Shown here one piece after another: positions 1 through 64,000 of a stretch of DNA of 64,000 nucleotides. The notes beneath the pieces are model-generated. The model did not search any database. It saw only the letters and a list, made by a program, of their open reading frames with translations, and had not been told where the DNA came from. How positions within the stretch are numbered: the first letter of the stretch is position 1; the number at the start of each line of letters is the position of its first letter. The translations under genes and the position numbers were made by a program. The stretch covers positions 3,264,501 through 3,328,500 of the forward strand of contig NZ_CP016809.1 in NCBI RefSeq assembly GCF_002741055.1. Reading direction: 5' to 3'. The stretch comes from Paenibacillus ihbetae (lineage in GTDB: Bacteria > Bacillota > Bacilli > Paenibacillales > Paenibacillaceae).

Positions 1-44
1 GACGACATAAGCCATTATTGGTTTTATATATCATAATGATGAAG

Positions 45-76
45 ATGGCCGCTCCTTTACGGGGGCGGCCATTTTC
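45..76 (+). terminator. Rho-independent terminator of the upstream gene
   Basis: A GC-rich hairpin (TGGCCGC pairing with GCGGCCA, loop around tttac) is followed by ATTTTCTT. It would end transcription of a gene lying left of the window and isolate it from the repeats and walR. Confidence 0.8.
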
Positions 77-390
77 TTCGTTTGCATCTGCTTGGATGGG
101 ATTTGGGGATGTCATTGGCAGAACGGGAAATATCTTTTCAGCCGCTGTTGTCCGCCCTTTGTCTTGACTGGAATTTGGACTAAGGGGACAAAGGGCTCCC
201 AAAGGCGGCCTCCAAGATATTTTCCCTTATCTGCAAAGTCCATCCCCATTTCCGTGGAAGCAGATGCTGCCGAAGAAGGGGCCGCTCCCCGTGAATCGGA
301 GCGGGCCGTGGAGGCGGGGATGTGGGTGGCAGAGCGGGAAATGTCTTTCCAGCCGCTGTTGGGCATGGGGGGTCCTTCTCCATCGCTGTT

Positions 391-440
391 GAATTCGGAA
401 AAATTGGAACTAATCATCCCTGATGAAATTTTCCGAATTC
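391..440. repeat. Inverted repeat inside repeat unit 1
   Basis: The arms GAATTCGGAAAAATT and AATTTTCCGAATTC surround a ~20-nt loop and can form a long AT-rich hairpin. The structure is repeated at 658-707 with one A to G change. Confidence 0.75.
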
Positions 441-657
441 AAAGGCGAGCGCTCCGCTTTCCGAATGCCACCCCAAGCTGCGTGAAGGGTTCCCATCTGC
501 AAAGTCCATCCCCATTTCCGTGGAAGCAGATGCTGCCGAAGAAGGGGCCGCTCCCCGTGAATCGGAGCGGGCCGTGGAGGCGGGGGATGTGGGTGGCAGA
601 GCGGGAAATGTCTTTCCAGCCGCTGTTGGGCATGGGGTGTCCTTCTCCATCGCTGTT

Positions 658-707
658 GAATTCGGAAAAATTGGAACTAATCATCCCTGATGAGATTTTC
701 CGAATTC
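658..707. repeat. Inverted repeat inside repeat unit 2
   Basis: Second copy of the GAATTCGG.../...CCGAATTC hairpin, 267 bp after the first. There is no such hairpin in the truncated third unit. Confidence 0.75.
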
Positions 708-1007
708 AAAGGCGAGCGCTCCGCTTTCCGAATGCCCCCCAAGCTACGTATGAAGGGTTTCCCTTATCTGCAAAGTCCATCCCCATTTCCGTGGAAGCAG
801 ATGCTGCCGAAGAAGGGGCCGCTCCCCGTGAATCGGAGCGGGCCGTGGAGGCGGGGGATGTGGGTGACGAAGTGAGAAGCTGGAGCAACGGAGTGAGTGC
901 TGCGTGCTTGGGGCGTCCATTCCCCCGCGGAATGGGTGTGTCCAGGCGGCAGGTGTGTTAAAATGAAAAGAAGACCGTTCAAGTGAAGGTATGAGGTGAA
1001 CAGGAAG

Positions 1008-1739
1008 ATGCAGGGAACTATTCTGGTGGTGGATGACGAACAGCCCATCGCCGATATTTTGAAGTTTAACCTGGAAAAAGAGGGCTATGAGGTCATCTGC
1101 GCCTTTGACGGCATCAGTGCGGTCGACATCGCGCTGACTCGGCGCCCGGATCTAATGCTGCTTGATCTGATGCTCCCCGGTAAAGATGGGATGGACGTAT
1201 GCCGCGAGGTGCGTGCCGCCAACCTGCAGATCCCGATCATCATGCTGACGGCTAAGGACGGAGAGATCGACAAGGTGCTCGGGCTTGAACTCGGGGCGGA
1301 CGACTACGTGACGAAGCCGTTCAGCACAAGAGAACTGCTGGCCCGGGTGAAGGCGCAGATGCGCCGGCAGCAAAAGCCTGACAACACGGCGGATCAAACG
1401 GGCAGTACCGGTGCGGGCGGACAAGGCCTGCGGTTGTTCGATCTGTTTATCGATACGGATATGTATATGGTATACAAGGGCGGCGAGGCCCTTGATCTGA
1501 CGCACCGGGAGTATGAGCTGGTGTATTATTTGGCGCGCAATGCCGGCAAAGTGATGACCCGTGAGCACTTGCTGCAAGCGGTATGGGGCTTTGAGTACTT
1601 CGGGGATGTCCGCACGGTGGATGTGACCATTCGCCGATTGCGGGAGAAGATTGAAGAGAATCCGAGCAAGCCGGAGTATATTTTGACCCGGCGCGGTCTC
1701 GGCTACCTGATGCGAAGCCCTAAAAACGGAGGCCTCTAA
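1008..1739 (+). CDS. walR: Essential response regulator WalR (YycF)
   Basis: OmpR-family response regulator of the WalRK system, which controls autolysins and cell-wall turnover. The N-terminal receiver domain (about residues 4-118) has the acidic pair DD near residue 10, the phospho-acceptor D53 in LLDLMLPG, and a conserved K in VTKPF. The C-terminal winged helix covers about residues 140-238 and ends with RRGLGYLM. The ATG at 1008 ([12 protein letters not shown]) is chosen because GAGGTG lies 8-9 nt upstream; an in-frame GTG at 996 is the alternative. The stop shares a base with the walK start (TAATG), so the two are translationally coupled. Length and motifs match WalR closely. Confidence 0.97.
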
Positions 1740-3568
1740 TGAAGTGGCTCTCCTTCTTCCGCACGATTCAGGCGAAGGTCATCATCATCTATGTGCTGCT
1801 CATTCTGATCGCGATGCAGCTGATCGGGGTGTATTTCGTCAGTGCGATGAAGACGTCCCTGACCAGCAACTTTACGAAGGATTTGCAGGAGCGTGCGGAG
1901 CTGATGTCGGTGCTGGCTGCCAAAACCCTTGGCGGCGAGAACGAATCGGAGGAGGATCCGGTGGAAAGCCTGCGCGTCATGGTGAACAATCTGTTCAATG
2001 TGAGCGGGGCCGAGATCCAGGTGCTGGATTCGACGGGACGGGTACTGACGACCTCGCTGCCTTCCCACGCCGATTATGAGGGCACGAAAAACACGCAGAC
2101 GGTCGTAAGCCGAGCTTTGCAGGGAATTCAGGACAACGAGGAATATATTATCGACGATGACAACATCCGCAAAAAAGTAGTCGCCAAGCCCGTCATGTAC
2201 AACGACAAAATCGTAGGCGCGATCTACATCGTGGCGAGCATGAGCGAGCTGTACAATACCATGCAGCGGATTAACAATATTTTTATATCCGGGATTCTCC
2301 TGGCGCTCGGATTAACGGCTGTGCTCGGCGTCATCCTGTCGCATACGATCACGCATCCGATCAAGGAGCTGACGAAGCATGCAAGAGCGGTCGCGGATGG
2401 CCGGTTTACCGAGAAAACGCCGGTATTCGGCAGCGACGAGATCGGCCAGCTCAGCCAGGCGTTCAATTATATGACGAGCCGCCTGCGCGAGGCGCTGTCC
2501 CAGAACGAGGAGGAGAAGGAGAAGCTTGCTTCGATCCTCACCAATATGAGCGACGGGGTCATTGCCACGGATGAAGCAGGCCGGGTGATTCTGATGAACC
2601 GCCGGGCCGGAGAAATGCTGGGCGTGGAAGGCGAGGAGCTGGCAGGACGCGATATCGGATCGCTCCTTGGTTTGGAGGAAGCCGAATCCGAGGCGCTGGC
2701 GCGCGGGGAGCATCATGACTCCAAGCTGCTGGAGATCGCGCCGCGTGAAGGCGGAGAGCCGTTCATGGTGCGGGTTACCTTTACGCCGATCCATCGGCGG
2801 GAGATCGGCATTACGGGCACCATTGCCGTGCTTCAGGATGTAACGGAGCAGGAGAAGCTTGAGGCTTCGCGGCGGGAGTTCGTGGCGAATGTATCGCATG
2901 AGCTGCGTACGCCGCTGACCACGATCAAGAGCTATACCGAAGCGCTCGAAGACGGGGCGCTGGAGGACAAGCAGATGGGGCCGCGCTTTGTGGGCGTTAT
3001 CCAGAACGAGACCGGGCGGATGATCCGCCTTGTCACCGACCTGCTTCACCTGTCGCGGCTCGATTCCAAGGAAGCGGCGCTTCATAAGGAGCCGACGGAT
3101 ATCGTGGAGATGCTGGAGGATGTCGAGGACCGGTTCTCTTTTCAAATGAAACAGAAGCATATCCGCACCATTATCGATATTAAGCCAGGCGTGTCCGCAG
3201 CGATGCTGGACCGGGACGGTATCGACCAAGTGCTCGACAATCTGATCTCCAATGCACTGAAATATACGCCCGATGGGGGCTCCATCACCATGGAGGCAAG
3301 CATCACAGAGGACGGCATGCTGTCCCTATCCGTGAAGGATACCGGGATCGGCATTCCGAAGAAGGATCTGGACCGCATCTTCGAACGGTTTTACCGGGTG
3401 GACAAGGCTAGGAGCCGCAATTTGGGGGGCACCGGTCTTGGCCTGTCCATTGCCCGGGAAATTGTTAGAGCCCACGGGGGTTCAATCACCCTTCAGTCCG
3501 AGCTGGAGAAAGGTACGACCGTGACCTTTACCTTGCCCCTGAATAACGAGGGGAGGTCAACGACGTGA
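1739..3568 (+). CDS. walK: Sensor histidine kinase WalK (YycG)
   Basis: Membrane sensor kinase that phosphorylates WalR. Order of parts in 609 aa: first membrane helix (about 12-34), extracellular sensor domain (35-178), second helix (about 180-203), HAMP (204-256), PAS (about 265-370), HisKA with phospho-acceptor H387 in VSHELRTPL, then the ATPase domain with N box DNLISNALKY (about 498), G1 DTGIGIP and G2 GTGLGLS. This is the complete architecture of Bacillus/Paenibacillus WalK. The start overlaps the walR stop and the end overlaps the yycH start by 4 nt. A piece of the PAS-coding part is duplicated after yycJ (7047-7119). Confidence 0.97.
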   Translation: MKWLSFFRTIQAKVIIIYVLLILIAMQLIGVYFVSAMKTSLTSNFTKDLQERAELMSVLAAKTLGGENESEEDPVESLRVMVNNLFNVSGAEIQVLDSTGRVLTTSLPSHADYEGTKNTQTVVSRALQGIQDNEEYIIDDDNIRKKVVAKPVMYNDKIVGAIYIVASMSELYNTMQRINNIFISGILLALGLTAVLGVILSHTITHPIKELTKHARAVADGRFTEKTPVFGSDEIGQLSQAFNYMTSRLREALSQNEEEKEKLASILTNMSDGVIATDEAGRVILMNRRAGEMLGVEGEELAGRDIGSLLGLEEAESEALARGEHHDSKLLEIAPREGGEPFMVRVTFTPIHRREIGITGTIAVLQDVTEQEKLEASRREFVANVSHELRTPLTTIKSYTEALEDGALEDKQMGPRFVGVIQNETGRMIRLVTDLLHLSRLDSKEAALHKEPTDIVEMLEDVEDRFSFQMKQKHIRTIIDIKPGVSAAMLDRDGIDQVLDNLISNALKYTPDGGSITMEASITEDGMLSLSVKDTGIGIPKKDLDRIFERFYRVDKARSRNLGGTGLGLSIAREIVRAHGGSITLQSELEKGTTVTFTLPLNNEGRSTT

Positions 3569-4842
3569 AGGAACGATTAAAGACTTTGCTGCTGGTCGTG
3601 CTGGTCTTAGGCAGTCTCGTGCAAAGCTATGTGTTGATCTACCGTCTGCCGGGCAGCGATTCTGTTGTGCAATCGAAGGATTCCTACATCCGAACCGAGG
3701 AGATGGGGCCGGAAGAGAAGCCGGAGAATCTCTTGTATCCCGACAAAATGATCATCCATCTCGGTGAAGACAAGCATACGATCTTTTATCCGAACGATAC
3801 GTTCTACAATCTGGTGTACAACCGGCTGAAGGGCCGGACCTTCGACAATTTCCAGCGCCGGATGGTAGGCAATATCGACTGGAACAAGGTTCGATCCGAG
3901 AACCGGGGCATTGAGCTGAGCTTTGATTCGGGCATCCCGGTAACACTTCTGCAGCGCGTGATGCAGATCGTGCCCGATTCGCTGTTCGAAGGAGAGAGCA
4001 TTAACAAAATGTGGCTGTACAGCGTTCCGGGCGAGGCGAAGGTTCACGTGATGTTTTTCAGCACCAAGGGAGATGTTGTGTACGAAGCCGTCCAGGCCGA
4101 CTTGACCGTTCAGGACGTTGATCAGCTGGTCGATTTCGGGTTCAATTGGACGCCATACACCATGGTTGACGGCAGGTATTATGTGCCGAACAAGAAGCTG
4201 AATATGGTCAGCACCGAGCTGCCGGTCGGCGTGTATACGATTGAGCAGATGCAGCGCAGCCTGTTCTTTGACCCTAGCATTACCCGCAACATTCGGGAAA
4301 AAGACGGCTCCGAGATTTATACCGACAGCAAGCGAAGCCTGCAGGTGGATCAGGGACAGCATTGGATCAGCTACACCGACCCGGCTGCGCCGCCGTCGGG
4401 AGAGAGCAGTCCGGGGAAGGATGTGCTGTCTGCGATTGATTTTGTCAATCAGCACGGAGGGTGGAACGGAATCTACCGGCTCAGCAAAGCCAGTGAATCC
4501 GAGGAGCGGACGCTGGTGAAATTCCAGCAGTACTATGGAGGCTATCCGATTCTCAATACGTCCGGCTTCCAGTACGGCGTGATGGAGCTTGATCTGCAGC
4601 AAGGCACGGTGACGTCGTATGAACGTTCGCTGCTTTATCTGGAATCGCCGGCGCTGAGCAAGCAGATGGTGACCCTGTCAGGAGGCGAGGAGCTTCAAGC
4701 GAAGCTGGATGCGATCGCGGAGGAATCCCGGATTCAGAATCTGGAGCCGGCATATCTGCCGATCATTACAGGAGAAGGGCTGCTGCTTAAACCGGTATGG
4801 GCCGTCGAGCTTCAGAACGGAAGTGTGCGCACGCTGGAGTAA
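3565..4842 (+). CDS. yycH: WalRK regulatory membrane protein YycH (WalH)
   Basis: Single-pass membrane protein that, with YycI, modulates WalK activity at the septum. The frame starts at GTG 3565, overlapping the walK stop. The N-terminus (KERLKTLLLVVLVLGSLVQSYVLIY) gives one membrane helix at about residues 5-27, followed by a ~395-aa extracytoplasmic part. Length (425 aa), single anchor and operon position match YycH. After its stop comes a 440-bp non-coding insert before yycI, whereas these genes are normally nearly adjacent. Confidence 0.93.
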   Translation: MKERLKTLLLVVLVLGSLVQSYVLIYRLPGSDSVVQSKDSYIRTEEMGPEEKPENLLYPDKMIIHLGEDKHTIFYPNDTFYNLVYNRLKGRTFDNFQRRMVGNIDWNKVRSENRGIELSFDSGIPVTLLQRVMQIVPDSLFEGESINKMWLYSVPGEAKVHVMFFSTKGDVVYEAVQADLTVQDVDQLVDFGFNWTPYTMVDGRYYVPNKKLNMVSTELPVGVYTIEQMQRSLFFDPSITRNIREKDGSEIYTDSKRSLQVDQGQHWISYTDPAAPPSGESSPGKDVLSAIDFVNQHGGWNGIYRLSKASESEERTLVKFQQYYGGYPILNTSGFQYGVMELDLQQGTVTSYERSLLYLESPALSKQMVTLSGGEELQAKLDAIAEESRIQNLEPAYLPIITGEGLLLKPVWAVELQNGSVRTLE

Positions 4843-5286
4843 CGGACTGCGAAGGCAGCTTGGCGACCTACTGTTACAGTGGAAGGAGAGTTCTAGAGGT
4901 GTGGGGCCAATTGAACTGTGCCAGTCAAACGGGTTGGGGCTGTTGGTATCCGCGCATCCAGGCTCGCTCCACGATCGCCGATCGTGATCGTCAATGGACA
5001 GATGACTCCTCACGCTCCTTCCTGCCAATTGCCGGATGACAAGGCAAGCGGGGTGTGTTGGAATCACGAGTAACACGCTAACCAGTATGGCTTGTCGTCC
5101 GAGCGTCGACGCTGATCAACATTACACCGCGCGCCGGGAGAGGCACGCGTTAAGAAGTTGGATTCACGAGTGACACGGTAACGAATTATTGGAATCACAA
5201 GTGAGATGCTAAGCAGTTGTGGTTGGATTAACGAATGACATGGTAATGCAGGCTGTGTTGGAATTCGAGAACAAGGAGGGAACGTG
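4843..5286. other. Non-coding gap between yycH and yycI
   Basis: No credible gene. The left half (4850-5050) has no recognisable structure; the right half holds a degenerate ~31-bp repeat (see 5054-5252). No strong terminator is visible, so yycI and yycJ may still be co-transcribed with walRK. Confidence 0.6.
5054..5252. repeat. Degenerate ~31-bp repeats upstream of yycI
   Basis: Units of the form TTGGAATCACGAGTAACACGCTAAC recur at about 5057, 5158, 5189 and, more diverged, 5222. The last three are immediately tandem with a ~31-bp period. Shared cores are GGAWTCACRAGTRA and a second half ending in GGTAAC or GCTAA. They end about 20 bp before the yycI ribosome-binding site. Confidence 0.65.
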
Positions 5287-6036
5287 ATGGATTGGGGCCG
5301 GGCTAAAAATGTTTTGATCTACGCCTTTTTGCTGCTGAATCTGGTGCTGGGCTATCAGCTGTGGATCGACTATCGGGAGCAGGCCGGCTCCAGTCTGGAC
5401 TTTACCTCGCTCTCGGAAAGCACGCAGCAGATCATGGAGAAGAACGGGATTCAGGTGCAGAGCCCGATTCCGTCGGAAACGCCCCAGCTGCCCAAAATCA
5501 ATTATATTTACAGCGCCGAAATGCAGAAGGAGCCGGTGGAGCTCGAGGAGCCGGTGGATACGAAGCTGATTTACGCCGATGAAAAGGAGCTGCGAAGCGC
5601 CCTGGAGGGGGCAATCCCGGACCTCGCAAACTATCGTCATGATCAGCCCTCGGATCAAGAGCATGTATTTGTGTTCCGGCCGCTGGTGCTGAAGGAATGG
5701 CCGCTGTTTAATGTGGAGCTGGAGTTTATCCATGAGTCGCAGAAAATCCATGCCTATCGGGAGCCGGTGTTTGAAATATTGCCGACGGACGGGGCGGAGG
5801 AGCAGAAGGTGCTCCCGGCATCCAAAGCGCTGGAGACCTTGATTGAGCGTAATTTCATTCCGCGGGATACGGCGGTAAGGGATATCCAGCTCGGTTATTA
5901 CGGTCAGCTGTTCAATACGGAGGACCAGCTGGCGGCGCCGACATGGCGGTTCACGCTGGATAACGGCGAGATGATCTATGTACAGGGAATTAGTGGGGAT
6001 GTGCTCACACCCAAAAGCGATACGGCAAAGGAGTAA
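5287..6036 (+). CDS. yycI: WalRK regulatory membrane protein YycI (WalI)
   Basis: Partner of YycH in regulation of WalK. The N-terminus MDWGRAKNVLIYAFLLLN is typical of the family: a short cytoplasmic tail, one membrane helix (about residues 8-26), then an extracytoplasmic domain to residue 249. The ATG at 5287 is preferred over GTG 5284 because AAGGAGG ends 7 nt before it. yycJ follows after 7 nt, so they form one unit. Confidence 0.93.
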   Translation: MDWGRAKNVLIYAFLLLNLVLGYQLWIDYREQAGSSLDFTSLSESTQQIMEKNGIQVQSPIPSETPQLPKINYIYSAEMQKEPVELEEPVDTKLIYADEKELRSALEGAIPDLANYRHDQPSDQEHVFVFRPLVLKEWPLFNVELEFIHESQKIHAYREPVFEILPTDGAEEQKVLPASKALETLIERNFIPRDTAVRDIQLGYYGQLFNTEDQLAAPTWRFTLDNGEMIYVQGISGDVLTPKSDTAKE

Positions 6037-6043
6037 CAGAATT

Positions 6044-6847
6044 ATGGGGATATCTTTTTCCGTGCTGTCGAGCGGCTCGACGGGCAATGCGACCATTGTC
6101 CGCAACGAGGATACGACACTGCTGATTGATGCGGGCTTAAGCGCCCGGCGCATCGATGAGCTGCTCAAGGAACGTGATATGATGGGAGAAGAAATCGACG
6201 GTATTTTGGTAACGCATGAGCATTCCGACCATATTAAAGGACTCGGGGCAGTCGCGCGCAAATACAATCTGCCGATCTATGCCAATGAGAAGACTTGGGA
6301 AGCGATGAGCAAATCGCTTGGAAAAATTGCCGAAGAGAACCGGATTGTGCTGGAGAGTCATGAGGTGAAAGATTTCGGAACGCTGCGGGTTGAGCCGTTC
6401 GAAATTTCCCATGACGCTGCGGCACCGGTCGGTTACTGCTTCTATGACGGCGATGAGAAGCTTGGTGTTGCGACAGACCTTGGATATGTGAGCGATAAAG
6501 TGAAAAAAGCGCTGGACGGGTCGGATGTGCTGGTACTGGAGGCGAATCACGATATCGAAATGCTGCGTATGGGCCGCTACCCATGGAACACGAAGCGCCG
6601 GATTCTCGGCGACATGGGCCATCTGTCCAACAATTCGGCCGGTGAGGCGCTGAGCGAGCTGCTGACAGGGGATACGAAGCGGGCGTATCTGGCGCATCTC
6701 AGTCTGGATCATAACATGATGGATCTGGCTAAAATGACCGTGCGCGATACGATGGAAGACCGCGGCTGCTTCTTCAAGGACAGCGAGTTTAAGCTGTGCG
6801 ATACCTATTATGACCGCTCGACCCCTTGGGATAAGGTAGGCGATTAG
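6044..6847 (+). CDS. yycJ: Metallo-beta-lactamase fold protein YycJ (WalJ)
   Basis: MBL-fold hydrolase of the Wal operon, linked in Bacillus to DNA-repair nuclease activity and to wall/cell-division coordination. The start MGISFSVLSSGSTGN (6044) follows AAAGGAG by about 11 nt. The metal-binding THEHSDH motif is at about residues 57-63, further His/Asp ligands follow at SHDA and LGVATDLG, and the C-terminal HLSLDHN supplies another. At 267 aa it is complete. A strong terminator 280 bp downstream closes the operon. Confidence 0.95.
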   Translation: MGISFSVLSSGSTGNATIVRNEDTTLLIDAGLSARRIDELLKERDMMGEEIDGILVTHEHSDHIKGLGAVARKYNLPIYANEKTWEAMSKSLGKIAEENRIVLESHEVKDFGTLRVEPFEISHDAAAPVGYCFYDGDEKLGVATDLGYVSDKVKKALDGSDVLVLEANHDIEMLRMGRYPWNTKRRILGDMGHLSNNSAGEALSELLTGDTKRAYLAHLSLDHNMMDLAKMTVRDTMEDRGCFFKDSEFKLCDTYYDRSTPWDKVGD

Positions 6848-6901
6848 TAAGGCCTGTGGGGCACAGGAACTGCGCAAGCGGTTGGACAGTTGGGTGTGTT
6901 G

Positions 6902-6970
6902 GTATATGCAGTGGTGTGTTTCACGTATATACAGCGGTGCGTTTTTCGTATATGCAGCGGCGAACGGGTA
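6902..6970. repeat. Three tandem copies of a 23-bp repeat after yycJ
   Basis: GTATATGCAG-type units start at 6902, 6925 and 6948, exactly 23 bp apart: GTATATGCAGTGGTGTG, GTATATACAGCGGTGCG, GTATATGCAGCGGCGAA. The region is intergenic. Confidence 0.8.
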
Positions 6971-7046
6971 TAGTTGCGTTTCGTTTGGGGCGCAGTATAA
7001 TGAGCGAATCGGCAATTGCTTCAATAGGCCGCACATTACATTAGGA

Positions 7047-7119
7047 CGGGTAATCCTGATGGACCGCCGAGCCGGAGAAATGCCGGGCGTGGAGGGCAAG
7101 GAGCTGGCTGGACGCGATA
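7047..7119 (+). pseudogene. Short duplicated fragment of the walK PAS-coding region
   Basis: These 73 bases align without gaps to walK about 2581-2653. I count eight mismatches, seven of them transitions. The reading frame is kept (…MDRRAGEMPGVEGKELAGRD against MNRRAGEMLGVEGEELAGRD in walK). There is no gene around it and the terminator follows 10 bases later. It could come from walK itself or from a lost paralogous kinase. Confidence 0.75.
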
Positions 7120-7129
7120 ACATAAGAGA

Positions 7130-7180
7130 AGGCTGCTTCCGTCACGTGGATTGTGACAGAGGCAGCCTGTTTGCTTTTTG
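7130..7180 (+). terminator. Terminator of the walRK-yycHIJ operon
   Basis: A 16-nt arm (AGGCTGCTTCCGTCAC) pairs, with two G-T/C-A type mismatches, with GTGACAGAGGCAGCCT over a 7-nt loop, followed by GTTTGCTTTTTG. Confidence 0.85.
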
Positions 7181-7399
7181 CCATTAAGCGCAAAAGATGC
7201 AACGGCGTTAACGTCATATGCCCATGCCCTAGTCGCCTGCCTTAAGGGGAACCAGCCCCGCACCACGAAGCCCCAGGCGCTAACCCCTAGCGCGTGTGCA
7301 AGGAACGACATGGTTGAATGATGAGCATTGTCCCAGGCCATGTAGCATTCGCAAGCCATGGAGTGTTTTTAGCCATAGCACAGGCAGTTCAGAACGTTC

Positions 7400-7657
7400 T
7401 TACGGCTTGCTTAAACTCTCCTGGGCCATCCGGATCATTTCCCGGACCATCGAGCCGCCGATGGCGCCTCCGACTTTCCCGGCCTGCTCGGTGGTCAGAT
7501 TGCCGTTACCTTCAGGCTTGAGCGGGACACCCAGCGTTTTTGCAACCTCATACTTCACTTCCTGCTGCGGGTTGACCTGGTAGCCCTCGTTCCGCATGAC
7601 ATCGTTCATGAACTGCTGCATTTCAGGACTGCGGCGCCGCCTTGATCTTCTAGCCAT
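7400..7657 (-). CDS. Alpha/beta-type small acid-soluble spore protein
   Basis: 85-aa DNA-binding protein of the SASP family, which coats spore DNA and protects it from UV. The N-terminal MARRSRRRR is unusually basic; the family core follows: KYEVAKTLGVPLKPEGNGNL, then TTEQAGKVGGAIGGSMVR, including the germination-protease region near the E in KYEVA. The ribosome-binding site AGGGAGGTG is well placed. It is monocistronic on the minus strand between the walRK operon and htrA. A forespore promoter is expected, but I could not define one. Confidence 0.9.
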   Translation of the reverse strand: MARRSRRRRSPEMQQFMNDVMRNEGYQVNPQQEVKYEVAKTLGVPLKPEGNGNLTTEQAGKVGGAIGGSMVREMIRMAQESLSKP

Positions 7658-8443
7658 ATGCGTTCACCTCCCTTTCGCGAACCATAATCATGATGCGTTA
7701 TTAACATCCCCGCCTTCTGGCGGGCGCATGCGCAAGCAGCTGACGAGCCTTGGCAGACAGGGGCAGCCTTAGCAGAATTCCGGAACCTTATGGTGAAATT
7801 TGCGTACTACCTAATAGTGTGTTATGAGAAGCGTGGCTGCAGCATGACCTTTTAGGTACTTGACCGGAATTCCAGAAATATTTCCATCAATTTGACAATT
7901 GTTTTTACAAAAGACAGCTAACTTTAAACGTGATCATTGTGGTACAATAGGAGCACTAAAGAACATGCTCATGACAGCTGTCGGTACAGTATGCAAGGAT
8001 GCAGTGAACTGGGTTGTTGCGATGGATGGAGCAGGCGGATTGCTGCCGGCTGTTTCATAAAATTACATGGAATTTGCGCTTGGAGCCGCCCTGTTTGTGG
8101 TAATAGAAGGATACAGGGTTTTTTTTGAACCATACAGGTACCAATACATACCTTTTCTGGATGAAGATTCATAGTTTCCTGTCGGAACGTTCAGGCAGGG
8201 TTCGTATAAATGGTACAAATAGAAAGAGTATGGCCGAGAGATGCAACTTTTTGGCCTTCTTAAGAGTTATAACTATAGAGAGATTTATTGGCGTGGGCAT
8301 GCGTTGGAACAAAGATCTGATACACGATGCAGGGCGGATTGTTATGGCGACAGAATGAATTCGGAGTCGGTCGGTAATGGCGATGGTCTTTAAGCGGATA
8401 TCGTATCTTGACGTGCAGCGACAAGGGGAGAGAGGGATCGCGA
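7658..8443. other. Gap between the SASP gene and htrA
   Basis: No convincing gene in 786 bp. It contains a separated inverted pair GAATTCCGG (7775-7783) and CCGGAATTC (7864-7872), a TTGACA at 7892-7897, and a TACAAT at 7943-7948. These could be parts of promoters, but their spacings to partners are poor. The short frames seen here lack ribosome-binding sites. Confidence 0.45.
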
Positions 8444-9817
8444 ATGGGATTGTTTGACGATGATTTTTATTCAACCAAAGTATCCAGGAAGAGCAAAAAT
8501 GCCAGCGAGGACCGATCTGCGCGAACCAAGTGGCGAACAAAGTGGCGGACCAGCCGCCGGAGCAGAGGGCTGTCCACCTTCCAAATTTCCGCGATCAGCT
8601 CGGTCTGCAGCGCACTAATTGCCGTGATGCTGTTCAGCTTCATTACCGGTCATCCTGCCTCCACATCCCGGGTTACTCTGGTGAACGGCGGACATCAGCT
8701 GTCCTCGACGGAAGGGGACCCTTACGAGCGGATTATCCAAGCAGCCGAGAAGGTGCGTCCTGCTGTCGTAAGCGTGCTGACGCATAAAGAGACGGTGCTG
8801 CCGGAAGAGGAGGAGCTGGAGAACGAGGAAGAAGTCCTGCCTGAAGACGAAGAGGGATTGGAGCTTCCGGAAGGATTTGATTTCGGAGAGGAATTCGACT
8901 TCGGGGATGACTTCGGCGATTTCGGCGAATCTCAGGAGGATGCGCTGGGATCCGGTGTTATTTTCAAAAAGCTTGAAGGTAAGGCCTATATCATCACGAA
9001 TAATCATGTCGTAGAGAATGCCGATTCCTTCGAGGTCGTTACGGTAACCGGTGAGAAGAAACAAGCAACGCTTGTCGGCACCGACCGTGTGAGTGATATT
9101 GCGGTGCTCTCGATTGACGCCAAAGGCATTGGCGATGTTGCCGAGTTCGGCGACTCCTCCAAGCTGCGGCTGGGCGAGACGGTCATTGCGATCGGGAACC
9201 CGCTCGGGCTGGGAGATACGCTGACCTCCGGCATCGTCAGTTATACGAACCGGATCATTCCGGTTTCGCTCAATCAGGACGGAAATTACGATTGGGAGCA
9301 GGAAGTGATTCAGACCGATGCCGCCATCAATGAGGGCAACAGCGGCGGTGCGTTGGTCGATCTCAATGGCCGGGTGATCGGCATTAATACGATGAAGATC
9401 GCGGATACCGGTGTGGAAGGCCTTGGGTTCGCCATTCCGGTAAATGAGATTACCGAGGTTGTTAAGGAGCTTATGCTGAAGGGCTACATTGCGCGTCCAT
9501 ACCTGGGTGTTTATACGGTGGATTTGGGCAATCCCTATGCGCCGCTGAGCAAGAAAGAGAAGGAAAATCTGAAGCTGCCGAAGAGTGTAACCGAGGGCGT
9601 GGTCGTACTGGATGCCCTGGGACCTGCAAAGGATGCGGGCCTTCAGCTGAACGACGTCATCGTGAAGCTGGACGGCAAGCCGATTAAGACCACCCTGGAG
9701 CTGCGCAAGCATTTGTACCGCAACACCAAGGTTGGCGGTGAGCTGGATGTAACATTCTACCGGAGTGGGAAGCTGCAATCGCTCAAGGTGAAGCTGGAAG
9801 AGAAGCCGGAGGAATAA
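8444..9817 (+). CDS. htrA: HtrA/DegP-type membrane serine protease
   Basis: Surface quality-control protease of the HtrA family, normally found near yycJ in Bacillales. In 457 aa: a basic cytoplasmic tail with many R/K (residues 1-45), one membrane helix (about 46-69), a strongly acidic linker rich in E, D and F (about 115-160), a trypsin-like domain with catalytic H188 (NNHV), D218 (SDIAV) and S300 (GNSGG), then one PDZ domain (about 345-445). Start ATG 8444 is preceded by GGGGAGAGAGGG; an earlier in-frame ATG lacks such a site. The acidic run is longer than usual. A terminator follows. Confidence 0.95.
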   Translation: MGLFDDDFYSTKVSRKSKNASEDRSARTKWRTKWRTSRRSRGLSTFQISAISSVCSALIAVMLFSFITGHPASTSRVTLVNGGHQLSSTEGDPYERIIQAAEKVRPAVVSVLTHKETVLPEEEELENEEEVLPEDEEGLELPEGFDFGEEFDFGDDFGDFGESQEDALGSGVIFKKLEGKAYIITNNHVVENADSFEVVTVTGEKKQATLVGTDRVSDIAVLSIDAKGIGDVAEFGDSSKLRLGETVIAIGNPLGLGDTLTSGIVSYTNRIIPVSLNQDGNYDWEQEVIQTDAAINEGNSGGALVDLNGRVIGINTMKIADTGVEGLGFAIPVNEITEVVKELMLKGYIARPYLGVYTVDLGNPYAPLSKKEKENLKLPKSVTEGVVVLDALGPAKDAGLQLNDVIVKLDGKPIKTTLELRKHLYRNTKVGGELDVTFYRSGKLQSLKVKLEEKPEE

Positions 9818-9885
9818 GCTCCGGCTAGGCCTTAGACGAAAGAGATATGAAAATGGTTAAATGTCAGTCACTTGGCGGACTAAAG

Positions 9886-9920
9886 AGAGAGCGTGCAAAG
9901 CACGCTCTCTTGCTGTTTTA
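9886..9920 (+). terminator. Terminator after htrA
   Basis: AGAGAGCGTGC pairs perfectly with GCACGCTCTCT across a 3-nt loop (11 bp), followed by TGCTGTTTTA. Confidence 0.85.
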
Positions 9921-10326
9921 CTGGGATTGAGGCAATGAGGCACTCCCTAGCGGTAATTTAACGTCATCTGGGGATAGGCCTCCCCGTTCGGCATATCTTG
10001 TCCCGAACATCGGTCTGATCAACTCCTCGTCGACGTTCGCCCGCCTCCACGAGTATGGATTCATCGAGGCTGCGCGTAGAGAGCGGGCTTCTATGAGCGT
10101 GGTATTGTCCCAGAATAACGAATAATCCTTTGCCGAAAAAACCAGGAGGAAGAATTTCGGGGAATATCGGGCCCGGAAGCGTGGCAGAATACATTGGAAG
10201 CCCGGATGCGGGGGTAATTCGGGTAAAAGCATTTCTTTTTCCCGCAGAGTGTGGTAGAACAGAAGAGTGGCTATACGGTTTGATAGAAACGCGGGCTCAT
10301 AGGCGATAACAGAAAGGATGCATAGA
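9921..10326. other. Gap between the htrA terminator and the CxxH/CxxC gene
   Basis: I see no gene with a start and ribosome-binding site. An open frame on the plus strand to the TAA near 10125 has no start codon; the long minus-strand frame overlaps the next gene and its terminator. I do not recognise the sequence. Confidence 0.5.
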
Positions 10327-10494
10327 ATGTACGTCGTATGCAAAGAACATGTGGAACTGGCAATCGAAAATTTCGTGGATGAGTATGAGGATGCTCCAGA
10401 TATCGTGAATTTGAAGGAGACGGAGTTTTCGGACTGGGACCCGCCGGTGAAGTGCGCGGAGTGCGAGAAGCATGCTGAATTTTTAGTTGTGTAA
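10327..10494 (+). CDS. CxxH/CxxC protein (BA_5709-type small protein)
   Basis: A 55-aa protein too short for usual ORF cut-offs. Translation gives MYVVCKEHVELAIE at the start and VKCAECEKHAEFLVV at the end. The CKEH (CxxH) and CAEC (CxxC) pairs suggest a small zinc-binding fold. The size, the two motifs and the position between htrA and rlmH match the CxxH/CxxC family of Bacillales, whose function is unknown. The ribosome-binding site AAAGGA is 7 nt upstream. A terminator follows 36 nt downstream, so it is probably monocistronic. Confidence 0.88.
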   Translation: MYVVCKEHVELAIENFVDEYEDAPDIVNLKETEFSDWDPPVKCAECEKHAEFLVV

Positions 10495-10529
10495 CGTGAA
10501 TATTTTAATTCATAAATAATGCGAATGAG

Positions 10530-10558
10530 AAAGCGTGATGATTTCACGCTTTTTTTGT
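10530..10558 (+). terminator. Terminator after the CxxH/CxxC gene
   Basis: AAAGCGTGA pairs with TCACGCTTT over a short loop, followed by TTTTTG. Confidence 0.85.
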
Positions 10559-10594
10559 TTAAGAGATCATGAAGGGAATAGAAGCAGCGAAGCT

Positions 10595-10623
10595 TTGGTG
10601 GACAGTCCTCCGTAGTGTATGAT
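10595..10623 (+). promoter_or_regulatory. Sigma-A-like promoter of the GTPase gene
   Basis: TTGGTG (10595-10600) and TATGAT (10618-10623) are 17 bp apart. The start of transcription would fall near 10630, which excludes the in-frame ATG at 10615 and supports the start at 10681. Confidence 0.6.
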
Positions 10624-10680
10624 AGATGTATGGATTGCACGGAGGCGCCGATAACCTATCGTGAATGGAGACGATTAGAG

Positions 10681-11721
10681 ATGGATGACTTCGGTAAAGT
10701 ATGGGAAGAGGAGATCAAGCGGGCAGCCGATGAGGCTTACGAGAAGGAAATGGATGAAATCAACCGTCAGCTGAAGCAGGAAATCCTCATTGCGCTGATT
10801 GGCGACGTGAATACGGGCAAATCCTCAACCATGAATCGGATCGTGGGCGAAGAGGTGGCCGGCGTCGGGGCTGAGCCCGGGGAAACGACGGTGATTCATC
10901 CGCATAAATATAAGGATAATATATCTTTCATTGATACACCCGGGTTGAATGATGTGAATACCGCCAATTCGGAAGTGACCTTGAATTATTATAAACAGGC
11001 GGATATCGTGCTGTTCTTCCTCAACGCTGCAGGCACCGTCTTTTCGGAGGTGGAGAAGAGATCGTTTGAGAAAATTCAAGGCGTCAACCCGAACATCTTG
11101 ATCGTGCTGAACAAAATTGATGCCGCGGATGAAATCGACCGCCTGGTGGCGCGGATCCGGAAGGAGACCGGAGGGGGCTATGAGGTTGTGCCGGTGTCTT
11201 CACGGACGGGCGAGAACATCGACCAGCTGCGGAGCAGCATTCTGGAGATGCTTAAAAAAAAGTCTAAAGACATCCTCTTTGCCAAAAGCATCAAGGAGAA
11301 GTCGGCGACCGCCAACGGTTGGATCATCGGAGCCTCGATCTCGGCAGGAGCAGTAGGCGCATCCCCCATTCCGGGATCGGATATCATTCCGATTACCGGC
11401 ATTCAAGTGAGTCTCCTTACCCGGCTTGCGGTGCTATACAATAAGCCGATCAGCAAGGAGACGGCGAAAGAGCTCGTCATTGCCACGATATTCGGGAATA
11501 TCGGGAAGAGCATTTTCCGGCAGATCGTGAAGGTATTCCCTGGCGCGGGATCGGTCGCCGGAGCGACGGTCGCGGGGGCTACGACCCTGGCGTTGGGATA
11601 TGCTGTGAAATACGCTTACGAGCACAACATCCAGATCAATCCGGCGAATATTACAAAGCTCTATAAGAAATTCAGGGAGAAGGCCGAGACGGAATCGGAA
11701 TCCATTTCCGAGTCGAAGTAA
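10681..11721 (+). CDS. Dynamin/Era-like GTPase with hydrophobic C-terminal domain
   Basis: GTP-binding protein of unknown role. After a helical charged N-terminus, the G domain shows G1 GDVNTGKSS (about residues 41-49), a switch threonine in ETTV, G3 DTPG, G4 NKID and G5-like SSRTG. The C-terminal third (about 215-330) has glycine/alanine-rich hydrophobic segments (GWIIGASISAGAVGASPIPG), as in proteins of the DUF697/YcjF type, and suggests membrane association. The tail is charged. The start at 10681 is chosen because the predicted promoter overlaps the earlier ATG. It stands alone between terminators. Confidence 0.75.
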   Translation: MDDFGKVWEEEIKRAADEAYEKEMDEINRQLKQEILIALIGDVNTGKSSTMNRIVGEEVAGVGAEPGETTVIHPHKYKDNISFIDTPGLNDVNTANSEVTLNYYKQADIVLFFLNAAGTVFSEVEKRSFEKIQGVNPNILIVLNKIDAADEIDRLVARIRKETGGGYEVVPVSSRTGENIDQLRSSILEMLKKKSKDILFAKSIKEKSATANGWIIGASISAGAVGASPIPGSDIIPITGIQVSLLTRLAVLYNKPISKETAKELVIATIFGNIGKSIFRQIVKVFPGAGSVAGATVAGATTLALGYAVKYAYEHNIQINPANITKLYKKFREKAETESESISESK

Positions 11722-11764
11722 GCCAGCCGATGTCGAATATATACCACGTTAAACGGATGGAATA

Positions 11765-11788
11765 GAAAAAGGAGCCTTCGGCTCCTGA
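11765..11788 (-). terminator. Terminator for the minus-strand gene at 11826
   Basis: AGGAGCC and GGCTCCT form a hairpin with a TTC loop. Read on the minus strand it is followed by TTTTTCTA, so it serves the gene transcribed leftward. Confidence 0.75.
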
Positions 11789-11825
11789 TCATAGCTGCGT
11801 CAAAGCAGCGCTATTTATCATTGAT

Positions 11826-12119
11826 TTACTTCGTGGCAGCCTCATAATCGGCTTTGGCCTTCTCCAGCATCGATTTCCAATCCGAAAAATCGGTTTCTCT
11901 TGAAACGTGACGGTCAAACAATTCGTCCGGAATGTTCTCGATATCTTCGTGCGTTTCCACTTGGAAGTTACCTTTTACGACAAAATCCCCAAAGCTGTTA
12001 TAGGATGAATGTTTACGCATAAACGATTCATTGAACAGCTTTTCCAGAGAGATGTTATCCGGATCCTCCTGTACCGACTTTTGTCCTTGCAATTCCTTCA
12101 ACAGATCATCAAACGACAT
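11826..12119 (-). CDS. Small acidic protein of unknown function
   Basis: 97 aa, acidic and probably helical (MSFDDLLKELQGQKSVQED at the start, KSMLEKAKADYEAATK at the end). I do not recognise the family. The ATG at 12119 has no good ribosome-binding site. The only one nearby (AGGAG) lies 7 nt before an in-frame CTG at 12137-12135, six codons upstream, so a CTG start adding LRKQKP is possible. Its own terminator lies downstream. It is next to a HEAT-repeat gene on the same strand. Confidence 0.6.
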   Translation of the reverse strand: MSFDDLLKELQGQKSVQEDPDNISLEKLFNESFMRKHSSYNSFGDFVVKGNFQVETHEDIENIPDELFDRHVSRETDFSDWKSMLEKAKADYEAATK

Positions 12120-12230
12120 GGGCTTTTGCTTTCTCAGAGTACCACTCCTATAAACTAATATTTGTGTTCAGTATAACATATCCGGAAATCTCATAAACAT
12201 GGTGAGCTTTCTGGAAGGCTGGTTACCCCG

Positions 12231-12674
12231 TTATCTTCTTAACAAGGAAGACCAGGTTTGCTCCAGCCAGCTGTCGAATTCGTCCCCTTTGTCACCCTCG
12301 TACGTATCATAGATATCAATTCTCATCTTTTTTAACTTGTCTTTGAAGTCTTCATACTTGTGGTCACGGGGAAGGCTTTTTTTGATGCGCAGCAGCACTT
12401 TAGAAACGTCTTTCATCAGTTCGCCTTTTCGTCTTTCGGGCATCTGCACGTCCTCGCCAAAGGCAAGGAGCTTGTGATAGGCTGCTTCCCTTACTTGGTG
12501 AACCGCATCCGTATTCAGTCTATGCAGCAAAATATCGATGGATTTCTGATTTTTCCAATTTCCCAGCTCTTCAACGGCGTTTAACCGTTCTCTCCAATTG
12601 GCGCTCCGGTTAGCGGAGCTTTTCAGCTCTTCATAATTCGACGGCACGTCCGTCACAACCTCTTGATTGTCCAA
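12231..12674 (-). CDS. HEAT-repeat domain protein
   Basis: Cytosolic helical-repeat protein of unknown partner. Two HEAT-like units are visible: WRERLNAVEELGNWKNQKSI followed by DILLHRLNTDAVHQVREAAY, with the usual pattern of D/V/R positions; the C-terminus is charged and ends in WSSLLRR. The open frame extends to ATG 12692, but its second and third codons are AAGGAG, the only Shine-Dalgarno in sight. That places initiation at the TTG at 12674 (LDNQEVV), 9 nt downstream. Similar small HEAT proteins are common in Bacillales. Confidence 0.7.
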   Translation of the reverse strand: MDNQEVVTDVPSNYEELKSSANRSANWRERLNAVEELGNWKNQKSIDILLHRLNTDAVHQVREAAYHKLLAFGEDVQMPERRKGELMKDVSKVLLRIKKSLPRDHKYEDFKDKLKKMRIDIYDTYEGDKGDEFDSWLEQTWSSLLRR

Positions 12675-12727
12675 TCCGTTCATCTCCTTCATAGGTGGTA
12701 TCAGGGGTTCCTAAAACCATATGTTCA

Positions 12728-12901
12728 TTATGGGGTACCTTTATGATGACTGGCGTCCGCTGCATTGTCTGCCTGTTTGGTCCCTTTACTGGTATAAGGT
12801 TTGGGTTTACTCTTGGCTCTTCTCGCGCTGGCATCCCATCGACTCCAGCCTTTCTTGCCTGTGCCTCGGCCTGTTCCGCCCTTGCCCTTGGATTTACTCA
12901 A
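12728..12901 (-). CDS. 57-aa basic Gly/Lys-rich protein, DUF3934-like, TTG start
   Basis: Minus-strand frame read by eye: it starts at TTG 12901, begins MSKSKGKGGTGRGTGKKGW and continues SRWDASARRAKSKPKPYTSK, ending HHKGTP before TAA at 12728-12730. GGAG lies 7 nt before the TTG. Composition (K, G, R, S, with two Trp) resembles the very small basic proteins grouped as DUF3934; I cannot confirm this without a search. A plus-strand frame over the same bases is its shadow. Confidence 0.65.
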   Translation of the reverse strand: MSKSKGKGGTGRGTGKKGWSRWDASARRAKSKPKPYTSKGTKQADNAADASHHKGTP

Positions 12902-13105
12902 CCCATCACTCCGTTACGATATATTCTTATCCCTATATGCTGATTCTTTACCAGCCCTGTTGAAATATACACTGTATTGGACCATATGTATAGGATACAA
13001 CGGAAATAAACCTAAGAATCGAAATATATATGGATGGAATCCAACATTGATATGGTCTAGGGACGTCTTCGGTTGACTAATTTTTCCCAGCATGTTATCT
13101 TATTT
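12902..13105. other. Gap before the tetR operator
   Basis: AT-rich, with no gene seen. It separates the minus-strand small genes from the tetR-P450 pair. Confidence 0.4.
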
Positions 13106-13108
13106 TTG

Positions 13109-13122
13109 AACTGACCAGTCAG
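13109..13122. promoter_or_regulatory. TetR operator upstream of tetR
   Basis: The core CTGACCAGTCAG (TGAC-CA-GTCA half-sites) overlaps a TTGAAC (13106-13111) that could be a -35 box. The same core recurs at 13778-13789 before the P450 gene. Confidence 0.75.
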
Positions 13123-13169
13123 AACAAGAGACATTGAACTGAAATTTATGTGAAAGGGCAGACCCCATT

Positions 13170-13748
13170 GTGAGTAAAGAGAAAATTATCCAAGCAGCCA
13201 TAGAAGTATTCTCCGAGAACGGATACCACCGCGCAAGCATGGACGAGATTTCCGCCCGCGCTCAGGTTGCCAAGGGGACGCTGTACTACAACTTCCCGGG
13301 CAAATCCCAGCTCTTCAAGACGGTCGTCAAGCAGGGCTTCGAGGATATTATGCGGCGGACCGAAGCGGATCTGAATTCCCCGCTGCCGATCAAAGAGATG
13401 ATTATGCGGACCATCCGTCATCATCTGGATCTGTTTCTGGAATCCCGGCATTTTTCCCATATCGTATTCAATGAGATCTCGAACGGCATTGAGCAGGATG
13501 TCCTGGAAGAGCTGAAGGAGCTGAAGCGGACGCATATCGGCTTTCTGGCGAAGATCATTGAGGATGGCAAGTGTGAAGAGAATCTGTTCCGCGATGTCGA
13601 TGCCAACCTGGCTGCGGTCAGCATGATCGGCACATTGGAGAGCGTATGTAATTATTATTTGAATCATCAAGAAGCCTATACCCGCGAAGACCTAGAGCAG
13701 TTTGCGTTCACGGTCATTACCCAAGGCCTGTTTATATCGGTTGAATAA
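13170..13748 (+). CDS. TetR/AcrR-family repressor
   Basis: 192-aa one-component repressor. The N-terminal HTH (about residues 5-50: KIIQAAIEVFSENGYHRASM, then DEISARAQVAKGTLYYNF) is canonical; the helical rest would bind a ligand and dimerise. The GTG start at 13170 follows GAAAGGG at a loose spacing. An operator-like palindrome lies upstream and an identical core lies between it and the P450 gene 75 bp downstream. This suggests autoregulation plus control of the P450, like fatty-acid-responsive TetR regulators paired with P450s in Bacillus; the ligand is inference. Confidence 0.9.
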   Translation: MSKEKIIQAAIEVFSENGYHRASMDEISARAQVAKGTLYYNFPGKSQLFKTVVKQGFEDIMRRTEADLNSPLPIKEMIMRTIRHHLDLFLESRHFSHIVFNEISNGIEQDVLEELKELKRTHIGFLAKIIEDGKCEENLFRDVDANLAAVSMIGTLESVCNYYLNHQEAYTREDLEQFAFTVITQGLFISVE

Positions 13749-13776
13749 ACACGGCCTTCTTTTGTAAGCAGGCATG

Positions 13777-13792
13777 ACTGACCAGTCAGTTC
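13777..13792. promoter_or_regulatory. TetR operator upstream of the P450 gene
   Basis: ACTGACCAGTCAGT is a near-perfect palindrome (TGAC/GTCA arms extended by AC and GT) sharing its core with the tetR upstream site. It lies 32 bp before the P450 start. Confidence 0.75.
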
Positions 13793-13823
13793 AAATCTTG
13801 AAGCGAAGATGGAGGTTATCGGT

Positions 13824-14945
13824 ATGGAATGGAATCAGAACGGTTTGCTCCCATTGGAATGGTTCAGCAATATGCGTAAGAGTTCCCCCGTGGAAAAGGC
13901 TGGCGACAACGCATGGAACGTCTTCAGATATGAGGATGTGAAGGCGGTCTTCACCAACTATGAGGTCTTCTCGTCCCAAGGTGCGCCTTCTTCGGAGGAC
14001 CCGATCGAGTCCAGCCTGCTGCGGCAGGATCCACCGAAGCACCGACAGCTTCGGAGACTGGTCTCCCATGCGTTTACGCCGCGGATGATCGAGTCACTTG
14101 CTCCCAAGATCGAGGAGATCACGAAGTCTCTGCTGGATGAAGCGGAGAAGAAGGGGCAGATGGACATCGTGGCGGATTTAGCGAGTCCCCTCCCGATCGT
14201 CGTCATTGCCGAGATGCTAGGCGTATCGCTGGAATACCGGGAACGCTTCAAGGCTTGGTCGGACGCTTTGGTTGGCGATAATTACGAAGCATATATCCAG
14301 TGCCAGCGCGAGATGAGTGAGTACTTCTCGGCCATCGCGGAGGACCGGCGCCGCCATCCGCAGGATGACCTGATTACGAAGCTGGTGGAAGCCCGTATCG
14401 ATAACGAGTCATTGACCGAGCTTGAAATCATCGGCTTCTGCATCCTCCTGCTGGTGGCCGGCAATGAAACGACAACGAATTTGATCTCCTCTGCCGTTCT
14501 GGCCATCGATAGCTTGCCGGAGGTGCGGGCAGAGCTTCTCGCGGACCGATCACTCATACCGGGCGCACTGGAGGAAGTATTCCGTTATTTCTCGCCCGTA
14601 CAGGTGATGTTCCGCCGCGTGAAGCAGGAGACGGAGCTGGGCGGGAAGACGCTGAGGGAGAACGAGCATGTGTATATCTGGATGGCTTCCGCCAATCATG
14701 ACGAGGCGGTGTTCGAGCGTCCGGACGTATTCAACATTCACCGGAGTCCGAATCCGCATCTTGGACTCGGAAGCGGCATCCATTATTGCCTCGGCTCTCA
14801 GCTCGCGCGGATGGAATCACGCATTGCGATTGAGGCGCTGCTGGAGCGCTTCCCGGAGTATCGGCGCGACCGCTCGGCCCCGCTCACCCGGATGGACAGT
14901 ACGATGATGTTTGCGCTGAAGGAGTTGCCTGTCATATTGCGCTGA
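13824..14945 (+). CDS. Cytochrome P450 (bacterial class)
   Basis: Soluble monooxygenase of 373 aa. Key features: I-helix AGNETTT (about residue 212), ExxR in EEVFRY (E250), and the heme-binding loop GLGSGIHYCLG with axial C322. Close in size and sequence style to Bacillus CYP106/109-like proteins. The start ATG 13824 follows GGAGG by about 8 nt; the ATG at 13809 lies before this site. No redox partner is encoded next to it. It is probably repressed by the upstream TetR protein. The substrate cannot be deduced. Confidence 0.93.
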   Translation: MEWNQNGLLPLEWFSNMRKSSPVEKAGDNAWNVFRYEDVKAVFTNYEVFSSQGAPSSEDPIESSLLRQDPPKHRQLRRLVSHAFTPRMIESLAPKIEEITKSLLDEAEKKGQMDIVADLASPLPIVVIAEMLGVSLEYRERFKAWSDALVGDNYEAYIQCQREMSEYFSAIAEDRRRHPQDDLITKLVEARIDNESLTELEIIGFCILLLVAGNETTTNLISSAVLAIDSLPEVRAELLADRSLIPGALEEVFRYFSPVQVMFRRVKQETELGGKTLRENEHVYIWMASANHDEAVFERPDVFNIHRSPNPHLGLGSGIHYCLGSQLARMESRIAIEALLERFPEYRRDRSAPLTRMDSTMMFALKELPVILR

Positions 14946-15337
14946 GGGGCGGGAGGACGCCTTCAAGGTAAAGGCAAGCTAGAGAACTTGCTCAACCATA
15001 AGGGTTTGCCGGGAGGACATGTGCATGGAAGAGGGGGCGCCGGAGGCGGTGTGTTCAAAATGCCGGAGGTTGTGTGTGTTCAAATGAAGTGTGCGGGGTA
15101 GTTCTGATGTTTACATCAGAAAGTCCGACTGCACCAGCTTCTTGTAACGACGATGAACAGCAACTGAAAATAACGATGGATGGAGAGCCGCGGGTTGCGG
15201 TTCTTTTTATTTCATGAGTGGGTGGAAACGACAGGCTTCGTACGGGAGGGAGGTAAGACGGCGTCTTTCTTTCCGTGCAGGGGTTACAATGGTAGAATGA
15301 ACGTCAGAACAGTATAGACAAGGAGCGAAATTATCGC
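14946..15337. other. Gap between P450 and rlmH
   Basis: Holds a terminator (15184-15209) and a loose repeat (GGAGG-TGTGTTCAAA at about 15039 and 15066). No gene seen. Confidence 0.5.
15184..15209 (+). terminator. Terminator after the P450 gene
   Basis: GAGCCGC pairs with GCGGTTC over GGGTT and is followed by TTTTTAT. Confidence 0.75.
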
Positions 15338-15817
15338 ATGAATATACAGATTGTATGCGTAGGCAAGCTGAAGGAGAAATATCTGGTTCAGGGCATTGCG
15401 GAATACAGCAAGCGCCTGGCGCCTTATGTGCGTCTGTCGGTGCACGAAGTGCCTGACGAGAAAGCGCCGGAGAACATGAGCGAGGCGGAGATGCGTCAAG
15501 TGCAGGAGAAGGAGGGCGCGGGCATTCTCGGCCACATCAAGCCGGACGCCCACGTGATCGCGCTCGCGATCGGCGGACAGCTGTGGTCCAGCGAGGATCT
15601 GGCCGCCCATATCGACAAGCTGGGCACCTACGGTACCAGCACCGTCGCCTTCGTGATCGGCGGCTCGAACGGTCTCTCCGAGGCCGTGCTGAAGCGTGCC
15701 CAAACGAAGCTCAGCTTCGGGCGCATGACCTTGCCTCACCAGCTGATGCGGCTGGTGTTGGTGGAGCAGATTTACCGAGCGGTGAAGATTAATCGGGGGG
15801 AACCGTACCATAAATAA
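15338..15817 (+). CDS. rlmH: 23S rRNA (pseudouridine-1915-N3) methyltransferase RlmH
   Basis: SPOUT methyltransferase that modifies helix 69 of 23S rRNA using S-adenosylmethionine. Full-length at 159 aa: [16 protein letters not shown] start, the knot motif [11 protein letters not shown] and [14 protein letters not shown], and the conserved tail [14 protein letters not shown]. Start ATG 15338 follows AAGGAGCG. The last codons are the insertion site of SCC elements in Staphylococcus (there called orfX). Here the same bases recur in degenerate form at several downstream positions. Confidence 0.97.
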
Positions 15818-15832
15818 CGGCAAGTTATTAAA
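15800..15832 (+). repeat. rlmH 3' end: candidate attachment site, native copy
   Basis: GAACCGTACCATAAATAA (codes EPYHK-stop) followed by CGGCAAGTTATTAAA. It corresponds in position and coding to the SCC attB of staphylococci. Related copies lie at 23403, 26289, 28125 and 37517, all in the same orientation. Confidence 0.6.
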
Positions 15833-15927
15833 TATGCCCCCCTTTAAGTAAGCAGGTTTAATAAATAAACAGGCTACTTGCAGAGGAGCATACCAGTTAT
15901 CGTGGATGCCGAATTTTTTGGTGTCCT

Positions 15928-16800
15928 TTATAAGGGTTTTACCACATCATCTGAATCAGTGGAGTAAGCCAGCTCTTTCTGTGCTTCCAGAGCGGCCAGT
16001 CTGTCCAGCAGGGCTGCCCGGATTTGCTCATAGGCATCGCTGCCCAACGCCATACGTATCGGCCCATCTCCCTGGTCGACACGGTGGATAATCTGCTGCG
16101 CCATTTTATCCGGATCGCCGACAACCATTTGATTGAACATGCTCATATCTATACCAGGCAGTTCTCCCTTCATCAGGCTAACGAATCGGCCTGCCTCCGT
16201 ATCCCGGTATTCGTCCATCCGCTCGCCGAATACGGCGTTGCTTGTAATGAAATTCGTTCGGATTCCGCCGGGCTCCACCATAGTGGTCTTAATATTGAAC
16301 GGAGCCACTTCCTTAGCTAGCGCTTCAAAGGCTCCTTCGACCGCCCATTTCGAAGAGCAATACAGTCCCATACCCGGAATAGAATAATGACCCGCCATAC
16401 TCGAAATCTGTACCATGTGACCGCCGCCCTGCTTACGGAAGAAGGGCAGGAAAGCACGCGCTACACGCAGAGAGCCAAGCACATTGGTCATAAACTGATG
16501 TTCAATTTGCTTATCGCTTGCTTCTTCCACTGCGCCATACAAGCCATAGGCTGCATTATTGACAAACACATCGATCGTGCCCAGTTCTAAAAATGCACGC
16601 TCCACCACTTCAGCAATTTGTTGAGAGTTTGTCAGATCTAAATTAGCCTGCCAAAGCCCAGAGCCATACTGTGCCTGCAGATCATCCAGCACCCCCGGCT
16701 TGCGTACCGTTGCGGCTACACGGTCCCCTCTATCCAGCAACCGGCGAGTTATACATGAACCCAAGCCTCCTGATGCTCCTGTAATAAACCAAGTTTGCAT
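15928..16800 (-). CDS. Short-chain dehydrogenase/reductase
   Basis: NAD(P)-dependent oxidoreductase of 290 aa with Rossmann motif TGASGGLG (about residues 7-14), NNAAYG, and catalytic SSM...YCSSK (YxxxK). The C-terminal region is extended relative to classical 250-aa SDRs. Start MQTWFITGASGG at 16800 follows GGAGGG by 8 nt; longer frames upstream lack a site. It lies next to and on the same strand as an HTH/MmyB-type regulator, a common pair in which the regulator controls the SDR. Substrate unknown. Confidence 0.88.
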   Translation of the reverse strand: MQTWFITGASGGLGSCITRRLLDRGDRVAATVRKPGVLDDLQAQYGSGLWQANLDLTNSQQIAEVVERAFLELGTIDVFVNNAAYGLYGAVEEASDKQIEHQFMTNVLGSLRVARAFLPFFRKQGGGHMVQISSMAGHYSIPGMGLYCSSKWAVEGAFEALAKEVAPFNIKTTMVEPGGIRTNFITSNAVFGERMDEYRDTEAGRFVSLMKGELPGIDMSMFNQMVVGDPDKMAQQIIHRVDQGDGPIRMALGSDAYEQIRAALLDRLAALEAQKELAYSTDSDDVVKPL

Positions 16801-16896
16801 GCTAAACACCCTCCAATCGTTGTCATCCACCGAATTATACAAACAACTAGAGGGAGCTAGCCACAGCACGTCTATTCTATTAATGGGAGTAACAGT

Positions 16897-17751
16897 CTAC
16901 GGTAGCTGCCTGTCCTGCTCAAGTAAACGCAATAATCTCTCTTCCGTACCTGAACCGGGCACCGGAACAAAGAAACACCAGTGCAGTGCCGGGTCATTAT
17001 CGATTACAGCCGCGGAATGGAGCTCAAACTCCATCTCCTGTGCGTTAGGAACACGGAATAAAGCGGTGGCTACACGTTTTTGTTTGATTTCATATAGCTC
17101 CCAGAAATGCACGAATTCCGGGCTTTCCCGCCTCAAGCGTTCGAACCGTTCCATATATAACGGGTTGTTCTTGTATAGATCGAAGCCTGCCCGCAGAACA
17201 GCTACAGCGTAACGGGCAAAGCCTTCCCAATTCACCAGTCTGTTGCGGTAATCCGGCTTTAAAAACATAATGTCCATCATATTCCGTTCGTTGTCCGGCA
17301 GACTGCCGAAATCGGCTACGATCAGTTCTGCCGCTCGATTCCAGGCGATAATATCCGTACCTTCGTCTGTGATAAAAGAAGGATAATGCAGTTGATTTAC
17401 GATTTTCTGCAGAACTCCCGTATCCGGCCCACCGTTATTTGGCACTGTGACGACGCTCGTCACATCTACATTGGCCAGATCGAATAGATGCTTCTGCTCG
17501 TCTTCGTCAAGCTGAAGCGCTTTGCTGATACTTAGCAGCACTTCCGGCGAAGGATTAACCTCCTTGCCTTGCTCCAGCCAGGCATAGTAAGTCACGCTTA
17601 TATTGGCAAGATAAGAGACTTCTTCTCTTCGAAGTCCCGGAGTGCGTCTTCGTCCGGGCAGCGGCTGGATCCCTGCCTCTGAAGGCTGTAACCGTTCTCT
17701 GCGCGATTTAAGGAAGTCACCCAATGCGGACGGAGAATGATTCTTTTTCAA
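16897..17751 (-). CDS. XRE-type regulator with MmyB-like ligand domain
   Basis: DNA-binding regulator of about 284 aa. The N-terminal HTH (LRREEVSYLANISVTYYAWL, then EQGKEVNPSPEVL; about residues 45-85) is joined to a C-terminal MmyB-like domain (WNRAAELIVADF, NWEGFARYAVAVLRAGFDLY) as in many actinobacterial and bacilli regulators. GAGGTG lies 6 nt before a TTG at 17751, preferred over GTG 17760, which overlaps the site. The SDR downstream on the same strand is the likely target. Confidence 0.87.
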   Translation of the reverse strand: MKKNHSPSALGDFLKSRRERLQPSEAGIQPLPGRRRTPGLRREEVSYLANISVTYYAWLEQGKEVNPSPEVLLSISKALQLDEDEQKHLFDLANVDVTSVVTVPNNGGPDTGVLQKIVNQLHYPSFITDEGTDIIAWNRAAELIVADFGSLPDNERNMMDIMFLKPDYRNRLVNWEGFARYAVAVLRAGFDLYKNNPLYMERFERLRRESPEFVHFWELYEIKQKRVATALFRVPNAQEMEFELHSAAVIDNDPALHWCFFVPVPGSGTEERLLRLLEQDRQLP

Positions 17752-18004
17752 ATGGGTCACCTCATTTACTTATCTATTTACTCATAGGGAAGATGCAAAT
17801 TGCTAGTACCACATGGACCAAAAGAACGTTATATATGATTATTATAATCTCTGTTGAATGCCGTTTCTACAAAAGAGAAACACAACGAGCACAGAGGCTG
17901 TTAATCCCGCTAATAGTATAAACATGATGTGGTTGACTTCCCCCCACCGACAGTACAATGAAGATAATTTACGTCAGAGACGCTTAAATTAGGAGGTTGG
18001 CTTC

Positions 18005-18802
18005 TTGAACAAATATATATATCGAAATAAGCTGGCAGTAGTCACTGGTGCTTCATCTGGAATCGGGAAAGCGTATGCCAAAGAACTGGCGGCACGAGGA
18101 AGTCATGTCGTTCTGGCAGCGCGCTCCAAGGACAAGCTGGATGCAATGGCAAGGGAAATCAACCGCCAGTACGGCGTACAGGCTTATGCGCTCGCTTGCG
18201 ATTTGTCCAAAGCGAATGCCCCGCGTCAGCTGGCCGAACAAATATCCCAACTGGGCTTGTCGGTCGATATTCTCATCAACAACGCAGGCGTTGGCACTTA
18301 TGGCCGTTTCGAGGAAATAGACCCGGAGCGCGAGCAGGAGGAGATTCTGTTGAATACGGCTGCGTTAGTCGATCTTACGCATCGGCTGCTGCCCGATATG
18401 CTGAGGAGAAAGGATGGAGTCATCGTTAACGTAGCTTCGATGGCTGCGTTCATGCCTTGTGCATATTCTGCAGTTTATGGGGGTACCAAGGCATTTGTAT
18501 TGTCCTTCTCTGAGGCGCTATGGGCGGAGACGCGCGGGCGTGGTATGCGCGTGCTCGCACTGTGCCCGGGTGCAACAGAGACGGGATTTTTCGATGCGGT
18601 CGGCAGCGAGGAGATGGGAGCAGGTCAGAAGCTCTCGACCCCGGAAAAGGTTGTACAGGCCGGATTCCGCGGAATTGACCAGGGGCGCAGCTATATCATC
18701 GATGGCCGTAGCAATTACTTTATGGCTCTAATGATCCGACTTTTCAGCAGGCGCAGGGTGGCTTTAATCATGGAACGTATGTCAAAACCAAAAAGGCACT
18801 GA
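18005..18802 (+). CDS. Short-chain dehydrogenase (DltE-like)
   Basis: 265-aa SDR with TGASSGIG (about residues 15-22), NNAGVG, catalytic SMAAF...YGGTK and PGATET. The basic C-terminus (RLFSRRRVALIMERMSKPKRH) suggests membrane association, as in DltE/YqjQ-type SDRs. It starts at TTG 18005 with AGGAGG 9 nt upstream. Possible promoter elements TTGACT (17933) and TACAAT (17954) are only 15 bp apart. A terminator follows at 18885. Confidence 0.88.
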   Translation: MNKYIYRNKLAVVTGASSGIGKAYAKELAARGSHVVLAARSKDKLDAMAREINRQYGVQAYALACDLSKANAPRQLAEQISQLGLSVDILINNAGVGTYGRFEEIDPEREQEEILLNTAALVDLTHRLLPDMLRRKDGVIVNVASMAAFMPCAYSAVYGGTKAFVLSFSEALWAETRGRGMRVLALCPGATETGFFDAVGSEEMGAGQKLSTPEKVVQAGFRGIDQGRSYIIDGRSNYFMALMIRLFSRRRVALIMERMSKPKRH

Positions 18803-18884
18803 TAGCGGGATCCGGTTCTTGACTTAGAGTCTCGATGCACTTGAAGATCACCAACAGTAAATCATATAGATATCATTTAACCAT

Positions 18885-18926
18885 AAAACTCTTCATGGAG
18901 ACTGGTCTTTCCAAGAAGAGTTTTTC
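18885..18926 (+). terminator. Terminator after the SDR gene
   Basis: AAAACTCTTC pairs with GAAGAGTTTT; the loop can form a second TGGA/TCCA stem, and TTTTTC follows. Confidence 0.8.
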
Positions 18927-19302
18927 GCCGTTAGGCCTGTTAAGCTGTGAGGCCAAAGGGCGTTCGCTTATGAAACAATGCATTTAGTTCGCTAATTCCG
19001 CTTTCCCCCATTCGAATAGATCTCCCTGCTCTTCCCGTGATGCAATGCATATGTTTTTCAACCGCCCTCCGTCTGTTCATCGGTGACCTACTCGATCAGC
19101 ACCCCTCTAAGAGATTGTACTGAATAATTTGCCGTCTTCGTACATTACAAGTGGAAAACAAGGCTTTCCCAGTGTTGTATACCGGTAAATATTATATTCT
19201 TTTTCATCATTTCAAGGTCGATGATGTTATTATTTTTGATGCTGCTGTCACAAATTGAGCTGCATTGGTGTTTTAAGAGTGTAGGCAGGAGGAGGTAAGT
19301 TT
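18927..19302. other. Gap before the ECF sigma gene
   Basis: No gene seen. G+C falls towards the right. I could not define an ECF-type promoter by eye. Confidence 0.4.
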
Positions 19303-19881
19303 TTGGATAGTCATTACAGAGAGTATAAATCAAACACAGAAGAAATTGAGATGCTGGTTGAAAGGACTAAGCTTGGTGATAAGGAAGCTTTCGCTTCAAT
19401 TATAAGAAACTTTGAAAAACCAATGTATATCTATTGTTACCATATACTCAAAAACAAGGAAGAAGCCGAGGATGCTCTACAAGAAATATTTATTAAAGTG
19501 TATGAACAGATACATAAGTATCGTCCAAATATGAGTTTCTCGGCATGGCTGTACAAAATTGCCTACAATTACAGTCTGAATCAAATCCGCAGCAAAAAAA
19601 GGTGGTTTCGTTTTATAGATCGTTATAAATATGATCAGCCTGAGACCTCGACTCAGCAAATAGACAGTCAAACGACACTGAAGGATTTTCTAAATTCACT
19701 GACGATCGAAGAGAGACATATATTAGTTCTCCGGGCGATTCATCGATATAACTTCAACGAGATTAGTGAAATCATGAATATGAAACCGGCAACCGTGCGC
19801 AAAAAGTATGAACGCCTTCGCAAAAAACTGCAGACGAAGGAAGTTAATGAAGGAGGAACAGTGAATGCGTCGATCACCTAA
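19303..19881 (+). CDS. ECF sigma factor
   Basis: 192-aa RNA polymerase sigma factor of the extracytoplasmic-function type. Region 2 (about residues 20-95: YCYHILKNKEEAEDALQEIF, then the melting segment SFSAWLYKIAYNYSLNQIRS) and region 4 (about 125-180: LTIEERHILVLRAIHRYNFN, then EISEIMNMKPATVRKKYERL) are complete. It starts at TTG 19303 with AGGAGG 8 nt upstream. It overlaps the next gene by 17 bp, as is usual for sigma/anti-sigma pairs. The codon choice is AT-rich compared with the neighbouring housekeeping genes. Confidence 0.92.
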   Translation: MDSHYREYKSNTEEIEMLVERTKLGDKEAFASIIRNFEKPMYIYCYHILKNKEEAEDALQEIFIKVYEQIHKYRPNMSFSAWLYKIAYNYSLNQIRSKKRWFRFIDRYKYDQPETSTQQIDSQTTLKDFLNSLTIEERHILVLRAIHRYNFNEISEIMNMKPATVRKKYERLRKKLQTKEVNEGGTVNASIT

Positions 19882-20926
19882 TCCATCTAAAATCGCAAGT
19901 ATTCACCAAGTGGAGCAAATGATTCGGGATACGGAGACGCCAGAGTACAGCATGAGTCAACGGATTGTCGAAAAACTTGAATCCAAAAGCATGCCACCAC
20001 AAAAACCGATCTTCACAAGAAGAGTGGGAGTCATCGCAGCGGCGTTGGTTGCTTTTTGTGTGTCTCTAACTCCTGTCATGGCTCAAGCCATAGAGCGGCT
20101 ATCTTTGTTTGAATATATTAATCCGTTTGCCAAAGAAATGAAAAGTAGTCCAAATGAGAAGGTGGATACCATTTATTCACGAGATTTGGATGGGAATAAG
20201 AAATTTCATACGGGGATGATTCCCTTTGAGGACATTGAGGACCAGGAGTTTAAAAGCCAGCTGCAAAAGGTTTGGGATGAGATTTTCCCTCAAGGAGAAG
20301 GAATTAATGATGTGATTATGTACGAATATAAACCGAACACATTTCACATAGAGGCGCGAAACGAAAATAATTCCGTCGAATTTGACCAAGGTAAATGGTA
20401 TTATGCGCAGCAAACGATTGAAGAGGAGCAGGTTCCAGATGCAACAAAGGATGCAGCGGACCAAGCTTTTCATAAAGTTGGGGATTTTAAAGAAAGTGAA
20501 CGGTCAGTAAGTCAAATGATCTTAAGACCCGATCAAAATCCGGTGTATAAGTTCGTGTATCATACACACAAGGGTTCTATCCTCATTGATGTACAAAAAA
20601 ATACGAATCAGATCACAAGAGTTGTTGCTTTTCCGCTGTCGGATCAACTTAATCAATTGGATGATAAAAATAAATATCATGACTTAGTTGAGAAAACAAA
20701 AGCAATTGAGCTGGACAAGATTCATGAGGAAGCAGTGAAGCAAGCTAAGGCATGGATGAATTTGGATTTGGCTGATTATAACGTAGCCAAACTTGAATCA
20801 CGGTTTGATACATTAACGTTCACAAAAGAGGGTTCTCCAGACGTGACTGCGTTGTTTACCTCTAAAGGAACGATCTATTCTATTAAAATTGAGCTAAAGC
20901 AATTATCTGAAAAAGGTACGGACTAA
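19865..20926 (+). CDS. Putative anti-sigma factor with exported sensor-like domain
   Basis: 353 aa. A cytoplasmic N-terminus of about 50 aa, one membrane helix (about 52-72, GVIAAALVAFCVSLTPVMAQ), and an exported part of ~280 aa. No HxxxCxxC zinc anti-sigma motif is visible. The overlap with the sigma gene and the topology make it the likely sigma partner. The exported part matches the two following proteins: a W-E-x-x-F-P segment (VWDEIFPQGE against SWEALFPGEE), YKFVYHTHKGS against YQYKYKSKTMN, and AVKQAKAWMNLDL against AVKDAKTMLNLDL plus FTKEGSPDVTA. AAGGAGG lies 8 nt upstream. Confidence 0.75.
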   Translation: MRRSPNPSKIASIHQVEQMIRDTETPEYSMSQRIVEKLESKSMPPQKPIFTRRVGVIAAALVAFCVSLTPVMAQAIERLSLFEYINPFAKEMKSSPNEKVDTIYSRDLDGNKKFHTGMIPFEDIEDQEFKSQLQKVWDEIFPQGEGINDVIMYEYKPNTFHIEARNENNSVEFDQGKWYYAQQTIEEEQVPDATKDAADQAFHKVGDFKESERSVSQMILRPDQNPVYKFVYHTHKGSILIDVQKNTNQITRVVAFPLSDQLNQLDDKNKYHDLVEKTKAIELDKIHEEAVKQAKAWMNLDLADYNVAKLESRFDTLTFTKEGSPDVTALFTSKGTIYSIKIELKQLSEKGTD

Positions 20927-21120
20927 TCAGAAGGTGCAGGGTTTAAGCTGAATTAAATGGCAAAAGCTGTCCTGCCTGGCAGGTTGAAGGTGCTGCTCTG
21001 CCCGTCTAAGGCAGAGAGAGGGGGTGATGACTACTGGTCTTCTATAGATTTATTTCATCGTGACTGAAGCATTCCATTAAAAAGCTGTGGGTAATAAAAT
21101 TATAAAGGAGTTTATTCGTA

Positions 21121-22193
21121 TGAACAAAAAAATAATTTTTCCTATCATCGGAGCAGCCTTGTTATCGGGAAGTCTGCTTGGATATGATACACCGATTCAG
21201 GATAATTCTCTTAACAACGAGAATGTGAACATTAAGCAAGATGCTAAATCTGAGCAGACGCTTATGCAAAAGGCCCAGGGTAAGCTTAAAGAATTGACAG
21301 GAAATACGTATACGTTGATTCAAGGAACTGCTGCAAAAGAATCTATCCATTTAAAAAGAGAGAACTTCAAGGACGATATCATCGCCTATAAAGCTAACGG
21401 AAAGCTCGAAATGATCAGTATTAAAATCAATTATGAAGATTTAAACGGTGGGAAATATCAAACCAAACTGAAGGAATCGTGGGAAGCTTTGTTCCCAGGG
21501 GAAGAACCGAAGTATGTGAATATCTCAGAGTCAATCTACTATGTGGGCACCATCTCATCGAATGCTATACAAAATAAGCAGATTTATATGCAACAGAATG
21601 GCGAGGCTTATGGCGTAAATTATGCTCCTGACGATGCCCCGGCAAGCGTGCAGAAGGAGGCTGATCTGGTTCTGTCCAAGCTTACCGATGGAAAGGTCAA
21701 GCAGGGTGCTAAGTTGGATCGTATGTATGTCCTTGATGGCAAACCCAATGTGTATCAATATAAGTATAAATCAAAAACGATGAACGTGACCTTTGCCATT
21801 GAAGAACAAACCCTGGAACTGCTCCAAGCAGATGTAAATCATACCGATGGTAAAGGGGTAGACGGTTATGAAGAATTCCAGAAAAGAGAAAAAGAAAAAA
21901 GTGAAAAGATTAAGAAGTTGACGTTAGACACTTTGATGAAGAACGCAGTGAAAGACGCAAAAACGATGCTTAACCTGGATTTGAAAGGGTATAAGGCAGC
22001 AAGAGGGGCGAATGCATGGGATGAGGATTATATGACGTTCACCAAAGAAGGGGCTCCTTCAGTTACTGCTAGATTTAATAAAGACGGATCGTTTAGCAGC
22101 TTTACCATTGATAAGTATAATCAGACAATCGATTTTTACGGAATGACCATCGCTGGTCCCCCAAATGAAGAACCCAAATTGTTAATTGACTGA
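21121..22193 (+). CDS. Exported protein, paralogue of the anti-sigma sensor domain; lipobox lost
   Basis: 357 aa. The signal peptide MNKKIIFPIIGAALLSGSLL is followed by GY where the next gene has GC, so the lipobox cysteine is replaced by Y22 (TAT). The mature part is near-identical in layout to the product of the gene at 22273: ELTGNTYTLIQGTA, YEDLNGGKYQTK, VNYAPDDAPASV, AVKDAKTMLNLDLKGY. Start ATG 21121 has AAAGGAG upstream; a longer frame begins at 21087 without a site. With the cysteine gone it would be secreted or membrane-anchored rather than acylated. Confidence 0.8.
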
Positions 22194-22272
22194 TATGTAT
22201 GGAAAAGCAGCTTGGAGATGCACTTAAATTTCAGTATAACCATGAGGTAGCCAAAGAAAGGAATTCATCGAT

Positions 22273-23346
22273 ATGAACAAAAAGAAAATTTTCTCTATAC
22301 TCGGGGTAGCCTTATTATCAGGAAGTTTGCTGGGATGCCAAACACCCGTTGAGGCAGATTCGCCTAACAAAGTAAATATCAATGCTTCACAGAACGTTAA
22401 GGCGGATCAGAAGCTTATGCAGCAGGCTCAGGATAAACTGAAAGAGCTAACAGGAAATACCTATAAGTTAATTCAGGGAACAGCCATGAAAGATTTAGTG
22501 AGTTTTAAAAGAGAGAATTTCAAATATGATGTTATTACTTATAAAAAGAATGGAAAGCTTGAAAGCATCAATATTAACGTCAACTATGAAGATTTAAATG
22601 GCGGAAAATATCAAACTGAGCTGGGGAAAACGTGGGAAGCTTTGTTCCCAGGGGAAGCACCAAAGTATGTGAGTATCTCAGAGTCAAACTACAGTGTGGG
22701 TACGATCTCATCGAATGCCAAGCAAAATAAACAAGTTTATATGACAGAGAAGGAGCAGGCTCATGGTGTGAATTATGCTCCTGATGATGCCCCGGCAAGC
22801 GTGGAGAAGAAGGCTGCTCAGGTATTATCCAAGCTCACCAATGGAAAGGTTAAGCAGGGGGCTAAGTTGGATCGTGTGTTTGTCCGTGATGGCAAACCGA
22901 ATGTGTATCAATATAAGTATAAATCCAAAACGATGAATGCGAGCTTTGCCATTGAAGAAAAAACGCTGGAACTGCTTCAAGCAGGCGTATATCATAGTAA
23001 TGGTAAAAGCATAGATAATTACAAAGAATTCCAAAATAATGAAAAAGAAAAAGATGCAAAGATCAAGAAGCTGACATTGGATACATTAATGAAGAATGCA
23101 GTGAAAGATGCAAAAACGATGCTAAATCTGGATTTGAAAGGATATAAGGGAGCAAGAGGAACAAATGCATGGGACAAGGATCAAATGACGTTCACCAAAA
23201 AAGGGGCTCCCACAGTCATTGCCACAGTGGATGCAGACGGATCGTTTAACGAATTTATAGTAGAGAAGAATGGCCAGCATCTCAGTTTCGGCGGAAACAC
23301 GATCGTAGGGCCTGCAAATGAGGAACCAAAAGTATTAATCAACTAA
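22273..23346 (+). CDS. Lipoprotein, paralogue of the anti-sigma sensor domain
   Basis: 357-aa lipoprotein with lipobox LLGC (C22). It is a tandem duplicate of the preceding gene and shares its exported domain with the putative anti-sigma factor at 19865. Start ATG 22273 follows AAAGGAATT. Function unknown; its location with an ECF sigma pair suggests it is either part of the sensing device or a main target of the sigma factor. G+C is low and lysine codons are AAA-rich, unlike flanking SDR genes. Confidence 0.82.
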   Translation: MNKKKIFSILGVALLSGSLLGCQTPVEADSPNKVNINASQNVKADQKLMQQAQDKLKELTGNTYKLIQGTAMKDLVSFKRENFKYDVITYKKNGKLESININVNYEDLNGGKYQTELGKTWEALFPGEAPKYVSISESNYSVGTISSNAKQNKQVYMTEKEQAHGVNYAPDDAPASVEKKAAQVLSKLTNGKVKQGAKLDRVFVRDGKPNVYQYKYKSKTMNASFAIEEKTLELLQAGVYHSNGKSIDNYKEFQNNEKEKDAKIKKLTLDTLMKNAVKDAKTMLNLDLKGYKGARGTNAWDKDQMTFTKKGAPTVIATVDADGSFNEFIVEKNGQHLSFGGNTIVGPANEEPKVLIN

Positions 23347-23402
23347 TTCTAAATGTGGAAATCTTGATATTTTTGAAATCGGCACAAAAACTTGAAGCAG
23401 GC

Positions 23403-23433
23403 GAGCGGATGTCATAAGTAGGGAAAGTTTTTT
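23403..23433 (+). repeat. Degenerate rlmH-end-like copy
   Basis: Reads GAGCGGATGTCATAAGTAGG then GAAAGTTTTTT; compared with the rlmH end it keeps GA.C.G, CATAA.TA, GG.AAGTT.TT in order. It lies in the intergenic gap between the lipoprotein gene and the next module. Confidence 0.45.
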
Positions 23434-23440
23434 GGCGAAT

Positions 23441-23485
23441 CAATAATGGATGCTTTTTTGTTAATAAAGAATGCATCCATTATTG
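23441..23485. terminator. Perfect 13-bp inverted repeat, possible terminator
   Basis: CAATAATGGATGC and GCATCCATTATTG are perfect arms around a 19-nt loop that starts with TTTTTT. It stands between converging genes (lipoprotein rightward, SDR leftward) and may stop transcription from both. Confidence 0.6.
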
Positions 23486-23556
23486 AAGCCAATTTGCGTC
23501 ACGACAACTGTAGATTGGCTGATCAGCGTTATGGGAGTAGTTTCTTATACAAGTGG

Positions 23557-24321
23557 TTATTCAACGGTGTTTTTCGTTGCTTTATACATATTTTCTGTGT
23601 ATTTGTCGATTTCGTCTCGTGACATGCGCAAGCGGGCCACAGAAGAACCATATCCAATTTCCATTGTTCCTTTTGCTAATTCGTCGAAGATTCCATCCGC
23701 GAAGGCGTTTAACGGCTCGCCATGCGTATGCAATCCCGCACCGCCTAAATCTGTATTTACTGCCGGGGGAGCGACTTCGATAACTTCGACAGACGTATCG
23801 GACAGCTGATGCCTTAGACTCATCGTAAACGAATGAAGTGCCGCTTTCGTTGCTGAATAGATCGGAGCTATCGCTAAAGGTGTAAAAGCTAACCCAGATG
23901 TTACGTTAATAATGGTGGTCGCCGATTCTTTATTTGCAAAAAACGGAGCAAAGAGCATAGAGAGATGGAGCGGTGCTTCAAGGTTCGTTATGATTTCTTT
24001 GTTATAATAGCTCCAATTGTTTGTCGCATCTGCTTTCAATACGTTAAAACGTTGCTGGATCCCTGCATTATTTACTAACACATTTACTTCTGGATAGTTT
24101 GTTGTTACCCAGTCAAACAATGCTGCACGCTCGGATTCCTTATTCAAATCGCTTACGCGGGTTATCAGGCTTGGAAGTTTTTCTTTCGCATGGTGAAGGG
24201 CATTTTCCCGCCGTCCAGTAACGATGACTTTATTTCCAGCCTTAATAAACCTTTCTGCAAAGGCTAATCCGATTCCAGCACTTCCACCTGTAATGAGAAT
24301 TGTATTCCCTGAAAGATTCAT
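23557..24321 (-). CDS. Short-chain dehydrogenase (DltE-like)
   Basis: 254-aa SDR with TGGSAGIG (about residues 11-18), NNAGIQ, S in TSGLAF and catalytic YSATK. Start MNLSGNTILITGG at 24321 overlaps the stop of the MerR frame by 4 nt (ATGA), so translation is coupled to it. It forms an operon with the upstream regulator, whose promoter with operator lies at 24735-24765. Confidence 0.9.
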   Translation of the reverse strand: MNLSGNTILITGGSAGIGLAFAERFIKAGNKVIVTGRRENALHHAKEKLPSLITRVSDLNKESERAALFDWVTTNYPEVNVLVNNAGIQQRFNVLKADATNNWSYYNKEIITNLEAPLHLSMLFAPFFANKESATTIINVTSGLAFTPLAIAPIYSATKAALHSFTMSLRHQLSDTSVEVIEVAPPAVNTDLGGAGLHTHGEPLNAFADGIFDELAKGTMEIGYGSSVARLRMSRDEIDKYTENMYKATKNTVE

Positions 24322-24693
24322 GATCGTTCCTCCCTGATTCGATTTGTATAGCGCTTTATTTTTTCATCAATACCTTGCAAGGAGTCTGTCATTAACGAAA
24401 TCTCATCCAGCACGGTCTGTTTGTGTTTTGTCATCATTTCAAGTCGACGTTCAATTGTGGTGTCCCCTTCTTGGATCCAATCCATGTACTGCTTAATTTC
24501 CCTTATTGGCATACGCGTATTCTTTAAGCAAATGACGGTTTGAAGGAGCGCCATTTGGACTTCTGAAAATAACCGCCTGCCTGCTTCATCACGCTCAATT
24601 CGTGGCAGGAGCCCTTTTTTTTTCGTAATAACGCAATGTTGATTCTGGAATATTGAATTTGGCTGAAACTTCGCTAATGGAACAATACTTCAT
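24318..24693 (-). pseudogene. MerR-family regulator, frameshifted at an A9 run
   Basis: From ATG 24693 (MKYCSISEVSAKFNIPESTL, RYYEKK) the MerR HTH is read normally until a run of nine A (24615-24623). There the frame shifts and ends 7 codons later. Reading eight A instead restores GLLPRIERDEAGRRLF, SEVQMALLQTVICLK and the rest to the stop at 24318, giving a 124-aa regulator. GGAGG lies 7 nt before the ATG. It could be a true mutation, a sequencing error, or a gene expressed by slippage on the A run. Confidence 0.8.
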
Positions 24694-24734
24694 TTGAAGG
24701 CCTCCAAATCTTACATTTCAATGTCGACAAGAAT

Positions 24735-24765
24735 AGGATACGACTTAAACCATGGTTTAAGTCAA
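24735..24765 (-). promoter_or_regulatory. MerR-type promoter with 22-bp perfect palindrome
   Basis: On the minus strand TTGACT (24765-24760) and TATCCT (24740-24735) are separated by 19 bp, the long spacer typical of MerR-activated promoters. A perfect 22-bp palindrome (24742-24763; half-site GACTTAAACCA) fills the spacer. It drives the merR-SDR operon. Confidence 0.85.
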
Positions 24766-24861
24766 CCGTTAGTTTTCATGCGTGCATATGCCGTTTTAGA
24801 CAGCGGTGAACCGGGTTGGTCCCACCTTAAATGCCCCAGTGCCGGATCTCCTTACATGTCG

Positions 24862-24891
24862 GCATATTCCAGATTGTTTTGTGTGATACTA
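24862..24891 (+). promoter_or_regulatory. Sigma-G-like promoter of splAB
   Basis: GCATA (24862-24866) and GATACTA (24885-24891) are 18 bp apart, matching forespore sigma-G promoters; splAB is known to be sigma-G dependent in B. subtilis. Confidence 0.65.
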
Positions 24892-24924
24892 ACCGAAACA
24901 TCAAGGATAGGGGTCAATGAAGTG

Positions 24925-25173
24925 ATGAATGAATATCAACCGGGACAGATTGTGTATGTAATCATTCGTAACCCGCATGTTCAGGGTGTCGCGAATGTCC
25001 AGGAAGCTGCCGTAGTGAATGATCCGGATTCGCCGGGAAATTATGCGCTATTTATTTATGAGACGTATTATCCATTGAACGATGAGGTTGCGGTGTACCC
25101 GACAGCAAGTGAAGCTGAGCACGCCTATAGAGAGGCATTCGGTTTATCTGACATGGGGGCGTATTATGGTTAA
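24925..25173 (+). CDS. splA: SplA, transcriptional regulator of the spl operon
   Basis: 82-aa protein: MNEYQPGQIVYVIIRNPH, then VQGVANVQEAAVV and ALFIYETYYPLNDE. These match SplA, a TRAP-like small protein that represses splAB by an RNA mechanism in B. subtilis. ATG 24925 is chosen; an in-frame GTG directly precedes it, and the longer open frame upstream overlaps the promoter. It overlaps splB by 8 nt, so the two are coupled. Confidence 0.88.
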   Translation: MNEYQPGQIVYVIIRNPHVQGVANVQEAAVVNDPDSPGNYALFIYETYYPLNDEVAVYPTASEAEHAYREAFGLSDMGAYYG

Positions 25174-26194
25174 GCCATTTGTGCCTCAACTCGTATATGT
25201 AGAGCCAAGGGCATTGGATTATCCGTTGGGAAGAGAATTAATATCCAAGTTTGAAACCATGGGCATCGAAATCCGCGAGACGACCTCACATAACCAAATT
25301 CGGAACCTGCCTGGAGACAATGATTTTCAAAAATATCGAATAGCAAAGTCAACATTAGTTGTCGGGGTTAGGAAAACCTTGAAATTCGATACTTCAAAGC
25401 CTTCGGCAGAGTTTGCTATTCCGTTTGCAACAGGGTGCATGGGCCATTGTCATTATTGTTATTTACAAACGACGATGGGAAGTAAGCCGTACATTCGGAC
25501 TTATGTCAATATTGACGACATATTTGAAGCTGCGGACCAATATATGAAAGAGCGAGCCCCTGAGATTACAAGGTTTGAAGCATCATGTACATCGGATATC
25601 GCGGGTATTGATCACTTAACCCATACGCTCAAGAAGGCTATCGAATATTTTGGCAAGTCTGACTTGGGACAATTACGCTTCGTAACGAAGTTTGCTCATA
25701 TTGATCATTTACTTGATGCCAAGCATAATGGGCGGACTCGCTTTCGATTTAGTATGAATGACGATTATATTATTAAAAATTTTGAACCGGGTACATCCAG
25801 ACAGGAAGAGAGGATCGAAGCCGCCAGAAAGGTTGGGGAGGCAGGATATCCATTAGGTTTCATTATTGCCCCTATATATTTGCATGATGGATGGAAAGAG
25901 GGCTATAAGGATATGTTCGAGAAATTAGAATCCGCACTTACCCACTCTTCCAAAAAGGATTTGACCTTCGAGCTGATTCAGCATCGCTTTACTAAACCAG
26001 CGAAGAATGTCATACAGAAAAACTATCCGATGACGAAGCTGGAACTTGATGAAACGAAGCGGAAGTGGAAGTGGGGGCGGTACGGGATTGGAAAATACGT
26101 GTACACTGATCAAGAGCAGGAGGATATTAAAGATACGCTAGGCAGGTATATCCAGACTTATTTCCCTAATGCGAAAATTGAATATTTTACGTAA
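25166..26194 (+). CDS. splB: Spore photoproduct lyase SplB
   Basis: Radical-SAM DNA repair enzyme that reverts spore photoproduct (5-thyminyl-5,6-dihydrothymine) during germination. 342 aa. The cluster motif CMGHCHYC gives C91, C95 and C98, and C141 in EASCTSDI is the conserved hydrogen-donor cysteine. ATG 25166 overlaps the splA end. A terminator follows at 26228. The presence of splAB shows a spore-former. Confidence 0.97.
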   Translation: MVKPFVPQLVYVEPRALDYPLGRELISKFETMGIEIRETTSHNQIRNLPGDNDFQKYRIAKSTLVVGVRKTLKFDTSKPSAEFAIPFATGCMGHCHYCYLQTTMGSKPYIRTYVNIDDIFEAADQYMKERAPEITRFEASCTSDIAGIDHLTHTLKKAIEYFGKSDLGQLRFVTKFAHIDHLLDAKHNGRTRFRFSMNDDYIIKNFEPGTSRQEERIEAARKVGEAGYPLGFIIAPIYLHDGWKEGYKDMFEKLESALTHSSKKDLTFELIQHRFTKPAKNVIQKNYPMTKLELDETKRKWKWGRYGIGKYVYTDQEQEDIKDTLGRYIQTYFPNAKIEYFT

Positions 26195-26227
26195 TTAAGC
26201 GAATTGAATAAAGATACGCCAAAGAAG

Positions 26228-26256
26228 AAAGGCACTTGATGGGGTGCCTTTTTGAT
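26228..26256 (+). terminator. Terminator after splB
   Basis: AAAGGCAC pairs with GTGCCTTT across an 8-nt loop, followed by TTGAT. Confidence 0.8.
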
Positions 26257-26288
26257 TTCTCTCTATAGATGTTAGGATGAGCTGGACG

Positions 26289-26310
26289 CTAAATAGCGGC
26301 AAGTTTTTAA
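26289..26310 (+). repeat. Partial rlmH-end-like copy (right flank)
   Basis: TAAATAGCGGCAAGTT followed by TTTAA matches the native TAAATAACGGCAAGTT plus ATTAA with two differences in the aligned part; the coding part upstream (GAACC-TACCA) is not kept. Located between splB and the dehydrogenase gene. Confidence 0.5.
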
Positions 26311-26331
26311 GCCAAAAGGTCACGGCCGGCT

Positions 26332-27294
26332 TTAGAACCTAATAATCACGTTACCTTTTTTACGCTCGGTCTCTACATATTTGTGGGCATCCGGCAGAAG
26401 CTCCAAAGGATATCGACGATCAATCGCGACGTTCAGCGTTCTACTTCTTGCGAGTTCCATAAGAAATGACAAATTAGCTTTGTTTTGCATCAGTCCGGCT
26501 GTTGCAAAAACAGCTCTTTTGCCTTGTAACAGAGATGTCCATATCATCTGCAACAGGACAGACAACCTGGGCGCGGTCGTCAGATAGACTCCCTTGGCAG
26601 TTAGCACACGCTTACAAGCCGAGAAGGAGCGCTTGCCTACGGCATCAAAAACGACATCATAGGCTTTGTCTGCTTTCGTGAAGTCTTCCCGAGTATAATC
26701 GATAACGAAGTCCGCTCCTGCTTGTCTAACCAGATCTTCGTTGGCGGCAGAGCAGACACCGGTTACTTCAGCGCCATAGTATTTGGCTAATTGCACAGCG
26801 TAAATGCCCACAGCCCCCGAGGCGCCATTAATCAGCACTTTCTGTCCCCTCTGCAGCTTTGCCTTATCTCTTAGAAACGTCAATGCGGTAGCACCCCCGT
26901 CACAGACGCCGACGGCTTCTTCAAAGGCGAGGTTGTCCGGTATAACCGCTAGGGGACTATCTTCGGAAAGACACTTATATTCGGCATACGCACCGAAGTT
27001 TTTGACGCTCATGCCCAAGACGCGATCCCCTGGCTTAAAATGCTGCACTTCCTTGCCGACCGCTTCGATCACACCAGCTAATTCAGTTCCTCCTACCGCA
27101 AATTTCGGCCTGGATAGCCCGTATAACAGTTTAATCATAAACGGATTGCCCTTGCGAAAGGCACAGTCCGACGGCCCTACTTTGGCAGCTTGAATACGTA
27201 TGAGCAGCTCTTTGCTTCCAGGCGATGGTTTCGCGATTTCTTGCAGAACAATCACTTCCGGTGGACCATACGAATTTTGAACCATGGCTCTCAT
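26332..27294 (-). CDS. Zinc-independent quinone-reductase-like MDR dehydrogenase
   Basis: NAD(P)-dependent medium-chain reductase, 320 aa. N-terminal GroES-like domain (MRAMVQNSYGPPEVIVLQEI), PGDRV, then Rossmann motif NGASGAVG (about residues 145-152) and the tail LLPDAHKYVETERKKGNVII typical of quinone oxidoreductases. No structural zinc cysteines are visible. Start ATG 27294 follows AGGAGGGGG; earlier in-frame codons are upstream of it. It is divergent from a Crp/Fnr-type regulator, which probably controls it. Confidence 0.88.
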   Translation of the reverse strand: MRAMVQNSYGPPEVIVLQEIAKPSPGSKELLIRIQAAKVGPSDCAFRKGNPFMIKLLYGLSRPKFAVGGTELAGVIEAVGKEVQHFKPGDRVLGMSVKNFGAYAEYKCLSEDSPLAVIPDNLAFEEAVGVCDGGATALTFLRDKAKLQRGQKVLINGASGAVGIYAVQLAKYYGAEVTGVCSAANEDLVRQAGADFVIDYTREDFTKADKAYDVVFDAVGKRSFSACKRVLTAKGVYLTTAPRLSVLLQMIWTSLLQGKRAVFATAGLMQNKANLSFLMELARSRTLNVAIDRRYPLELLPDAHKYVETERKKGNVIIRF

Positions 27295-27409
27295 GGGTTT
27301 CCCCCTCCTAACGGTAATTTTACTGCAACGGACATTTACAAGAGGCTCCCAACGTAAGAAAATGGGTAGAGAAAGCAAAAGCGGAGAAGGAGATGAAAGC
27401 AGGAAAACA

Positions 27410-27982
27410 ATGGAGGATATTCTGTACAAATACATGTCGAGATGGACGACTCTTAGCAAGGAAGATCAGCAAGCCATAGTGAACGAAATCCGTTTGGAAG
27501 AGTTTCCAAAGGGAACCGTCCTCTTTAACCAAGGAGATATCCCGACAGCATGCTATTTCATCTTGAAAGGCTGTGTAAGGCAGTATTCGATCGATGCGGA
27601 TGGCAGAGAGGTCACGTCAAATTTTTATACCGAAGAGCAAGCCATCGCGATTTTCAGCCATCACAAACAAGATAAGTCTTCCGATTACACTTTCGTGTGC
27701 GCCGAAGATTCGGTTATGGTTGTTGGCGCTCTGGATAAGGAACAGGACATGTATACCAAACACCCTCAATTGGAATCCATGACCCGCAGGATGATGGAGG
27801 AGAACTTTAGTCAGGTCCAAGATGAATTCGCTGCTTTTATCGCTTCTTCGCCTGAAGAACGCGTCAAGACACTTCTCATGAAACGCCGCTCTCTCATTGA
27901 CCGGGTACCCCAGCATCAACTGGCCAGTTATCTCGGCATTACGCCAGAGTCGCTAAGCCGAATTAAGAAGAGAATCCAGTAA
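27410..27982 (+). CDS. Crp/Fnr-family regulator
   Basis: 190-aa regulator: cyclic-nucleotide-binding fold (about residues 10-115: FPKGTVLFNQGDIPTACYFI, LKGCVRQYSID) and a C-terminal HTH QLASYLGITPESLSRIKKRI. The start MEDILYKYMSRW at 27410 fits family lengths, though its ribosome-binding site (AGG at 6 nt) is weak; ATG 27362 would add 16 residues. It is divergent from the dehydrogenase with ~115 bp between. Confidence 0.85.
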   Translation: MEDILYKYMSRWTTLSKEDQQAIVNEIRLEEFPKGTVLFNQGDIPTACYFILKGCVRQYSIDADGREVTSNFYTEEQAIAIFSHHKQDKSSDYTFVCAEDSVMVVGALDKEQDMYTKHPQLESMTRRMMEENFSQVQDEFAAFIASSPEERVKTLLMKRRSLIDRVPQHQLASYLGITPESLSRIKKRIQ

Positions 27983-27999
27983 GATCTTAACTGATTCGA

Positions 28000-28025
28000 C
28001 CCCCTAATTATAACCAGGGGGATAT
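28000..28025 (+). terminator. Weak hairpin after the crp-like gene
   Basis: CCCCCT and AGGGGG arms with an 11-nt loop, then ATATTTA. Weak T run. Confidence 0.45.
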
Positions 28026-28069
28026 TTACTTGCATTGACTTAAATCAATAGACGAGTCTGGATATGCAG

Positions 28070-28100
28070 AAAGGGCCCCTTCCTTCCAGGGCCCTTTTAA
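28070..28100 (+). terminator. Terminator after the crp-like gene
   Basis: AAAGGGCCC and GGGCCCTTT are perfect arms with a 10-nt loop, ending in TTTTAA. Confidence 0.7.
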
Positions 28101-28124
28101 ACTTGCCGGTACAGACAGCGCGAA

Positions 28125-28157
28125 GAACCATACCATAAGTAACAGCGAAAAGTTAGA
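28125..28157 (+). repeat. Best second copy of the rlmH 3' end
   Basis: GAACCATACCATAAGTAA differs from the native site only at two third-codon positions (CCG to CCA, AAA to AAG) and would still code EPYHK-stop. The flank keeps TAAC, GC and AAGTTA. It is not part of any gene; the nearest are the crp-like gene (ends 27982) and the CPBP gene (ends 28235). Confidence 0.6.
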
Positions 28158-28234
28158 TTCGAATAAGAGCCTTTCAGGGCATAGAAGAGACTGCGGAAAA
28201 TTGCTGGATTTTCAATGGCTCTGTAAGCTGCCGT

Positions 28235-29134
28235 TTATTTTGATACAGGAAGGTTCCGGGCCTCAACCCTTCGATAACGTGCAGCCCCAATTAGCATTGG
28301 AATGGAGATTAGAAGACTGACCACAACCGGAACAATGGAACCTTCAAGTCCGAAATCGCCCCCTGTGAGAAGTGTGGTACCGTTCACCTCTACAGTAAAT
28401 AGACCGGCAGATGAGTGTCCGGAAACAGGAATGCCTAGCAACTCCTCAATAGCATTCCACGAAAAATGCAGTCCCATGGCAAACCACAAGTTCCGCCGCC
28501 ACAGGAAGGCGGCACCGAGCAGAACGCCTGCTTCCAGGGCTATGGCGAACGAGCTCCATAATGTTGCCCCTGTATTGCCAAGATGGGCAATACCGAAGAA
28601 TAGTGAGGTCACAGCGAGTGCGAGCGGTTTTCCCCAAAATCGATCAATGGCTTGAAACACAAGTCCGCGAAAGATAAGCTCCTCGACAATGGCTGCTCCT
28701 AAAGCTGCTCCAATGGAAGACGTCAGAACTGAACCCACACTCGCAGAACTTGCCCACTGAAAGGAGTAACCTCCCAGAGCCATAATAATAAAGACGGAGC
28801 CTGCAATAAAGATTGTCCCGGTAAGTACGCCCAGCAAGGCCTCAATCCCTGCGCGTTGTCTAGCTATCTCTGGAGTGGAACGCCGGGCCAGGTATGTCAG
28901 GGTGAGCTTATAAACCAAGATGGCCAGCAACCCCATTACTAGTGTAAGGGCAAGGGAGATCACCCCATCCACTCGCTCTGTCAGCTGCCGGAACAACGTA
29001 TCGATAAGAACAATACCGATAGCTCCTACAAGCATCCAGACGATTGGAAAGCGCCAAAATGAACTCCAAGCACTTAACTTCCTGCCATTCTGCTTCTGCA
29101 GAAGTTCTTTATTTCCGGACATTTTTTTCTTCAT
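28235..29134 (-). CDS. CPBP-family intramembrane metalloprotease
   Basis: 299-aa polytopic membrane protein of the CAAX-protease/bacteriocin-processing (ABI) family. Motif 1 EELIFRG (about residues 160-166), motif 2 FFGIAH, and motif 3 HFSWNA carry the catalytic E and H residues. About seven membrane helices are visible. The start MKKKMSGNKELL has AGAGGCG upstream. It is on the same strand as, but separate from, the response regulator at 29282. Substrate unknown. Confidence 0.88.
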   Translation of the reverse strand: MKKKMSGNKELLQKQNGRKLSAWSSFWRFPIVWMLVGAIGIVLIDTLFRQLTERVDGVISLALTLVMGLLAILVYKLTLTYLARRSTPEIARQRAGIEALLGVLTGTIFIAGSVFIIMALGGYSFQWASSASVGSVLTSSIGAALGAAIVEELIFRGLVFQAIDRFWGKPLALAVTSLFFGIAHLGNTGATLWSSFAIALEAGVLLGAAFLWRRNLWFAMGLHFSWNAIEELLGIPVSGHSSAGLFTVEVNGTTLLTGGDFGLEGSIVPVVVSLLISIPMLIGAARYRRVEARNLPVSK

Positions 29135-29281
29135 TTCTTATCGCCTCTTCTATTGTTTGATGCTCAGAGTATAGGCTGAAAAAGTCATAAAGAGACAGTG
29201 CGCTTTGGTCATCATTTAATCTATGGCTATTGAGAAAAAAGCCGGTAACTCTAATGAGTTACCAGCTTCTTGGGAATCAGC

Positions 29282-29929
29282 TTATGAATGATCCAGCATT
29301 CCCGAATCCCGGGCTTTACGGGCGGCCTCGCGCCTACCTTTCACATTCAGCTTTGAATAAATCGTGGAGATATAATTTTTGACTGTTCCTTCACTAAGAT
29401 ACAGCGACTCGGCAATGTCTTGATTACGCAGGCCAGAAGCCAGCTTATGCAGCACTTCCATTTCACGGGCGGTGAGCCCAAATTCGTTACTTTTTGCAGG
29501 GGCAGCATTGTTGATGGTCTGGATCATTTTACTCGCCATTTCCTGCGAAATTAAAGTCCCTCCCGCCTGAACCACCCGTATGCCTGCAGCCAGGTCTCTG
29601 GGATGAAGGGCTTTGAGCAGATAACCTTCTGCTCCATGGCTTAACGCTGCTAGCACATACTCTACTTCCTTATAGGAGGTTAGCATGATGATTTTAGTTG
29701 CAGGCATTTGCTCTTTAATCAGGGCTGTTGCGGCGACGCCGTCCACGACAGGCATATTGATATCCATCAACACGATATCCGGCAAAAACTGCTCACAGCC
29801 CTTCAGTGCCTCCTCGCCATTCCTGGCCAAACCGACAATTTCCAAATCCGGTTCCATGGACAACACGATATGTAAACTTTCGAGAATCAATTCTTGATCA
29901 TCAGCAATCAGCACCTTAATTTTCTCCAA
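29282..29929 (-). CDS. NarL/LuxR-type response regulator
   Basis: 215-aa regulator. Receiver domain with phospho-acceptor D56 (VLMDINMP), acidic DD near residue 10, and K in LLKA; C-terminal LuxR HTH (about 148-205: LTAREMEVLHKLASGLRNQD, IAESLYLSEGTVKNYIS). Start overlaps the end of the kinase gene by 14 nt, so they form one operon. Resembles DesR/LiaR-type regulators; targets unknown. Confidence 0.93.
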   Translation of the reverse strand: MEKIKVLIADDQELILESLHIVLSMEPDLEIVGLARNGEEALKGCEQFLPDIVLMDINMPVVDGVAATALIKEQMPATKIIMLTSYKEVEYVLAALSHGAEGYLLKALHPRDLAAGIRVVQAGGTLISQEMASKMIQTINNAAPAKSNEFGLTAREMEVLHKLASGLRNQDIAESLYLSEGTVKNYISTIYSKLNVKGRREAARKARDSGMLDHS

Positions 29930-31091
29930 GCGGCATCACTCCTTTCAGCGGGATTTCGCATCGGACTTCGGTTACTGCTGGAGTTCCCTTCCCGGACGAC
30001 AGGTGCAAGCTGCCTCCCAACCGCTCAACCCTGTGCTTCATCGTGGTCAAGCCGAAGCCGTAATTGAGCTTGTCGATCGGCTTGCCGTTATTTCGAACGG
30101 ACAATTGCAGATGGCTCTCGGAAAATTTAAGCTCCAGATCAAGCTGAGATGCCTTTCCATGCTTTATTGCATTCGTAAAGGACTCCTGGATGACCCGAAG
30201 GATTGTTTGCCGTACTTCAAAACGTATGGACCGCTCTGTCCCCGGCAGACTCAAAGTCAGGGCCGTACCCGTGTGCTCCCGGAAACGGGCCGCAAGGGAT
30301 TCAACCTGTCGGATCAGACTGGATTCCTCTTCTCCCCCCATCTCGTGTACGATGTTTCTCATATCGTCCAGATTTTTCTCAGCCAATGCCCTTAAGCGTA
30401 TTAACCGATCTTTGGCCTCGGCAGGCTTGCTATCCATAAGGGCAATAGAAGCATCAAGACTCAGGATGAGTGAGATAAAGGAATGACCCAGCGTATCATG
30501 AAGCTCCTTGGACATGCGGTTGCGTTCTTCAAGCAAAGTCATTTTCTCGATCTCGGCCGAATAGTGAGTTAAGAGCTTATTTTGATGCTCTACTTCGGCT
30601 ACCAGTTTATTCTTCTGATCATACGCATTGGCTACGAGGCTTGCCCACATGCCGATGAAGCAGAATAGCAGATTGTCTGCTCCGATACTTAGGGGTTGCT
30701 CCCAAGATAATCTGAGGTGAGATTGAAAGGAAAATGGAATGAAAACAACGACGGGGATGATCCAAAGGGTTTGCTTAGTCAATAAGTACCCCATTGTAAG
30801 ACTCGGCAGCAAATAGTCCGCTTTTGAAGTCAGATCCGGATCAATCACAGAATGCACATAATAAGAACCGCCTAGTAACAGCTCTAGTATACAAAACCAG
30901 ACTTTGTTCATCCGGCGCCCAGGAAACCAGAACAGCAAAGGGACGCCAAGGGCTGCGCCCAGCCAGATCACATTTAATAACGTTCGGATCGAAAGCTCAC
31001 TTACCGCCAGAGCCTGGGACAACAGCAAAATATAATGGTACAAACGAAGAGCGAATATACCCCAATCCATGAACGATAATATTTTTTTCAT
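29916..31091 (-). CDS. DesK/LiaS-type sensor histidine kinase
   Basis: 391-aa membrane kinase. About five membrane helices in residues 10-155, then a coiled coil (QNKLLTHYSAEIEKMTLLEE) and the HisKA_3 box with phospho-acceptor H198 (KELHDTLGHS), and a HATPase domain (NAIKHGKA, NYGFGLTTMKHR). Partner of the response regulator directly downstream. The signal is unknown; no transporter is adjacent, but the CPBP gene lies just beyond. Confidence 0.92.
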   Translation of the reverse strand: MKKILSFMDWGIFALRLYHYILLLSQALAVSELSIRTLLNVIWLGAALGVPLLFWFPGRRMNKVWFCILELLLGGSYYVHSVIDPDLTSKADYLLPSLTMGYLLTKQTLWIIPVVVFIPFSFQSHLRLSWEQPLSIGADNLLFCFIGMWASLVANAYDQKNKLVAEVEHQNKLLTHYSAEIEKMTLLEERNRMSKELHDTLGHSFISLILSLDASIALMDSKPAEAKDRLIRLRALAEKNLDDMRNIVHEMGGEEESSLIRQVESLAARFREHTGTALTLSLPGTERSIRFEVRQTILRVIQESFTNAIKHGKASQLDLELKFSESHLQLSVRNNGKPIDKLNYGFGLTTMKHRVERLGGSLHLSSGKGTPAVTEVRCEIPLKGVMPLGEN

Positions 31092-31457
31092 AACATCATT
31101 TTACAGGAAATCTACAAACTTGGAACCTCGCATACCAGCCAGTAAAATAAAACTCGGCATAGACAGTAGCAGTTCAATACGATAACCTACGGTCGTCCCA
31201 ACCGCCATAAATGTCTTTAATGGTTTATTGTGTGTCAAAGGCGGATCGCCACTTGCGAGTATGCCTTCGATTTAATCATGGCATCGCAAATAAGGTGAAG
31301 GAATCGAACTAAGCCCCAAAAATTCTAAAACGCTACTGACATGACGTTGTCAATAGCGTTTTTTTATTATTGGACATGTAAATGTAATAAGTAAAAAGCA
31401 TGTTTTACAACGGCTGTGGGGCACAGCCAAACCCATTATTAGGAAGGATGATATGTT
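31092..31457. other. Gap between the kinase gene and the VOC gene
   Basis: Contains a terminator-like hairpin (31326-31366) but no gene on the plus strand that it could serve. Confidence 0.5.
31326..31366 (+). terminator. Orphan terminator
   Basis: AAAACGCTA and TAGCGTTTT arms with an inner TGACA/TGTCA stem, followed by a T run. No gene ends before it on this strand within the window module, so it may be left from a deleted gene or work as an attenuator before the VOC gene. Confidence 0.7.
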
Positions 31458-31862
31458 GTGAATTTCGCTTCTGTACGCATCATTACTGACGACGTGGATC
31501 GTCTCGTCGAGTTCTATGAGAAAGTCATGGGGGTTTCGGCGGAGCGACCCGCGCCCGTATTTGCCGAACTCGTCTTGCCATCATGCACCCTTGCCATCGG
31601 CCACTCCCAGACGGCGCAGCTATTCGGTGCCGGTTCCGTAGCGGGGGCCAATAATCGCACTGTCATTATTGAGTTCCGCGTCGATGATGTCGAAGCCGAA
31701 TATGTGCGCTTGAAGCCATTTGTCGATCATTGGGTAAAGGAACCGACCACGATGCCGTGGGGGAACCGTTCTATGCTGTTCCGCGATCCCGATGGCAATC
31801 TGCTGAACTTCTTCGAGCCGGTGACCGAGGATGCGATTAGGCGGTTCAAAGGTAGACATTGA
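31458..31862 (+). CDS. VOC-family (glyoxalase-fold) protein
   Basis: 134-aa member of the vicinal-oxygen-chelate fold: two beta-alpha-beta modules, N-terminal NFASVRIITDDVDRLVEFYE and C-terminal NRSMLFRDPDGNLLNFFEP. A metal-binding Glu (FFEP) is visible, but the usual N-terminal His is replaced in RIITDDV. GTG start at 31458 follows AAGGATG. Function cannot be assigned (resistance or isomerase are typical). Confidence 0.85.
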   Translation: MNFASVRIITDDVDRLVEFYEKVMGVSAERPAPVFAELVLPSCTLAIGHSQTAQLFGAGSVAGANNRTVIIEFRVDDVEAEYVRLKPFVDHWVKEPTTMPWGNRSMLFRDPDGNLLNFFEPVTEDAIRRFKGRH

Positions 31863-31883
31863 CGAACGCTTTTGGGTTGTATC

Positions 31884-32993
31884 TTATTGTGGAGGCTGAA
31901 TGGAGCCGATCAGCTCATCCAATTCGGACTGTAATTGCAGACGGAGTTTCTCTACGATTGAAAAATCAGTGGCCGCAACATAGTAGGCTTTAATCTGAGA
32001 ATCGATGGCTTCGGCTTCCGCCAGATGGGAGGTGGCCTCTTTCATCTTTGCCGAATAGCGTACTTTGATAGCCGCTATTTCGTTAGCATAGGCTTCATCG
32101 GTTCCAGGAGCTATCGTCCGTGTATACATATCCAGGATCTCATCCCCGTCCCGATCCGGAAAATATTCATGCGGAGCGGTACTGTCGAAGATCGCTGTTC
32201 GAAGCTCGGGGAATATCAGCATATCCAGACTGTTCGGATCAAAGCCGCAATGAAACACTTGAACGTCGATTCCTTTCTGTTCGGCAGCGGAGGCAAGCTT
32301 TTTCAGCAGCGTCGATTTGCCGGATCCCGCCCTTCCTTTGATGAAAATCCGTCTTTCCAGCTGAGCGGTCAGGCTTTGAATAAAATCGAACGCCCCCCTC
32401 GGGGTCGCAGCTCCGAAAAATAAGTGACGCGGAGCGATTGGCGTATCGCTCTCATGACCGGCGTATAATTCTTGAATGAATTCCAGTGCAATCTGATCGG
32501 CCTTCGCGAAATCCATATTTTCGATGTAATATTTTTCCCACTCGTCATGAATCCGTAGTGCCGTTGCGAATGTTTCATACACAGCTGAATAGGCATTCTC
32601 AAGCTTGCCACTAAGATCTTCTATCGTGACCAAGTCTTCCGGTGAAATCAGGCTGTTATCGAACGCTTCCCCGAAATCGATATAGACGATGTCGCCGGCC
32701 CCGCGATCCGATATCCCCTTACAGACTCGCCCGTCGACCATACCAACCTTCAATTCCGTACAAATAATGCCATCCAGTTCGTCGGGACGGAGAGGGGAGT
32801 GGAAGCATTGCACATGCAAGCCTTGATCCAGCAGGCGATCCGCCAAGCTTTGCATGACCGTCGATTTCCCCGTACCTTGGGGCCCCGTAAGGACAAAGAT
32901 CTTGTTCAATCCATCAAATGCGGATTCATACAAGTAATGAGCCCCGCGCGCAGTGTTGCCGTGGGCAAAATAGTGAGATGATGTGAGTACCAA
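31884..32993 (-). CDS. Double P-loop ATPase (PRK06851-like)
   Basis: 369-aa protein with two related NTPase halves: Walker A GPQGTGKST (about residue 38) and GRAGSGKST (about residue 228). Each half is followed by the same pattern (VQCFHSPLRPDELDGIICTE against VQVFHCGFDPNSLDMLIFPE). This internal duplication is typical of the PRK06851 family of uncharacterised ATPases in Firmicutes. Start is the TTG at 32993, 8 nt after AAAGGAG; the longer frame to 33029 overlaps this site. Confidence 0.8.
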   Translation of the reverse strand: MVLTSSHYFAHGNTARGAHYLYESAFDGLNKIFVLTGPQGTGKSTVMQSLADRLLDQGLHVQCFHSPLRPDELDGIICTELKVGMVDGRVCKGISDRGAGDIVYIDFGEAFDNSLISPEDLVTIEDLSGKLENAYSAVYETFATALRIHDEWEKYYIENMDFAKADQIALEFIQELYAGHESDTPIAPRHLFFGAATPRGAFDFIQSLTAQLERRIFIKGRAGSGKSTLLKKLASAAEQKGIDVQVFHCGFDPNSLDMLIFPELRTAIFDSTAPHEYFPDRDGDEILDMYTRTIAPGTDEAYANEIAAIKVRYSAKMKEATSHLAEAEAIDSQIKAYYVAATDFSIVEKLRLQLQSELDELIGSIQPPQ

Positions 32994-33155
32994 CCTACAC
33001 ACTCCTTTGTGCCTATTCCGATTCGCCAAGCTTACAGAATAAGCATGATTGGGATAAGTGCCTATTTATTTGTATATTCCGCATTGTAACAAGTGGTGTT
33101 CGTCCGCTCGTGATTTTCGCTATTTGATACGGGACAGCGGAAGGTAAAAGCTCAT

Positions 33156-33202
33156 GCCTGCGCTAAATGGGCAGATTTCACTTGCCCTGCGCAGGCTTTT
33201 CT
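33156..33202 (+). terminator. Hairpin terminator/attenuator in the pnuC leader
   Basis: GCCTGCGC pairs with GCGCAGGC, with an inner TGGGCA/TGCCC stem, followed by TTTTCTG. It stands about 100 bp before pnuC with no plus-strand gene upstream, so it may be an attenuator of the pnuC operon. Confidence 0.65.
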
Positions 33203-33213
33203 GTTATTTTTGA

Positions 33214-33232
33214 TAGTAACAAAATGTTATTA
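33214..33232. promoter_or_regulatory. Inverted repeat upstream of pnuC, candidate operator
   Basis: TAGTAACA-AAA-TGTTATTA has one mismatch between arms. It may be bound by the NrtR-like NUDIX regulator encoded in the same cluster; this is inference. Confidence 0.4.
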
Positions 33233-33303
33233 ATAAAATGATACTAAGTATGAGTGAGTGTTTTCGTACTATAAACCAGCGGAGAAAGCGGAGGGGATGT
33301 AAT

Positions 33304-33981
33304 GTGAGGATGGTTGCGCGCGGCTGGAACCTGTTCGAAATCGCGTGGTTGGCGCTGTTTACCTCGATTGCCGCGTTGTTTACGGTGATTTCAAAGGACT
33401 CTTTATTCGGATTTACCGTTTTTATTACCGGGGTGCTTTGCGTGGTGCTTGCGGCGAAGGGCAGTCTGATGAGCTATGTCTTCGGCATGTACAATACCGT
33501 CGGTTACGCTTATCTGGCTTATATTAACGGGTTGTTTGGAGAGGTTATGCTGAATCTGCTGTTCTTCGTTCCGATGAACGTCATTGGCTTCTACATGTGG
33601 AAAAATAACCGACAAGACGGCAAGCTGATCATGCGCCAAATGGAGCTTAGAGGTCTGCTTCTCGTTGGCGCAGCCTGTCTGTTAGGCTGTTTGCTGCTGG
33701 GATACGGGCTTTCGTTCATCCCGGGACAGAACTCGCCCTACATCGATGCGACTACGACAGTGCTGTCCGTTGTGGCCACCTTCTTAATGGTCCGCAGATT
33801 CAAGGAACAATGGCTGGTCTATATTGTGTTGAATTTGTTTACGGTGCTGCTGTGGGCGATTCGACTGCTGGAGGGCAGCGGCGAAGGCATGCTGATGATC
33901 GTCATGTGGAGCGCGTATTTGGTCAATGCCGTATACGGCTATTACAACTGGAACAAAGGGGCCAAGGAGGTGGCGGCATGA
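33304..33981 (+). CDS. pnuC: Nicotinamide riboside/mononucleotide transporter PnuC
   Basis: 225-aa polytopic membrane protein, about seven helices, for uptake of the NAD precursor nicotinamide riboside. Family marks: FGMYNTVGYAYLAYINGLFG, ...FVPMNVIGFYMWKNN and the C-terminal YGYYNWNK. GTG 33304 is chosen because GGAGGGG is 8 nt upstream; the longer frame to 33238 has none. Overlaps nadR by 4 nt. Coupling to nadR fits import followed by phosphorylation and adenylylation. Confidence 0.92.
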   Translation: MRMVARGWNLFEIAWLALFTSIAALFTVISKDSLFGFTVFITGVLCVVLAAKGSLMSYVFGMYNTVGYAYLAYINGLFGEVMLNLLFFVPMNVIGFYMWKNNRQDGKLIMRQMELRGLLLVGAACLLGCLLLGYGLSFIPGQNSPYIDATTTVLSVVATFLMVRRFKEQWLVYIVLNLFTVLLWAIRLLEGSGEGMLMIVMWSAYLVNAVYGYYNWNKGAKEVAA

Positions 33982-35004
33982 AAACGCTCGGATTAACGCT
34001 GGGGAAATTTGCCCCGCTGCATAAAGGGCATCAGTTCATGATCGAAACGGCGCTGCAGGAGGTCGATGAATTGATCGTGGTCATTTACGAGACGACCGTC
34101 ATGCCGATCCCGCTTCATATCCGGGCGAATTGGATAAGGCGGCTATACCCGGCAGTACGGGTCGTCGAAGCTTGGGACGGACCGGACGGGTATTCGGATG
34201 ACCGAGAGCATGAGATCCGGGAAGAGCAGTATATCCTCCGTTTACTGAACGGCGAGCAAGTCACGCATTTTTATTCGAGCGAGTTTTACGGCAGGCATAT
34301 GAGTCTCGCTTTGGGCTCGGTTGACCGGCGGGTTGATGAAGCCCGCGAGCAGGTTCCGATCTCTGCAACGATGATCCGTTCCGACCCGTATAAGTACAGG
34401 GAGTTCATAAGTGATATCGTGTATCGGGACTTAATCACGAAGGTGGTATTTGTCGGGGCGATGTCAACGGGGAAGTCGACGATCACCGAAGCGCTGGTAT
34501 CACACGACCTACGCCAGTGAATACGGGCGCGATTATTGGACCGAGCATCAGGTGGACCGCAGAATCAGCCTGGAGGCGTTCGATGAAATCGCAGTGGGCC
34601 ATATCGAGCGGGAAGAGCAGGCTTTGATAGCGGCGAACCGATTCCTGTTCGTCGATACCAATGCGATTACGACATATATGTTCGCCATGGATTACCATGG
34701 CCGGGCGCCGGAGCGATTAACGCGGATTGCGCTGGAGAACGCGCAGCGCTACGACCTGTTCTTCTTGTGCGATGACGATATTCCTTATGACGATACATGG
34801 GATCGAAGCGGGGATCAGAAGCGGCATGTTTTTCATAAACAGATCATCGCGGATTTGAAGGAACGGCGCATCCCCTACATTACGCTGCGGGGGGGCCTGG
34901 AAGAGCGCATGCGCAAGGTAGACGAGGTGCTGGCGAAGTTCGAGCCCTATCGGAACTATTTCGGGGAGCTAAAACGGTTAGAATTCGATGCAGGCAGGGA
35001 GTAA
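33978..35004 (+). pseudogene. nadR: NadR (NMN adenylyltransferase/ribosylnicotinamide kinase), frameshifted
   Basis: First frame 33978-34520: adenylyltransferase domain with GKFAPLHKGH (HxGH) and ISATMIRSDP, then the kinase Walker A GAMSTGKST. After EAL (34496) the frame runs into a stop (VSHDLRQ-stop). One base later (tat at 34498) the correct kinase sequence resumes in another frame (YHTTYASEYGRDYW ... NRFLFVDTNAITTYMFAMDY) to 35004. A net loss of about 5 or 8 bases, or gain of one, at 34496-34498 would explain it. The first domain could still be made and active; the kinase is cut after its P-loop. Confidence 0.85.
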
Positions 35005-35057
35005 AATAAACCCATAACCACAGCTCATTTAGAATCAAAAACAAGGAGGCGCCCCCA

Positions 35058-35942
35058 TTGGATTTGTTGGATCGGGATGGACTTACGGAACGCGAATTTT
35101 TGGAGAAGTACCGGGCAAAGGATTACGAGCGGCCTTCGGTGGCAGCCGATATGGTGATCTTCACGGTTACGGATGAGGCGGCTGACAGCTATCGGAAGCT
35201 ACCCGAAAAAGAGCTCCGCATCCTGCTCATCCGCCGGGGAGGTCACCCTTTCCTGGGTAAATGGGCGCTGCCTGGCGGCTTTGTCCAGCCGAGCGAGACG
35301 ACTGAACAGGCCGCGGCAAGGGAACTGCGCGAGGAGACCGGCGTGGACGACGTTTATTTGGAGCAGTTGTATACGTTCAGTGACATCGGGCGAGATCCCC
35401 GAACCTGGGTGATGAGCTGCAGCTACATGGCCCTGATCAACAGCGATAAGTTGGAGCTTCAGGCGGGAGACGATGCGGCCGACGCCGCTTGGTTCAAGGT
35501 CTCCTATCGGCTGCTGCGGGAGCAGAAAGAGATGATGGAGGACGGATACGTCAAGACGCTGGAGTATGAACTCAAGCTAAGCGGTGAAGAGGAGCTTTCG
35601 GCGGTCGTGGCGAGGACGTTGACCGTGAAGACCTCATCGACCAGCACGGAATATAAGATCGTATCGAATAACGGTTTGGCCTTCGACCACGCGAAGATTA
35701 TAGCATGCGCGATCGAGCGGCTGCGGGGAAAAGTGAACTATACCGATATTGCGCTGCACTTAATGCCGGAGCTTTTTACCTTGACGGAGCTGCAGCAGGT
35801 TTATGAGGTCATTTTGGATAAAGTGCTATTGAAGGCAGCCTTCCGGCGCAAGGTGGCCGATCTCGTGGCGGAGACCGATCATTACACCGAAAATGCGGGA
35901 CACAGGCCTTCCCGCTTGTATCGGAGAAAACTGGAGGATTAA
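35058..35942 (+). CDS. NUDIX hydrolase with NrtR-like winged helix
   Basis: 294 aa. NUDIX box GGFVQPSETTEQAAARELRE followed by ETG (about residues 74-96) gives a pyrophosphatase fold for ADP-ribose-like ligands; the C-terminal part (about 215-285: IACAIERLRGKVNYTDIALH, LMPELFTLTELQQVYEVIL) is the winged helix of NrtR regulators of NAD metabolism. TTG start at 35058 with AAGGAGG 8 nt upstream. Intact catalytic E residues leave open whether it is enzyme, regulator or both. It sits in an NAD-salvage cluster, consistent with either. Confidence 0.88.
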   Translation: MDLLDRDGLTEREFLEKYRAKDYERPSVAADMVIFTVTDEAADSYRKLPEKELRILLIRRGGHPFLGKWALPGGFVQPSETTEQAAARELREETGVDDVYLEQLYTFSDIGRDPRTWVMSCSYMALINSDKLELQAGDDAADAAWFKVSYRLLREQKEMMEDGYVKTLEYELKLSGEEELSAVVARTLTVKTSSTSTEYKIVSNNGLAFDHAKIIACAIERLRGKVNYTDIALHLMPELFTLTELQQVYEVILDKVLLKAAFRRKVADLVAETDHYTENAGHRPSRLYRRKLED

Positions 35943-35944
35943 CG

Positions 35945-36418
35945 ATGATTTACAACCTCGATGAGTTAAGAAAAGCTTATAACGAAGGGAAAACGTTCAA
36001 GTTTGTATTCTTTTGGGGCCATACGCCGCCTAAGGACGGGAGCATCGACAAAAGCTGCTTCAGCCAGTGGTGGATGTGCCCGTTCACGGTAGAGGGGACG
36101 GAATATTCCTGTGCCGAGCAGTTTATGATGGCTGAGAAGGCAAGGCTGTTCGGCGACCATGAAATGCTGGAGTCGATCCTTATAGCTAAGCATCCCAAGG
36201 AGATGAAGGCTTATGGGCGAGCGGTCCGTAACTTCGACAAGGATACTTGGGACAAGGAATGCTACGGCAACGTCAAAAGAGCCAGTGTGGCCAAGTTTTC
36301 GCAGAATCCGGAGCTTGGCGAATACCTCAAGTCGACGAAGAACCGCATCCTCGTCGAAGCCAGCACGCGGGACCGCATTTGGGGGATCGGCATAGGCCAG
36401 TCCAATCCGGATGCGTAG
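35945..36418 (+). CDS. NADAR-family protein, ended early by an in-frame TAG
   Basis: 157 aa to the TAG at 36416-36418. NADAR/YbiA proteins act on ADP-ribose or riboflavin-pathway N-glycosides; marks are FFWGHTPP, QWWMCPFTVEG, CAEQFMMAEKARLFGD and STKNRILVEASTRDRIWGIG. The same frame goes on for 25 codons after the TAG (NPVKWRGQNLLGFALTEARD...), which is the normal C-terminal helix of the family, to a TAG at 36494-36496. So this is a nonsense mutation at codon 158, or a read-through site. Follows the NUDIX gene by 2 nt. Confidence 0.88.
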   Translation: MIYNLDELRKAYNEGKTFKFVFFWGHTPPKDGSIDKSCFSQWWMCPFTVEGTEYSCAEQFMMAEKARLFGDHEMLESILIAKHPKEMKAYGRAVRNFDKDTWDKECYGNVKRASVAKFSQNPELGEYLKSTKNRILVEASTRDRIWGIGIGQSNPDA

Positions 36419-36563
36419 AACCCCGTGAAATGGCGGGGCCAGAACCTGCTGGGGTTCGCGCTGACCGAAGCGCGGGACGAGCTGCTGCAAAGCTAGTTTT
36501 TTGGCAGGATAACAGAATTAGGGATCATACTGCTTCGGCGTAATCGGAATGGAGGAGCCTAAA

Positions 36564-36842
36564 TTGATAACATACGAAATTCCTGAAATTTTTCTGAGTG
36601 ATGATTGCTATAGCAGTGGTAGCAGAATTGGCAGTTATCCCTATTTTATTCAGAATGAATATTTAGGCTTTGATGATGATTTCCTTCTGCTGCAGCTGGA
36701 TATCGATGATGAATGCGGTATTATGTTTGGCGATGCCGGGAACTGTGTTTTCTCAATTCCAAAGGATGCTTTGAGAAGCAGGGATTTTTCAAAAGTTGTG
36801 TATAAATTGGCAATGTTGCTAGTGAGTAAGGCATCATGGTAG
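36564..36842 (+). CDS. C-terminal part of a DUF1963 (YwqG-like) protein
   Basis: About 92 aa. It matches only the last third of DUF1963 proteins: SRIGSYPYFIQNEYLGFDDD, FLLLQLDIDDECGIMFGDAG, then the D-F-S-K-V-V-Y end. Family members are about 260 aa. The TTG at 36564 has GGAGGAG 6 nt upstream, so the fragment might be expressed; the ATG at 36549 overlaps that site. Either a 5'-truncated remnant or a short standalone form. Such proteins often occur as immunity-like orphans. Confidence 0.6.
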   Translation: MITYEIPEIFLSDDCYSSGSRIGSYPYFIQNEYLGFDDDFLLLQLDIDDECGIMFGDAGNCVFSIPKDALRSRDFSKVVYKLAMLLVSKASW

Positions 36843-36905
36843 AGCAGTGAAGGGGACGCTCTCCGTGAGATACATATTATTTCTGGAGATAAGGGAGCAC
36901 ATCGT

Positions 36906-37313
36906 ATGCTTAAACGGGTGTTGGGCAAAGAGGAAGATATCATTCGGGCGTTCGCAAAAGAGGTTGTTGACTCCATCGCAGATGGACGATATGAGGAAGT
37001 TGCCCAAAAAGTTGATGATATGCAGGATTGGAACGTTGAGCTATTAAAAGAGGTCATCGAGCGTTATAAGGAAGATAATGAGTTGGAACAGATCGACAGG
37101 TTTGATGTAGAATGTACCTTTAGGCCTGTTTATAAAGATGGCAGTGTTTATCAACAAGAATCCTTCTATCACTTTAACGATGGAAGCGGAATTGCTTATG
37201 AATATGCATTAACGACAGATGGCGAACCCAACGATCTGACTTTGAGTATGGAGTTTCACTTTGAAGGTGACTATCTGAAAGTCATTTTTGACAGTGGAAT
37301 TGCTGTGCTTTAA
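36906..37313 (+). CDS. Conserved protein of unknown function
   Basis: 135 aa: helical N-terminus (EEDIIRAFAKEVVDSIADGR) and a beta-rich C-terminus (VECTFRPVYKDGSVYQQESF, YHFNDGSGIAYEYAL). No domain recognised with confidence; the layout resembles small immunity-type proteins found as orphans. Start ATG 36906 follows AAGGGAG at a long spacing. AT-richer than the NAD cluster. Confidence 0.65.
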   Translation: MLKRVLGKEEDIIRAFAKEVVDSIADGRYEEVAQKVDDMQDWNVELLKEVIERYKEDNELEQIDRFDVECTFRPVYKDGSVYQQESFYHFNDGSGIAYEYALTTDGEPNDLTLSMEFHFEGDYLKVIFDSGIAVL

Positions 37314-37516
37314 AGAAGCCTGTGAAAGTGCTCAGAAGTACATCGTCGGCTTTGAGCTTGTTGAAGCTTGCAACAGGTTAATACCTCTGCAAGGTTAGAA
37401 ATTATGCAAAAAATCATGTCGTAAATCGTAGTATATTTCGATGTGAGGCGCTTCATCGCTTAAACGGGTTGCAGACTAGTTCTTTAGCATGTTTCGCCGA
37501 TAGACCCGTTAAGCTT

Positions 37517-37539
37517 GAACCGCATAGTAAAGGCAAGTT
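37517..37539 (+). repeat. rlmH-end-like copy downstream of the NAD cluster
   Basis: GAACCGCATAGTAAAGGC followed by AAGTT. Against the native site it lacks TAC and one base but keeps GAACCG, CATA, TAA and GGCAAGTT in order. Intergenic, directly before a terminator. Confidence 0.45.
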
Positions 37540-37548
37540 GACAATCTG

Positions 37549-37578
37549 AAGACCCCTCAAATAAAGGGGTCTTGTTCG
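37549..37578. terminator. Terminator hairpin
   Basis: AAGACCCCT pairs with AGGGGTCTT over 7 nt, then GTTCG. Between converging genes; short T run on the plus strand. Confidence 0.55.
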
Positions 37579-37630
37579 CTTATCATTTGGCTTATCCTCG
37601 CAGTAACCAGTTAATGAAGGAATTTGGCAT

Positions 37631-38167
37631 CTATCGGTCAATCGCATATCGCAGCTGAACGATATCGCTGCCGAGAGGCTTGCAGTCTAGCAATCGCACA
37701 GCCTTGAAACGGTAATTGTCCTTGTCGATCAGCAGATTTAACCCCTTACCTTCAAATACAGGCGCCACATTGAAAATCACTTCGTCTACAAGACCTTGTT
37801 CTAGAAACGAATTGTGAATATCCGCACCGCCGCCGATGAGAGCGGTTTGGTGCCCTTTCTGTGAGAGGTAGCTTATGGCTTTTTGTGGCGACTTTACCAC
37901 TGTTACGCCGGGGATCTGTTCAATGTTCTTAGACAAAACAACGATGTCGATCCCCGCGAAAGGACCTTCCGTGTTTACCTGTTCCTCTTGGGAGACCCGG
38001 CTTGGGTCTGACATTTCCTGAAACGTCTTGCGTCCGACAATGAAATTTCCTGCTGCTTTTGCTTGTGCTGCGAAGTCTTCCAACGCTTCCTTTTTCGGTG
38101 GGTTAGCCGGGCTGGATTGTGCATAATTGCCGTTCGCAGTTAGGGTTGCCCATAAAGTGGTTTTCAT
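37631..38167 (-). CDS. Dihydrofolate-reductase-fold protein (RibD C-terminal type)
   Basis: 178 aa. Start MKTTLWATLTANGNYA, a NADPH-binding strand with VGRKTFQEM, and ALIGGGADIHNSFLEQ typical of the RibD_C/DHFR-like reductases often found beside HxlR regulators. The gene is divergent from an HxlR-type regulator 180 bp away, which probably controls it. Real substrate unknown. Confidence 0.85.
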   Translation of the reverse strand: MKTTLWATLTANGNYAQSSPANPPKKEALEDFAAQAKAAGNFIVGRKTFQEMSDPSRVSQEEQVNTEGPFAGIDIVVLSKNIEQIPGVTVVKSPQKAISYLSQKGHQTALIGGGADIHNSFLEQGLVDEVIFNVAPVFEGKGLNLLIDKDNYRFKAVRLLDCKPLGSDIVQLRYAIDR

Positions 38168-38347
38168 TAAACTTCCTCCTCATTTTGCGATTCAGTTACT
38201 TCAGATTAGCACGATTCCCCGATTCGGATGTTCGTATGACATCCTTCAGGGTCTTTCCATTCACATGGTAATCGAACTATGGTACATTTGAAAAGTAGTT
38301 ACATTTATGTGCAATAGTTTCAAAAAATGAACTATGGAGTGATCGCG

Positions 38348-38710
38348 ATGATGGATCGTAACTGCCCTGGTACCGTTGAACCGATTCTTGAGATTTTGGA
38401 CGGAAAATGGACGCTTCTTCTTTTATTCGAATTATTTAACGGAACCAAGCGTTTCGGGGAATTACGCCGGAGGTTGCAGCCCATTAGTCCGAAAACTTTG
38501 ACAGATCGCTTGCGACTGTTAGAGGAAAAAGGAATTATCACACGCACGCTCTACCCAGGAATACCACTACATGTCGAATATGAACTTACGGAGAGCGGGC
38601 TGGGTTTGCAGCCGATTTTCGCCGCAATGTGGACGTGGACACAGGAGCATGGCGCATATTTAAGGACAAATACGGACGAAATGGACCAAGATAGTAATGA
38701 AGTGATGTGA
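38348..38710 (+). CDS. HxlR-family regulator
   Basis: 120-aa winged-helix regulator: CPGTVEPILEILDGKWTLLL, LFELFNGTKRFGELRRRL, QPISPKTLTDRLRLLEEKGI. The family cysteine near the N-terminus is present (DRNCPGT), suggesting possible redox sensing. ATG 38348 with GGAG 8 nt upstream is chosen over 38327. Divergent from the reductase gene. Confidence 0.9.
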   Translation: MMDRNCPGTVEPILEILDGKWTLLLLFELFNGTKRFGELRRRLQPISPKTLTDRLRLLEEKGIITRTLYPGIPLHVEYELTESGLGLQPIFAAMWTWTQEHGAYLRTNTDEMDQDSNEVM

Positions 38711-38970
38711 TTATGCTACGGGGTATTAGAAAGAAGAGCATCTCCGTAGAGATTAGCCCTAATACTTGCCGCTACAGAGAGCTCGGTGATACCATACGGC
38801 GACAATAAGCTTTGATAGGCATAAGGCGGAGATGGGCGTTCCGATTCGGGAAAGGCTGTACACCTCATAGATCGGACTTTGGAATCATTTTCCTGCGAAG
38901 GCTTGCCGGAACCGTGCGGCAATCTCTATAGTAGAGGGGAACGACATACGAACGGAGTGGTAGGAGAGAA

Positions 38971-39846
38971 ATGGAGAGCGAACGCGTGCTTCAGCAAAAT
39001 TTAGATGAAAAAAGTGAGTTTCAGCGGTTGTTTCAAATGTACCTGCTTTTTGAGGAGGAAGCGGAACGGCCGAATGCTGAGGCCATCCGGATTGCGATAG
39101 AAACCCGATGCGGCAAAACGGATACCGTATCGGGATCCGACGCGTTGTCGTCGTTTGCCGTAGAGGCTTATAAAGTGGCCTACCGGGATGGGGAAATGCC
39201 GGCTCAGGTGATGATGGCGGACTTTACGCCTTTTCAACCAGAGTCGATCACCGAAATGGAACGCACCCAGTTTTGGACGATGCCGGATGCGGAGGACGTT
39301 CTAGAACAATGCCGTTATAAGCTGCTGATCAGCGACTTCATGGCGGCGGGGCTGGACTATAAATCGCGCAGCGCCTTGTTGGCAGATTGGCTGGAGGCTG
39401 CCGTAAGCCTGTTCCCGACCTGCAAAGCGATCTGGATTCCATCGAGCGGGAAATTGCTGCATCCGGCGGAAATTGCGGAGAATCCGTACGAGGGAGCCGC
39501 GAGGTTCTTGCAGTTTGGCATGAATATCCGCTATTTTACCATTCATGGAACTGAAGACAGCTTGATCGATTCGCTCGGCCTCTTTGCGCTTGGGCTTCCG
39601 GATGTCCAGTACCACTTTCACACATTGGATCCGAACGACGTGTCACGGCATGCATTCAATGTCGCAGCCTACCTGTTTGAAGCGGACGTGCCGGTGAATG
39701 ACGGCGAGACGATCGCCGGCTTGCTGAACGGGGAGATGGCACCGGAGGTGCATTGGCCTTGCAGGTTCGAAATGTCGCTGATCCAGCCTGCCAGGGAAGT
39801 GATGGATGTCTGTCCAGGCGAATATGCGGCTGGAGAACGAGAATAA
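38971..39846 (+). CDS. DUF4261-like protein
   Basis: 291 aa, cytosolic. The central part (QVMMADFTPFQPESI; YKLLISDFMAAGLDYKSRSA; AIWIPSSGKLLHPAEI) and SLGLFALGLPDVQYHF resemble DUF4261 proteins, which have no known function and often lie near polymorphic-toxin or SMI1/KNR4-type genes. ATG 38971 follows GGAGAG. The last ~15 residues (CPGEYAAGERE) are low-complexity. I am fairly, not fully, sure of the family. Confidence 0.65.
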   Translation: MESERVLQQNLDEKSEFQRLFQMYLLFEEEAERPNAEAIRIAIETRCGKTDTVSGSDALSSFAVEAYKVAYRDGEMPAQVMMADFTPFQPESITEMERTQFWTMPDAEDVLEQCRYKLLISDFMAAGLDYKSRSALLADWLEAAVSLFPTCKAIWIPSSGKLLHPAEIAENPYEGAARFLQFGMNIRYFTIHGTEDSLIDSLGLFALGLPDVQYHFHTLDPNDVSRHAFNVAAYLFEADVPVNDGETIAGLLNGEMAPEVHWPCRFEMSLIQPAREVMDVCPGEYAAGERE

Positions 39847-39965
39847 ATTAGGACGGCGTATGACCGAGCGTCTCGTGCGGGAGTCGCGAGAGGTGTCCCG
39901 ATCCTGCCGACTGGGCCATCAACTTTATACTAAACATGCCTGCAGTATGATACGGCACGAAAATG

Positions 39966-39998
39966 AGCTGGCGGTACGTTTTCCGCTGGCTTTTTTAA
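39966..39998 (+). terminator. Terminator after the DUF4261-like gene
   Basis: AGC-TG-GCGG and CCGC-TG-GCT arms, 8-nt loop, then TTTTTTAA. Confidence 0.8.
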
Positions 39999-40072
39999 TA
40001 CTTTTATTTCGGACATGGCAACCGCTTGGGCCTAAACGGGCTAAGTAACGGACAGGATAGGAGTGGAATTGG

Positions 40073-40390
40073 ATGATCGTTCTGAAAGATATCGGGAGGT
40101 TCGAGGAGCTGCCGGAAATCGCGATGCATATATACCATAAATCAGGAATATCGACTTTTTCACATTGACCGATACGATTGAGATGAAAGTCGGCAAGCAA
40201 AAGCTGCTGCGTCTATCAGCCGATATCGACAATTACTCCGATCTGCAGCTCGTTTGGAATCCGAAGAAAAAAGGGCTGATCGGCTGCTACGACGTGGAGC
40301 ATCAGACTTATGCGGATTTATGCAGACTTTACCGAGTTCCTAGCGTCGCCTGAAATGCACCTCGTGAAGTTTCTTGAGGGAGAGGCGTAA
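40073..40390 (+). pseudogene. Small gene disrupted by two frameshifts
   Basis: ATG 40073 has AGGAG 9 nt upstream and reads MIVLKDIGRFEELPEIAMHI, YHKSGI, then shifts. The frame starting at IDFFTLTDTIEMKVGKQKLL continues to CYDVEHQTYAD, and after a second shift a third frame reads ADFTEFLASPEMHLVKFLEG to TAA 40388-40390. The first shift fits a 2-base AT duplication (40147-40151), the second a ~10-base imperfect duplication (TATGCGGATT/TATGCAGACT, 40308-40327). Removing both gives a ~101-aa protein of an unrecognised, perhaps immunity-like, family. Confidence 0.7.
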
Positions 40391-40514
40391 ATGGAGAACC
40401 ATGCAATGATTTCTACTTGTGCCTCATTCCTCCCTATAAACCGGAGAGCATGATTTCGATCTTCATATGCGTATACCCCAGAAGACTGCAGCTTAAGTGA
40501 TAACTTTAGCATTG

Positions 40515-40560
40515 TCGCCGTTCACAATCCCTAATGGGGATCGGACGGCGATTTTTTTCA
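40515..40560 (+). terminator. Terminator
   Basis: TCGCCGT and ACGGCGA arms with an inner ATCCC/GGGGAT stem, followed by TTTTTTT. Confidence 0.8.
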
Positions 40561-40611
40561 GTGACGGAAGGAGGTCGGCGGAGACATCTGAGAGCCTTTT
40601 TCAGGGACCCT

Positions 40612-41523
40612 TTAAGAATATTTGCCCACCATTTCAAGTAAATATTTTCGGAAATCCTGAACATAGGATCCGGGCTCTATGACTTCTAAATTTGTGCCGA
40701 AACTTGCTAAGAATCGAAAACCAATACTGTTCTGAGGAACATAGATTGTTGCCAAGAAAAGTTCAGAACTATAGAATTCGATGCTCTTTCGACCGTACCT
40801 TTCTATGAATTGATCTTTTATGCCAGGCGCAATTAACGCCTTGACTGCGACCAGCTCCGGTTGATAACTCGCCTGCTGCTCTTGTTCCAACAAACCATCT
40901 CTAGGGCTAAACGTTTGTCCCTTCATATTAAGATGATCGATCCGAGATAATTTAAACGCTCTATATCCCATACGTTGTAGGCAAAATCCATTCAGATACC
41001 AACTCGTTTCGCTAAAATGAAGCTGATAAGGCTCGATCGTTCTTTTCGTCACATTACCATGTTTATCTGTATAATCAAATGAAACTAATCTTCTCTTCAA
41101 TATAGCCTCCTGACATGACCTCAAGATTTCAAGAATTTCCGACCGACCCTCCCAATCGTAAAATGACAGTCGAACCGAATGCTTCAGTGACCATGGGCTG
41201 ACCATGGCTTCTATTTTCTTAATCGTCATTTCTACTTCCTCGCTAATGAGGATCTTCTCCAATCCGCTGAGCGCGGTTAATATATTCTCTAAATCGGAGC
41301 TGCTTAAGAGACGTTTATCGACCTTGTATTCATCCAAAATGCCGTAACCGCCATGAACTCCATTGACTGCATAAATCGGGATGTTTGATAAACTTAGTGT
41401 TTCCATGTCGCGAAGAATCGTTCTTTTGGAAACATTAAATAATTGCGCGAATTCGCTTGCTGACACGATTTCTTTTTTTAACAAGATCATGATGATGGAA
41501 ATGAGCCTCTCAACCTTGTCCAT
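40612..41523 (-). CDS. WYL-domain transcriptional regulator (YafY-type)
   Basis: 303 aa: N-terminal HTH_11 (KVERLISIIMILLKKEIVSA, SEFAQLFNVSKRTILRDMET) and a WYL domain (about residues 140-215: SFDYTDKHGNVTKRTIEPYQ, LHFSETSWYLNGFC) plus a C-terminal WCX part (PQNSIGFRFLASFGTNLEVI). Divergent from the VOC gene at 41626, its likely target. The ligand is unknown. Confidence 0.92.
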   Translation of the reverse strand: MDKVERLISIIMILLKKEIVSASEFAQLFNVSKRTILRDMETLSLSNIPIYAVNGVHGGYGILDEYKVDKRLLSSSDLENILTALSGLEKILISEEVEMTIKKIEAMVSPWSLKHSVRLSFYDWEGRSEILEILRSCQEAILKRRLVSFDYTDKHGNVTKRTIEPYQLHFSETSWYLNGFCLQRMGYRAFKLSRIDHLNMKGQTFSPRDGLLEQEQQASYQPELVAVKALIAPGIKDQFIERYGRKSIEFYSSELFLATIYVPQNSIGFRFLASFGTNLEVIEPGSYVQDFRKYLLEMVGKYS

Positions 41524-41625
41524 ATTTGCTCCTATTTATTCGTTATTATTCTTAGAAACGGTGACAAAATGCTGTCACCTTTTATACATTATACTTCATG
41601 TATCACTAGAGGGAGGTATTGCTTT

Positions 41626-42090
41626 ATGTCAGCTATTGCCTATTTAAATTTTGATGGAAATGCCGAACAAGCGATTGATTTTTATGCGGAGGCTTTAAAA
41701 GCAACGGAAGTAAAAAAAGTGAAATTTGCGGACATCCCGCAAGATCCTAACTATCCATTGCCCGACAATGAGTTAAATATGATCATGGAATCTTCGATCG
41801 AATTCTCAGGCGGGAAGGTCATGATGTCGGATATTTTGCCTTCCATGAAGGCGGTAACAGGTGAGCTGGTGAAAGGGAATCATATTCTGATTAGTCTAGT
41901 TATCGATGATAAGCAAAGACTGGAAGAATACTTTAGCCAGTTGTCCATTGGCGGTCATGTCATCATGCCGTTATCCAATACTCCGTGGTCTTCGTGCTTT
42001 GGGCTGCTGGTTGATAAGTTCGGCGTCTCCTGGAAATTTAATCGAGATGCAGATAAGTTTCTTGATCATGTGATAGCAAACAAACAGTAA
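41626..42090 (+). CDS. PhnB-like VOC protein
   Basis: 154-aa glyoxalase-fold protein of the PhnB type: YLNFDGNAEQAIDFYAEALK, ELNMIMESSIEFSGGKVMMS, SSCFGLLVDKFGVSWKF. ATG 41626 follows GGGAGG by 9 nt. Likely controlled by the divergent WYL regulator. Confidence 0.88.
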   Translation: MSAIAYLNFDGNAEQAIDFYAEALKATEVKKVKFADIPQDPNYPLPDNELNMIMESSIEFSGGKVMMSDILPSMKAVTGELVKGNHILISLVIDDKQRLEEYFSQLSIGGHVIMPLSNTPWSSCFGLLVDKFGVSWKFNRDADKFLDHVIANKQ

Positions 42091-42194
42091 GCACTTCTGA
42101 GCTAATGAAGCTGGCTTTATCGGCAACATCTGAAACCGAACGTAACCCTATACCAATATCCATCAAACTATGATATGGTAGATGAAACCCATTA

Positions 42195-42222
42195 GGCATT
42201 CCACTCTTCGGAGTGGGATGCC
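42195..42222 (+). terminator. 12-bp stem with TTCG tetraloop
   Basis: GGCATTCCACTC and GAGTGGGATGCC form 12 pairs (one G-T) around TTCG. T run after it is weak, so a terminator of the VOC gene is only probable. Confidence 0.6.
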
Positions 42223-42241
42223 TTCGTCTGTATTTACAGGG

Positions 42242-42494
42242 TTTTTACATTTAATGTATTGCGATCGATCGGAAAGGATGGAGGTTTGGATGCTATGTTT
42301 CTCTATTGATCCCCGTTCAGGGGGGTTCGACGGCTGCGGAGGCTTTCCCGAAAGATCTGCCAACTACGGTTGAACTGGACATCCGTGCGATGGAACTCGG
42401 AGATACACGCTTCGTGAAGGACCTGATCCTACCGCCTGAAGTGACGGTCATCTCCGGGGATAACGAGCTTCTTGTATCCGTATCGAAGCCTTAA
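42242..42494 (+). pseudogene. C-terminal remnant of ribosomal protein L25 (Ctc/RplY)
   Basis: One frame reads FLHLMYCDRSERMEVWM (L25 equivalent: end of the N-terminal domain), and after a shift near 42315 another reads VQGGSTAAEAFPKDLPTTVE, LDIRAMELGDTRFVKDLILP, PEVTVISGDNELLVSVSKP-stop, which is the L25/TL5 C-terminal domain pattern (DLPTT-E-D-GD-DL-LP). The RNA-binding N-terminal domain is absent, and there is no suitable start. Intergenic remnant. Confidence 0.6.
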
Positions 42495-42658
42495 TGAGAT
42501 AGAGGCTGCTCCATTTGTAAAATGACTGTAAATAGCCAGATAGGAAATGAGCCCGGTACATACCGGGCTCATTTCATTTACGTCCACCAGTGCAAACATG
42601 GACACGCCGATCCCCCCGTCTGGCACAGACAGGGGATTCGCTGTTCAACTGCTATAAA

Positions 42659-43084
42659 TCATTTAACTTTAATAAATTCCTCATGCTTAAAGATCATTGA
42701 AGTGGCTGTTTGTCCATTCGCCGCAGTACCTGACAAGGATATTACAACGCCGTGCGCATTTTTACTCGTGTCACCTTCCATCACGACACGGAGCATGTTA
42801 TCTCCGCGGAAGGTATTAGGTCCAGAGGGGACTCTTAGGAAAGCACAGTTCCCTGCGGGGATGGTAACTTTTCGATGGAAGATTCTTATTTCCGGGGGAG
42901 TAGCCGGGTATAAGGCTCTTTCTCTACAAACATGCACTGATATATTTACAGTGGATGCACGGTTCGAAATATTTTTAAGACCGATTAGCAGCACCCTTAT
43001 GGCTCCCCCACGGGTACCGTCAACAGATGATGGCACGATAAAAGGACCTGATGTAAGCTTTACGTTTTTTCGCTTTGTCGGCAT
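42659..43084 (-). CDS. Protein of unknown function, beta-rich
   Basis: 141 aa, basic, no cysteine pattern except VHVCRERAL. Beta-sandwich-like alternation: GGAIRVLLIGLKNISNRAST, VNISVHVCRER, FRGDNMLRVVMEGDTSKNAH, VVISLSGTAANGQ. No signal peptide or membrane helix. RBS AAGGGAATG upstream of ATG 43084. Possibly a spore-surface or exported structural protein, but I cannot support a function. Confidence 0.55.
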   Translation of the reverse strand: MPTKRKNVKLTSGPFIVPSSVDGTRGGAIRVLLIGLKNISNRASTVNISVHVCRERALYPATPPEIRIFHRKVTIPAGNCAFLRVPSGPNTFRGDNMLRVVMEGDTSKNAHGVVISLSGTAANGQTATSMIFKHEEFIKVK

Positions 43085-43399
43085 GATTATTCATTCCCTT
43101 CTTAGTCGTTCATATTAAGTTATGTAAAGAAGGGAGGGCCCGTAATGGTCAGCCGCATAATAATAGATTAATAGGCTTGCTGGCTTTCGATGGTTCAATT
43201 GAATTTGTTAGGTTCGAGAACACAGTAAATTAGATATCACTGACATAGAATTCCTGGATTTGGAGCATAAAATCCGGATTTAACATAGATTTTACAAGAC
43301 ATTTACATATATATCATTGAATATGTCAGTGACATTCTTTATGTTCAAATTAGATCCCTTGCGGATTCGAGTCGACTCAACGATTAGAGGGATAATGTG
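43085..43399. other. Gap before the GntR/LacI gene
   Basis: AT-rich with short repeats of CACTGACAT/GTCAGTGACAT type (about 43237 and 43325). No gene seen; probably carries the promoter of the regulator gene. Confidence 0.4.
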
Positions 43400-44551
43400 A
43401 TGAAAGATATCCGTTTGACCAAACAGAACCAACTCTATCACCGGGTGGCCGATCAGGTCATCGAGATTATTCAAAGCCGCAGGCTGCGGCCGCATGATCC
43501 GGTTCCTTCGGAGGGCGAGCTTGCCAAGCTGTTCGGCGTCAGCCGGATGACGAGCAAGCTAGCGCTGCAGAAGCTGGCCGAGCAGGGTCTGGTGTACCGT
43601 CTGCCCCGAAGAGGAACGTTCCTCGCCGAACCGCAGGACGGACGGATCACGCAGGGAGGATTTCCTGCCCAGGATCCTGAGGCGGTTCCGGCGGTTGAGA
43701 AGCGGAGCGGGCAGATCGCGCTCATCATGCCTCACCTGTCCGATTATACTGCCCGAATCATCGCCGCCGCCGAGGCCGAAGTGCGAAAGCACGGCTGCGA
43801 CCTCATTTTGAAAATGACAAAGGATTGCGACGATGAGGAGCTTTGTCTGGAAAGGCTGGCCGAAGGAGGAATCACCGGCATTATTTTATTCCCTCAGGGG
43901 AGGAAGACCTGCAGCGATCAGGTTTTACGGTTAAAGCTGCAAAAGCTGCCGCTTGTCATCATTGACCGCATTTTCCATGAAGTAGAGATCGACTGCGTAT
44001 ATCACGACCACTATATGGGCTCCTACCAAATGACCAAGTATTTGATCGGGAAGGGGCACCGGGAAATCGGCTATACGTCGAACGCGATCGATCATATTAC
44101 AAGCCGGGAGGAGCGGTACCAAGGTTACATCCAGGCGCTGCTCGACCATAAAATCCCGGTCAAATACCAAAACATTCATTTCAGGAGCGTGGCTTGCAAT
44201 ACCAGCCGTATTCACGAACGCGATCCGGAACAGGAGCAGTTCATTCAGAACAACCCCCACATGACCGCCATCATGTGCGGTGACGACCATGTGGCCATCT
44301 CGACGATATATACCGCGCTCCATATGGATATCCCGGTCCCTGACAAGCTGTCCATCGTCGGGTTTTCCGATATCCAGTTGGCGGCCTATATTCCGATTCC
44401 GCTGACGACGGTTCGACAGGATACCGAGAGGCTTGCCCGATCGGCCGTTGATTTGCTGATGAAGCGCGTCGGCAGCTCCAACGAGAATCCGATCACGATT
44501 AAAATTCAAACATCGATTGTAGAACGAAAATCCGTTCTGTCCAGAACGTAA
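43400..44551 (+). CDS. GntR/LacI chimeric regulator (AraR-like)
   Basis: 383 aa. N-terminal GntR-type winged helix (about 8-75: LYHRVADQVIEIIQSRRLRP, VPSEGELAKLFGVSRMTSKL) fused to a LacI/periplasmic-binding-type effector domain (about 95-375: GQIALIMPHLSDYTARIIAA, MTAIMCGDDHVAISTIYTAL, PDKLSIVGFSDIQLAAYIPI, PLTTVRQDTERLARSAVDLL). Same layout as AraR. ATG 43400 is preferred over GTG 43397. It heads a co-oriented gene set (hydrolase and ABC importer), so it probably senses the imported compound. Confidence 0.92.
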   Translation: MKDIRLTKQNQLYHRVADQVIEIIQSRRLRPHDPVPSEGELAKLFGVSRMTSKLALQKLAEQGLVYRLPRRGTFLAEPQDGRITQGGFPAQDPEAVPAVEKRSGQIALIMPHLSDYTARIIAAAEAEVRKHGCDLILKMTKDCDDEELCLERLAEGGITGIILFPQGRKTCSDQVLRLKLQKLPLVIIDRIFHEVEIDCVYHDHYMGSYQMTKYLIGKGHREIGYTSNAIDHITSREERYQGYIQALLDHKIPVKYQNIHFRSVACNTSRIHERDPEQEQFIQNNPHMTAIMCGDDHVAISTIYTALHMDIPVPDKLSIVGFSDIQLAAYIPIPLTTVRQDTERLARSAVDLLMKRVGSSNENPITIKIQTSIVERKSVLSRT

Positions 44552-44591
44552 CATGGATCGCTACAGTTTGCATGGTAAGGAGAAATGACTT

Positions 44592-45410
44592 TTGAAGATA
44601 CACTTTCTAGGAACCGCAGCCGCAGAGGGCTTTCCCAATGCATTTTGCCATTGCGAGTATTGCAACAAAGCGCGGGAGCTTGGCGGGAAAAATATCCGCA
44701 CCCGAACTTCCGCCATCATTGACGATGTCATCAAGTTTGACTATTCCCCCGATTCCTATATGCAGGCGCTGCGGGACAACATTGATCTGGGGGCCATCGA
44801 GCATCTGCTCGTCACCCATTCCCATTCGGACCACTATAATGCCGCTGACCTGGAATGCCGCAGGGAAGGGATTGCGCACGGCCTCCAGCATCCGATGCAC
44901 ATTTATGGGAACGGTACCGTGATGCATCACACGCGTGCCGCGATCGGCCGCTTTGAAGGACAGCGATATGCTTTCCATCTGGTGCGTCCGTTCGAGACGT
45001 TCAGGATGGGCGATGCGCGGGTAACGCCGTTGTTGGCGGATCATGACCGCATGGAAACCTGTCTGCTGTACGTGATTGAGAAGGATGGGAAAGCACTGCT
45101 GTACGGACATGATTCGGGATGGTTCCCGGAAGCGACGTGGGCATGGTTAAAGGGCAAGAATCTGGATTGCGCCATCCTTGATTGCACGCACGGCTATACG
45201 GGAAATTCCCGCGACCGCAATCATATGTGCGTGGAAACGGTGCTGGAGGCTCAGCGCGAGTTCCAAAAAGAAAACATTCTGAAGCCCGAAGGCAAAATCG
45301 TCGTCACGCACTTTAGCCATAATTCCAAGCTGCTTCACGATGAGTTTGTCCGCATCTTCAATCCCGTCGGAATTGTGCCGGCTTATGACGGGTTAATCAT
45401 AAACATTTGA
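44592..45410 (+). CDS. PhnP-like metallo-beta-lactamase-fold hydrolase
   Basis: 272 aa, TTG start at 44592 with AAGGAG 9 nt upstream. Marks: MKIHFLGTAAAEGFPN with HCEYCNKARELGG (cysteines as in the structural zinc site of PhnP), metal motif THSHSDH (about residues 76-82), HDSGW and LDCTHG. PhnP is a cyclic-phosphate phosphodiesterase of phosphonate use; the likeness is to the family, not proof of the reaction. Sits between the regulator and an ABC importer of the 2-aminoethylphosphonate/iron type. Confidence 0.88.
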   Translation: MKIHFLGTAAAEGFPNAFCHCEYCNKARELGGKNIRTRTSAIIDDVIKFDYSPDSYMQALRDNIDLGAIEHLLVTHSHSDHYNAADLECRREGIAHGLQHPMHIYGNGTVMHHTRAAIGRFEGQRYAFHLVRPFETFRMGDARVTPLLADHDRMETCLLYVIEKDGKALLYGHDSGWFPEATWAWLKGKNLDCAILDCTHGYTGNSRDRNHMCVETVLEAQREFQKENILKPEGKIVVTHFSHNSKLLHDEFVRIFNPVGIVPAYDGLIINI

Positions 45411-45452
45411 AACGCAATTAAGAAGAATGATTAAAGGAGAGTTGGGATAATC

Positions 45453-46565
45453 ATGAGAAAATTGACAATGGCAGTCTTGCTCCTCATCTTGTGTATGGTC
45501 GTATCCGCTTGCGGCGGCAACAATGCCGGCAATGCAAACACGGGCGATTCGGGTGCCGCAGCGCCGGCCGGAACATCCGGGACGGACTCGTCTTCCGAAC
45601 CGGCCAAGCATGAGAAGCTGATCGTGTACACGAATGCAAACTCCGACGGCCGCGGCGAATGGTTGATCGAGCAAGCGAAGAGCGCGGGCTTTGACATCGA
45701 AATTGTCGGAGCGGGCGGCGCCGATTTGACGAACCGGCTGATCGCCGAGAAGAACAACCCGATCGCGGACGTCGTATACGGCTTGAACAATATGCTGTAT
45801 GAGAATTTGAAGAAGGAAGACGTTCTGGCTAAGTTTGTTCCAAGCTGGGCCGGAGATGTTGAGCAGGGCCTGAACGATCCGGAAGGCTACTACCACGGTC
45901 TTGTGAAGCAAGCGATTCTGCTTGGTTACAACCCGAACGAATTCACGGCAGATACCGCTCCGAAGGACTGGACGGACCTTTATAAGAACGACGCGTTCAA
46001 AGGGAAATACGAGGCTCCTACGCTCCTTGGACAAAACACACCGCGCCTTGTTGTAGCGGGAATTCTGACCCGATTCCAGGATCCGAATGGCGATCTCGGC
46101 ATCTCCGAGGAAGGCTGGAACGAAATTCAACAGCTCTATGATAACGGGGTTAACGCTGTCGAGGGCGAAGACTTCTATGCTAATCTGGCGAGCGGCAAAA
46201 CACCGCTGGGAGCATTGGTGTCCGGAACCTTGGAGCAGAAGGAAGAGCAGTATAAAGTGAAGGCAGGCATCGTCAGTCCGGAAATCGGCGTGCCGATGGT
46301 CGTAGAACACGCTGCGATCGTGAACGGAACGAAGAAGCAGGCAACGGCGGAACGATTCGTGGAATGGATGGGATCTGCAGAAGTCCAAGGACAATTCGCG
46401 GCACAGTTCAATGCGATGCCGGCCAATACGAAAGCGGCCGAGCAAGCCAATGCATCCGTCAAGGAGCTGTATTCTACCTTAAAACCGCAGGAGCTGGATT
46501 GGGCCTTCATCGCCGAAAACATGGATCAGTGGGCGGAGAAAATCGAGCTGGAGATTATGCAATAA
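45453..46565 (+). CDS. ABC-importer substrate-binding lipoprotein
   Basis: 370 aa. Lipoprotein signal with lipobox VSAC (C20), then a low-complexity linker (GGNNAGNANTGDSGAAAPAG) and a binding domain of the Fbp/2-aminoethylphosphonate type (EKLIVYTNANSDGRGEWLIE, PIADVVYGLNNMLYENL, FVEWMGSAEVQGQFA). AAAGGAGA upstream of ATG 45453. First gene of the importer; the substrate may be a phosphonate, iron complex or polyol phosphate. Confidence 0.9.
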   Translation: MRKLTMAVLLLILCMVVSACGGNNAGNANTGDSGAAAPAGTSGTDSSSEPAKHEKLIVYTNANSDGRGEWLIEQAKSAGFDIEIVGAGGADLTNRLIAEKNNPIADVVYGLNNMLYENLKKEDVLAKFVPSWAGDVEQGLNDPEGYYHGLVKQAILLGYNPNEFTADTAPKDWTDLYKNDAFKGKYEAPTLLGQNTPRLVVAGILTRFQDPNGDLGISEEGWNEIQQLYDNGVNAVEGEDFYANLASGKTPLGALVSGTLEQKEEQYKVKAGIVSPEIGVPMVVEHAAIVNGTKKQATAERFVEWMGSAEVQGQFAAQFNAMPANTKAAEQANASVKELYSTLKPQELDWAFIAENMDQWAEKIELEIMQ

Positions 46566-46583
46566 GAAGGAATGGAGTCAAGC

Positions 46584-46615
46584 CGGCTGTATATTGGGAG
46601 GCCAATATACAGCCG
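46584..46615 (+). other. Perfect 14-bp RNA hairpin between binding protein and ATPase genes
   Basis: CGGCTGTATATTGG and CCAATATACAGCCG are perfect arms with a GAGG loop. No T run follows (TTCATTC). Probably a stabilising or processing stem that raises the binding-protein level over the membrane parts, as in other ABC operons. Confidence 0.75.
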
Positions 46616-46649
46616 TTCATTCAAGAACAACAAAAAGGAAGAGTATACG

Positions 46650-47678
46650 ATGATTACATTCCAAAACGTGGACATTAAATTCGGAGCGTTTCATGCGGTC
46701 AAAAACCTCAATTTGCATATTCGGGAAGGGGAATTTTTCACGTTCCTTGGTCCTTCGGGCTGCGGGAAAACGACGACCCTTCGCAGTCTGGTCGGATTTA
46801 TTACGCCTACGAGCGGACAGATTCTGCTGAGAGATACCGACATTACCCATACGCCGATCGAAAAACGGGAGATCGGGATGGTGTTTCAAAGCTATGCGCT
46901 GTTTCCGACAATGAATGTGTTCGAGAATATCGCCTTCGGCTTGCGGGTTAAGAAGATTTCCAAGACGGAAGTGGACCGTAAAGTACGGGATATTGCCCGT
47001 AAGGTCGATTTGAAGGATGAACAGCTCTTCAAGAAAGTATCGGAGCTATCCGGCGGCCAGCAGCAGCGCGTGGCGATTGCCAGAGCGCTGGTATTGACGC
47101 CGAGCATCCTGGTGCTGGACGAGCCATTATCCAATCTGGACGCGAAGCTGCGGGTACAGCTTCGAAACGAGCTGAAGCAATTGCAGAAGAAATTCGGGAT
47201 CACGACGATCTACGTCACGCACGACCAGGAAGAAGCGTTGACGCTGTCCGACCGGATCGGCGTATTCAATCAAGGGGTCCTGGAGCAAGTAGGCACGCCC
47301 CTGGAGGTCTACAACCAATCCCGGACAGAGTTTGTGTGCAATTTTATCGGGGATATTAACCGGATCGATCCGCAGGTGATAACAAACAGCCGGTTGCATG
47401 AGGTGGTCCGCCCGGGAAATATCGCCTACGTCCGGAATGAAAAGGTAAGTCTGCTGCCCCTGCCGGGCATCGATACGATCCAGCTGAAAGGCAAGATTGC
47501 GGAGCGGGAATTTTACGGATTATACAGCAAATATGTGCTGGAGATTTCCGGCGGCGGACAATTAAAGACCATCGAAAAAGAGAGCCGGCTCGTCCATCAT
47601 GAGGTTGGCGACGAGGTGGATATTTATATTCCGGTAGGCGATATTTTGCAGTACCCGATGAAGGAGGGGGAAGCATGA
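46650..47678 (+). CDS. ABC-importer ATP-binding protein
   Basis: 342-aa ATPase: Walker A GPSGCGKTT (about residue 38), Q-loop, signature LSGGQQQR, Walker B ILVLDEP, H-loop VTHD, then a TOBE-type C-terminal domain. FbpC/PotA-like. The start MITFQNVDIKFGAF at 46650 has AAGGAAG 8 nt upstream; the longer frame to 46572 covers the hairpin. Overlaps the permease gene by 4 nt. Confidence 0.93.
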   Translation: MITFQNVDIKFGAFHAVKNLNLHIREGEFFTFLGPSGCGKTTTLRSLVGFITPTSGQILLRDTDITHTPIEKREIGMVFQSYALFPTMNVFENIAFGLRVKKISKTEVDRKVRDIARKVDLKDEQLFKKVSELSGGQQQRVAIARALVLTPSILVLDEPLSNLDAKLRVQLRNELKQLQKKFGITTIYVTHDQEEALTLSDRIGVFNQGVLEQVGTPLEVYNQSRTEFVCNFIGDINRIDPQVITNSRLHEVVRPGNIAYVRNEKVSLLPLPGIDTIQLKGKIAEREFYGLYSKYVLEISGGGQLKTIEKESRLVHHEVGDEVDIYIPVGDILQYPMKEGEA

Positions 47679-49384
47679 ATGTCCGGAGCCTAAACACCCG
47701 GCTGGCTTCCATGAACCCAATCGCCATCATCCTGTACGGATTGATTATTTGGTTCGTCATTGCCTTCCTAATTTATCCGAACTTGAATATTTACGGCGAA
47801 ATCTTCTTTAAAGACGGCAAATTTACGCTGGAGGCGGCGGAAAAGCTGCTGTCGTCCGAACGGGCGATGAAAAGTTTGTATAACAGCTTTATTCTGGCGT
47901 TCTCGCTTGTCGTTACGGTAAACATCGTGGGCATTACGCTCGTGCTGATCTCGGAATACTTCGATATCAAAGGGGCGAAGATCCTAAAGCTGGGATATTC
48001 GACGACGCTGATTTACAGCGGGGTCGTGCTGGTGTCCGGATATAAATTCGTGTATGGCGAAGAGGGGTTTATGACCAAGCTCTTGGTCCGCATCTTCCCT
48101 TCGTTTGATACGACCTGGTTCCATGGGTACTGGGCGGTTCTATTCGTCATGACGTTCGCCTGCACGTCCAACCACTTCCTGTTCTTGAGCAATGCCATTC
48201 GCAAAATCGACTTCCAGACCGTAGAAGCGGCGAGAAATATGGGGGCGTCTGCATGGTACATCCTCCGGCGGGTCGTGCTTCCGGTTCTGAAGCCAACCAT
48301 TTATGCGCTGACGATTCTGACCTTCCTGACCGGCCTTGCTGCGACGTCCGCACCGCTCATCCTCGGCGGGAAGGAATTCCAGACGATTACGCCGATGATC
48401 CTGACTTTTTCGAAAAGCATGACGTCGAGGGATCTGGCCGCGCTGCTGGCCCTTATTCTCGGTTTGGCGACACTGGTGCTGTTAACCGTGATGATCCGGT
48501 TTGAACGCAAGGGCAACTTCATGTCGGTCTCCAAAGTCAAGTCCGAGCTGGTCAAGCAGAAAATCCGGCACAAAGTCGGGAATGTGGCCGCTCATATTCT
48601 GGCATACGGCCTGTTTGTGCTCTATATCGTTCCGGTCGTGCTCATCATTCTCTTTTCGTTCACCGATTCGGCCAGCATCACAACCGCCACGCTGAATCCG
48701 AACAGCTTCACCTTGGATAATTACATTCAAGTGTTTTCATCCATGTCGGCATTCAAGCCGTATCTCGTGAGCATCGTCTATGCTGCCGCAGCCTCGGTCA
48801 TCGTTGTTGCGTTGACGCTGGCGGTCTCCAGATTATTGCATAAATATAATAACAAGTGGACGCTTGCCCTGGAATACTCGCTGCTGATCCCATGGATCCT
48901 GCCTTCGACATTAATCGCGATCGGACTGATCGTAACGTTTAATACGCCCAAGCTGGTGATCGGGAATTCGGTTCTGGTGGGAACGGTCTGGATGCTGTTG
49001 ATCGCGTATGTGATCGTTCATATTCCTTTCACCCTGCGTATGGTAAAGGCATCATTCTTCAGCTTGGACGGCAATTTGGAAGATGCGGCAAGAAACCTGG
49101 GCGCCAAACCCTTCTATACGTTCAGGAAAGTGCTGCTGCCCATCATTCTTCCGTCGACGTTAGCGGTCCTTGCCTTGAATTTCAACGGGATTTTGGCCGA
49201 TTACGACGTTACGGTGTTCCTCTATCATCCCTTGTACCAACCGTTAGGAATCGTCATCAAGAACAGCACGGATGCGCAGGCCGCAGCGGATACTAAAGCG
49301 TTAACCTTGGTGTATTCCGTAATATTGATGATCATGTCCACCATTACTTTATATTTTGTATATGGCAGAAACAGCAGAACTTGA
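47675..49384 (+). CDS. ABC-importer permease, two fused halves
   Basis: 569-aa FbpB-type permease with about 12 helices and two BPD_transp_1 domains; each has an EAA loop (VEAARNMGASAWYILRRVVL, about residue 185; LEDAARNLGAKPFYTFRKVL, about residue 470). This is a single-gene homodimer-like permease, as in iron(III) and 2-aminoethylphosphonate importers. ATG overlaps the ATPase stop (ATGA). Confidence 0.92.
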   Translation: MNVRSLNTRLASMNPIAIILYGLIIWFVIAFLIYPNLNIYGEIFFKDGKFTLEAAEKLLSSERAMKSLYNSFILAFSLVVTVNIVGITLVLISEYFDIKGAKILKLGYSTTLIYSGVVLVSGYKFVYGEEGFMTKLLVRIFPSFDTTWFHGYWAVLFVMTFACTSNHFLFLSNAIRKIDFQTVEAARNMGASAWYILRRVVLPVLKPTIYALTILTFLTGLAATSAPLILGGKEFQTITPMILTFSKSMTSRDLAALLALILGLATLVLLTVMIRFERKGNFMSVSKVKSELVKQKIRHKVGNVAAHILAYGLFVLYIVPVVLIILFSFTDSASITTATLNPNSFTLDNYIQVFSSMSAFKPYLVSIVYAAAASVIVVALTLAVSRLLHKYNNKWTLALEYSLLIPWILPSTLIAIGLIVTFNTPKLVIGNSVLVGTVWMLLIAYVIVHIPFTLRMVKASFFSLDGNLEDAARNLGAKPFYTFRKVLLPIILPSTLAVLALNFNGILADYDVTVFLYHPLYQPLGIVIKNSTDAQAAADTKALTLVYSVILMIMSTITLYFVYGRNSRT

Positions 49385-49451
49385 AGGTAAAAATTCCGAA
49401 ATAGCGGCATACTATAAAACAATGCACATCCCTGACACATGAAGATAATAC

Positions 49452-49479
49452 TTGACATCAAACGTATTGGTGATATACA
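49452..49479 (+). promoter_or_regulatory. Promoter of the T-box leader
   Basis: TTGACA (49452-49457) and TATACA (49474-49479), 16 bp apart. The transcript would start near 49486, exactly before the leader structure. Confidence 0.65.
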
Positions 49480-49487
49480 TTGTTTCT

Positions 49488-49782
49488 AATATTTAAAACG
49501 TTGAAAAGGAATAGTACGTTTTTCAAAACGTGAAGAGAGCTGTTGGATGGTGCGAAACAGCCGTGGAGAAAATCGGAACTCGCCTTGGAGTTGCTCGCTG
49601 AACCCGTAGAGTAGGTGGAGCCGGAGCCTGACCGTTATCTTCAGGAGGATGCAAGGATTGTGCGTTGCTGCCAGCCCTGTATCCGTAGAGTGCATGCTGA
49701 TGACGGCATGAATTCGGAGTGGTACCGCGTAAGATGTCAAAGTCTTTCGTCTCCTGTTATTGGAGATGGAAGGCTTTTTTTG
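49488..49782 (+). promoter_or_regulatory. T-box riboswitch, probably leucine-specific
   Basis: Stem I begins with GAAGAGAGCTG and has the typical GGAACTCGCC...GGAGTTGCTCGCTGAAC order; the candidate specifier is CTC (49579-49581, leucine). The T-box sequence GAGTGGTACCGCG is at 49717-49729 and the terminator GTCTTTCGTCTCC/GGAGATGGAAGGC with seven T at about 49740-49780. Uncharged tRNA-Leu would form the antiterminator and switch on leuA. The specifier choice is inference from the context and the gene. Confidence 0.85.
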
Positions 49783-49837
49783 TGCATCCGGATCTTTTGC
49801 AGTTAAGCACAGGAAATCGATGAGAGGAAGGATATCC

Positions 49838-51499
49838 ATGAAAAATGTTGAGAAATACGCCAGAGGATATTTTATGCCGCCGGAGACAAGCTTGAGCTGG
49901 ACCCAAAAGGAATACATTACCGAGGCGCCGATTTGGTGCAGCGTCGACCTTCGCGACGGAAACCAGGCATTGATCGTTCCGATGAATTTGGAGGAGAAGC
50001 TGGAATACTTCAAATTGCTTGTGGAGATCGGGTTCAAGGAGATCGAGGTCGGATTCCCCGCGGCATCGGAGACGGAGTTCACCTTTCTGCGCACATTGAT
50101 CGAGCAGGATTTGATCCCGGATGACGTTACGATCCAAGTGCTGACCCAATCGAGAGAGCACATCATCCGCAAAACGTTTGAATCGCTGAAGGGCGCGAAG
50201 AAGGCCGTCGTCCATTTGTACAACTCGACCTCCGTAGCGCAGCGGGAACAGGTATTCCGCAAGTCCAAACAAGAGATTATCGACATTGCCGTGAGCGGCG
50301 CCAAGCTGCTCAAAGAATGCGCTGCCGAGACGGAAGGAAACTTCCAGTTCCAGTATTCGCCGGAGAGCTTCACCGGTACGGAGATCGAGTTTGCCCTGGA
50401 CATCTGCAACAGCGTGCTCGACGTATGGCAGCCGACGGCCGAGAACCCGGTTATCATAAACCTTCCTGCAACAGTCTCCATGTCGATGCCTCACGTCTAC
50501 GCAAGTCAGATCGAGTATATGAGCGAGAATCTGAGCTTCCGGGAGCATGTCATTTTGTCGGTCCATCCGCATAACGACAGAGGAACGGGCGTGGCGGATG
50601 CGGAGCTGGGAATGCTGGCCGGAGCCCAGCGCGTCGAAGGCACGTTGTTCGGAAACGGCGAGAGAACGGGGAACGTCGACATCGTGACGCTGGCGCTCAA
50701 CATGTACTCGCACGGGGTGGACCCGAAGCTGAATTTTGAGAACATCCCTGCGATCATCTCCGTCTATGAACGGCTGACCAAGATGAAAGTAAGCGAGAGA
50801 CATCCTTACGGAGGCGAGCTGGTATTCACCGCTTTCTCGGGCTCGCACCAGGATGCCATTGCAAAAGGAATGAAGTGGCGCGAGGAACAAGAGCCGCGGC
50901 ATTGGTCGGTTCCTTATCTGCTGATTGATCCCAAGGATATCGGCAGGGAGTATGAAGGCGATATTATCCGCATTAACAGCCAGTCCGGCAAAGGCGGCAT
51001 CGGATATGTCCTGCAGCTGAAGTACGGACTCGATCTCCCGGCGAAAATGCGCGAAAACTTCGGATACTTCGTGAAGAACGTATCGGATCAACAGCAGAAG
51101 GAATTGATGCCGGATGAAATTTACGACATTTTCGTGAAGGAATATGTGAACATAACATCTCCTGTCGAGTTTATCAAATACCGGATGACGGACAATGAAG
51201 ATTTCCATACGACCGTCACGATCCGAACCGGCAATGAAGTCAAGGAGATTGAGGGCACCGGAAACGGAAGACTTGATGCCATCAGCAATGCGCTCCAAAC
51301 CGAGCTTGGAATGAACTATACCGACTTGATCTATAAAGAACACGCTTTGGAAACAGGCTCGAAGTCACAAGCGGTCTCTTACATCGGTATAACGGCTGCT
51401 GACGGCAGCGTATATTGGGGCTGCGGCATTGACGTTGATATTATGACCTCGTCTGTAAAAGCGCTGTTTAGCGCCGTGAATCAATTTAGCCGGAAATGA
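49838..51499 (+). CDS. leuA: 2-isopropylmalate synthase, long (type 2) form
   Basis: 553-aa enzyme condensing acetyl-CoA and 2-oxoisovalerate, first step of leucine synthesis. HMGL-like TIM barrel with VDLRDGNQALIVPM, EVGFPAASETEF, metal ligand HPHNDRGTG and GNGERTGNVD, then the C-terminal LeuA dimer/allosteric domain (about 425-553). The alignment pattern is that of the yeast/actinobacterial LeuA2 group, not the ~510-aa Bacillus LeuA. ATG 49838 with GAGGAAGG upstream. Under the T-box; no leuBCD follow, so it is a lone gene, maybe a second copy. Confidence 0.92.
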   Translation: MKNVEKYARGYFMPPETSLSWTQKEYITEAPIWCSVDLRDGNQALIVPMNLEEKLEYFKLLVEIGFKEIEVGFPAASETEFTFLRTLIEQDLIPDDVTIQVLTQSREHIIRKTFESLKGAKKAVVHLYNSTSVAQREQVFRKSKQEIIDIAVSGAKLLKECAAETEGNFQFQYSPESFTGTEIEFALDICNSVLDVWQPTAENPVIINLPATVSMSMPHVYASQIEYMSENLSFREHVILSVHPHNDRGTGVADAELGMLAGAQRVEGTLFGNGERTGNVDIVTLALNMYSHGVDPKLNFENIPAIISVYERLTKMKVSERHPYGGELVFTAFSGSHQDAIAKGMKWREEQEPRHWSVPYLLIDPKDIGREYEGDIIRINSQSGKGGIGYVLQLKYGLDLPAKMRENFGYFVKNVSDQQQKELMPDEIYDIFVKEYVNITSPVEFIKYRMTDNEDFHTTVTIRTGNEVKEIEGTGNGRLDAISNALQTELGMNYTDLIYKEHALETGSKSQAVSYIGITAADGSVYWGCGIDVDIMTSSVKALFSAVNQFSRK

Positions 51500-51540
51500 G
51501 CCAACTAAAGTCTGAGTTCATGGACTGCTTATAGAACAAG

Positions 51541-51576
51541 AACAACCGACCTGCTTTTGGGGTCGGTTGTTTTTAT
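51541..51576 (+). terminator. Terminator after leuA
   Basis: AACAACCGACC and GGTCGGTTGTT are perfect 11-bp arms, followed by TTTATTT. Confidence 0.88.
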
Positions 51577-51669
51577 TTGGAATCCTAGGCTAAGCTGTCA
51601 TGTCACAAAAGACATCTGCTATTTGTCTCATCTATGTATCAGAAATACAGGATAAGGGAGAGATCGAAG

Positions 51670-52323
51670 TTGGAAACACTGCTCGTTATCAATGCACACC
51701 CCATGGTGGATGCCGATTCGTCGATAAGCCTGCAAGTGCTCCATCATTTTCTGGAGACGTATAGAGAGATGAATCCGGAAGGGCCAATCGAACGGATCGA
51801 TTTATATCGGGATACCATTCCTTGCATAGACCGTACCTTTCTGAGCCTGCACGAGAAAAGGAGAAGCGGGGAGACCTTGACTGAAGAAGAGCAGGCCCTC
51901 GACACCCGCATGACCGAAATTCTGCAGCAATTTAAGCGTGCGAAGAAATATGTCATCGCCATGCCGCTCCATAACTTTAACATTCCCTCCAAGCTGAAAG
52001 ACTATATCGATAACATTCTGATCGCTAAAGAGACGTTCGCCTATACGGACAAGGGATCGGTCGGTCTGCTAACCGACGGCAGAAACGTGCTTGTCATTCA
52101 AGCAAGCGATGGAATCTATACGAATCAGGATTGGTACACGGAAGTCGAGTATTCTCACAAGTATTTAAAGGCGATGTTTAACTTTATGGGCGTCGACTAT
52201 CAAATTATCCGTGCTCAAGGGAGCTATTCACGGGGAAAGGATGAAGTTTTAGCCCAGGCCTTCCGTGAAGCCGAGTCTGCGGCGGCGTCCTTTGCAAGAT
52301 CGGTTCATGTTGAAAACGCGTGA
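51670..52323 (+). CDS. FMN-dependent NADH-azoreductase
   Basis: 217-aa flavodoxin-fold quinone/azo reductase. LLVINAHPM at the N-terminus, MPLHNFNIPSKLKDYIDNIL (the FMN/active-site segment of AzoR) and TYAHKYL-like ...EYSHKYLKAMFNFMG at the C-terminus. TTG at 51670 with AGGGAG ~10 nt upstream is chosen; ATG 51634 lies before that site. Monocistronic, between terminators. Confidence 0.88.
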   Translation: METLLVINAHPMVDADSSISLQVLHHFLETYREMNPEGPIERIDLYRDTIPCIDRTFLSLHEKRRSGETLTEEEQALDTRMTEILQQFKRAKKYVIAMPLHNFNIPSKLKDYIDNILIAKETFAYTDKGSVGLLTDGRNVLVIQASDGIYTNQDWYTEVEYSHKYLKAMFNFMGVDYQIIRAQGSYSRGKDEVLAQAFREAESAAASFARSVHVENA

Positions 52324-52394
52324 ACTCGTTTGGCGACGGTGAATTCACCTCGCCCAGTAGACAGTTCAAAAATATAAAAGTCAAGTCAATCAGG

Positions 52395-52438
52395 CAGTCT
52401 CGGTTCTGAATTCGATCAGACCGAGGCTGTTTCGTTTT
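52395..52438 (+). terminator. Terminator after the azoreductase gene
   Basis: CAGTCTCGGT pairs with ACCGAGGCTG (one G-T) over a 15-nt loop, then TTTCGTTTTG. Confidence 0.78.
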
Positions 52439-53251
52439 GACTGCAATCGCTCGTTGCTGCGCTATAGTCATGTGGAATATGTTGAACGTGGCACACCTGC
52501 TGCTATATACGAAAGGAGAGCAGCGAATGGCGGTGCCTTTTTGAAGCGCTTAACAAAATTTTTCGAAAAAATTTTTTTGGGCTATTCGCAAAGGATAATG
52601 CTTTCAAATTTGTTGTTCAAGTATAGTTTGGAATTTGCGCAAGGGTAATTAGTCCATATTTGAGAATAAAAACTTATTACTATATAACCAAGTTGCAATT
52701 AATTATCGAAGAGATTTTATATTTTCGATAGATTCTTCCTTCCGACAGTAACAAACAGGTTAATAGAAGGCGTATTTGCCGGGTATTGTCGGAAAAAGTC
52801 TAATGACTTAAAATGGGTAGGAAAATCTTCTCATATGTTTAGTATGAAAAAGGAACCAAGATAGGTCCACTGTATCACTCCCTTATTAGACGTCCTGCAT
52901 CTGAGAAGATATTGGTCATGATAGATCACGTCATAACTAAATTAAGGGGAAGCGAAGAGGGGTCTACTGCTTGTTCCGGTAAGTCTATCAGGTTCCTATG
53001 GGAGGTGAAAAAGAGGGGCTTCGCAAACAAGTGATCCCCGACAGCTTGTATAAATGTTGACGAAGATAAAGAAAAAGCATGATCAATGGCCATAAACGCT
53101 CATGGCACCTACCCGTTTGGCCTAAGCTCGCAAGATTCGAATGATGTAATGAGCCGCTGGCTGAAGCAACAAGCGGATGTCGACATACTTGAGCGTTGGC
53201 AGAGATCCATGCTGCCGGCATTATTCCGGCAATCCCAGGAATGGAGGAAAA
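52439..53251. other. Long leader region of the adhesin gene
   Basis: About 810 bp without a credible gene. AT-rich at 52540-52760. It has an inverted pair TCCGACAGTA (from 52743) and TATTGTCGGA (about 52785-52794). The part 52950-53250 is less AT-rich and may fold in RNA, but I could not match it to a known riboswitch. The small frame over 53086-53361 runs into the adhesin gene in another phase and is not convincing. Confidence 0.5.
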
Positions 53252-56200
53252 ATGTTCTTGAAACAAAAACGCAGCATAGGCAAGGCACTGCTTTCTTTCT
53301 GCCTGGCGATTCTGCTTGTCTTGCAGACAGTGACGTTCTCTTTCACTGCATATGCAGATAGCGCGCCAAGCAATTCCGAGGCGGCCGTTGACGCAGCCGA
53401 CTCGCCGAGTGCGGATGAACCGCCGTCAGTAACGGAGGATGTGTACGATGAGCCGGCTTCCGCCCCGATGGCCTTAGCGGCTGGGCCGGCGGATAAGACG
53501 GCGGTGTTGGTGAACGCCAACCCGACGTTTACCCTCACGGTAAAGCAGGGGAACCCTGCGACTGTGATTCCGCCAGGAGGCGAGATTAACGGACGGGACA
53601 ATTTTACCATTGCGCTGGACGATATCGCCGTGCCAACCCAGGGTGACTATCCCAGTGCTCCGCCCGACACCGTAATTCAGCAAGGGGATTATGCCATTCT
53701 GGACAAGGCGACCTACTTCGCCGATGTGAATTTGACTCCTGCAGGTCCTACGCCGATTAATCAGGGCAGTCAGAAAATTGCGACCGTCCAATTTTACACC
53801 GATTACATCAAAATTACGTTTGATGGCGCAGGGGTATATGACGGCAGTAAAAACAAGGTGAAAATCGGCTTTTCAGCTAATGCCAAAGCGGCAGATCAGA
53901 GCCCTGGCGGCGGCGTGGAAACGGAAATTTTCGGGAATGGGTTCAAATTTACCAACTCCCCGTTAGAACCGGTGTACCGTATTTGGACGGGAAGCCAAAG
54001 CTTGTCTGGACACTACAGTTGGATCAATGGAGCTGCTTTTCAGGAAGGCGCTGTTGCATGGCGAATTATTGTAGCTTCCAATGACAAGGATGACCCAACC
54101 ATTCAGATGAAGCTGGACAACCTGACCGTTGTTGATACTTTAACGGATGCTGGGCCGTACGTAGCGGGTTCTTTCAAGCTTTACAAAGCAAAGACCACCG
54201 TGGACGCGAACGGCAATATCAAACAGGTGACGGCGCCCGTTGAAGTCGCTGATGCCGGAGAGCCGATTATTGATCCGGTCAACGGGACGCTAACCTATAA
54301 GCTCCCTGATGGCTTCGGTGACAGCGCCGCATATCTCGACTTCAAAACGTGGATTCCGAAGAGCAAGTGGTACAATGAATTCGACGGCACTAACGGGGCT
54401 GCTGTAGGCGTTAATGACAGCCGAAAAGTAGTAGTTAAAACCACTGCTGCAAAGCTGCTTGATGTAGATGGAACTACCATGCTGGCGGGACCACTCGATG
54501 CAAGCGAAGCCTCCCTAACCCCCGACTGGATTCAGCAATCGGGTAAGGTGGGCGGAGGCGGCGGTCTCATCACATGGACCATTACAGTAAACGCTCGAAA
54601 TTATCATCGTGAAAATAGACCGATTGGCGGGCTGGAAAATGTGACGATTACCGACACATTGCCTGAAGGCACAGAGTTCGTATCCGCCACCTATACGGTA
54701 GCTGGCGTTGACAAAGGGTCAATTACACCCGTTGGCAATGTGTTCAATATCGGAGATGCGAACGGACCGATTCAACTTACGATTGTGTCCAAGATAACCG
54801 ATACGAGCAAAAGTAAATTTACGAACGTACCACGCGCTAACTGGGAGTTGGCAAGTCCGGCTGCTGGTGTTGACTGGAATAACGATGCAGTGGGAGTAGC
54901 TCCTAACGGCGTGACAGCGACGACTGAGGTGATCGTTGGCGCACATACCTTCACGAAAAGCGCTGCAACAAACAATGCTACCGCTTATGCGCTGTACAAC
55001 GTCGGAGGCGCCAGATGGACGATCAATTTGAAGCCGCAGTACGATCTGGATGATCCAGTTGTCTATGATTTGCTAGTTCACGGCGATTCTCTGGCTGTGC
55101 TGGATAATCTGGATAAAGAGAATTATCAGAAGATATCGAAGACAACTCTCGATGCCATCAGAAGCAAAATCGACGACAAGCAGCTCTGGCAGAAATATCG
55201 CGAGGGCTCACTTGTAACGGGTGCCGGATTGGCTGGCGAGGTCATTGTCTTGACGGTCAACGACAAGCCGGTGGCTGATCTGATCAAGGTAACAGGGTAT
55301 AAAGGAGAAGTAACGGGGACCGTTTCATTCGAATCCGTTACGACTAACCCGAACAACCTGTTCCGTCAGGATAGCGGTGGCAATTGGAGCAACCGCGGCT
55401 TGTTCTTCGATGGTGACGACTATATGAGTCACCATGATGCCACCGTCAGAAACCCGGTGCGGATGCTGAACAAGGGGATGCTGTATGCGAGTACAGTCGA
55501 TGAGAACGGCAAGGCGCTAGGAAATATAGCTGCCGATTGGAACCGAAATTATGGTAACTATAGCGGCAGCACATGGACGAGGGCATTTGCCGTCAATGAT
55601 CCGAACTGGTATGTAGACGACCCTCTTACTGGTGTTGGAACTCCCCGTGATGATAAATACCTGCTAGCAGGCTATGATCGGAAAGATCGAACGGTTACTT
55701 TCCGTCTGGCGGTGAACATGCCGGGCTTTAAGACGGAGGAGATGGCCAAGGACGGCGGCACCCGCGTAGCCAGCGACATCCAGCTGGTAGATACGCTGCC
55801 TGAAGGTTGGGAGTTTGTGGATTACGCTCCTGGCGAGCCTTATCGGCTTTATAAAGGTGTTACGGGCTATAATACAGGCTCAGGACAAAGTGCAGGCGGT
55901 TATGGTGCATTTGCACAAGCAAACGAGATCATACAGCCGAACGATCCGCGGCATGTGGTAAGCTTCATCAAGAACGGGAATGTAGGCACCTTCACCTTCT
56001 CCAAGCTGGAGAGCCCTTACGTCATTCTGGTGAAGGCGCGTCCGACGAATGATAAGCTGGCAACCTACCAGATAGGTATCAATAGAGCCGGTGAGAACAA
56101 GGCTGTGTTCTCCATGGAATGGGGAGACAAGCCCTATAGCGCCACCGAAACTCATAGAATCCTTGTGCCTGTGCAGTCTCTGAGCAAGACCGCGAAAAAG

Positions 56201-59200
56201 CCTGTTTCCGGCGTGCAGGAATGGACGGTGAACTACACGCCTCCGTTCGAAATGAAGCAAGGCGTCTATTTGCTGGATACTCTTGCCAAGGGGCTACAAC
56301 TGCGTAAAGATGCAAATGGAAACCTATCCCTTGAACCTTCCGATATTGCTGTCTATTCCGGGGAGATGAAAGCGGACGGTACTTTGCAGCGAGTCGGACA
56401 ACCGCTGAATCTTGCGGATCCGAATAGCGAAGTGAAGGTCACCTTGGGCACAGACGGGGCAACCGGAGGATCGACGCTCAGATTTGATTTTACCGACCCG
56501 AACAAGCTCTATCAGATCGTTTACCAGACGGAATCCCAGGGGATGCAGCCGGGTGTGGCCGGGAACTCCATCAAGTTGATGGGCGACGATAAACTCCCGC
56601 CGATCAGCGCGCACAGCAACATTACGCTGGACGCTAACGATGTGGCTGGAAGCGCAAATGAAAATGGGCTGCTCTACCTGCTGAAGATTGGCCCCGACGG
56701 GAAAACACCACTGAAGGACGTCAAGTTCAAGCTATATAACCCTGATGGTACTCCGGCCAAGGATATGCACAACAATGAGATGGAAGAAAAAACGACTGGT
56801 CCGGACGGCAAGACGAGTTTCATTATTCAAGTGCCGGGGGATTACTTGCTCAAGCAGACGTATATTGATCCCGATACTTACTTGCCTACGACTACGGTGT
56901 ACCGGGTGCGTGTCATCGATGCGCCGGGTAAGCCTGTCCTCGTTGACGGACAGAAGGTGGACTCGAACAATCCGCTGGTCGTGCCTACACCGGCCCAAGG
57001 TAAGCTGACCATCAGCAATAAGGTGGAAGGTAACGGCAGCGATCCGGGTAAAGTGTTCGAATACACCGTTAACTTTGCCGGAGAGGGTAAAGACGGAGAG
57101 TACAGGTATAAGAAGCCGGATAATACGTTTGGCACGCTCAAGAGCGGAGCCAAGATTATCCTAAAGAACGGAGAATCGGTAGTCTTTCCGGCATTGCCTG
57201 CGGATCTGGTCTATACCGTAACCGAGGCAGATTATACGACCGTTGACGGTTACACGACCATGCCGGAGACGAGAGAGTTATCCGGTACAATCGTGAATAA
57301 AGGCGACCATAAGGCAGATTTCGTCAACAAGCGTAACGTTAACAATCTGACCGTAAGCAATACCGTCACGGGGGACGGCGCAGAACCGGACAAGCCGTTT
57401 AAATACACGATGACCTTCGACGGTGCAGGTAAAGGTCAAGCTTACAATTACGAGCATTCCGACGGTACGACCGGCACGATCACATCCGGCGATACCTTCG
57501 AGCTCAAACATGGTCAGACCGTTATAATTAAGGATCTTCCAGAGAATTTGAAGTATATGATCACCCAGGATGGTTACACGAACGACGGCTACGCGACCAC
57601 CCCTGCAGGATTGTCTGATGAGGGAATCATGGCGGGGGCCGATCGCAATGCAGACTTCATCAATGATCGCACCGTCAACAAGCTGACGATCACCAATACG
57701 GTCATGGGCAATGGCGGCGACAAGACGAAGGCGTTCGAGTACACTGTCATCTTTGAACAAGCAGGCAAGGATGGAAGCTACGCGTATACGAAATCGGACG
57801 GCGCAACGAGTACACCGGGCACGATCAAGTCTGGCGAATCCTTCACCCTTAAGGATGGAGAGGCGCTGGAAATTGTAGGTCTGCCTAAGGATCTGAAATA
57901 CACGGTGACTCAGAAGGACTACACAACTGACGAATACGTGACCACACCTAAGGAACGGCAGTATTCCGGGGTCATGGTGGGCAATGATGAAGTTGCCCCG
58001 TTCACGAATGTGCGAGTCATCGAAGGCGGCCTGCTCATCAGCAACACGGTTAAAGGCAAAGACGACGACAAGTCCAAGCCGTTCCAGTACACGCTCACCT
58101 TCACAGGCAAGGGGTCGGATAAATCCTACGCCTATGTGAAGTCGGACGGCAGCAAAGGAACGATCACGAGCGGAGACACCTTCGAGCTTACCGACGGCCA
58201 GACGCTCCTTATAGAAGGACTTCCGACGTATCTCAAGTATACGGTGACCCAGGATGATTATTCGAAGGACGGCTATGTGATGGATCCTGAAAGCCTCGAA
58301 CACACAGGCACCATTCCGGAGAAAACGTTGGCAGAGGCACACTTTGAAAATACTCGCCCGTATCTGGAAGGCGTGCTGCGTGACAACAACACAGGAGAAG
58401 TCATTCCGAATGCATCCATCACGGTGACTAATCTGAAGACAGCTGAGAAGCAGACGATTCAGACGAATGAGAAGGGTGAATATTTCGTCCCTGCCGAGGC
58501 GGACACCGACTATACGATCACGTATACGAAGGTGTATACGGTAGGCGGAAAAGACGTACCTATCGAGTTCACGCAAAAAGCAAATGTGGACGGCAGCGTG
58601 AAAGACGAAACCGTTCCGGCGGACATTACGGCGGTAGGGATCGTTCTGTTCAAGCAGCTGGATGGAACAACAGAGCTATTCAACGATTCGTTTATCAGCC
58701 AGATGCGTATCTATTTGAAGGACAAGGACGGCAATTATATTCAGGAGAACGGTCGTCCTAAAGCGTTCCCGATGGATACGAAGGGCACTTTCTCCGTGGA
58801 AGGGCTAAGCGAGCAGAAGTACACCATGGAAGTTCGCTATGAAGCTGAAAATGGAGAGGAACTGCTCTTCAAAGTGACGCAGCTGGACGTGAAGGCTAAC
58901 GGAGAGCTGAATATTTCCGAGGAATTGGTCGACCCTTACGGTACGGTCTATGATGAAACGACAGGTGATGCCGTTACGGGTAAGAAAATTGAAGGAGCCA
59001 CAGTAACACTGTATTATGCGGATACGCAGCGGAATCGAGATAAAGGCCGTACTCCGGATACGAAAGTAACGCTTCCTCGGGTTCCGAATTTTGCACCGCA
59101 CGACAATAAGAGCCCAGAGCAGGATAGCGACGCAAATGGCTTCTATGCATACATGGTGTTTCCTGAAGCGGATTATTATCTGATCGTAACGAAGGATGGA

Positions 59201-59797
59201 TACGAGACGCACAGAAGTGATACGATTTCTGTCGACTTCGACATTGTGAAATACGATGTGCCGATGAAACCGATCAACACCGGCGGCGGACCAGGCCCTG
59301 TAAACCCAGCTCCAGAGCCGGGGAATCCAGGCCCAGTTACTCCAACGCCAGAACCGGAGAATCCAGGCCCAGTTAACCCAACTCCGGAACCGGAGCACCC
59401 AGGTCCTGTCAGCCCAACGCCAGAACCGGAGAATCCAGGTCCTGTTAACCCAACGCCAGAGCCGGAGAATCCAGGTCCTGTCAGCCCGACTCCAGAGCCG
59501 GAGAATCCGGGCCCAGTTAACCCGGCTCCAGAGCCAGTAAATCCAGGTCCTGTCAGCCCTGTTCCTGACCAACCTGGCAACGTAAACAATGACACTAACA
59601 ACGATGACAACGAAGTTGGTAATGTCAGCGACTTCAACGATCAGAGTGCGGGCAATGGAAGTAACGAGCTGGACGATGCACCGAAAACAGGGGATAGCGG
59701 CCCATCGCCAATCTTCTACTTGGCCTTGGCGTTGATGTCCTTGATTACAATCGGACTCTGCCTGCTCGGCGGGAAGAAGAAACAGCACATTCAATAA
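53252..59797 (+). CDS. Giant cell-wall-anchored repeat adhesin (sortase substrate)
   Basis: 2181 aa. YSIRK-less signal peptide MFLKQKRSIGKALLSFCLAI... (cleavage probably after AYA, about residue 35); a large N-terminal part of isopeptide/DUF11-like beta domains (about 60-1130, e.g. NVTITDTLPEGTEFVSATYT); a SpaA/Cna-B-type domain (about 1135-1245); four tandem ~112-aa domains (about 1250-1700; start LTISNKV/LTVSNTV/LTITNTV/LLISNTV and keep YTVTQ.DYT..GY); three carboxypeptidase-like/Cna-B domains; eight 12-aa Pro repeats (about 2012-2105); the sorting signal APKTG (2143-2147), helix and GKKK tail. ATG 53252 follows GGAGGA. A class B sortase follows 20 bp after. Confidence 0.9.
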   Translation: MFLKQKRSIGKALLSFCLAILLVLQTVTFSFTAYADSAPSNSEAAVDAADSPSADEPPSVTEDVYDEPASAPMALAAGPADKTAVLVNANPTFTLTVKQGNPATVIPPGGEINGRDNFTIALDDIAVPTQGDYPSAPPDTVIQQGDYAILDKATYFADVNLTPAGPTPINQGSQKIATVQFYTDYIKITFDGAGVYDGSKNKVKIGFSANAKAADQSPGGGVETEIFGNGFKFTNSPLEPVYRIWTGSQSLSGHYSWINGAAFQEGAVAWRIIVASNDKDDPTIQMKLDNLTVVDTLTDAGPYVAGSFKLYKAKTTVDANGNIKQVTAPVEVADAGEPIIDPVNGTLTYKLPDGFGDSAAYLDFKTWIPKSKWYNEFDGTNGAAVGVNDSRKVVVKTTAAKLLDVDGTTMLAGPLDASEASLTPDWIQQSGKVGGGGGLITWTITVNARNYHRENRPIGGLENVTITDTLPEGTEFVSATYTVAGVDKGSITPVGNVFNIGDANGPIQLTIVSKITDTSKSKFTNVPRANWELASPAAGVDWNNDAVGVAPNGVTATTEVIVGAHTFTKSAATNNATAYALYNVGGARWTINLKPQYDLDDPVVYDLLVHGDSLAVLDNLDKENYQKISKTTLDAIRSKIDDKQLWQKYREGSLVTGAGLAGEVIVLTVNDKPVADLIKVTGYKGEVTGTVSFESVTTNPNNLFRQDSGGNWSNRGLFFDGDDYMSHHDATVRNPVRMLNKGMLYASTVDENGKALGNIAADWNRNYGNYSGSTWTRAFAVNDPNWYVDDPLTGVGTPRDDKYLLAGYDRKDRTVTFRLAVNMPGFKTEEMAKDGGTRVASDIQLVDTLPEGWEFVDYAPGEPYRLYKGVTGYNTGSGQSAGGYGAFAQANEIIQPNDPRHVVSFIKNGNVGTFTFSKLESPYVILVKARPTNDKLATYQIGINRAGENKAVFSMEWGDKPYSATETHRILVPVQSLSKTAKKPVSGVQEWTVNYTPPFEMKQGVYLLDTLAKGLQLRKDANGNLSLEPSDIAVYSGEMKADGTLQRVGQPLNLADPNSEVKVTLGTDGATGGSTLRFDFTDPNKLYQIVYQTESQGMQPGVAGNSIKLMGDDKLPPISAHSNITLDANDVAGSANENGLLYLLKIGPDGKTPLKDVKFKLYNPDGTPAKDMHNNEMEEKTTGPDGKTSFIIQVPGDYLLKQTYIDPDTYLPTTTVYRVRVIDAPGKPVLVDGQKVDSNNPLVVPTPAQGKLTISNKVEGNGSDPGKVFEYTVNFAGEGKDGEYRYKKPDNTFGTLKSGAKIILKNGESVVFPALPADLVYTVTEADYTTVDGYTTMPETRELSGTIVNKGDHKADFVNKRNVNNLTVSNTVTGDGAEPDKPFKYTMTFDGAGKGQAYNYEHSDGTTGTITSGDTFELKHGQTVIIKDLPENLKYMITQDGYTNDGYATTPAGLSDEGIMAGADRNADFINDRTVNKLTITNTVMGNGGDKTKAFEYTVIFEQAGKDGSYAYTKSDGATSTPGTIKSGESFTLKDGEALEIVGLPKDLKYTVTQKDYTTDEYVTTPKERQYSGVMVGNDEVAPFTNVRVIEGGLLISNTVKGKDDDKSKPFQYTLTFTGKGSDKSYAYVKSDGSKGTITSGDTFELTDGQTLLIEGLPTYLKYTVTQDDYSKDGYVMDPESLEHTGTIPEKTLAEAHFENTRPYLEGVLRDNNTGEVIPNASITVTNLKTAEKQTIQTNEKGEYFVPAEADTDYTITYTKVYTVGGKDVPIEFTQKANVDGSVKDETVPADITAVGIVLFKQLDGTTELFNDSFISQMRIYLKDKDGNYIQENGRPKAFPMDTKGTFSVEGLSEQKYTMEVRYEAENGEELLFKVTQLDVKANGELNISEELVDPYGTVYDETTGDAVTGKKIEGATVTLYYADTQRNRDKGRTPDTKVTLPRVPNFAPHDNKSPEQDSDANGFYAYMVFPEADYYLIVTKDGYETHRSDTISVDFDIVKYDVPMKPINTGGGPGPVNPAPEPGNPGPVTPTPEPENPGPVNPTPEPEHPGPVSPTPEPENPGPVNPTPEPENPGPVSPTPEPENPGPVNPAPEPVNPGPVSPVPDQPGNVNNDTNNDDNEVGNVSDFNDQSAGNGSNELDDAPKTGDSGPSPIFYLALALMSLITIGLCLLGGKKKQHIQ
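57001..58356 (+). repeat. Four tandem ~340-bp coding repeats
   Basis: Units begin near 57001, 57340, 57679 and 58027 and code for domains of about 112-117 aa. The protein copies are clearly related but differ at many positions, so they are not a recent expansion. Confidence 0.85.
59287..59573 (+). repeat. Eight 36-bp Pro-rich coding repeats
   Basis: Codes PGPVNPTPEPEN-type 12-aa units; V-N-P and V-S-P units alternate in the later copies, giving a 72-bp higher period. It forms a stiff wall-spanning segment. Confidence 0.9.
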
Positions 59798-59817
59798 CCG
59801 GAAAGGCGGTAAGAAAA

Positions 59818-60597
59818 ATGAGTAAAACCAAAAAAATTCTTATCGCCGTTTCCCTCCTGGTGTTGGTATTTTCTCTCGTCAGTCTTGCGAGAATGCTCGT
59901 TCGGGATTATGTTGAGCAGCAGAAGATCGAAGAGCTGGCTAAAGTTTGGGAAGATGGATCGGACAAAGGCGAGGGGAATGCAGTCCCCTCCCTTTTGTTC
60001 AACAAGGCGAATGAGCCGGTCATGCTTCCCGAATTTCGGGAGCTTTACGGGAGGAACCCGGATATCGTGGGTTGGCTGAAGATTGACGGCACCCGAATTG
60101 AGTACCCGGTCATGCAGCATCCACAGGATGCGGAGTACTATCTCAATCATGATTTCGATAAAAAGGAAAACAAAGGCGGCCTCCCCTTTTTGGACGAGCA
60201 TAGCCGGATTAACGGTTCGGACATTTTGCTGATTCATGGACATCACATGAAAAGCGGCTGGATGTTTAAAGATTTGATGAAATACAAGGAAGAAAGCTTC
60301 TACAAAGAACATGCTACGTTCCAGTTCAGTACGCTTTATGAGAAGGAAGAGTATGAAATTATCGCCGTTATTCTGTCCCAAGTGTATCGCAAATCGGACG
60401 ACGTTTTTAAATACTACCAGATTGAGAAAGTAAGGACTCCCGCTGACTTCGATGCGTATGTCCGGAACATCCAAGAACTCGCCCTTTATGACACAGGCGT
60501 AACACCCCGGCATGGAGACAAGCTTATTGTACTGTCTACGTGTGAATACTCGACCGAAAATGGTCGTTTGGCGGTTGTTGCCCGAAAGCGCAAGTGA
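59818..60597 (+). CDS. srtB: Class B sortase
   Basis: 259 aa. N-terminal membrane helix (about residues 5-25, ILIAVSLLVLVFSLVSLARM), then the class B sortase domain: GWLKIDGTRIEYPVMQ, catalytic His in LLIHGHHM, Cys in LSTCEYS and Arg in NGRLAVVAR. ATG follows GGAAAGGCGG. It forms an operon with the adhesin gene and probably anchors only that protein through APKTG, a dedicated pair. Confidence 0.94.
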   Translation: MSKTKKILIAVSLLVLVFSLVSLARMLVRDYVEQQKIEELAKVWEDGSDKGEGNAVPSLLFNKANEPVMLPEFRELYGRNPDIVGWLKIDGTRIEYPVMQHPQDAEYYLNHDFDKKENKGGLPFLDEHSRINGSDILLIHGHHMKSGWMFKDLMKYKEESFYKEHATFQFSTLYEKEEYEIIAVILSQVYRKSDDVFKYYQIEKVRTPADFDAYVRNIQELALYDTGVTPRHGDKLIVLSTCEYSTENGRLAVVARKRK

Positions 60598-60628
60598 TGA
60601 TTTAAAACACGGAATCAAGCTGCTTCAG

Positions 60629-60664
60629 ATCGCGTTCTCCCTTGGAGGACGCGATTTTTTTCTT
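60629..60664 (+). terminator. Terminator after srtB
   Basis: ATCGCGT and ACGCGAT arms plus inner pairing, followed by seven T. Confidence 0.85.
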
Positions 60665-60683
60665 ATTTACATAGGGATGAATC

Positions 60684-60710
60684 GGCACCTCGAAGGAGGT
60701 GCCTTTTCGT
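60684..60710 (+). terminator. Second hairpin after srtB
   Basis: GGCACCT and AGGTGCC arms, then TTTTCG. Backup terminator between converging units. Confidence 0.7.
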
Positions 60711-60769
60711 TACAGCGAACTTGGAACAGGCTCGTTCAGCATTATGTTATCTTGGGTAAACCGGCTCAT

Positions 60770-61141
60770 TCAGAAAATGAAAATATTAGTCAGCTCGTTT
60801 GCGTTGATGGATAGGACGATGATATTCAACGCAGCGAATACGAGGGCAGGTGCTGTTTTTCCGAAGGAGTCCCGAGCCTTGAGATGCACAAGGCATGCGA
60901 CCAGCATCGTGATGCCAAGCCACACGCCGGCCCAAGCGGTTGCCCAGCCATACCAATAGCCGGCGATGAGCGCAGCAGCTCCGACTAATTGAACGATGCC
61001 GGTAACAACGCGAAACCTCTGGGAGAGCCCGAGGTGGGCAAAGATCTCGGCCCAGTACTTGGCTCCGATGATTTTGGCCGTGCCCGAGAATAGATAATAC
61101 GCCACAAGTAAGCTCTGAAGTACGATCGAGAACAGGATCAT
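60770..61141 (-). CDS. DoxX-family membrane protein
   Basis: 123-aa protein with four membrane helices (ILFSIVLQSLLVAYYLFSGT; TGIVQLVGAAALIAGYWYGW; GVWLGITMLVACLVHLKARD; VFAALNIIVLSINANEL). DoxX-like proteins are frequent targets of ECF41 sigma factors. ATG 61141 with GGAGGG 6 nt upstream; the longer frame in the sigma gene is a shadow. 35 bp after the sigma gene on the same strand. Confidence 0.9.
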   Translation of the reverse strand: MILFSIVLQSLLVAYYLFSGTAKIIGAKYWAEIFAHLGLSQRFRVVTGIVQLVGAAALIAGYWYGWATAWAGVWLGITMLVACLVHLKARDSFGKTAPALVFAALNIIVLSINANELTNIFIF

Positions 61142-61176
61142 GCAAATCCCTCCATATAAAATAGAATGAAAAGCCT

Positions 61177-62043
61177 TTACTCGCTCAACGTGACCAAGTC
61201 CAGTTCCTTTAGGCGTTCGGGATCGGAGATCACATCGATTCCGTTGATCTTCCCGTCCGCATAGTCGATAGCCAACACGAGGAGCAATTGCCCCCCAGGC
61301 GAAATAACGACGCCGACCTCTCCGTTGACGAGAGCCGGACGTGCCGCTTTGGCGCGTCCCCACATCAGCTGCTCGGCCACGGCATGGGTACCGCGGACTT
61401 CTTTCGGAGCGTTCTCGCGATCGCTGCGCAGCACGACTTCCGGGTTGAGGACCTGAAGCAATGCGTCGAGATCGCCGCTCCGCGCCGCCGCCAGGAAGGA
61501 ATCAACGAGTCTCCTCTGAATGGAGAGGTCCGTCTTGGAAGAAGTCTTCGCTCCTTGTATGCGGCGGCGCGCACGGCTGGCCATTTGCCTCGCTGCGGCC
61601 TCCGAGCAGCCTATAATAGGGGCAATCTCCGCATAGGGGATGGCAAAAATGTCATGCAGCACGAAAGCAACCCGCTCATCGGCGCTCAAGGTGCCGAGCA
61701 CCACGAGCAGCGCCAGACCGATCGAATCAGCCAGTAACGCCTCCCGTTCCGGGTCACCTCCAGCTTCATGATCGGTGGATGTTCCGATTTCATAAGCCTC
61801 CATGGATTCTTCGCGCCGTGCCTTTCGGGAACGCAGCATGTCAAGGCACACTCGGGACACAACGGTTGTCAGCCATCCCCCGATATTCTCGATCGCATCC
61901 GTCTCCGAGCGGTTCAATCGAAACCACGACTCCTGGACGGCATCCTCCGCCTCGCTCCAGCTTCCGAGTATTCGGTAAGCAACCGATCGAAGATGGGACC
62001 GATGGGCTTCAAATTGATCTGTCAGCCAATTGGTGTCGGTCAT
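61177..62043 (-). CDS. ECF41-type sigma factor with SnoaL-like C-terminal domain
   Basis: 288 aa. Sigma region 2 (SVAYRILGSWSEAEDAVQES; NIGGWLTTVVSRVCLDMLRS), region 4 (LSADERVAFVLHDIFAIPYA; EIAPIIGCSEAAARQMASRA) and a fused C-terminal SnoaL/NTF2-like domain (about 175-288: VDSFLAAARSGDLDALLQVL; INGIDVISDPERLKELDL) that acts as built-in regulator in ECF41. It has no separate anti-sigma gene. A full ECF41 promoter lies upstream, so it is self-activated and drives the DoxX gene. Confidence 0.94.
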   Translation of the reverse strand: MTDTNWLTDQFEAHRSHLRSVAYRILGSWSEAEDAVQESWFRLNRSETDAIENIGGWLTTVVSRVCLDMLRSRKARREESMEAYEIGTSTDHEAGGDPEREALLADSIGLALLVVLGTLSADERVAFVLHDIFAIPYAEIAPIIGCSEAAARQMASRARRRIQGAKTSSKTDLSIQRRLVDSFLAAARSGDLDALLQVLNPEVVLRSDRENAPKEVRGTHAVAEQLMWGRAKAARPALVNGEVGVVISPGGQLLLVLAIDYADGKINGIDVISDPERLKELDLVTLSE

Positions 62044-62079
62044 CGTAATAATCTCCCTTCAATAAGCTCTCATTGGATT

Positions 62080-62106
62080 GACGTATGGAAACGTGCTGAT
62101 GTGACA
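62080..62106 (-). promoter_or_regulatory. ECF41 autoregulated promoter
   Basis: On the minus strand TGTCACA (62106-62100) and CGTC (62083-62080) are separated by exactly 16 bp, the published ECF41 consensus. It lies 37 bp before the sigma gene start. Confidence 0.9.
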
Positions 62107-62411
62107 GATTGAAAAATAATGATGCCCACCGCATCAAACAAAGCTGAGCGAAGCTCCTTTTCGTGGAGACTTCAACATTCGGCATAGCTGCTTGATGCCC
62201 GGGGGCTGGACTCGCCTCTATGCTTACACTTTATCTTTAATATTACGAAACCAGAAGCAATATTTGGGAGGTGCCAAATCAAGCAGCTTAAATGTTTTAA
62301 AAGGAGAGCGGTACCAAGTTTCTATGCCTAAAAGGACCCGGAATCGATGCCTAAAGGCTGCCAGCACGCTGGCAGCCTTTTTCTGTACTACTTCTTCGGA
62401 TATCGTTTCAA
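62107..62411. other. Gap between the ECF41 promoter and the hydrolase gene
   Basis: Contains a strong hairpin (62353-62384) and no gene that I can support. Confidence 0.5.
62353..62384 (+). terminator. Strong terminator hairpin
   Basis: GGCTGCCAGC and GCTGGCAGCC are perfect 10-bp arms with an AC loop, AAA before and TTTTTC after. The T run is on the plus strand, where no upstream gene is present; it may be left from a lost gene or work in both directions. Confidence 0.75.
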
Positions 62412-63134
62412 TTAAGCGATACGACCCAGGAAGGATTGCAGAATGCGCTGCAAATCTCCCGGCTTGCTGAGCATCGGCAAGTGGCCGGATTCCAGTTGTT
62501 CAACGGAATGCGGGGATAGATGCGAGATCATTTTATTTTGCAGGGAAGAAGGGAATTCCTTGTCCTTCGTCAGCTTGACGTACAGCTTCGGCACAGCCGG
62601 GACGGTCGCCTGAGCCCGGTCTGTGTATACGCGTATGGCCTCGGGAACGAACCCTTGCACGAGCCCCGCCGTTTGTTCCTCTGACAGGTCATTGCATAAG
62701 CCGGCGCAGATGACGGATTCCGGCGGTTTGGTACCCCATTTGCGCAATATGGCTGTTATGAGCATTCGTTTAGGGAAAGGAAGAACCGACACGAATGAAC
62801 CGCCGTTCTTAGGGATCGCTGCCCCCACCGCGACAAAGCCGGCCAATCGATCAGAGAATTTGGAAGCGAGCTTTAGGGCTAGAACGCCTCCGAGTGAATG
62901 TGCGACGATCACAAACCGCTGGATGCCCCATTGACTTACTTGATGTTCCATATGGCTGACATAATCCTCTAAAGCCAAGTCGCTTCTTGAATCGACCGGG
63001 CCTTTCCTGAGCGGAAAATCGAGGAGTAAAGAAGGCTGAGCCAATCCCTCCGCAACGTTACTCCAGATTCGGCCCTCCAATCCCGCTCCATGGATAAATA
63101 CAAAACCGATCTCTTCGTTGGTGTTCTTCTTCAT
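62412..63134 (-). CDS. Alpha/beta hydrolase
   Basis: 240-aa cytosolic hydrolase/esterase. Oxyanion segment FVFIHGAGLEGRIWSN, nucleophile elbow AHSLGG (GxSxG variant), and catalytic His near the C-terminus in ESGHLPML. Start ATG 63134 follows GAGGGGAG. Divergent from the WYL regulator with a perfect operator-like palindrome between, which suggests control by it. Confidence 0.88.
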   Translation of the reverse strand: MKKNTNEEIGFVFIHGAGLEGRIWSNVAEGLAQPSLLLDFPLRKGPVDSRSDLALEDYVSHMEHQVSQWGIQRFVIVAHSLGGVLALKLASKFSDRLAGFVAVGAAIPKNGGSFVSVLPFPKRMLITAILRKWGTKPPESVICAGLCNDLSEEQTAGLVQGFVPEAIRVYTDRAQATVPAVPKLYVKLTKDKEFPSSLQNKMISHLSPHSVEQLESGHLPMLSKPGDLQRILQSFLGRIA

Positions 63135-63195
63135 ATAAATTAACTCCCCTCACAGGTTGATATCCTGCGTGCTATTTGTGAACATCGTATCACGT

Positions 63196-63220
63196 AAATA
63201 AGACAAATCATGTCTTATTT
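63196..63220. promoter_or_regulatory. Perfect inverted repeat between hydrolase and WYL genes
   Basis: Arms AAATAAGACA and TGTCTTATTT with a 5-nt centre AATCA; TATAAT (63227-63232) follows 6 bp later and would be the -10 box of the WYL gene. Likely operator. Confidence 0.75.
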
Positions 63221-63260
63221 AAATGCTATAATGAAAAAAACTTCGAAGAGAAGGTGACTC

Positions 63261-64000
63261 ATGCAAAAGTCGCAGCGTCTCATTCAACTGATTATGATGA
63301 TTAATGCGAAAAAGTCATTTACCGTTCGAGAGCTTGCCGATGAATTTGGGCTGTCTACTCGAACAATTACCCGTGATTTGCAGGAGCTGTCCGAGCTCGG
63401 CATCCCGATCTATTCCATTCAGGGGAGAGGGGGAGGGTACAAGCTGCTTCAAGACAGGATGCTGCCGCCCATCAGCCTGTCGGAAAGCGAGGCCATTGCG
63501 ATGTTCTTCGCGTGCCAGTCACTGGACTACTTCGGCTCCCTGCCATTTGGCGAGGGGGCCGGGTCCGCACTGCAAAAGTTCTATCATTATCTGCCTGCCG
63601 ATATCAAAGAGCAGATCGATCGGCTGGACGGGCGAATCATGTTATGGAGTCCGTACCGTTCAATGGCTCGGGGGATTCTTGAAACCCTGATGCAGGCCAT
63701 CATGATAGGCGGAGTGGTCACCATGGAGTACAACTCCAGCAGCGGGGCGGCCAAGCGGGATATTCAGCCGATCGGCCTCTACACGAGCTCGGGTTATTGG
63801 TATTGCCCGGCTTATTGTTTTGAGCGGGGGGATATCCGTCAATTCAGGGCGGATCGGATCCTGTCGGCAGCGCTCAACCCATCGGTCCCTCCCCGGGATG
63901 AGATCCGGAAGATGACGCTGATGAATAAGCCGGAGAAAGGCCATCTGGAGCAAACGGTGCTGCATATCGAGATCACCAAGAAGGGAGTATGGCTTCTGGA
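63261..64000 (+). CDS. WYL-domain transcriptional regulator, cut by window end
   Basis: Partial, at least 246 aa. HTH_11 (MQKSQRLIQLIMMINAKKSF; LADEFGLSTRTITRDLQELS), then the helical linker and a WYL domain (VVTMEYNSSSGAAKRDIQPI; LYTSSGYWYCPAYCFERGDI). ATG 63261 follows GAGAAGGTG. Same family as the gene at 40612, but not closely related in sequence. Confidence 0.9.
   Translation, partial: MQKSQRLIQLIMMINAKKSFTVRELADEFGLSTRTITRDLQELSELGIPIYSIQGRGGGYKLLQDRMLPPISLSESEAIAMFFACQSLDYFGSLPFGEGAGSALQKFYHYLPADIKEQIDRLDGRIMLWSPYRSMARGILETLMQAIMIGGVVTMEYNSSSGAAKRDIQPIGLYTSSGYWYCPAYCFERGDIRQFRADRILSAALNPSVPPRDEIRKMTLMNKPEKGHLEQTVLHIEITKKGVWLL

What the first reader, a model, noticed from the sequence alone, without database searches (positions are those of the whole stretch)
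15800..37540. Degenerate copies of the rlmH 3' end recur between modules: possible composite SCC-like islands in a Paenibacillus-type genome
The rlmH end (GAACCGTACCATAAATAA then CGGCAAGTTATTAA) is the counterpart of the SCC attB in staphylococci. Same-orientation copies lie at 28125 (16 of 18 bases in the core, both changes synonymous), 23403 (CATAAGTA, AAGTT kept), 26289 (TAAATAGCGGCAAGTT) and 37517 (GAACCG, CATA, GGCAAGTT). All are intergenic and divide the accessory genes into modules: SDR/XRE/SDR/ECF, SDR/MerR/splAB, dehydrogenase/Crp, and CPBP to NAD cluster. This looks like repeated insertion at one site. No recombinase gene remains. The gene order and copies are seen; the mechanism is inference.
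Basis: partly seen in the sequence, partly recalled or inferred. Interest (0 to 1): 0.8.

Follow-up and report, generated by a model that had tools for sequence, protein, structure and literature searches.

The report
Decayed SCC-like cassette array at rlmH
Downstream of the rlmH gene this Paenibacillus carries a worn row of small imported gene cassettes, each ending in a copy of the same DNA landing site, and related bacteria carry fresher versions together with enzymes related to those that move the MRSA resistance cassette.

Summary
The window is an old composite array of SCC-like cassettes at rlmH. Its modules reappear as blocks, in other orders and company, in related Paenibacillus. In 55 rlmH-downstream regions the exact 18-base core occurs 143 times in rlmH's orientation and never in the other. 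Left and right ends fall into matching classes (67 of 92), and each class goes with its own clade of Ccr-like large serine recombinases; one element also has a Cch1-like helicase. Only 12 of 225 site-to-site modules hold such a recombinase. One pair of genomes shows an exact filled/empty site. The window's own genome has no PF07508 recombinase, so its array looks stranded. SCC-like and composite islands at rlmH are published for Bacillota, including one Paenibacillus. What looks new is the genus-wide cassette-array form, in which many recombinase-less units share ends with rare autonomous ones. Movement in trans is inferred, not shown.

The parts
15338..15817 (+). rlmH; its last 18 bases are the attachment core
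   Evidence: 159 aa protein, 99% identical to P. lactis RlmH
15800..15829 (+). site 0: rlmH-end core plus left end of module A (CGGCAAGTTATT)
   Evidence: 26.4 bits with the core-plus-left-end model
15818..18947 (.). module A: SDR (15928-16869 -), MmyB-like XRE regulator (16897-17760 -), SDR (18005-18802 +); class I right end at 18922-18947, its core truncated
   Evidence: 93% identical block beside rlmH in G070, which has the full site at this edge
19150..23403 (+). module B: ECF sigma factor (19303-19881) and three proteins without Pfam match (19865-20926, 21087-22193, 22273-23346); left site lost
   Evidence: block 19150-23367 in P. lactis (96%), where it follows an intact site, and in G065
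23403..23432 (+). worn site between B and C1 (CATAAGTAGGGAAAGTTTTTT)
   Evidence: 7.2 bits, noise level alone; intact site at the same edge in P. lactis
   Evidence: block in P. lactis (92%) and most of it in G048 (80%); SDR by Pfam; broken gene, family not tested
24788..24813 (+). class II right end plus start of core (end of C1)
24811..26278 (+). module C2: splA-like regulator (within ORF 24694-25173) and spore photoproduct lyase splB (25082-26194)
   Evidence: Pfam SplA, SPL; block in P. lactis and, without C1, in P. solani
26254..26308 (+). site: class III right end, worn core, left end of D (CGGCAAGTTTTT)
   Evidence: 17.5 bits; 42.1 against a shuffle maximum of -8.6 with the 56-base matrix
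26290..28124 (.). module D: zinc-type dehydrogenase (26332-27459 -) and Crp-like regulator (27284-27982 +), with inverted-repeat ends CGGCAAGTTT / AAACTTGCCG
   Evidence: block 26330-28122 in P. dakarensis (83%), there with worn ends
28099..28154 (+). site: class II right end, well kept core (28125-28142), class I-like left end of E
   Evidence: 45.3 bits; 68.0 against a shuffle maximum of -5.1
28138..37516 (.). module E, itself fused from several older units: E1 28228-31141 (CPBP protease, response regulator, histidine kinase), E2 31311-31862 (glyoxalase), E3 31864-36490 (ATPase, NMN transporter, CTP_transf/AAA_28 pieces, NrtR-type NUDIX, NADAR), E4 to 37516 (DUF7668)
   Evidence: separate blocks in G065, G032, G056, G078, P. 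lautus, P. lactis
37492..37540 (+). site: class I right end, worn core, left end of F (GGCAAGTT)
   Evidence: 30.6 bits
37529..38788 (.). module F: RibD_C-type reductase (37631-38167 -) and HxlR regulator (38327-38710 +)
   Evidence: Pfam; class II-like at both ends; only a partial relative found, in one named locus
38764..38795 (+). class II right end plus worn core; last clear site in the window
38809..40137 (+). block G (DUF4261 protein 38971-39846), next to the last site; follows an intact site in P. lactis

Best explanation
The region is a decayed composite array of SCC-like cassettes at rlmH. The 3' end of rlmH is the attachment site of Ccr-type large serine recombinases. A circular cassette recombines there and becomes flanked by the core (GAACCGTATCATAAGTAR type), with its own class-specific ends just inside as inverted repeats. 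Later cassettes enter at rlmH again, so units pile up in one orientation, newest nearest rlmH. A few units are autonomous (recombinase, one also with a Cch1-like helicase); most carry only cargo and probably move when a recombinase of the same end class is supplied in trans. In this genome no such recombinase is left, several sites are worn or lost, and neighbouring units have fused. Shown by comparison: repeated oriented sites, paired ends, block shuffling, linkage of end class and recombinase clade, one exact empty site. Inferred: that these enzymes do the joining, movement in trans, and how the DNA is transferred.
For: Core 143 to 0 by orientation in 55 regions, reversed-pattern control 0 and 0; none upstream at 0-1 mismatches. 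Inverted-repeat ends at fixed distance before the core, 103 of 191 copies against 72 of 2200 random windows. End classes match in 67 of 92 modules, 34.8 expected, 0 of 20000 shuffles reach it. Recombinase clade follows end class; best family matches CcrB and CcrC, Cch1 helicase. Blocks shuffled between relatives. Filled and empty site. Core wear grows with distance from rlmH, Spearman 0.25, p 0.001, 171 copies.
Against: No recombinase in the window's genome, so nothing can be active here now. The recombinases score far below the curated Ccr cut-offs (427, 253 and 377 bits against 900). Only one exact empty site and one further split junction were found. 25 of 92 classed modules have unmatched ends. 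Wear by array rank alone is not significant, p 0.10. P. dakarensis has module D without clear sites. 5 of 55 regions have no core copy besides rlmH at 0-1 mismatches. No biochemical test exists here.
Confidence: 0.88

Rival explanations
1. The modules are ordinary accessory genes exchanged by homologous recombination and deletion in a variable region; the repeats are seams at which recombination happens, not recombinase sites.
For: The region is highly variable, E1-E3 are shared without a clear site between them here, and 25 of 92 modules have unmatched ends.
Against: Inverted-repeat ends in matching classes, linkage to recombinase clades and a unit missing exactly core to core are not expected. 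Homologous exchange probably adds to the shuffling.
Confidence: 0.07
2. Some or all copies come from another kind of integration at rlmH, such as a prophage or conjugative element with a longer rlmH-end identity segment.
For: Several genomes have longer rlmH 3' fragments downstream or elsewhere (G007, G023, G027, G050, G060, G097), and two copies (G070 5819, G023 13403) are preceded by rlmH-like sequence rather than a cassette end.
Against: Such copies are the minority: 2 of 190 right ends were classed as rlmH-like. The window's sites have class I, II or III ends.
Confidence: 0.04
3. The repeats are chance or a regulatory motif.
For: 23403 is at noise level alone, and 17143 shows that a fair match can sit in a gene.
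Against: 0.01 expected at 3 mismatches; six right ends above every shuffled hit; none upstream of rlmH at 0-1 mismatches in 800 kb.
Confidence: 0.01

Closest known systems
SCC elements, composite SCC and pseudo-SCC islands of staphylococci
   Same: Landing site at the rlmH 3' end, terminal inverted repeats holding the last rlmH codons, Ccr-type recombinases and (one element) a Cch1-like helicase in relatives, tandem composites, units without ccr.
   Different: Here most units are small and lack a recombinase, arrays reach many sites, several end classes each with its own recombinase clade coexist, cargo is mostly metabolic and regulatory in the window, and the window's genome has no recombinase.
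SCC-like islands with PolA-SSB primases in Bacillota, including composite P. pinistramenti (PMC10061031, passages read)
   Same: Large serine recombinases downstream of rlmH, repeats of the rlmH end, a Paenibacillus composite.
   Different: The passages seen describe autonomous islands; arrays of recombinase-less cassettes and end classes were not in them. The whole text was not read.
Enterococcus cassette chromosome (PMC6222049, passages read)
   Same: ccrAB-type recombinases, rlmH site, att repeats, transfer shown in the laboratory.
   Different: One element of 32 to 78 kb class size rather than arrays of small units.
Integron gene-cassette arrays (recalled, not tested)
   Same: Works alike in layout: small cargo units, one orientation of sites, likely insertion at one fixed end, enzyme carried apart from the cassettes.
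   Different: Sites are rlmH-derived cores with inverted-repeat ends, the candidate enzyme is a serine recombinase, and cassettes often hold their own regulator. A likeness of working, not membership.

Membership tests
SCC family, for the modules in the window | Insertion at the 3' end of rlmH with repeats of the core | tested here: met
SCC family, for the modules in the window | Terminal inverted repeats | tested here: met
   clear for module D; partial or worn for the others
SCC family, for the modules in the window | ccr recombinase in the element | tested here: not met
   no PF07508 match in the whole genome; so these are ccr-less units or remnants, not full SCC elements
SCC family, for the modules in the window | Helicase (Cch or related) operon | not tested
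   no helicase seen among the ORFs given to Pfam, but not every ORF was given
SCC family, for the autonomous elements in relatives | Ccr-type large serine recombinase beside rlmH | tested here: met
   3 recombinases scanned, best matches CcrB, CcrC, CcrB at 1.2e-127, 4.3e-75, 2e-112, below curated cut-offs
SCC family, for the autonomous elements in relatives | Helicase near the recombinase | tested here: met
   met in the one class II element scanned, G066: Cch1 2.7e-59, DUF927, HTH_56; the class III element scanned, G087, gave Prim-Pol and RadC instead
SCC family, for the autonomous elements in relatives | Excision and integration by the recombinase | not testable with these tools
   only sequence; one filled/empty pair seen
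Integron | IntI integrase and attC sites | not tested
   no search was made; likeness in layout only

The most novel reading that the evidence does not exclude
Paenibacillus, and probably much of its family, runs an integron-like gene-cassette system at rlmH: small cargo cassettes, often an enzyme with its own regulator, carry ends of a few classes; each class is served in trans by its own Ccr-type serine recombinase, carried on rare autonomous SCC-like elements; the cassettes are collected in a polar tandem array.
Probability: 0.55. Interest if true: 0.8.

Novelty: new variant of a known kind. Interest (0 to 1): 0.62.

Why it matters
It would show that the SCC way of moving genes is, in soil Bacillota, a general cassette-collecting system rather than a vehicle for single large islands. 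It offers a natural set of core and end sequences paired with their recombinases, and makes movement of recombinase-less units in trans by Ccr-type enzymes directly testable, which also bears on how ccr-less SCC remnants persist and move.

Tried and rejected
Rejected: the 17143 copy as a site. It lies in an MmyB-like regulator gene, scores 4.6 bits, and nearly the same bases recur in module A of G070. Not usable: cassette against rlmH identity as proof of transfer. The glyoxalase unit is 93% identical to G087 over 423 bases while the rlmH 3' part is 82% over 148, but rlmH is too conserved and the stretch too short. Not found: the right edge of the island; no clear site after 38795, and the DNA right of the window could not be fetched. 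The far clusters of core copies could not be read for the same reason. A PDB search with one recombinase gave only general serine recombinases. No structure prediction was run.
Full report
WHAT WAS CHECKED. The 18-base end of rlmH (15800-15817) searched with up to 3 mismatches gives three hits in the window, 0.01 expected from shuffles. Over 33 bases, 26279 and 17143 have 25 identities, 28125 has 24, and nothing else exceeds 20. Models built from site copies of other genomes find six right ends in the window, all on the + strand: 18922-18947, 24788-24813, 26254-26282, 28099-28141, 37492-37525 and 38764-38795, at 17.5 to 45.3 bits; the best hits in 20 shuffled windows are 8.0 to 10.0. The 23403 site is at noise level alone, but P. 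lactis has an intact site at the same module edge. The 17143 match is inside an MmyB-like regulator gene, scores 4.6 bits, and is rejected.

THE REPEATS ARE ELEMENT ENDS. In 54 relatives plus the window (55 regions, 2.44 Mb downstream of rlmH, the rlmH copy itself left out) the exact core occurs 143 times in the orientation of rlmH and 0 times in the other; the pattern read backwards gives 0 and 0. At up to one mismatch it is 191 against 1, controls 0 and 0, and 50 of 55 regions have a copy. At two mismatches noise appears: 224 against 13, controls 13 and 9. In 80 named rlmH loci there is no copy at 0-1 mismatches in 800 kb upstream (1 at two mismatches) and there are 93 in 776 kb downstream. 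Over 100 genus genomes the core, rlmH included, occurs 1 to 18 times per genome, with 6 control hits in all. The core is followed by a left end and preceded by a right end that are inverted repeats: class II GGGCAAGTTTTT / AAACTTGCCGTTACAGACAGCGCGGT; class III GGCGAAATTT / AATTTCGCTCTATAGATGTTACGGT; class I CGGCGAAAAATT / TTTTTCGCCGATAGACCCGTTAAGCT. An end-like motif precedes the core in 103 of 191 copies against 72 of 2200 random windows, 96 of the 103 at 16-18 bases. Of 190 site-to-site modules, 92 could be classed I to III at both ends, and 67 of these match; shuffling gives 34.8 on average and never 67 in 20000 (one of the 67 is the window's own first interval, which is composite).

THE ENZYMES. 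PF07508 recombinases occur in 82 of 100 genus genomes and not in the window's own genome. In 70 rlmH-downstream regions (15 of them added in part because one search listed a recombinase near rlmH), 18 hold a recombinase or fragment, and 12 of 225 closed modules hold one of at least 350 aa. Class III ends go with a tandem pair in 5 modules (G053, its second gene split, G068, G087, G011, G072). Class II ends go with a single recombinase in 4 (G066, G001, G011, G064). A further end type goes with a pair in the other orientation in 2 (G017, G057). The twelfth, in G049, has mixed ends and a broken class II type gene. The proteins group by end class: class II 57-95% identical to each other and at most 49% to the class III and other-type proteins; the larger class III partner 70-86%. 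For the three tested the best NCBIfam matches are CcrB, CcrC and CcrB (1.2e-127, 4.3e-75, 2e-112), all far under the curated cut-offs. The G066 element also has a Cch1-like helicase with DUF927 and the Cch helix-turn-helix domain; the G087 element has RadC and Prim-Pol proteins.

MOBILITY. Window blocks occur in relatives in other company: A beside rlmH in G070; B and C1-C2 in P. lactis with 5 kb of other DNA between; C2 without C1 in P. solani; D in P. dakarensis, there with worn ends; E1, E2, B, E3 in that order in G065; E3 about 170 bases after rlmH in P. lautus. Over 140 regions (the 70 plus 70 named loci; 10 duplicates dropped), 34 genome-site combinations have a module left end at rlmH in one genome and at an inner site in another; 6 junction matches, counted in both directions, are conserved and 2 are split. 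One split is exact: G056 has a 304-base core-to-core unit where G078 has a single core, with near-identical flanks. End-anchored core copies (171; none on reversed sequence) are more worn further from rlmH, Spearman 0.25, p 0.001; by rank alone p is 0.10. Copies of one genome are not independent. This fits entry at rlmH.

CARGO. Several of the 15 small cassettes printed also look, by eye and without a family search, like an enzyme with a regulator. Under slightly different rules one search counts 80 matched modules in 70 regions: class II 39, median 2.19 kb; class III 34, median 4.39 kb; class I 7, median 5.24 kb; 50 of 80 are 5 kb or less.

HOW IT PROBABLY WORKS. Shown: sites, paired ends, class-enzyme linkage, one exact empty site, block shuffling. 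Inferred: a Ccr-type recombinase joins circular cassettes to the rlmH end; recombinase-less units move in trans; here the enzyme is gone and the array decays.

WHAT IS KNOWN. SCC-like islands downstream of rlmH in Bacillota, with a composite in P. pinistramenti, are in PMC10061031 (passages read). An SCC-like element in Enterococcus is in PMC6222049 (passages read). Eight searches, of which I saw the listings, showed no title or abstract on arrays of small rlmH cassettes in Paenibacillus; some listings were capped, and most subscription papers are not held. A slightly wider core pattern is repeated in many other genera of the family and less across the class, where most genomes outside the family have 0 to 4.

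Noticed in passing
G018 C1:525296-626316, G019 C1:5333000-5373966, G017 C1:1598255-1637720, G016 C1:2546631-2549962, G007 C1:4776741-4787466: Same-orientation clusters of the core far from rlmH: a second landing site, or arrays moved by rearrangement. The DNA could not be fetched.
   Followed up: partly
G086 downstream coordinates 7265-8241 and 14682-15659; G083 10702-11677: Nearly the same 0.98 kb class II cassette twice in one array and once in another genome.
   Followed up: partly
G007 C1:40010-40087, G097 C2:2109744-2109821, G023 C25:112283-112543, G027 C1:256727-256807: Longer copies of the rlmH 3' end (about 26 codons or more) away from rlmH, perhaps made by another integration route.
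   Followed up: no
window 33810-35004: Cytidylyltransferase-like and AAA_28 pieces lie in overlapping ORFs in different frames; this looks like one broken NadR-like gene.
   Followed up: no
   Followed up: partly
window 21087-23346: Two neighbouring proteins without Pfam match are tandem copies, about 78% identical in DNA to each other's P. lactis counterpart.
   Followed up: no
window 53177-59797: A 2206 aa ORF, not identified here, whose DNA recurs downstream of rlmH in G032 and G065.
   Followed up: no
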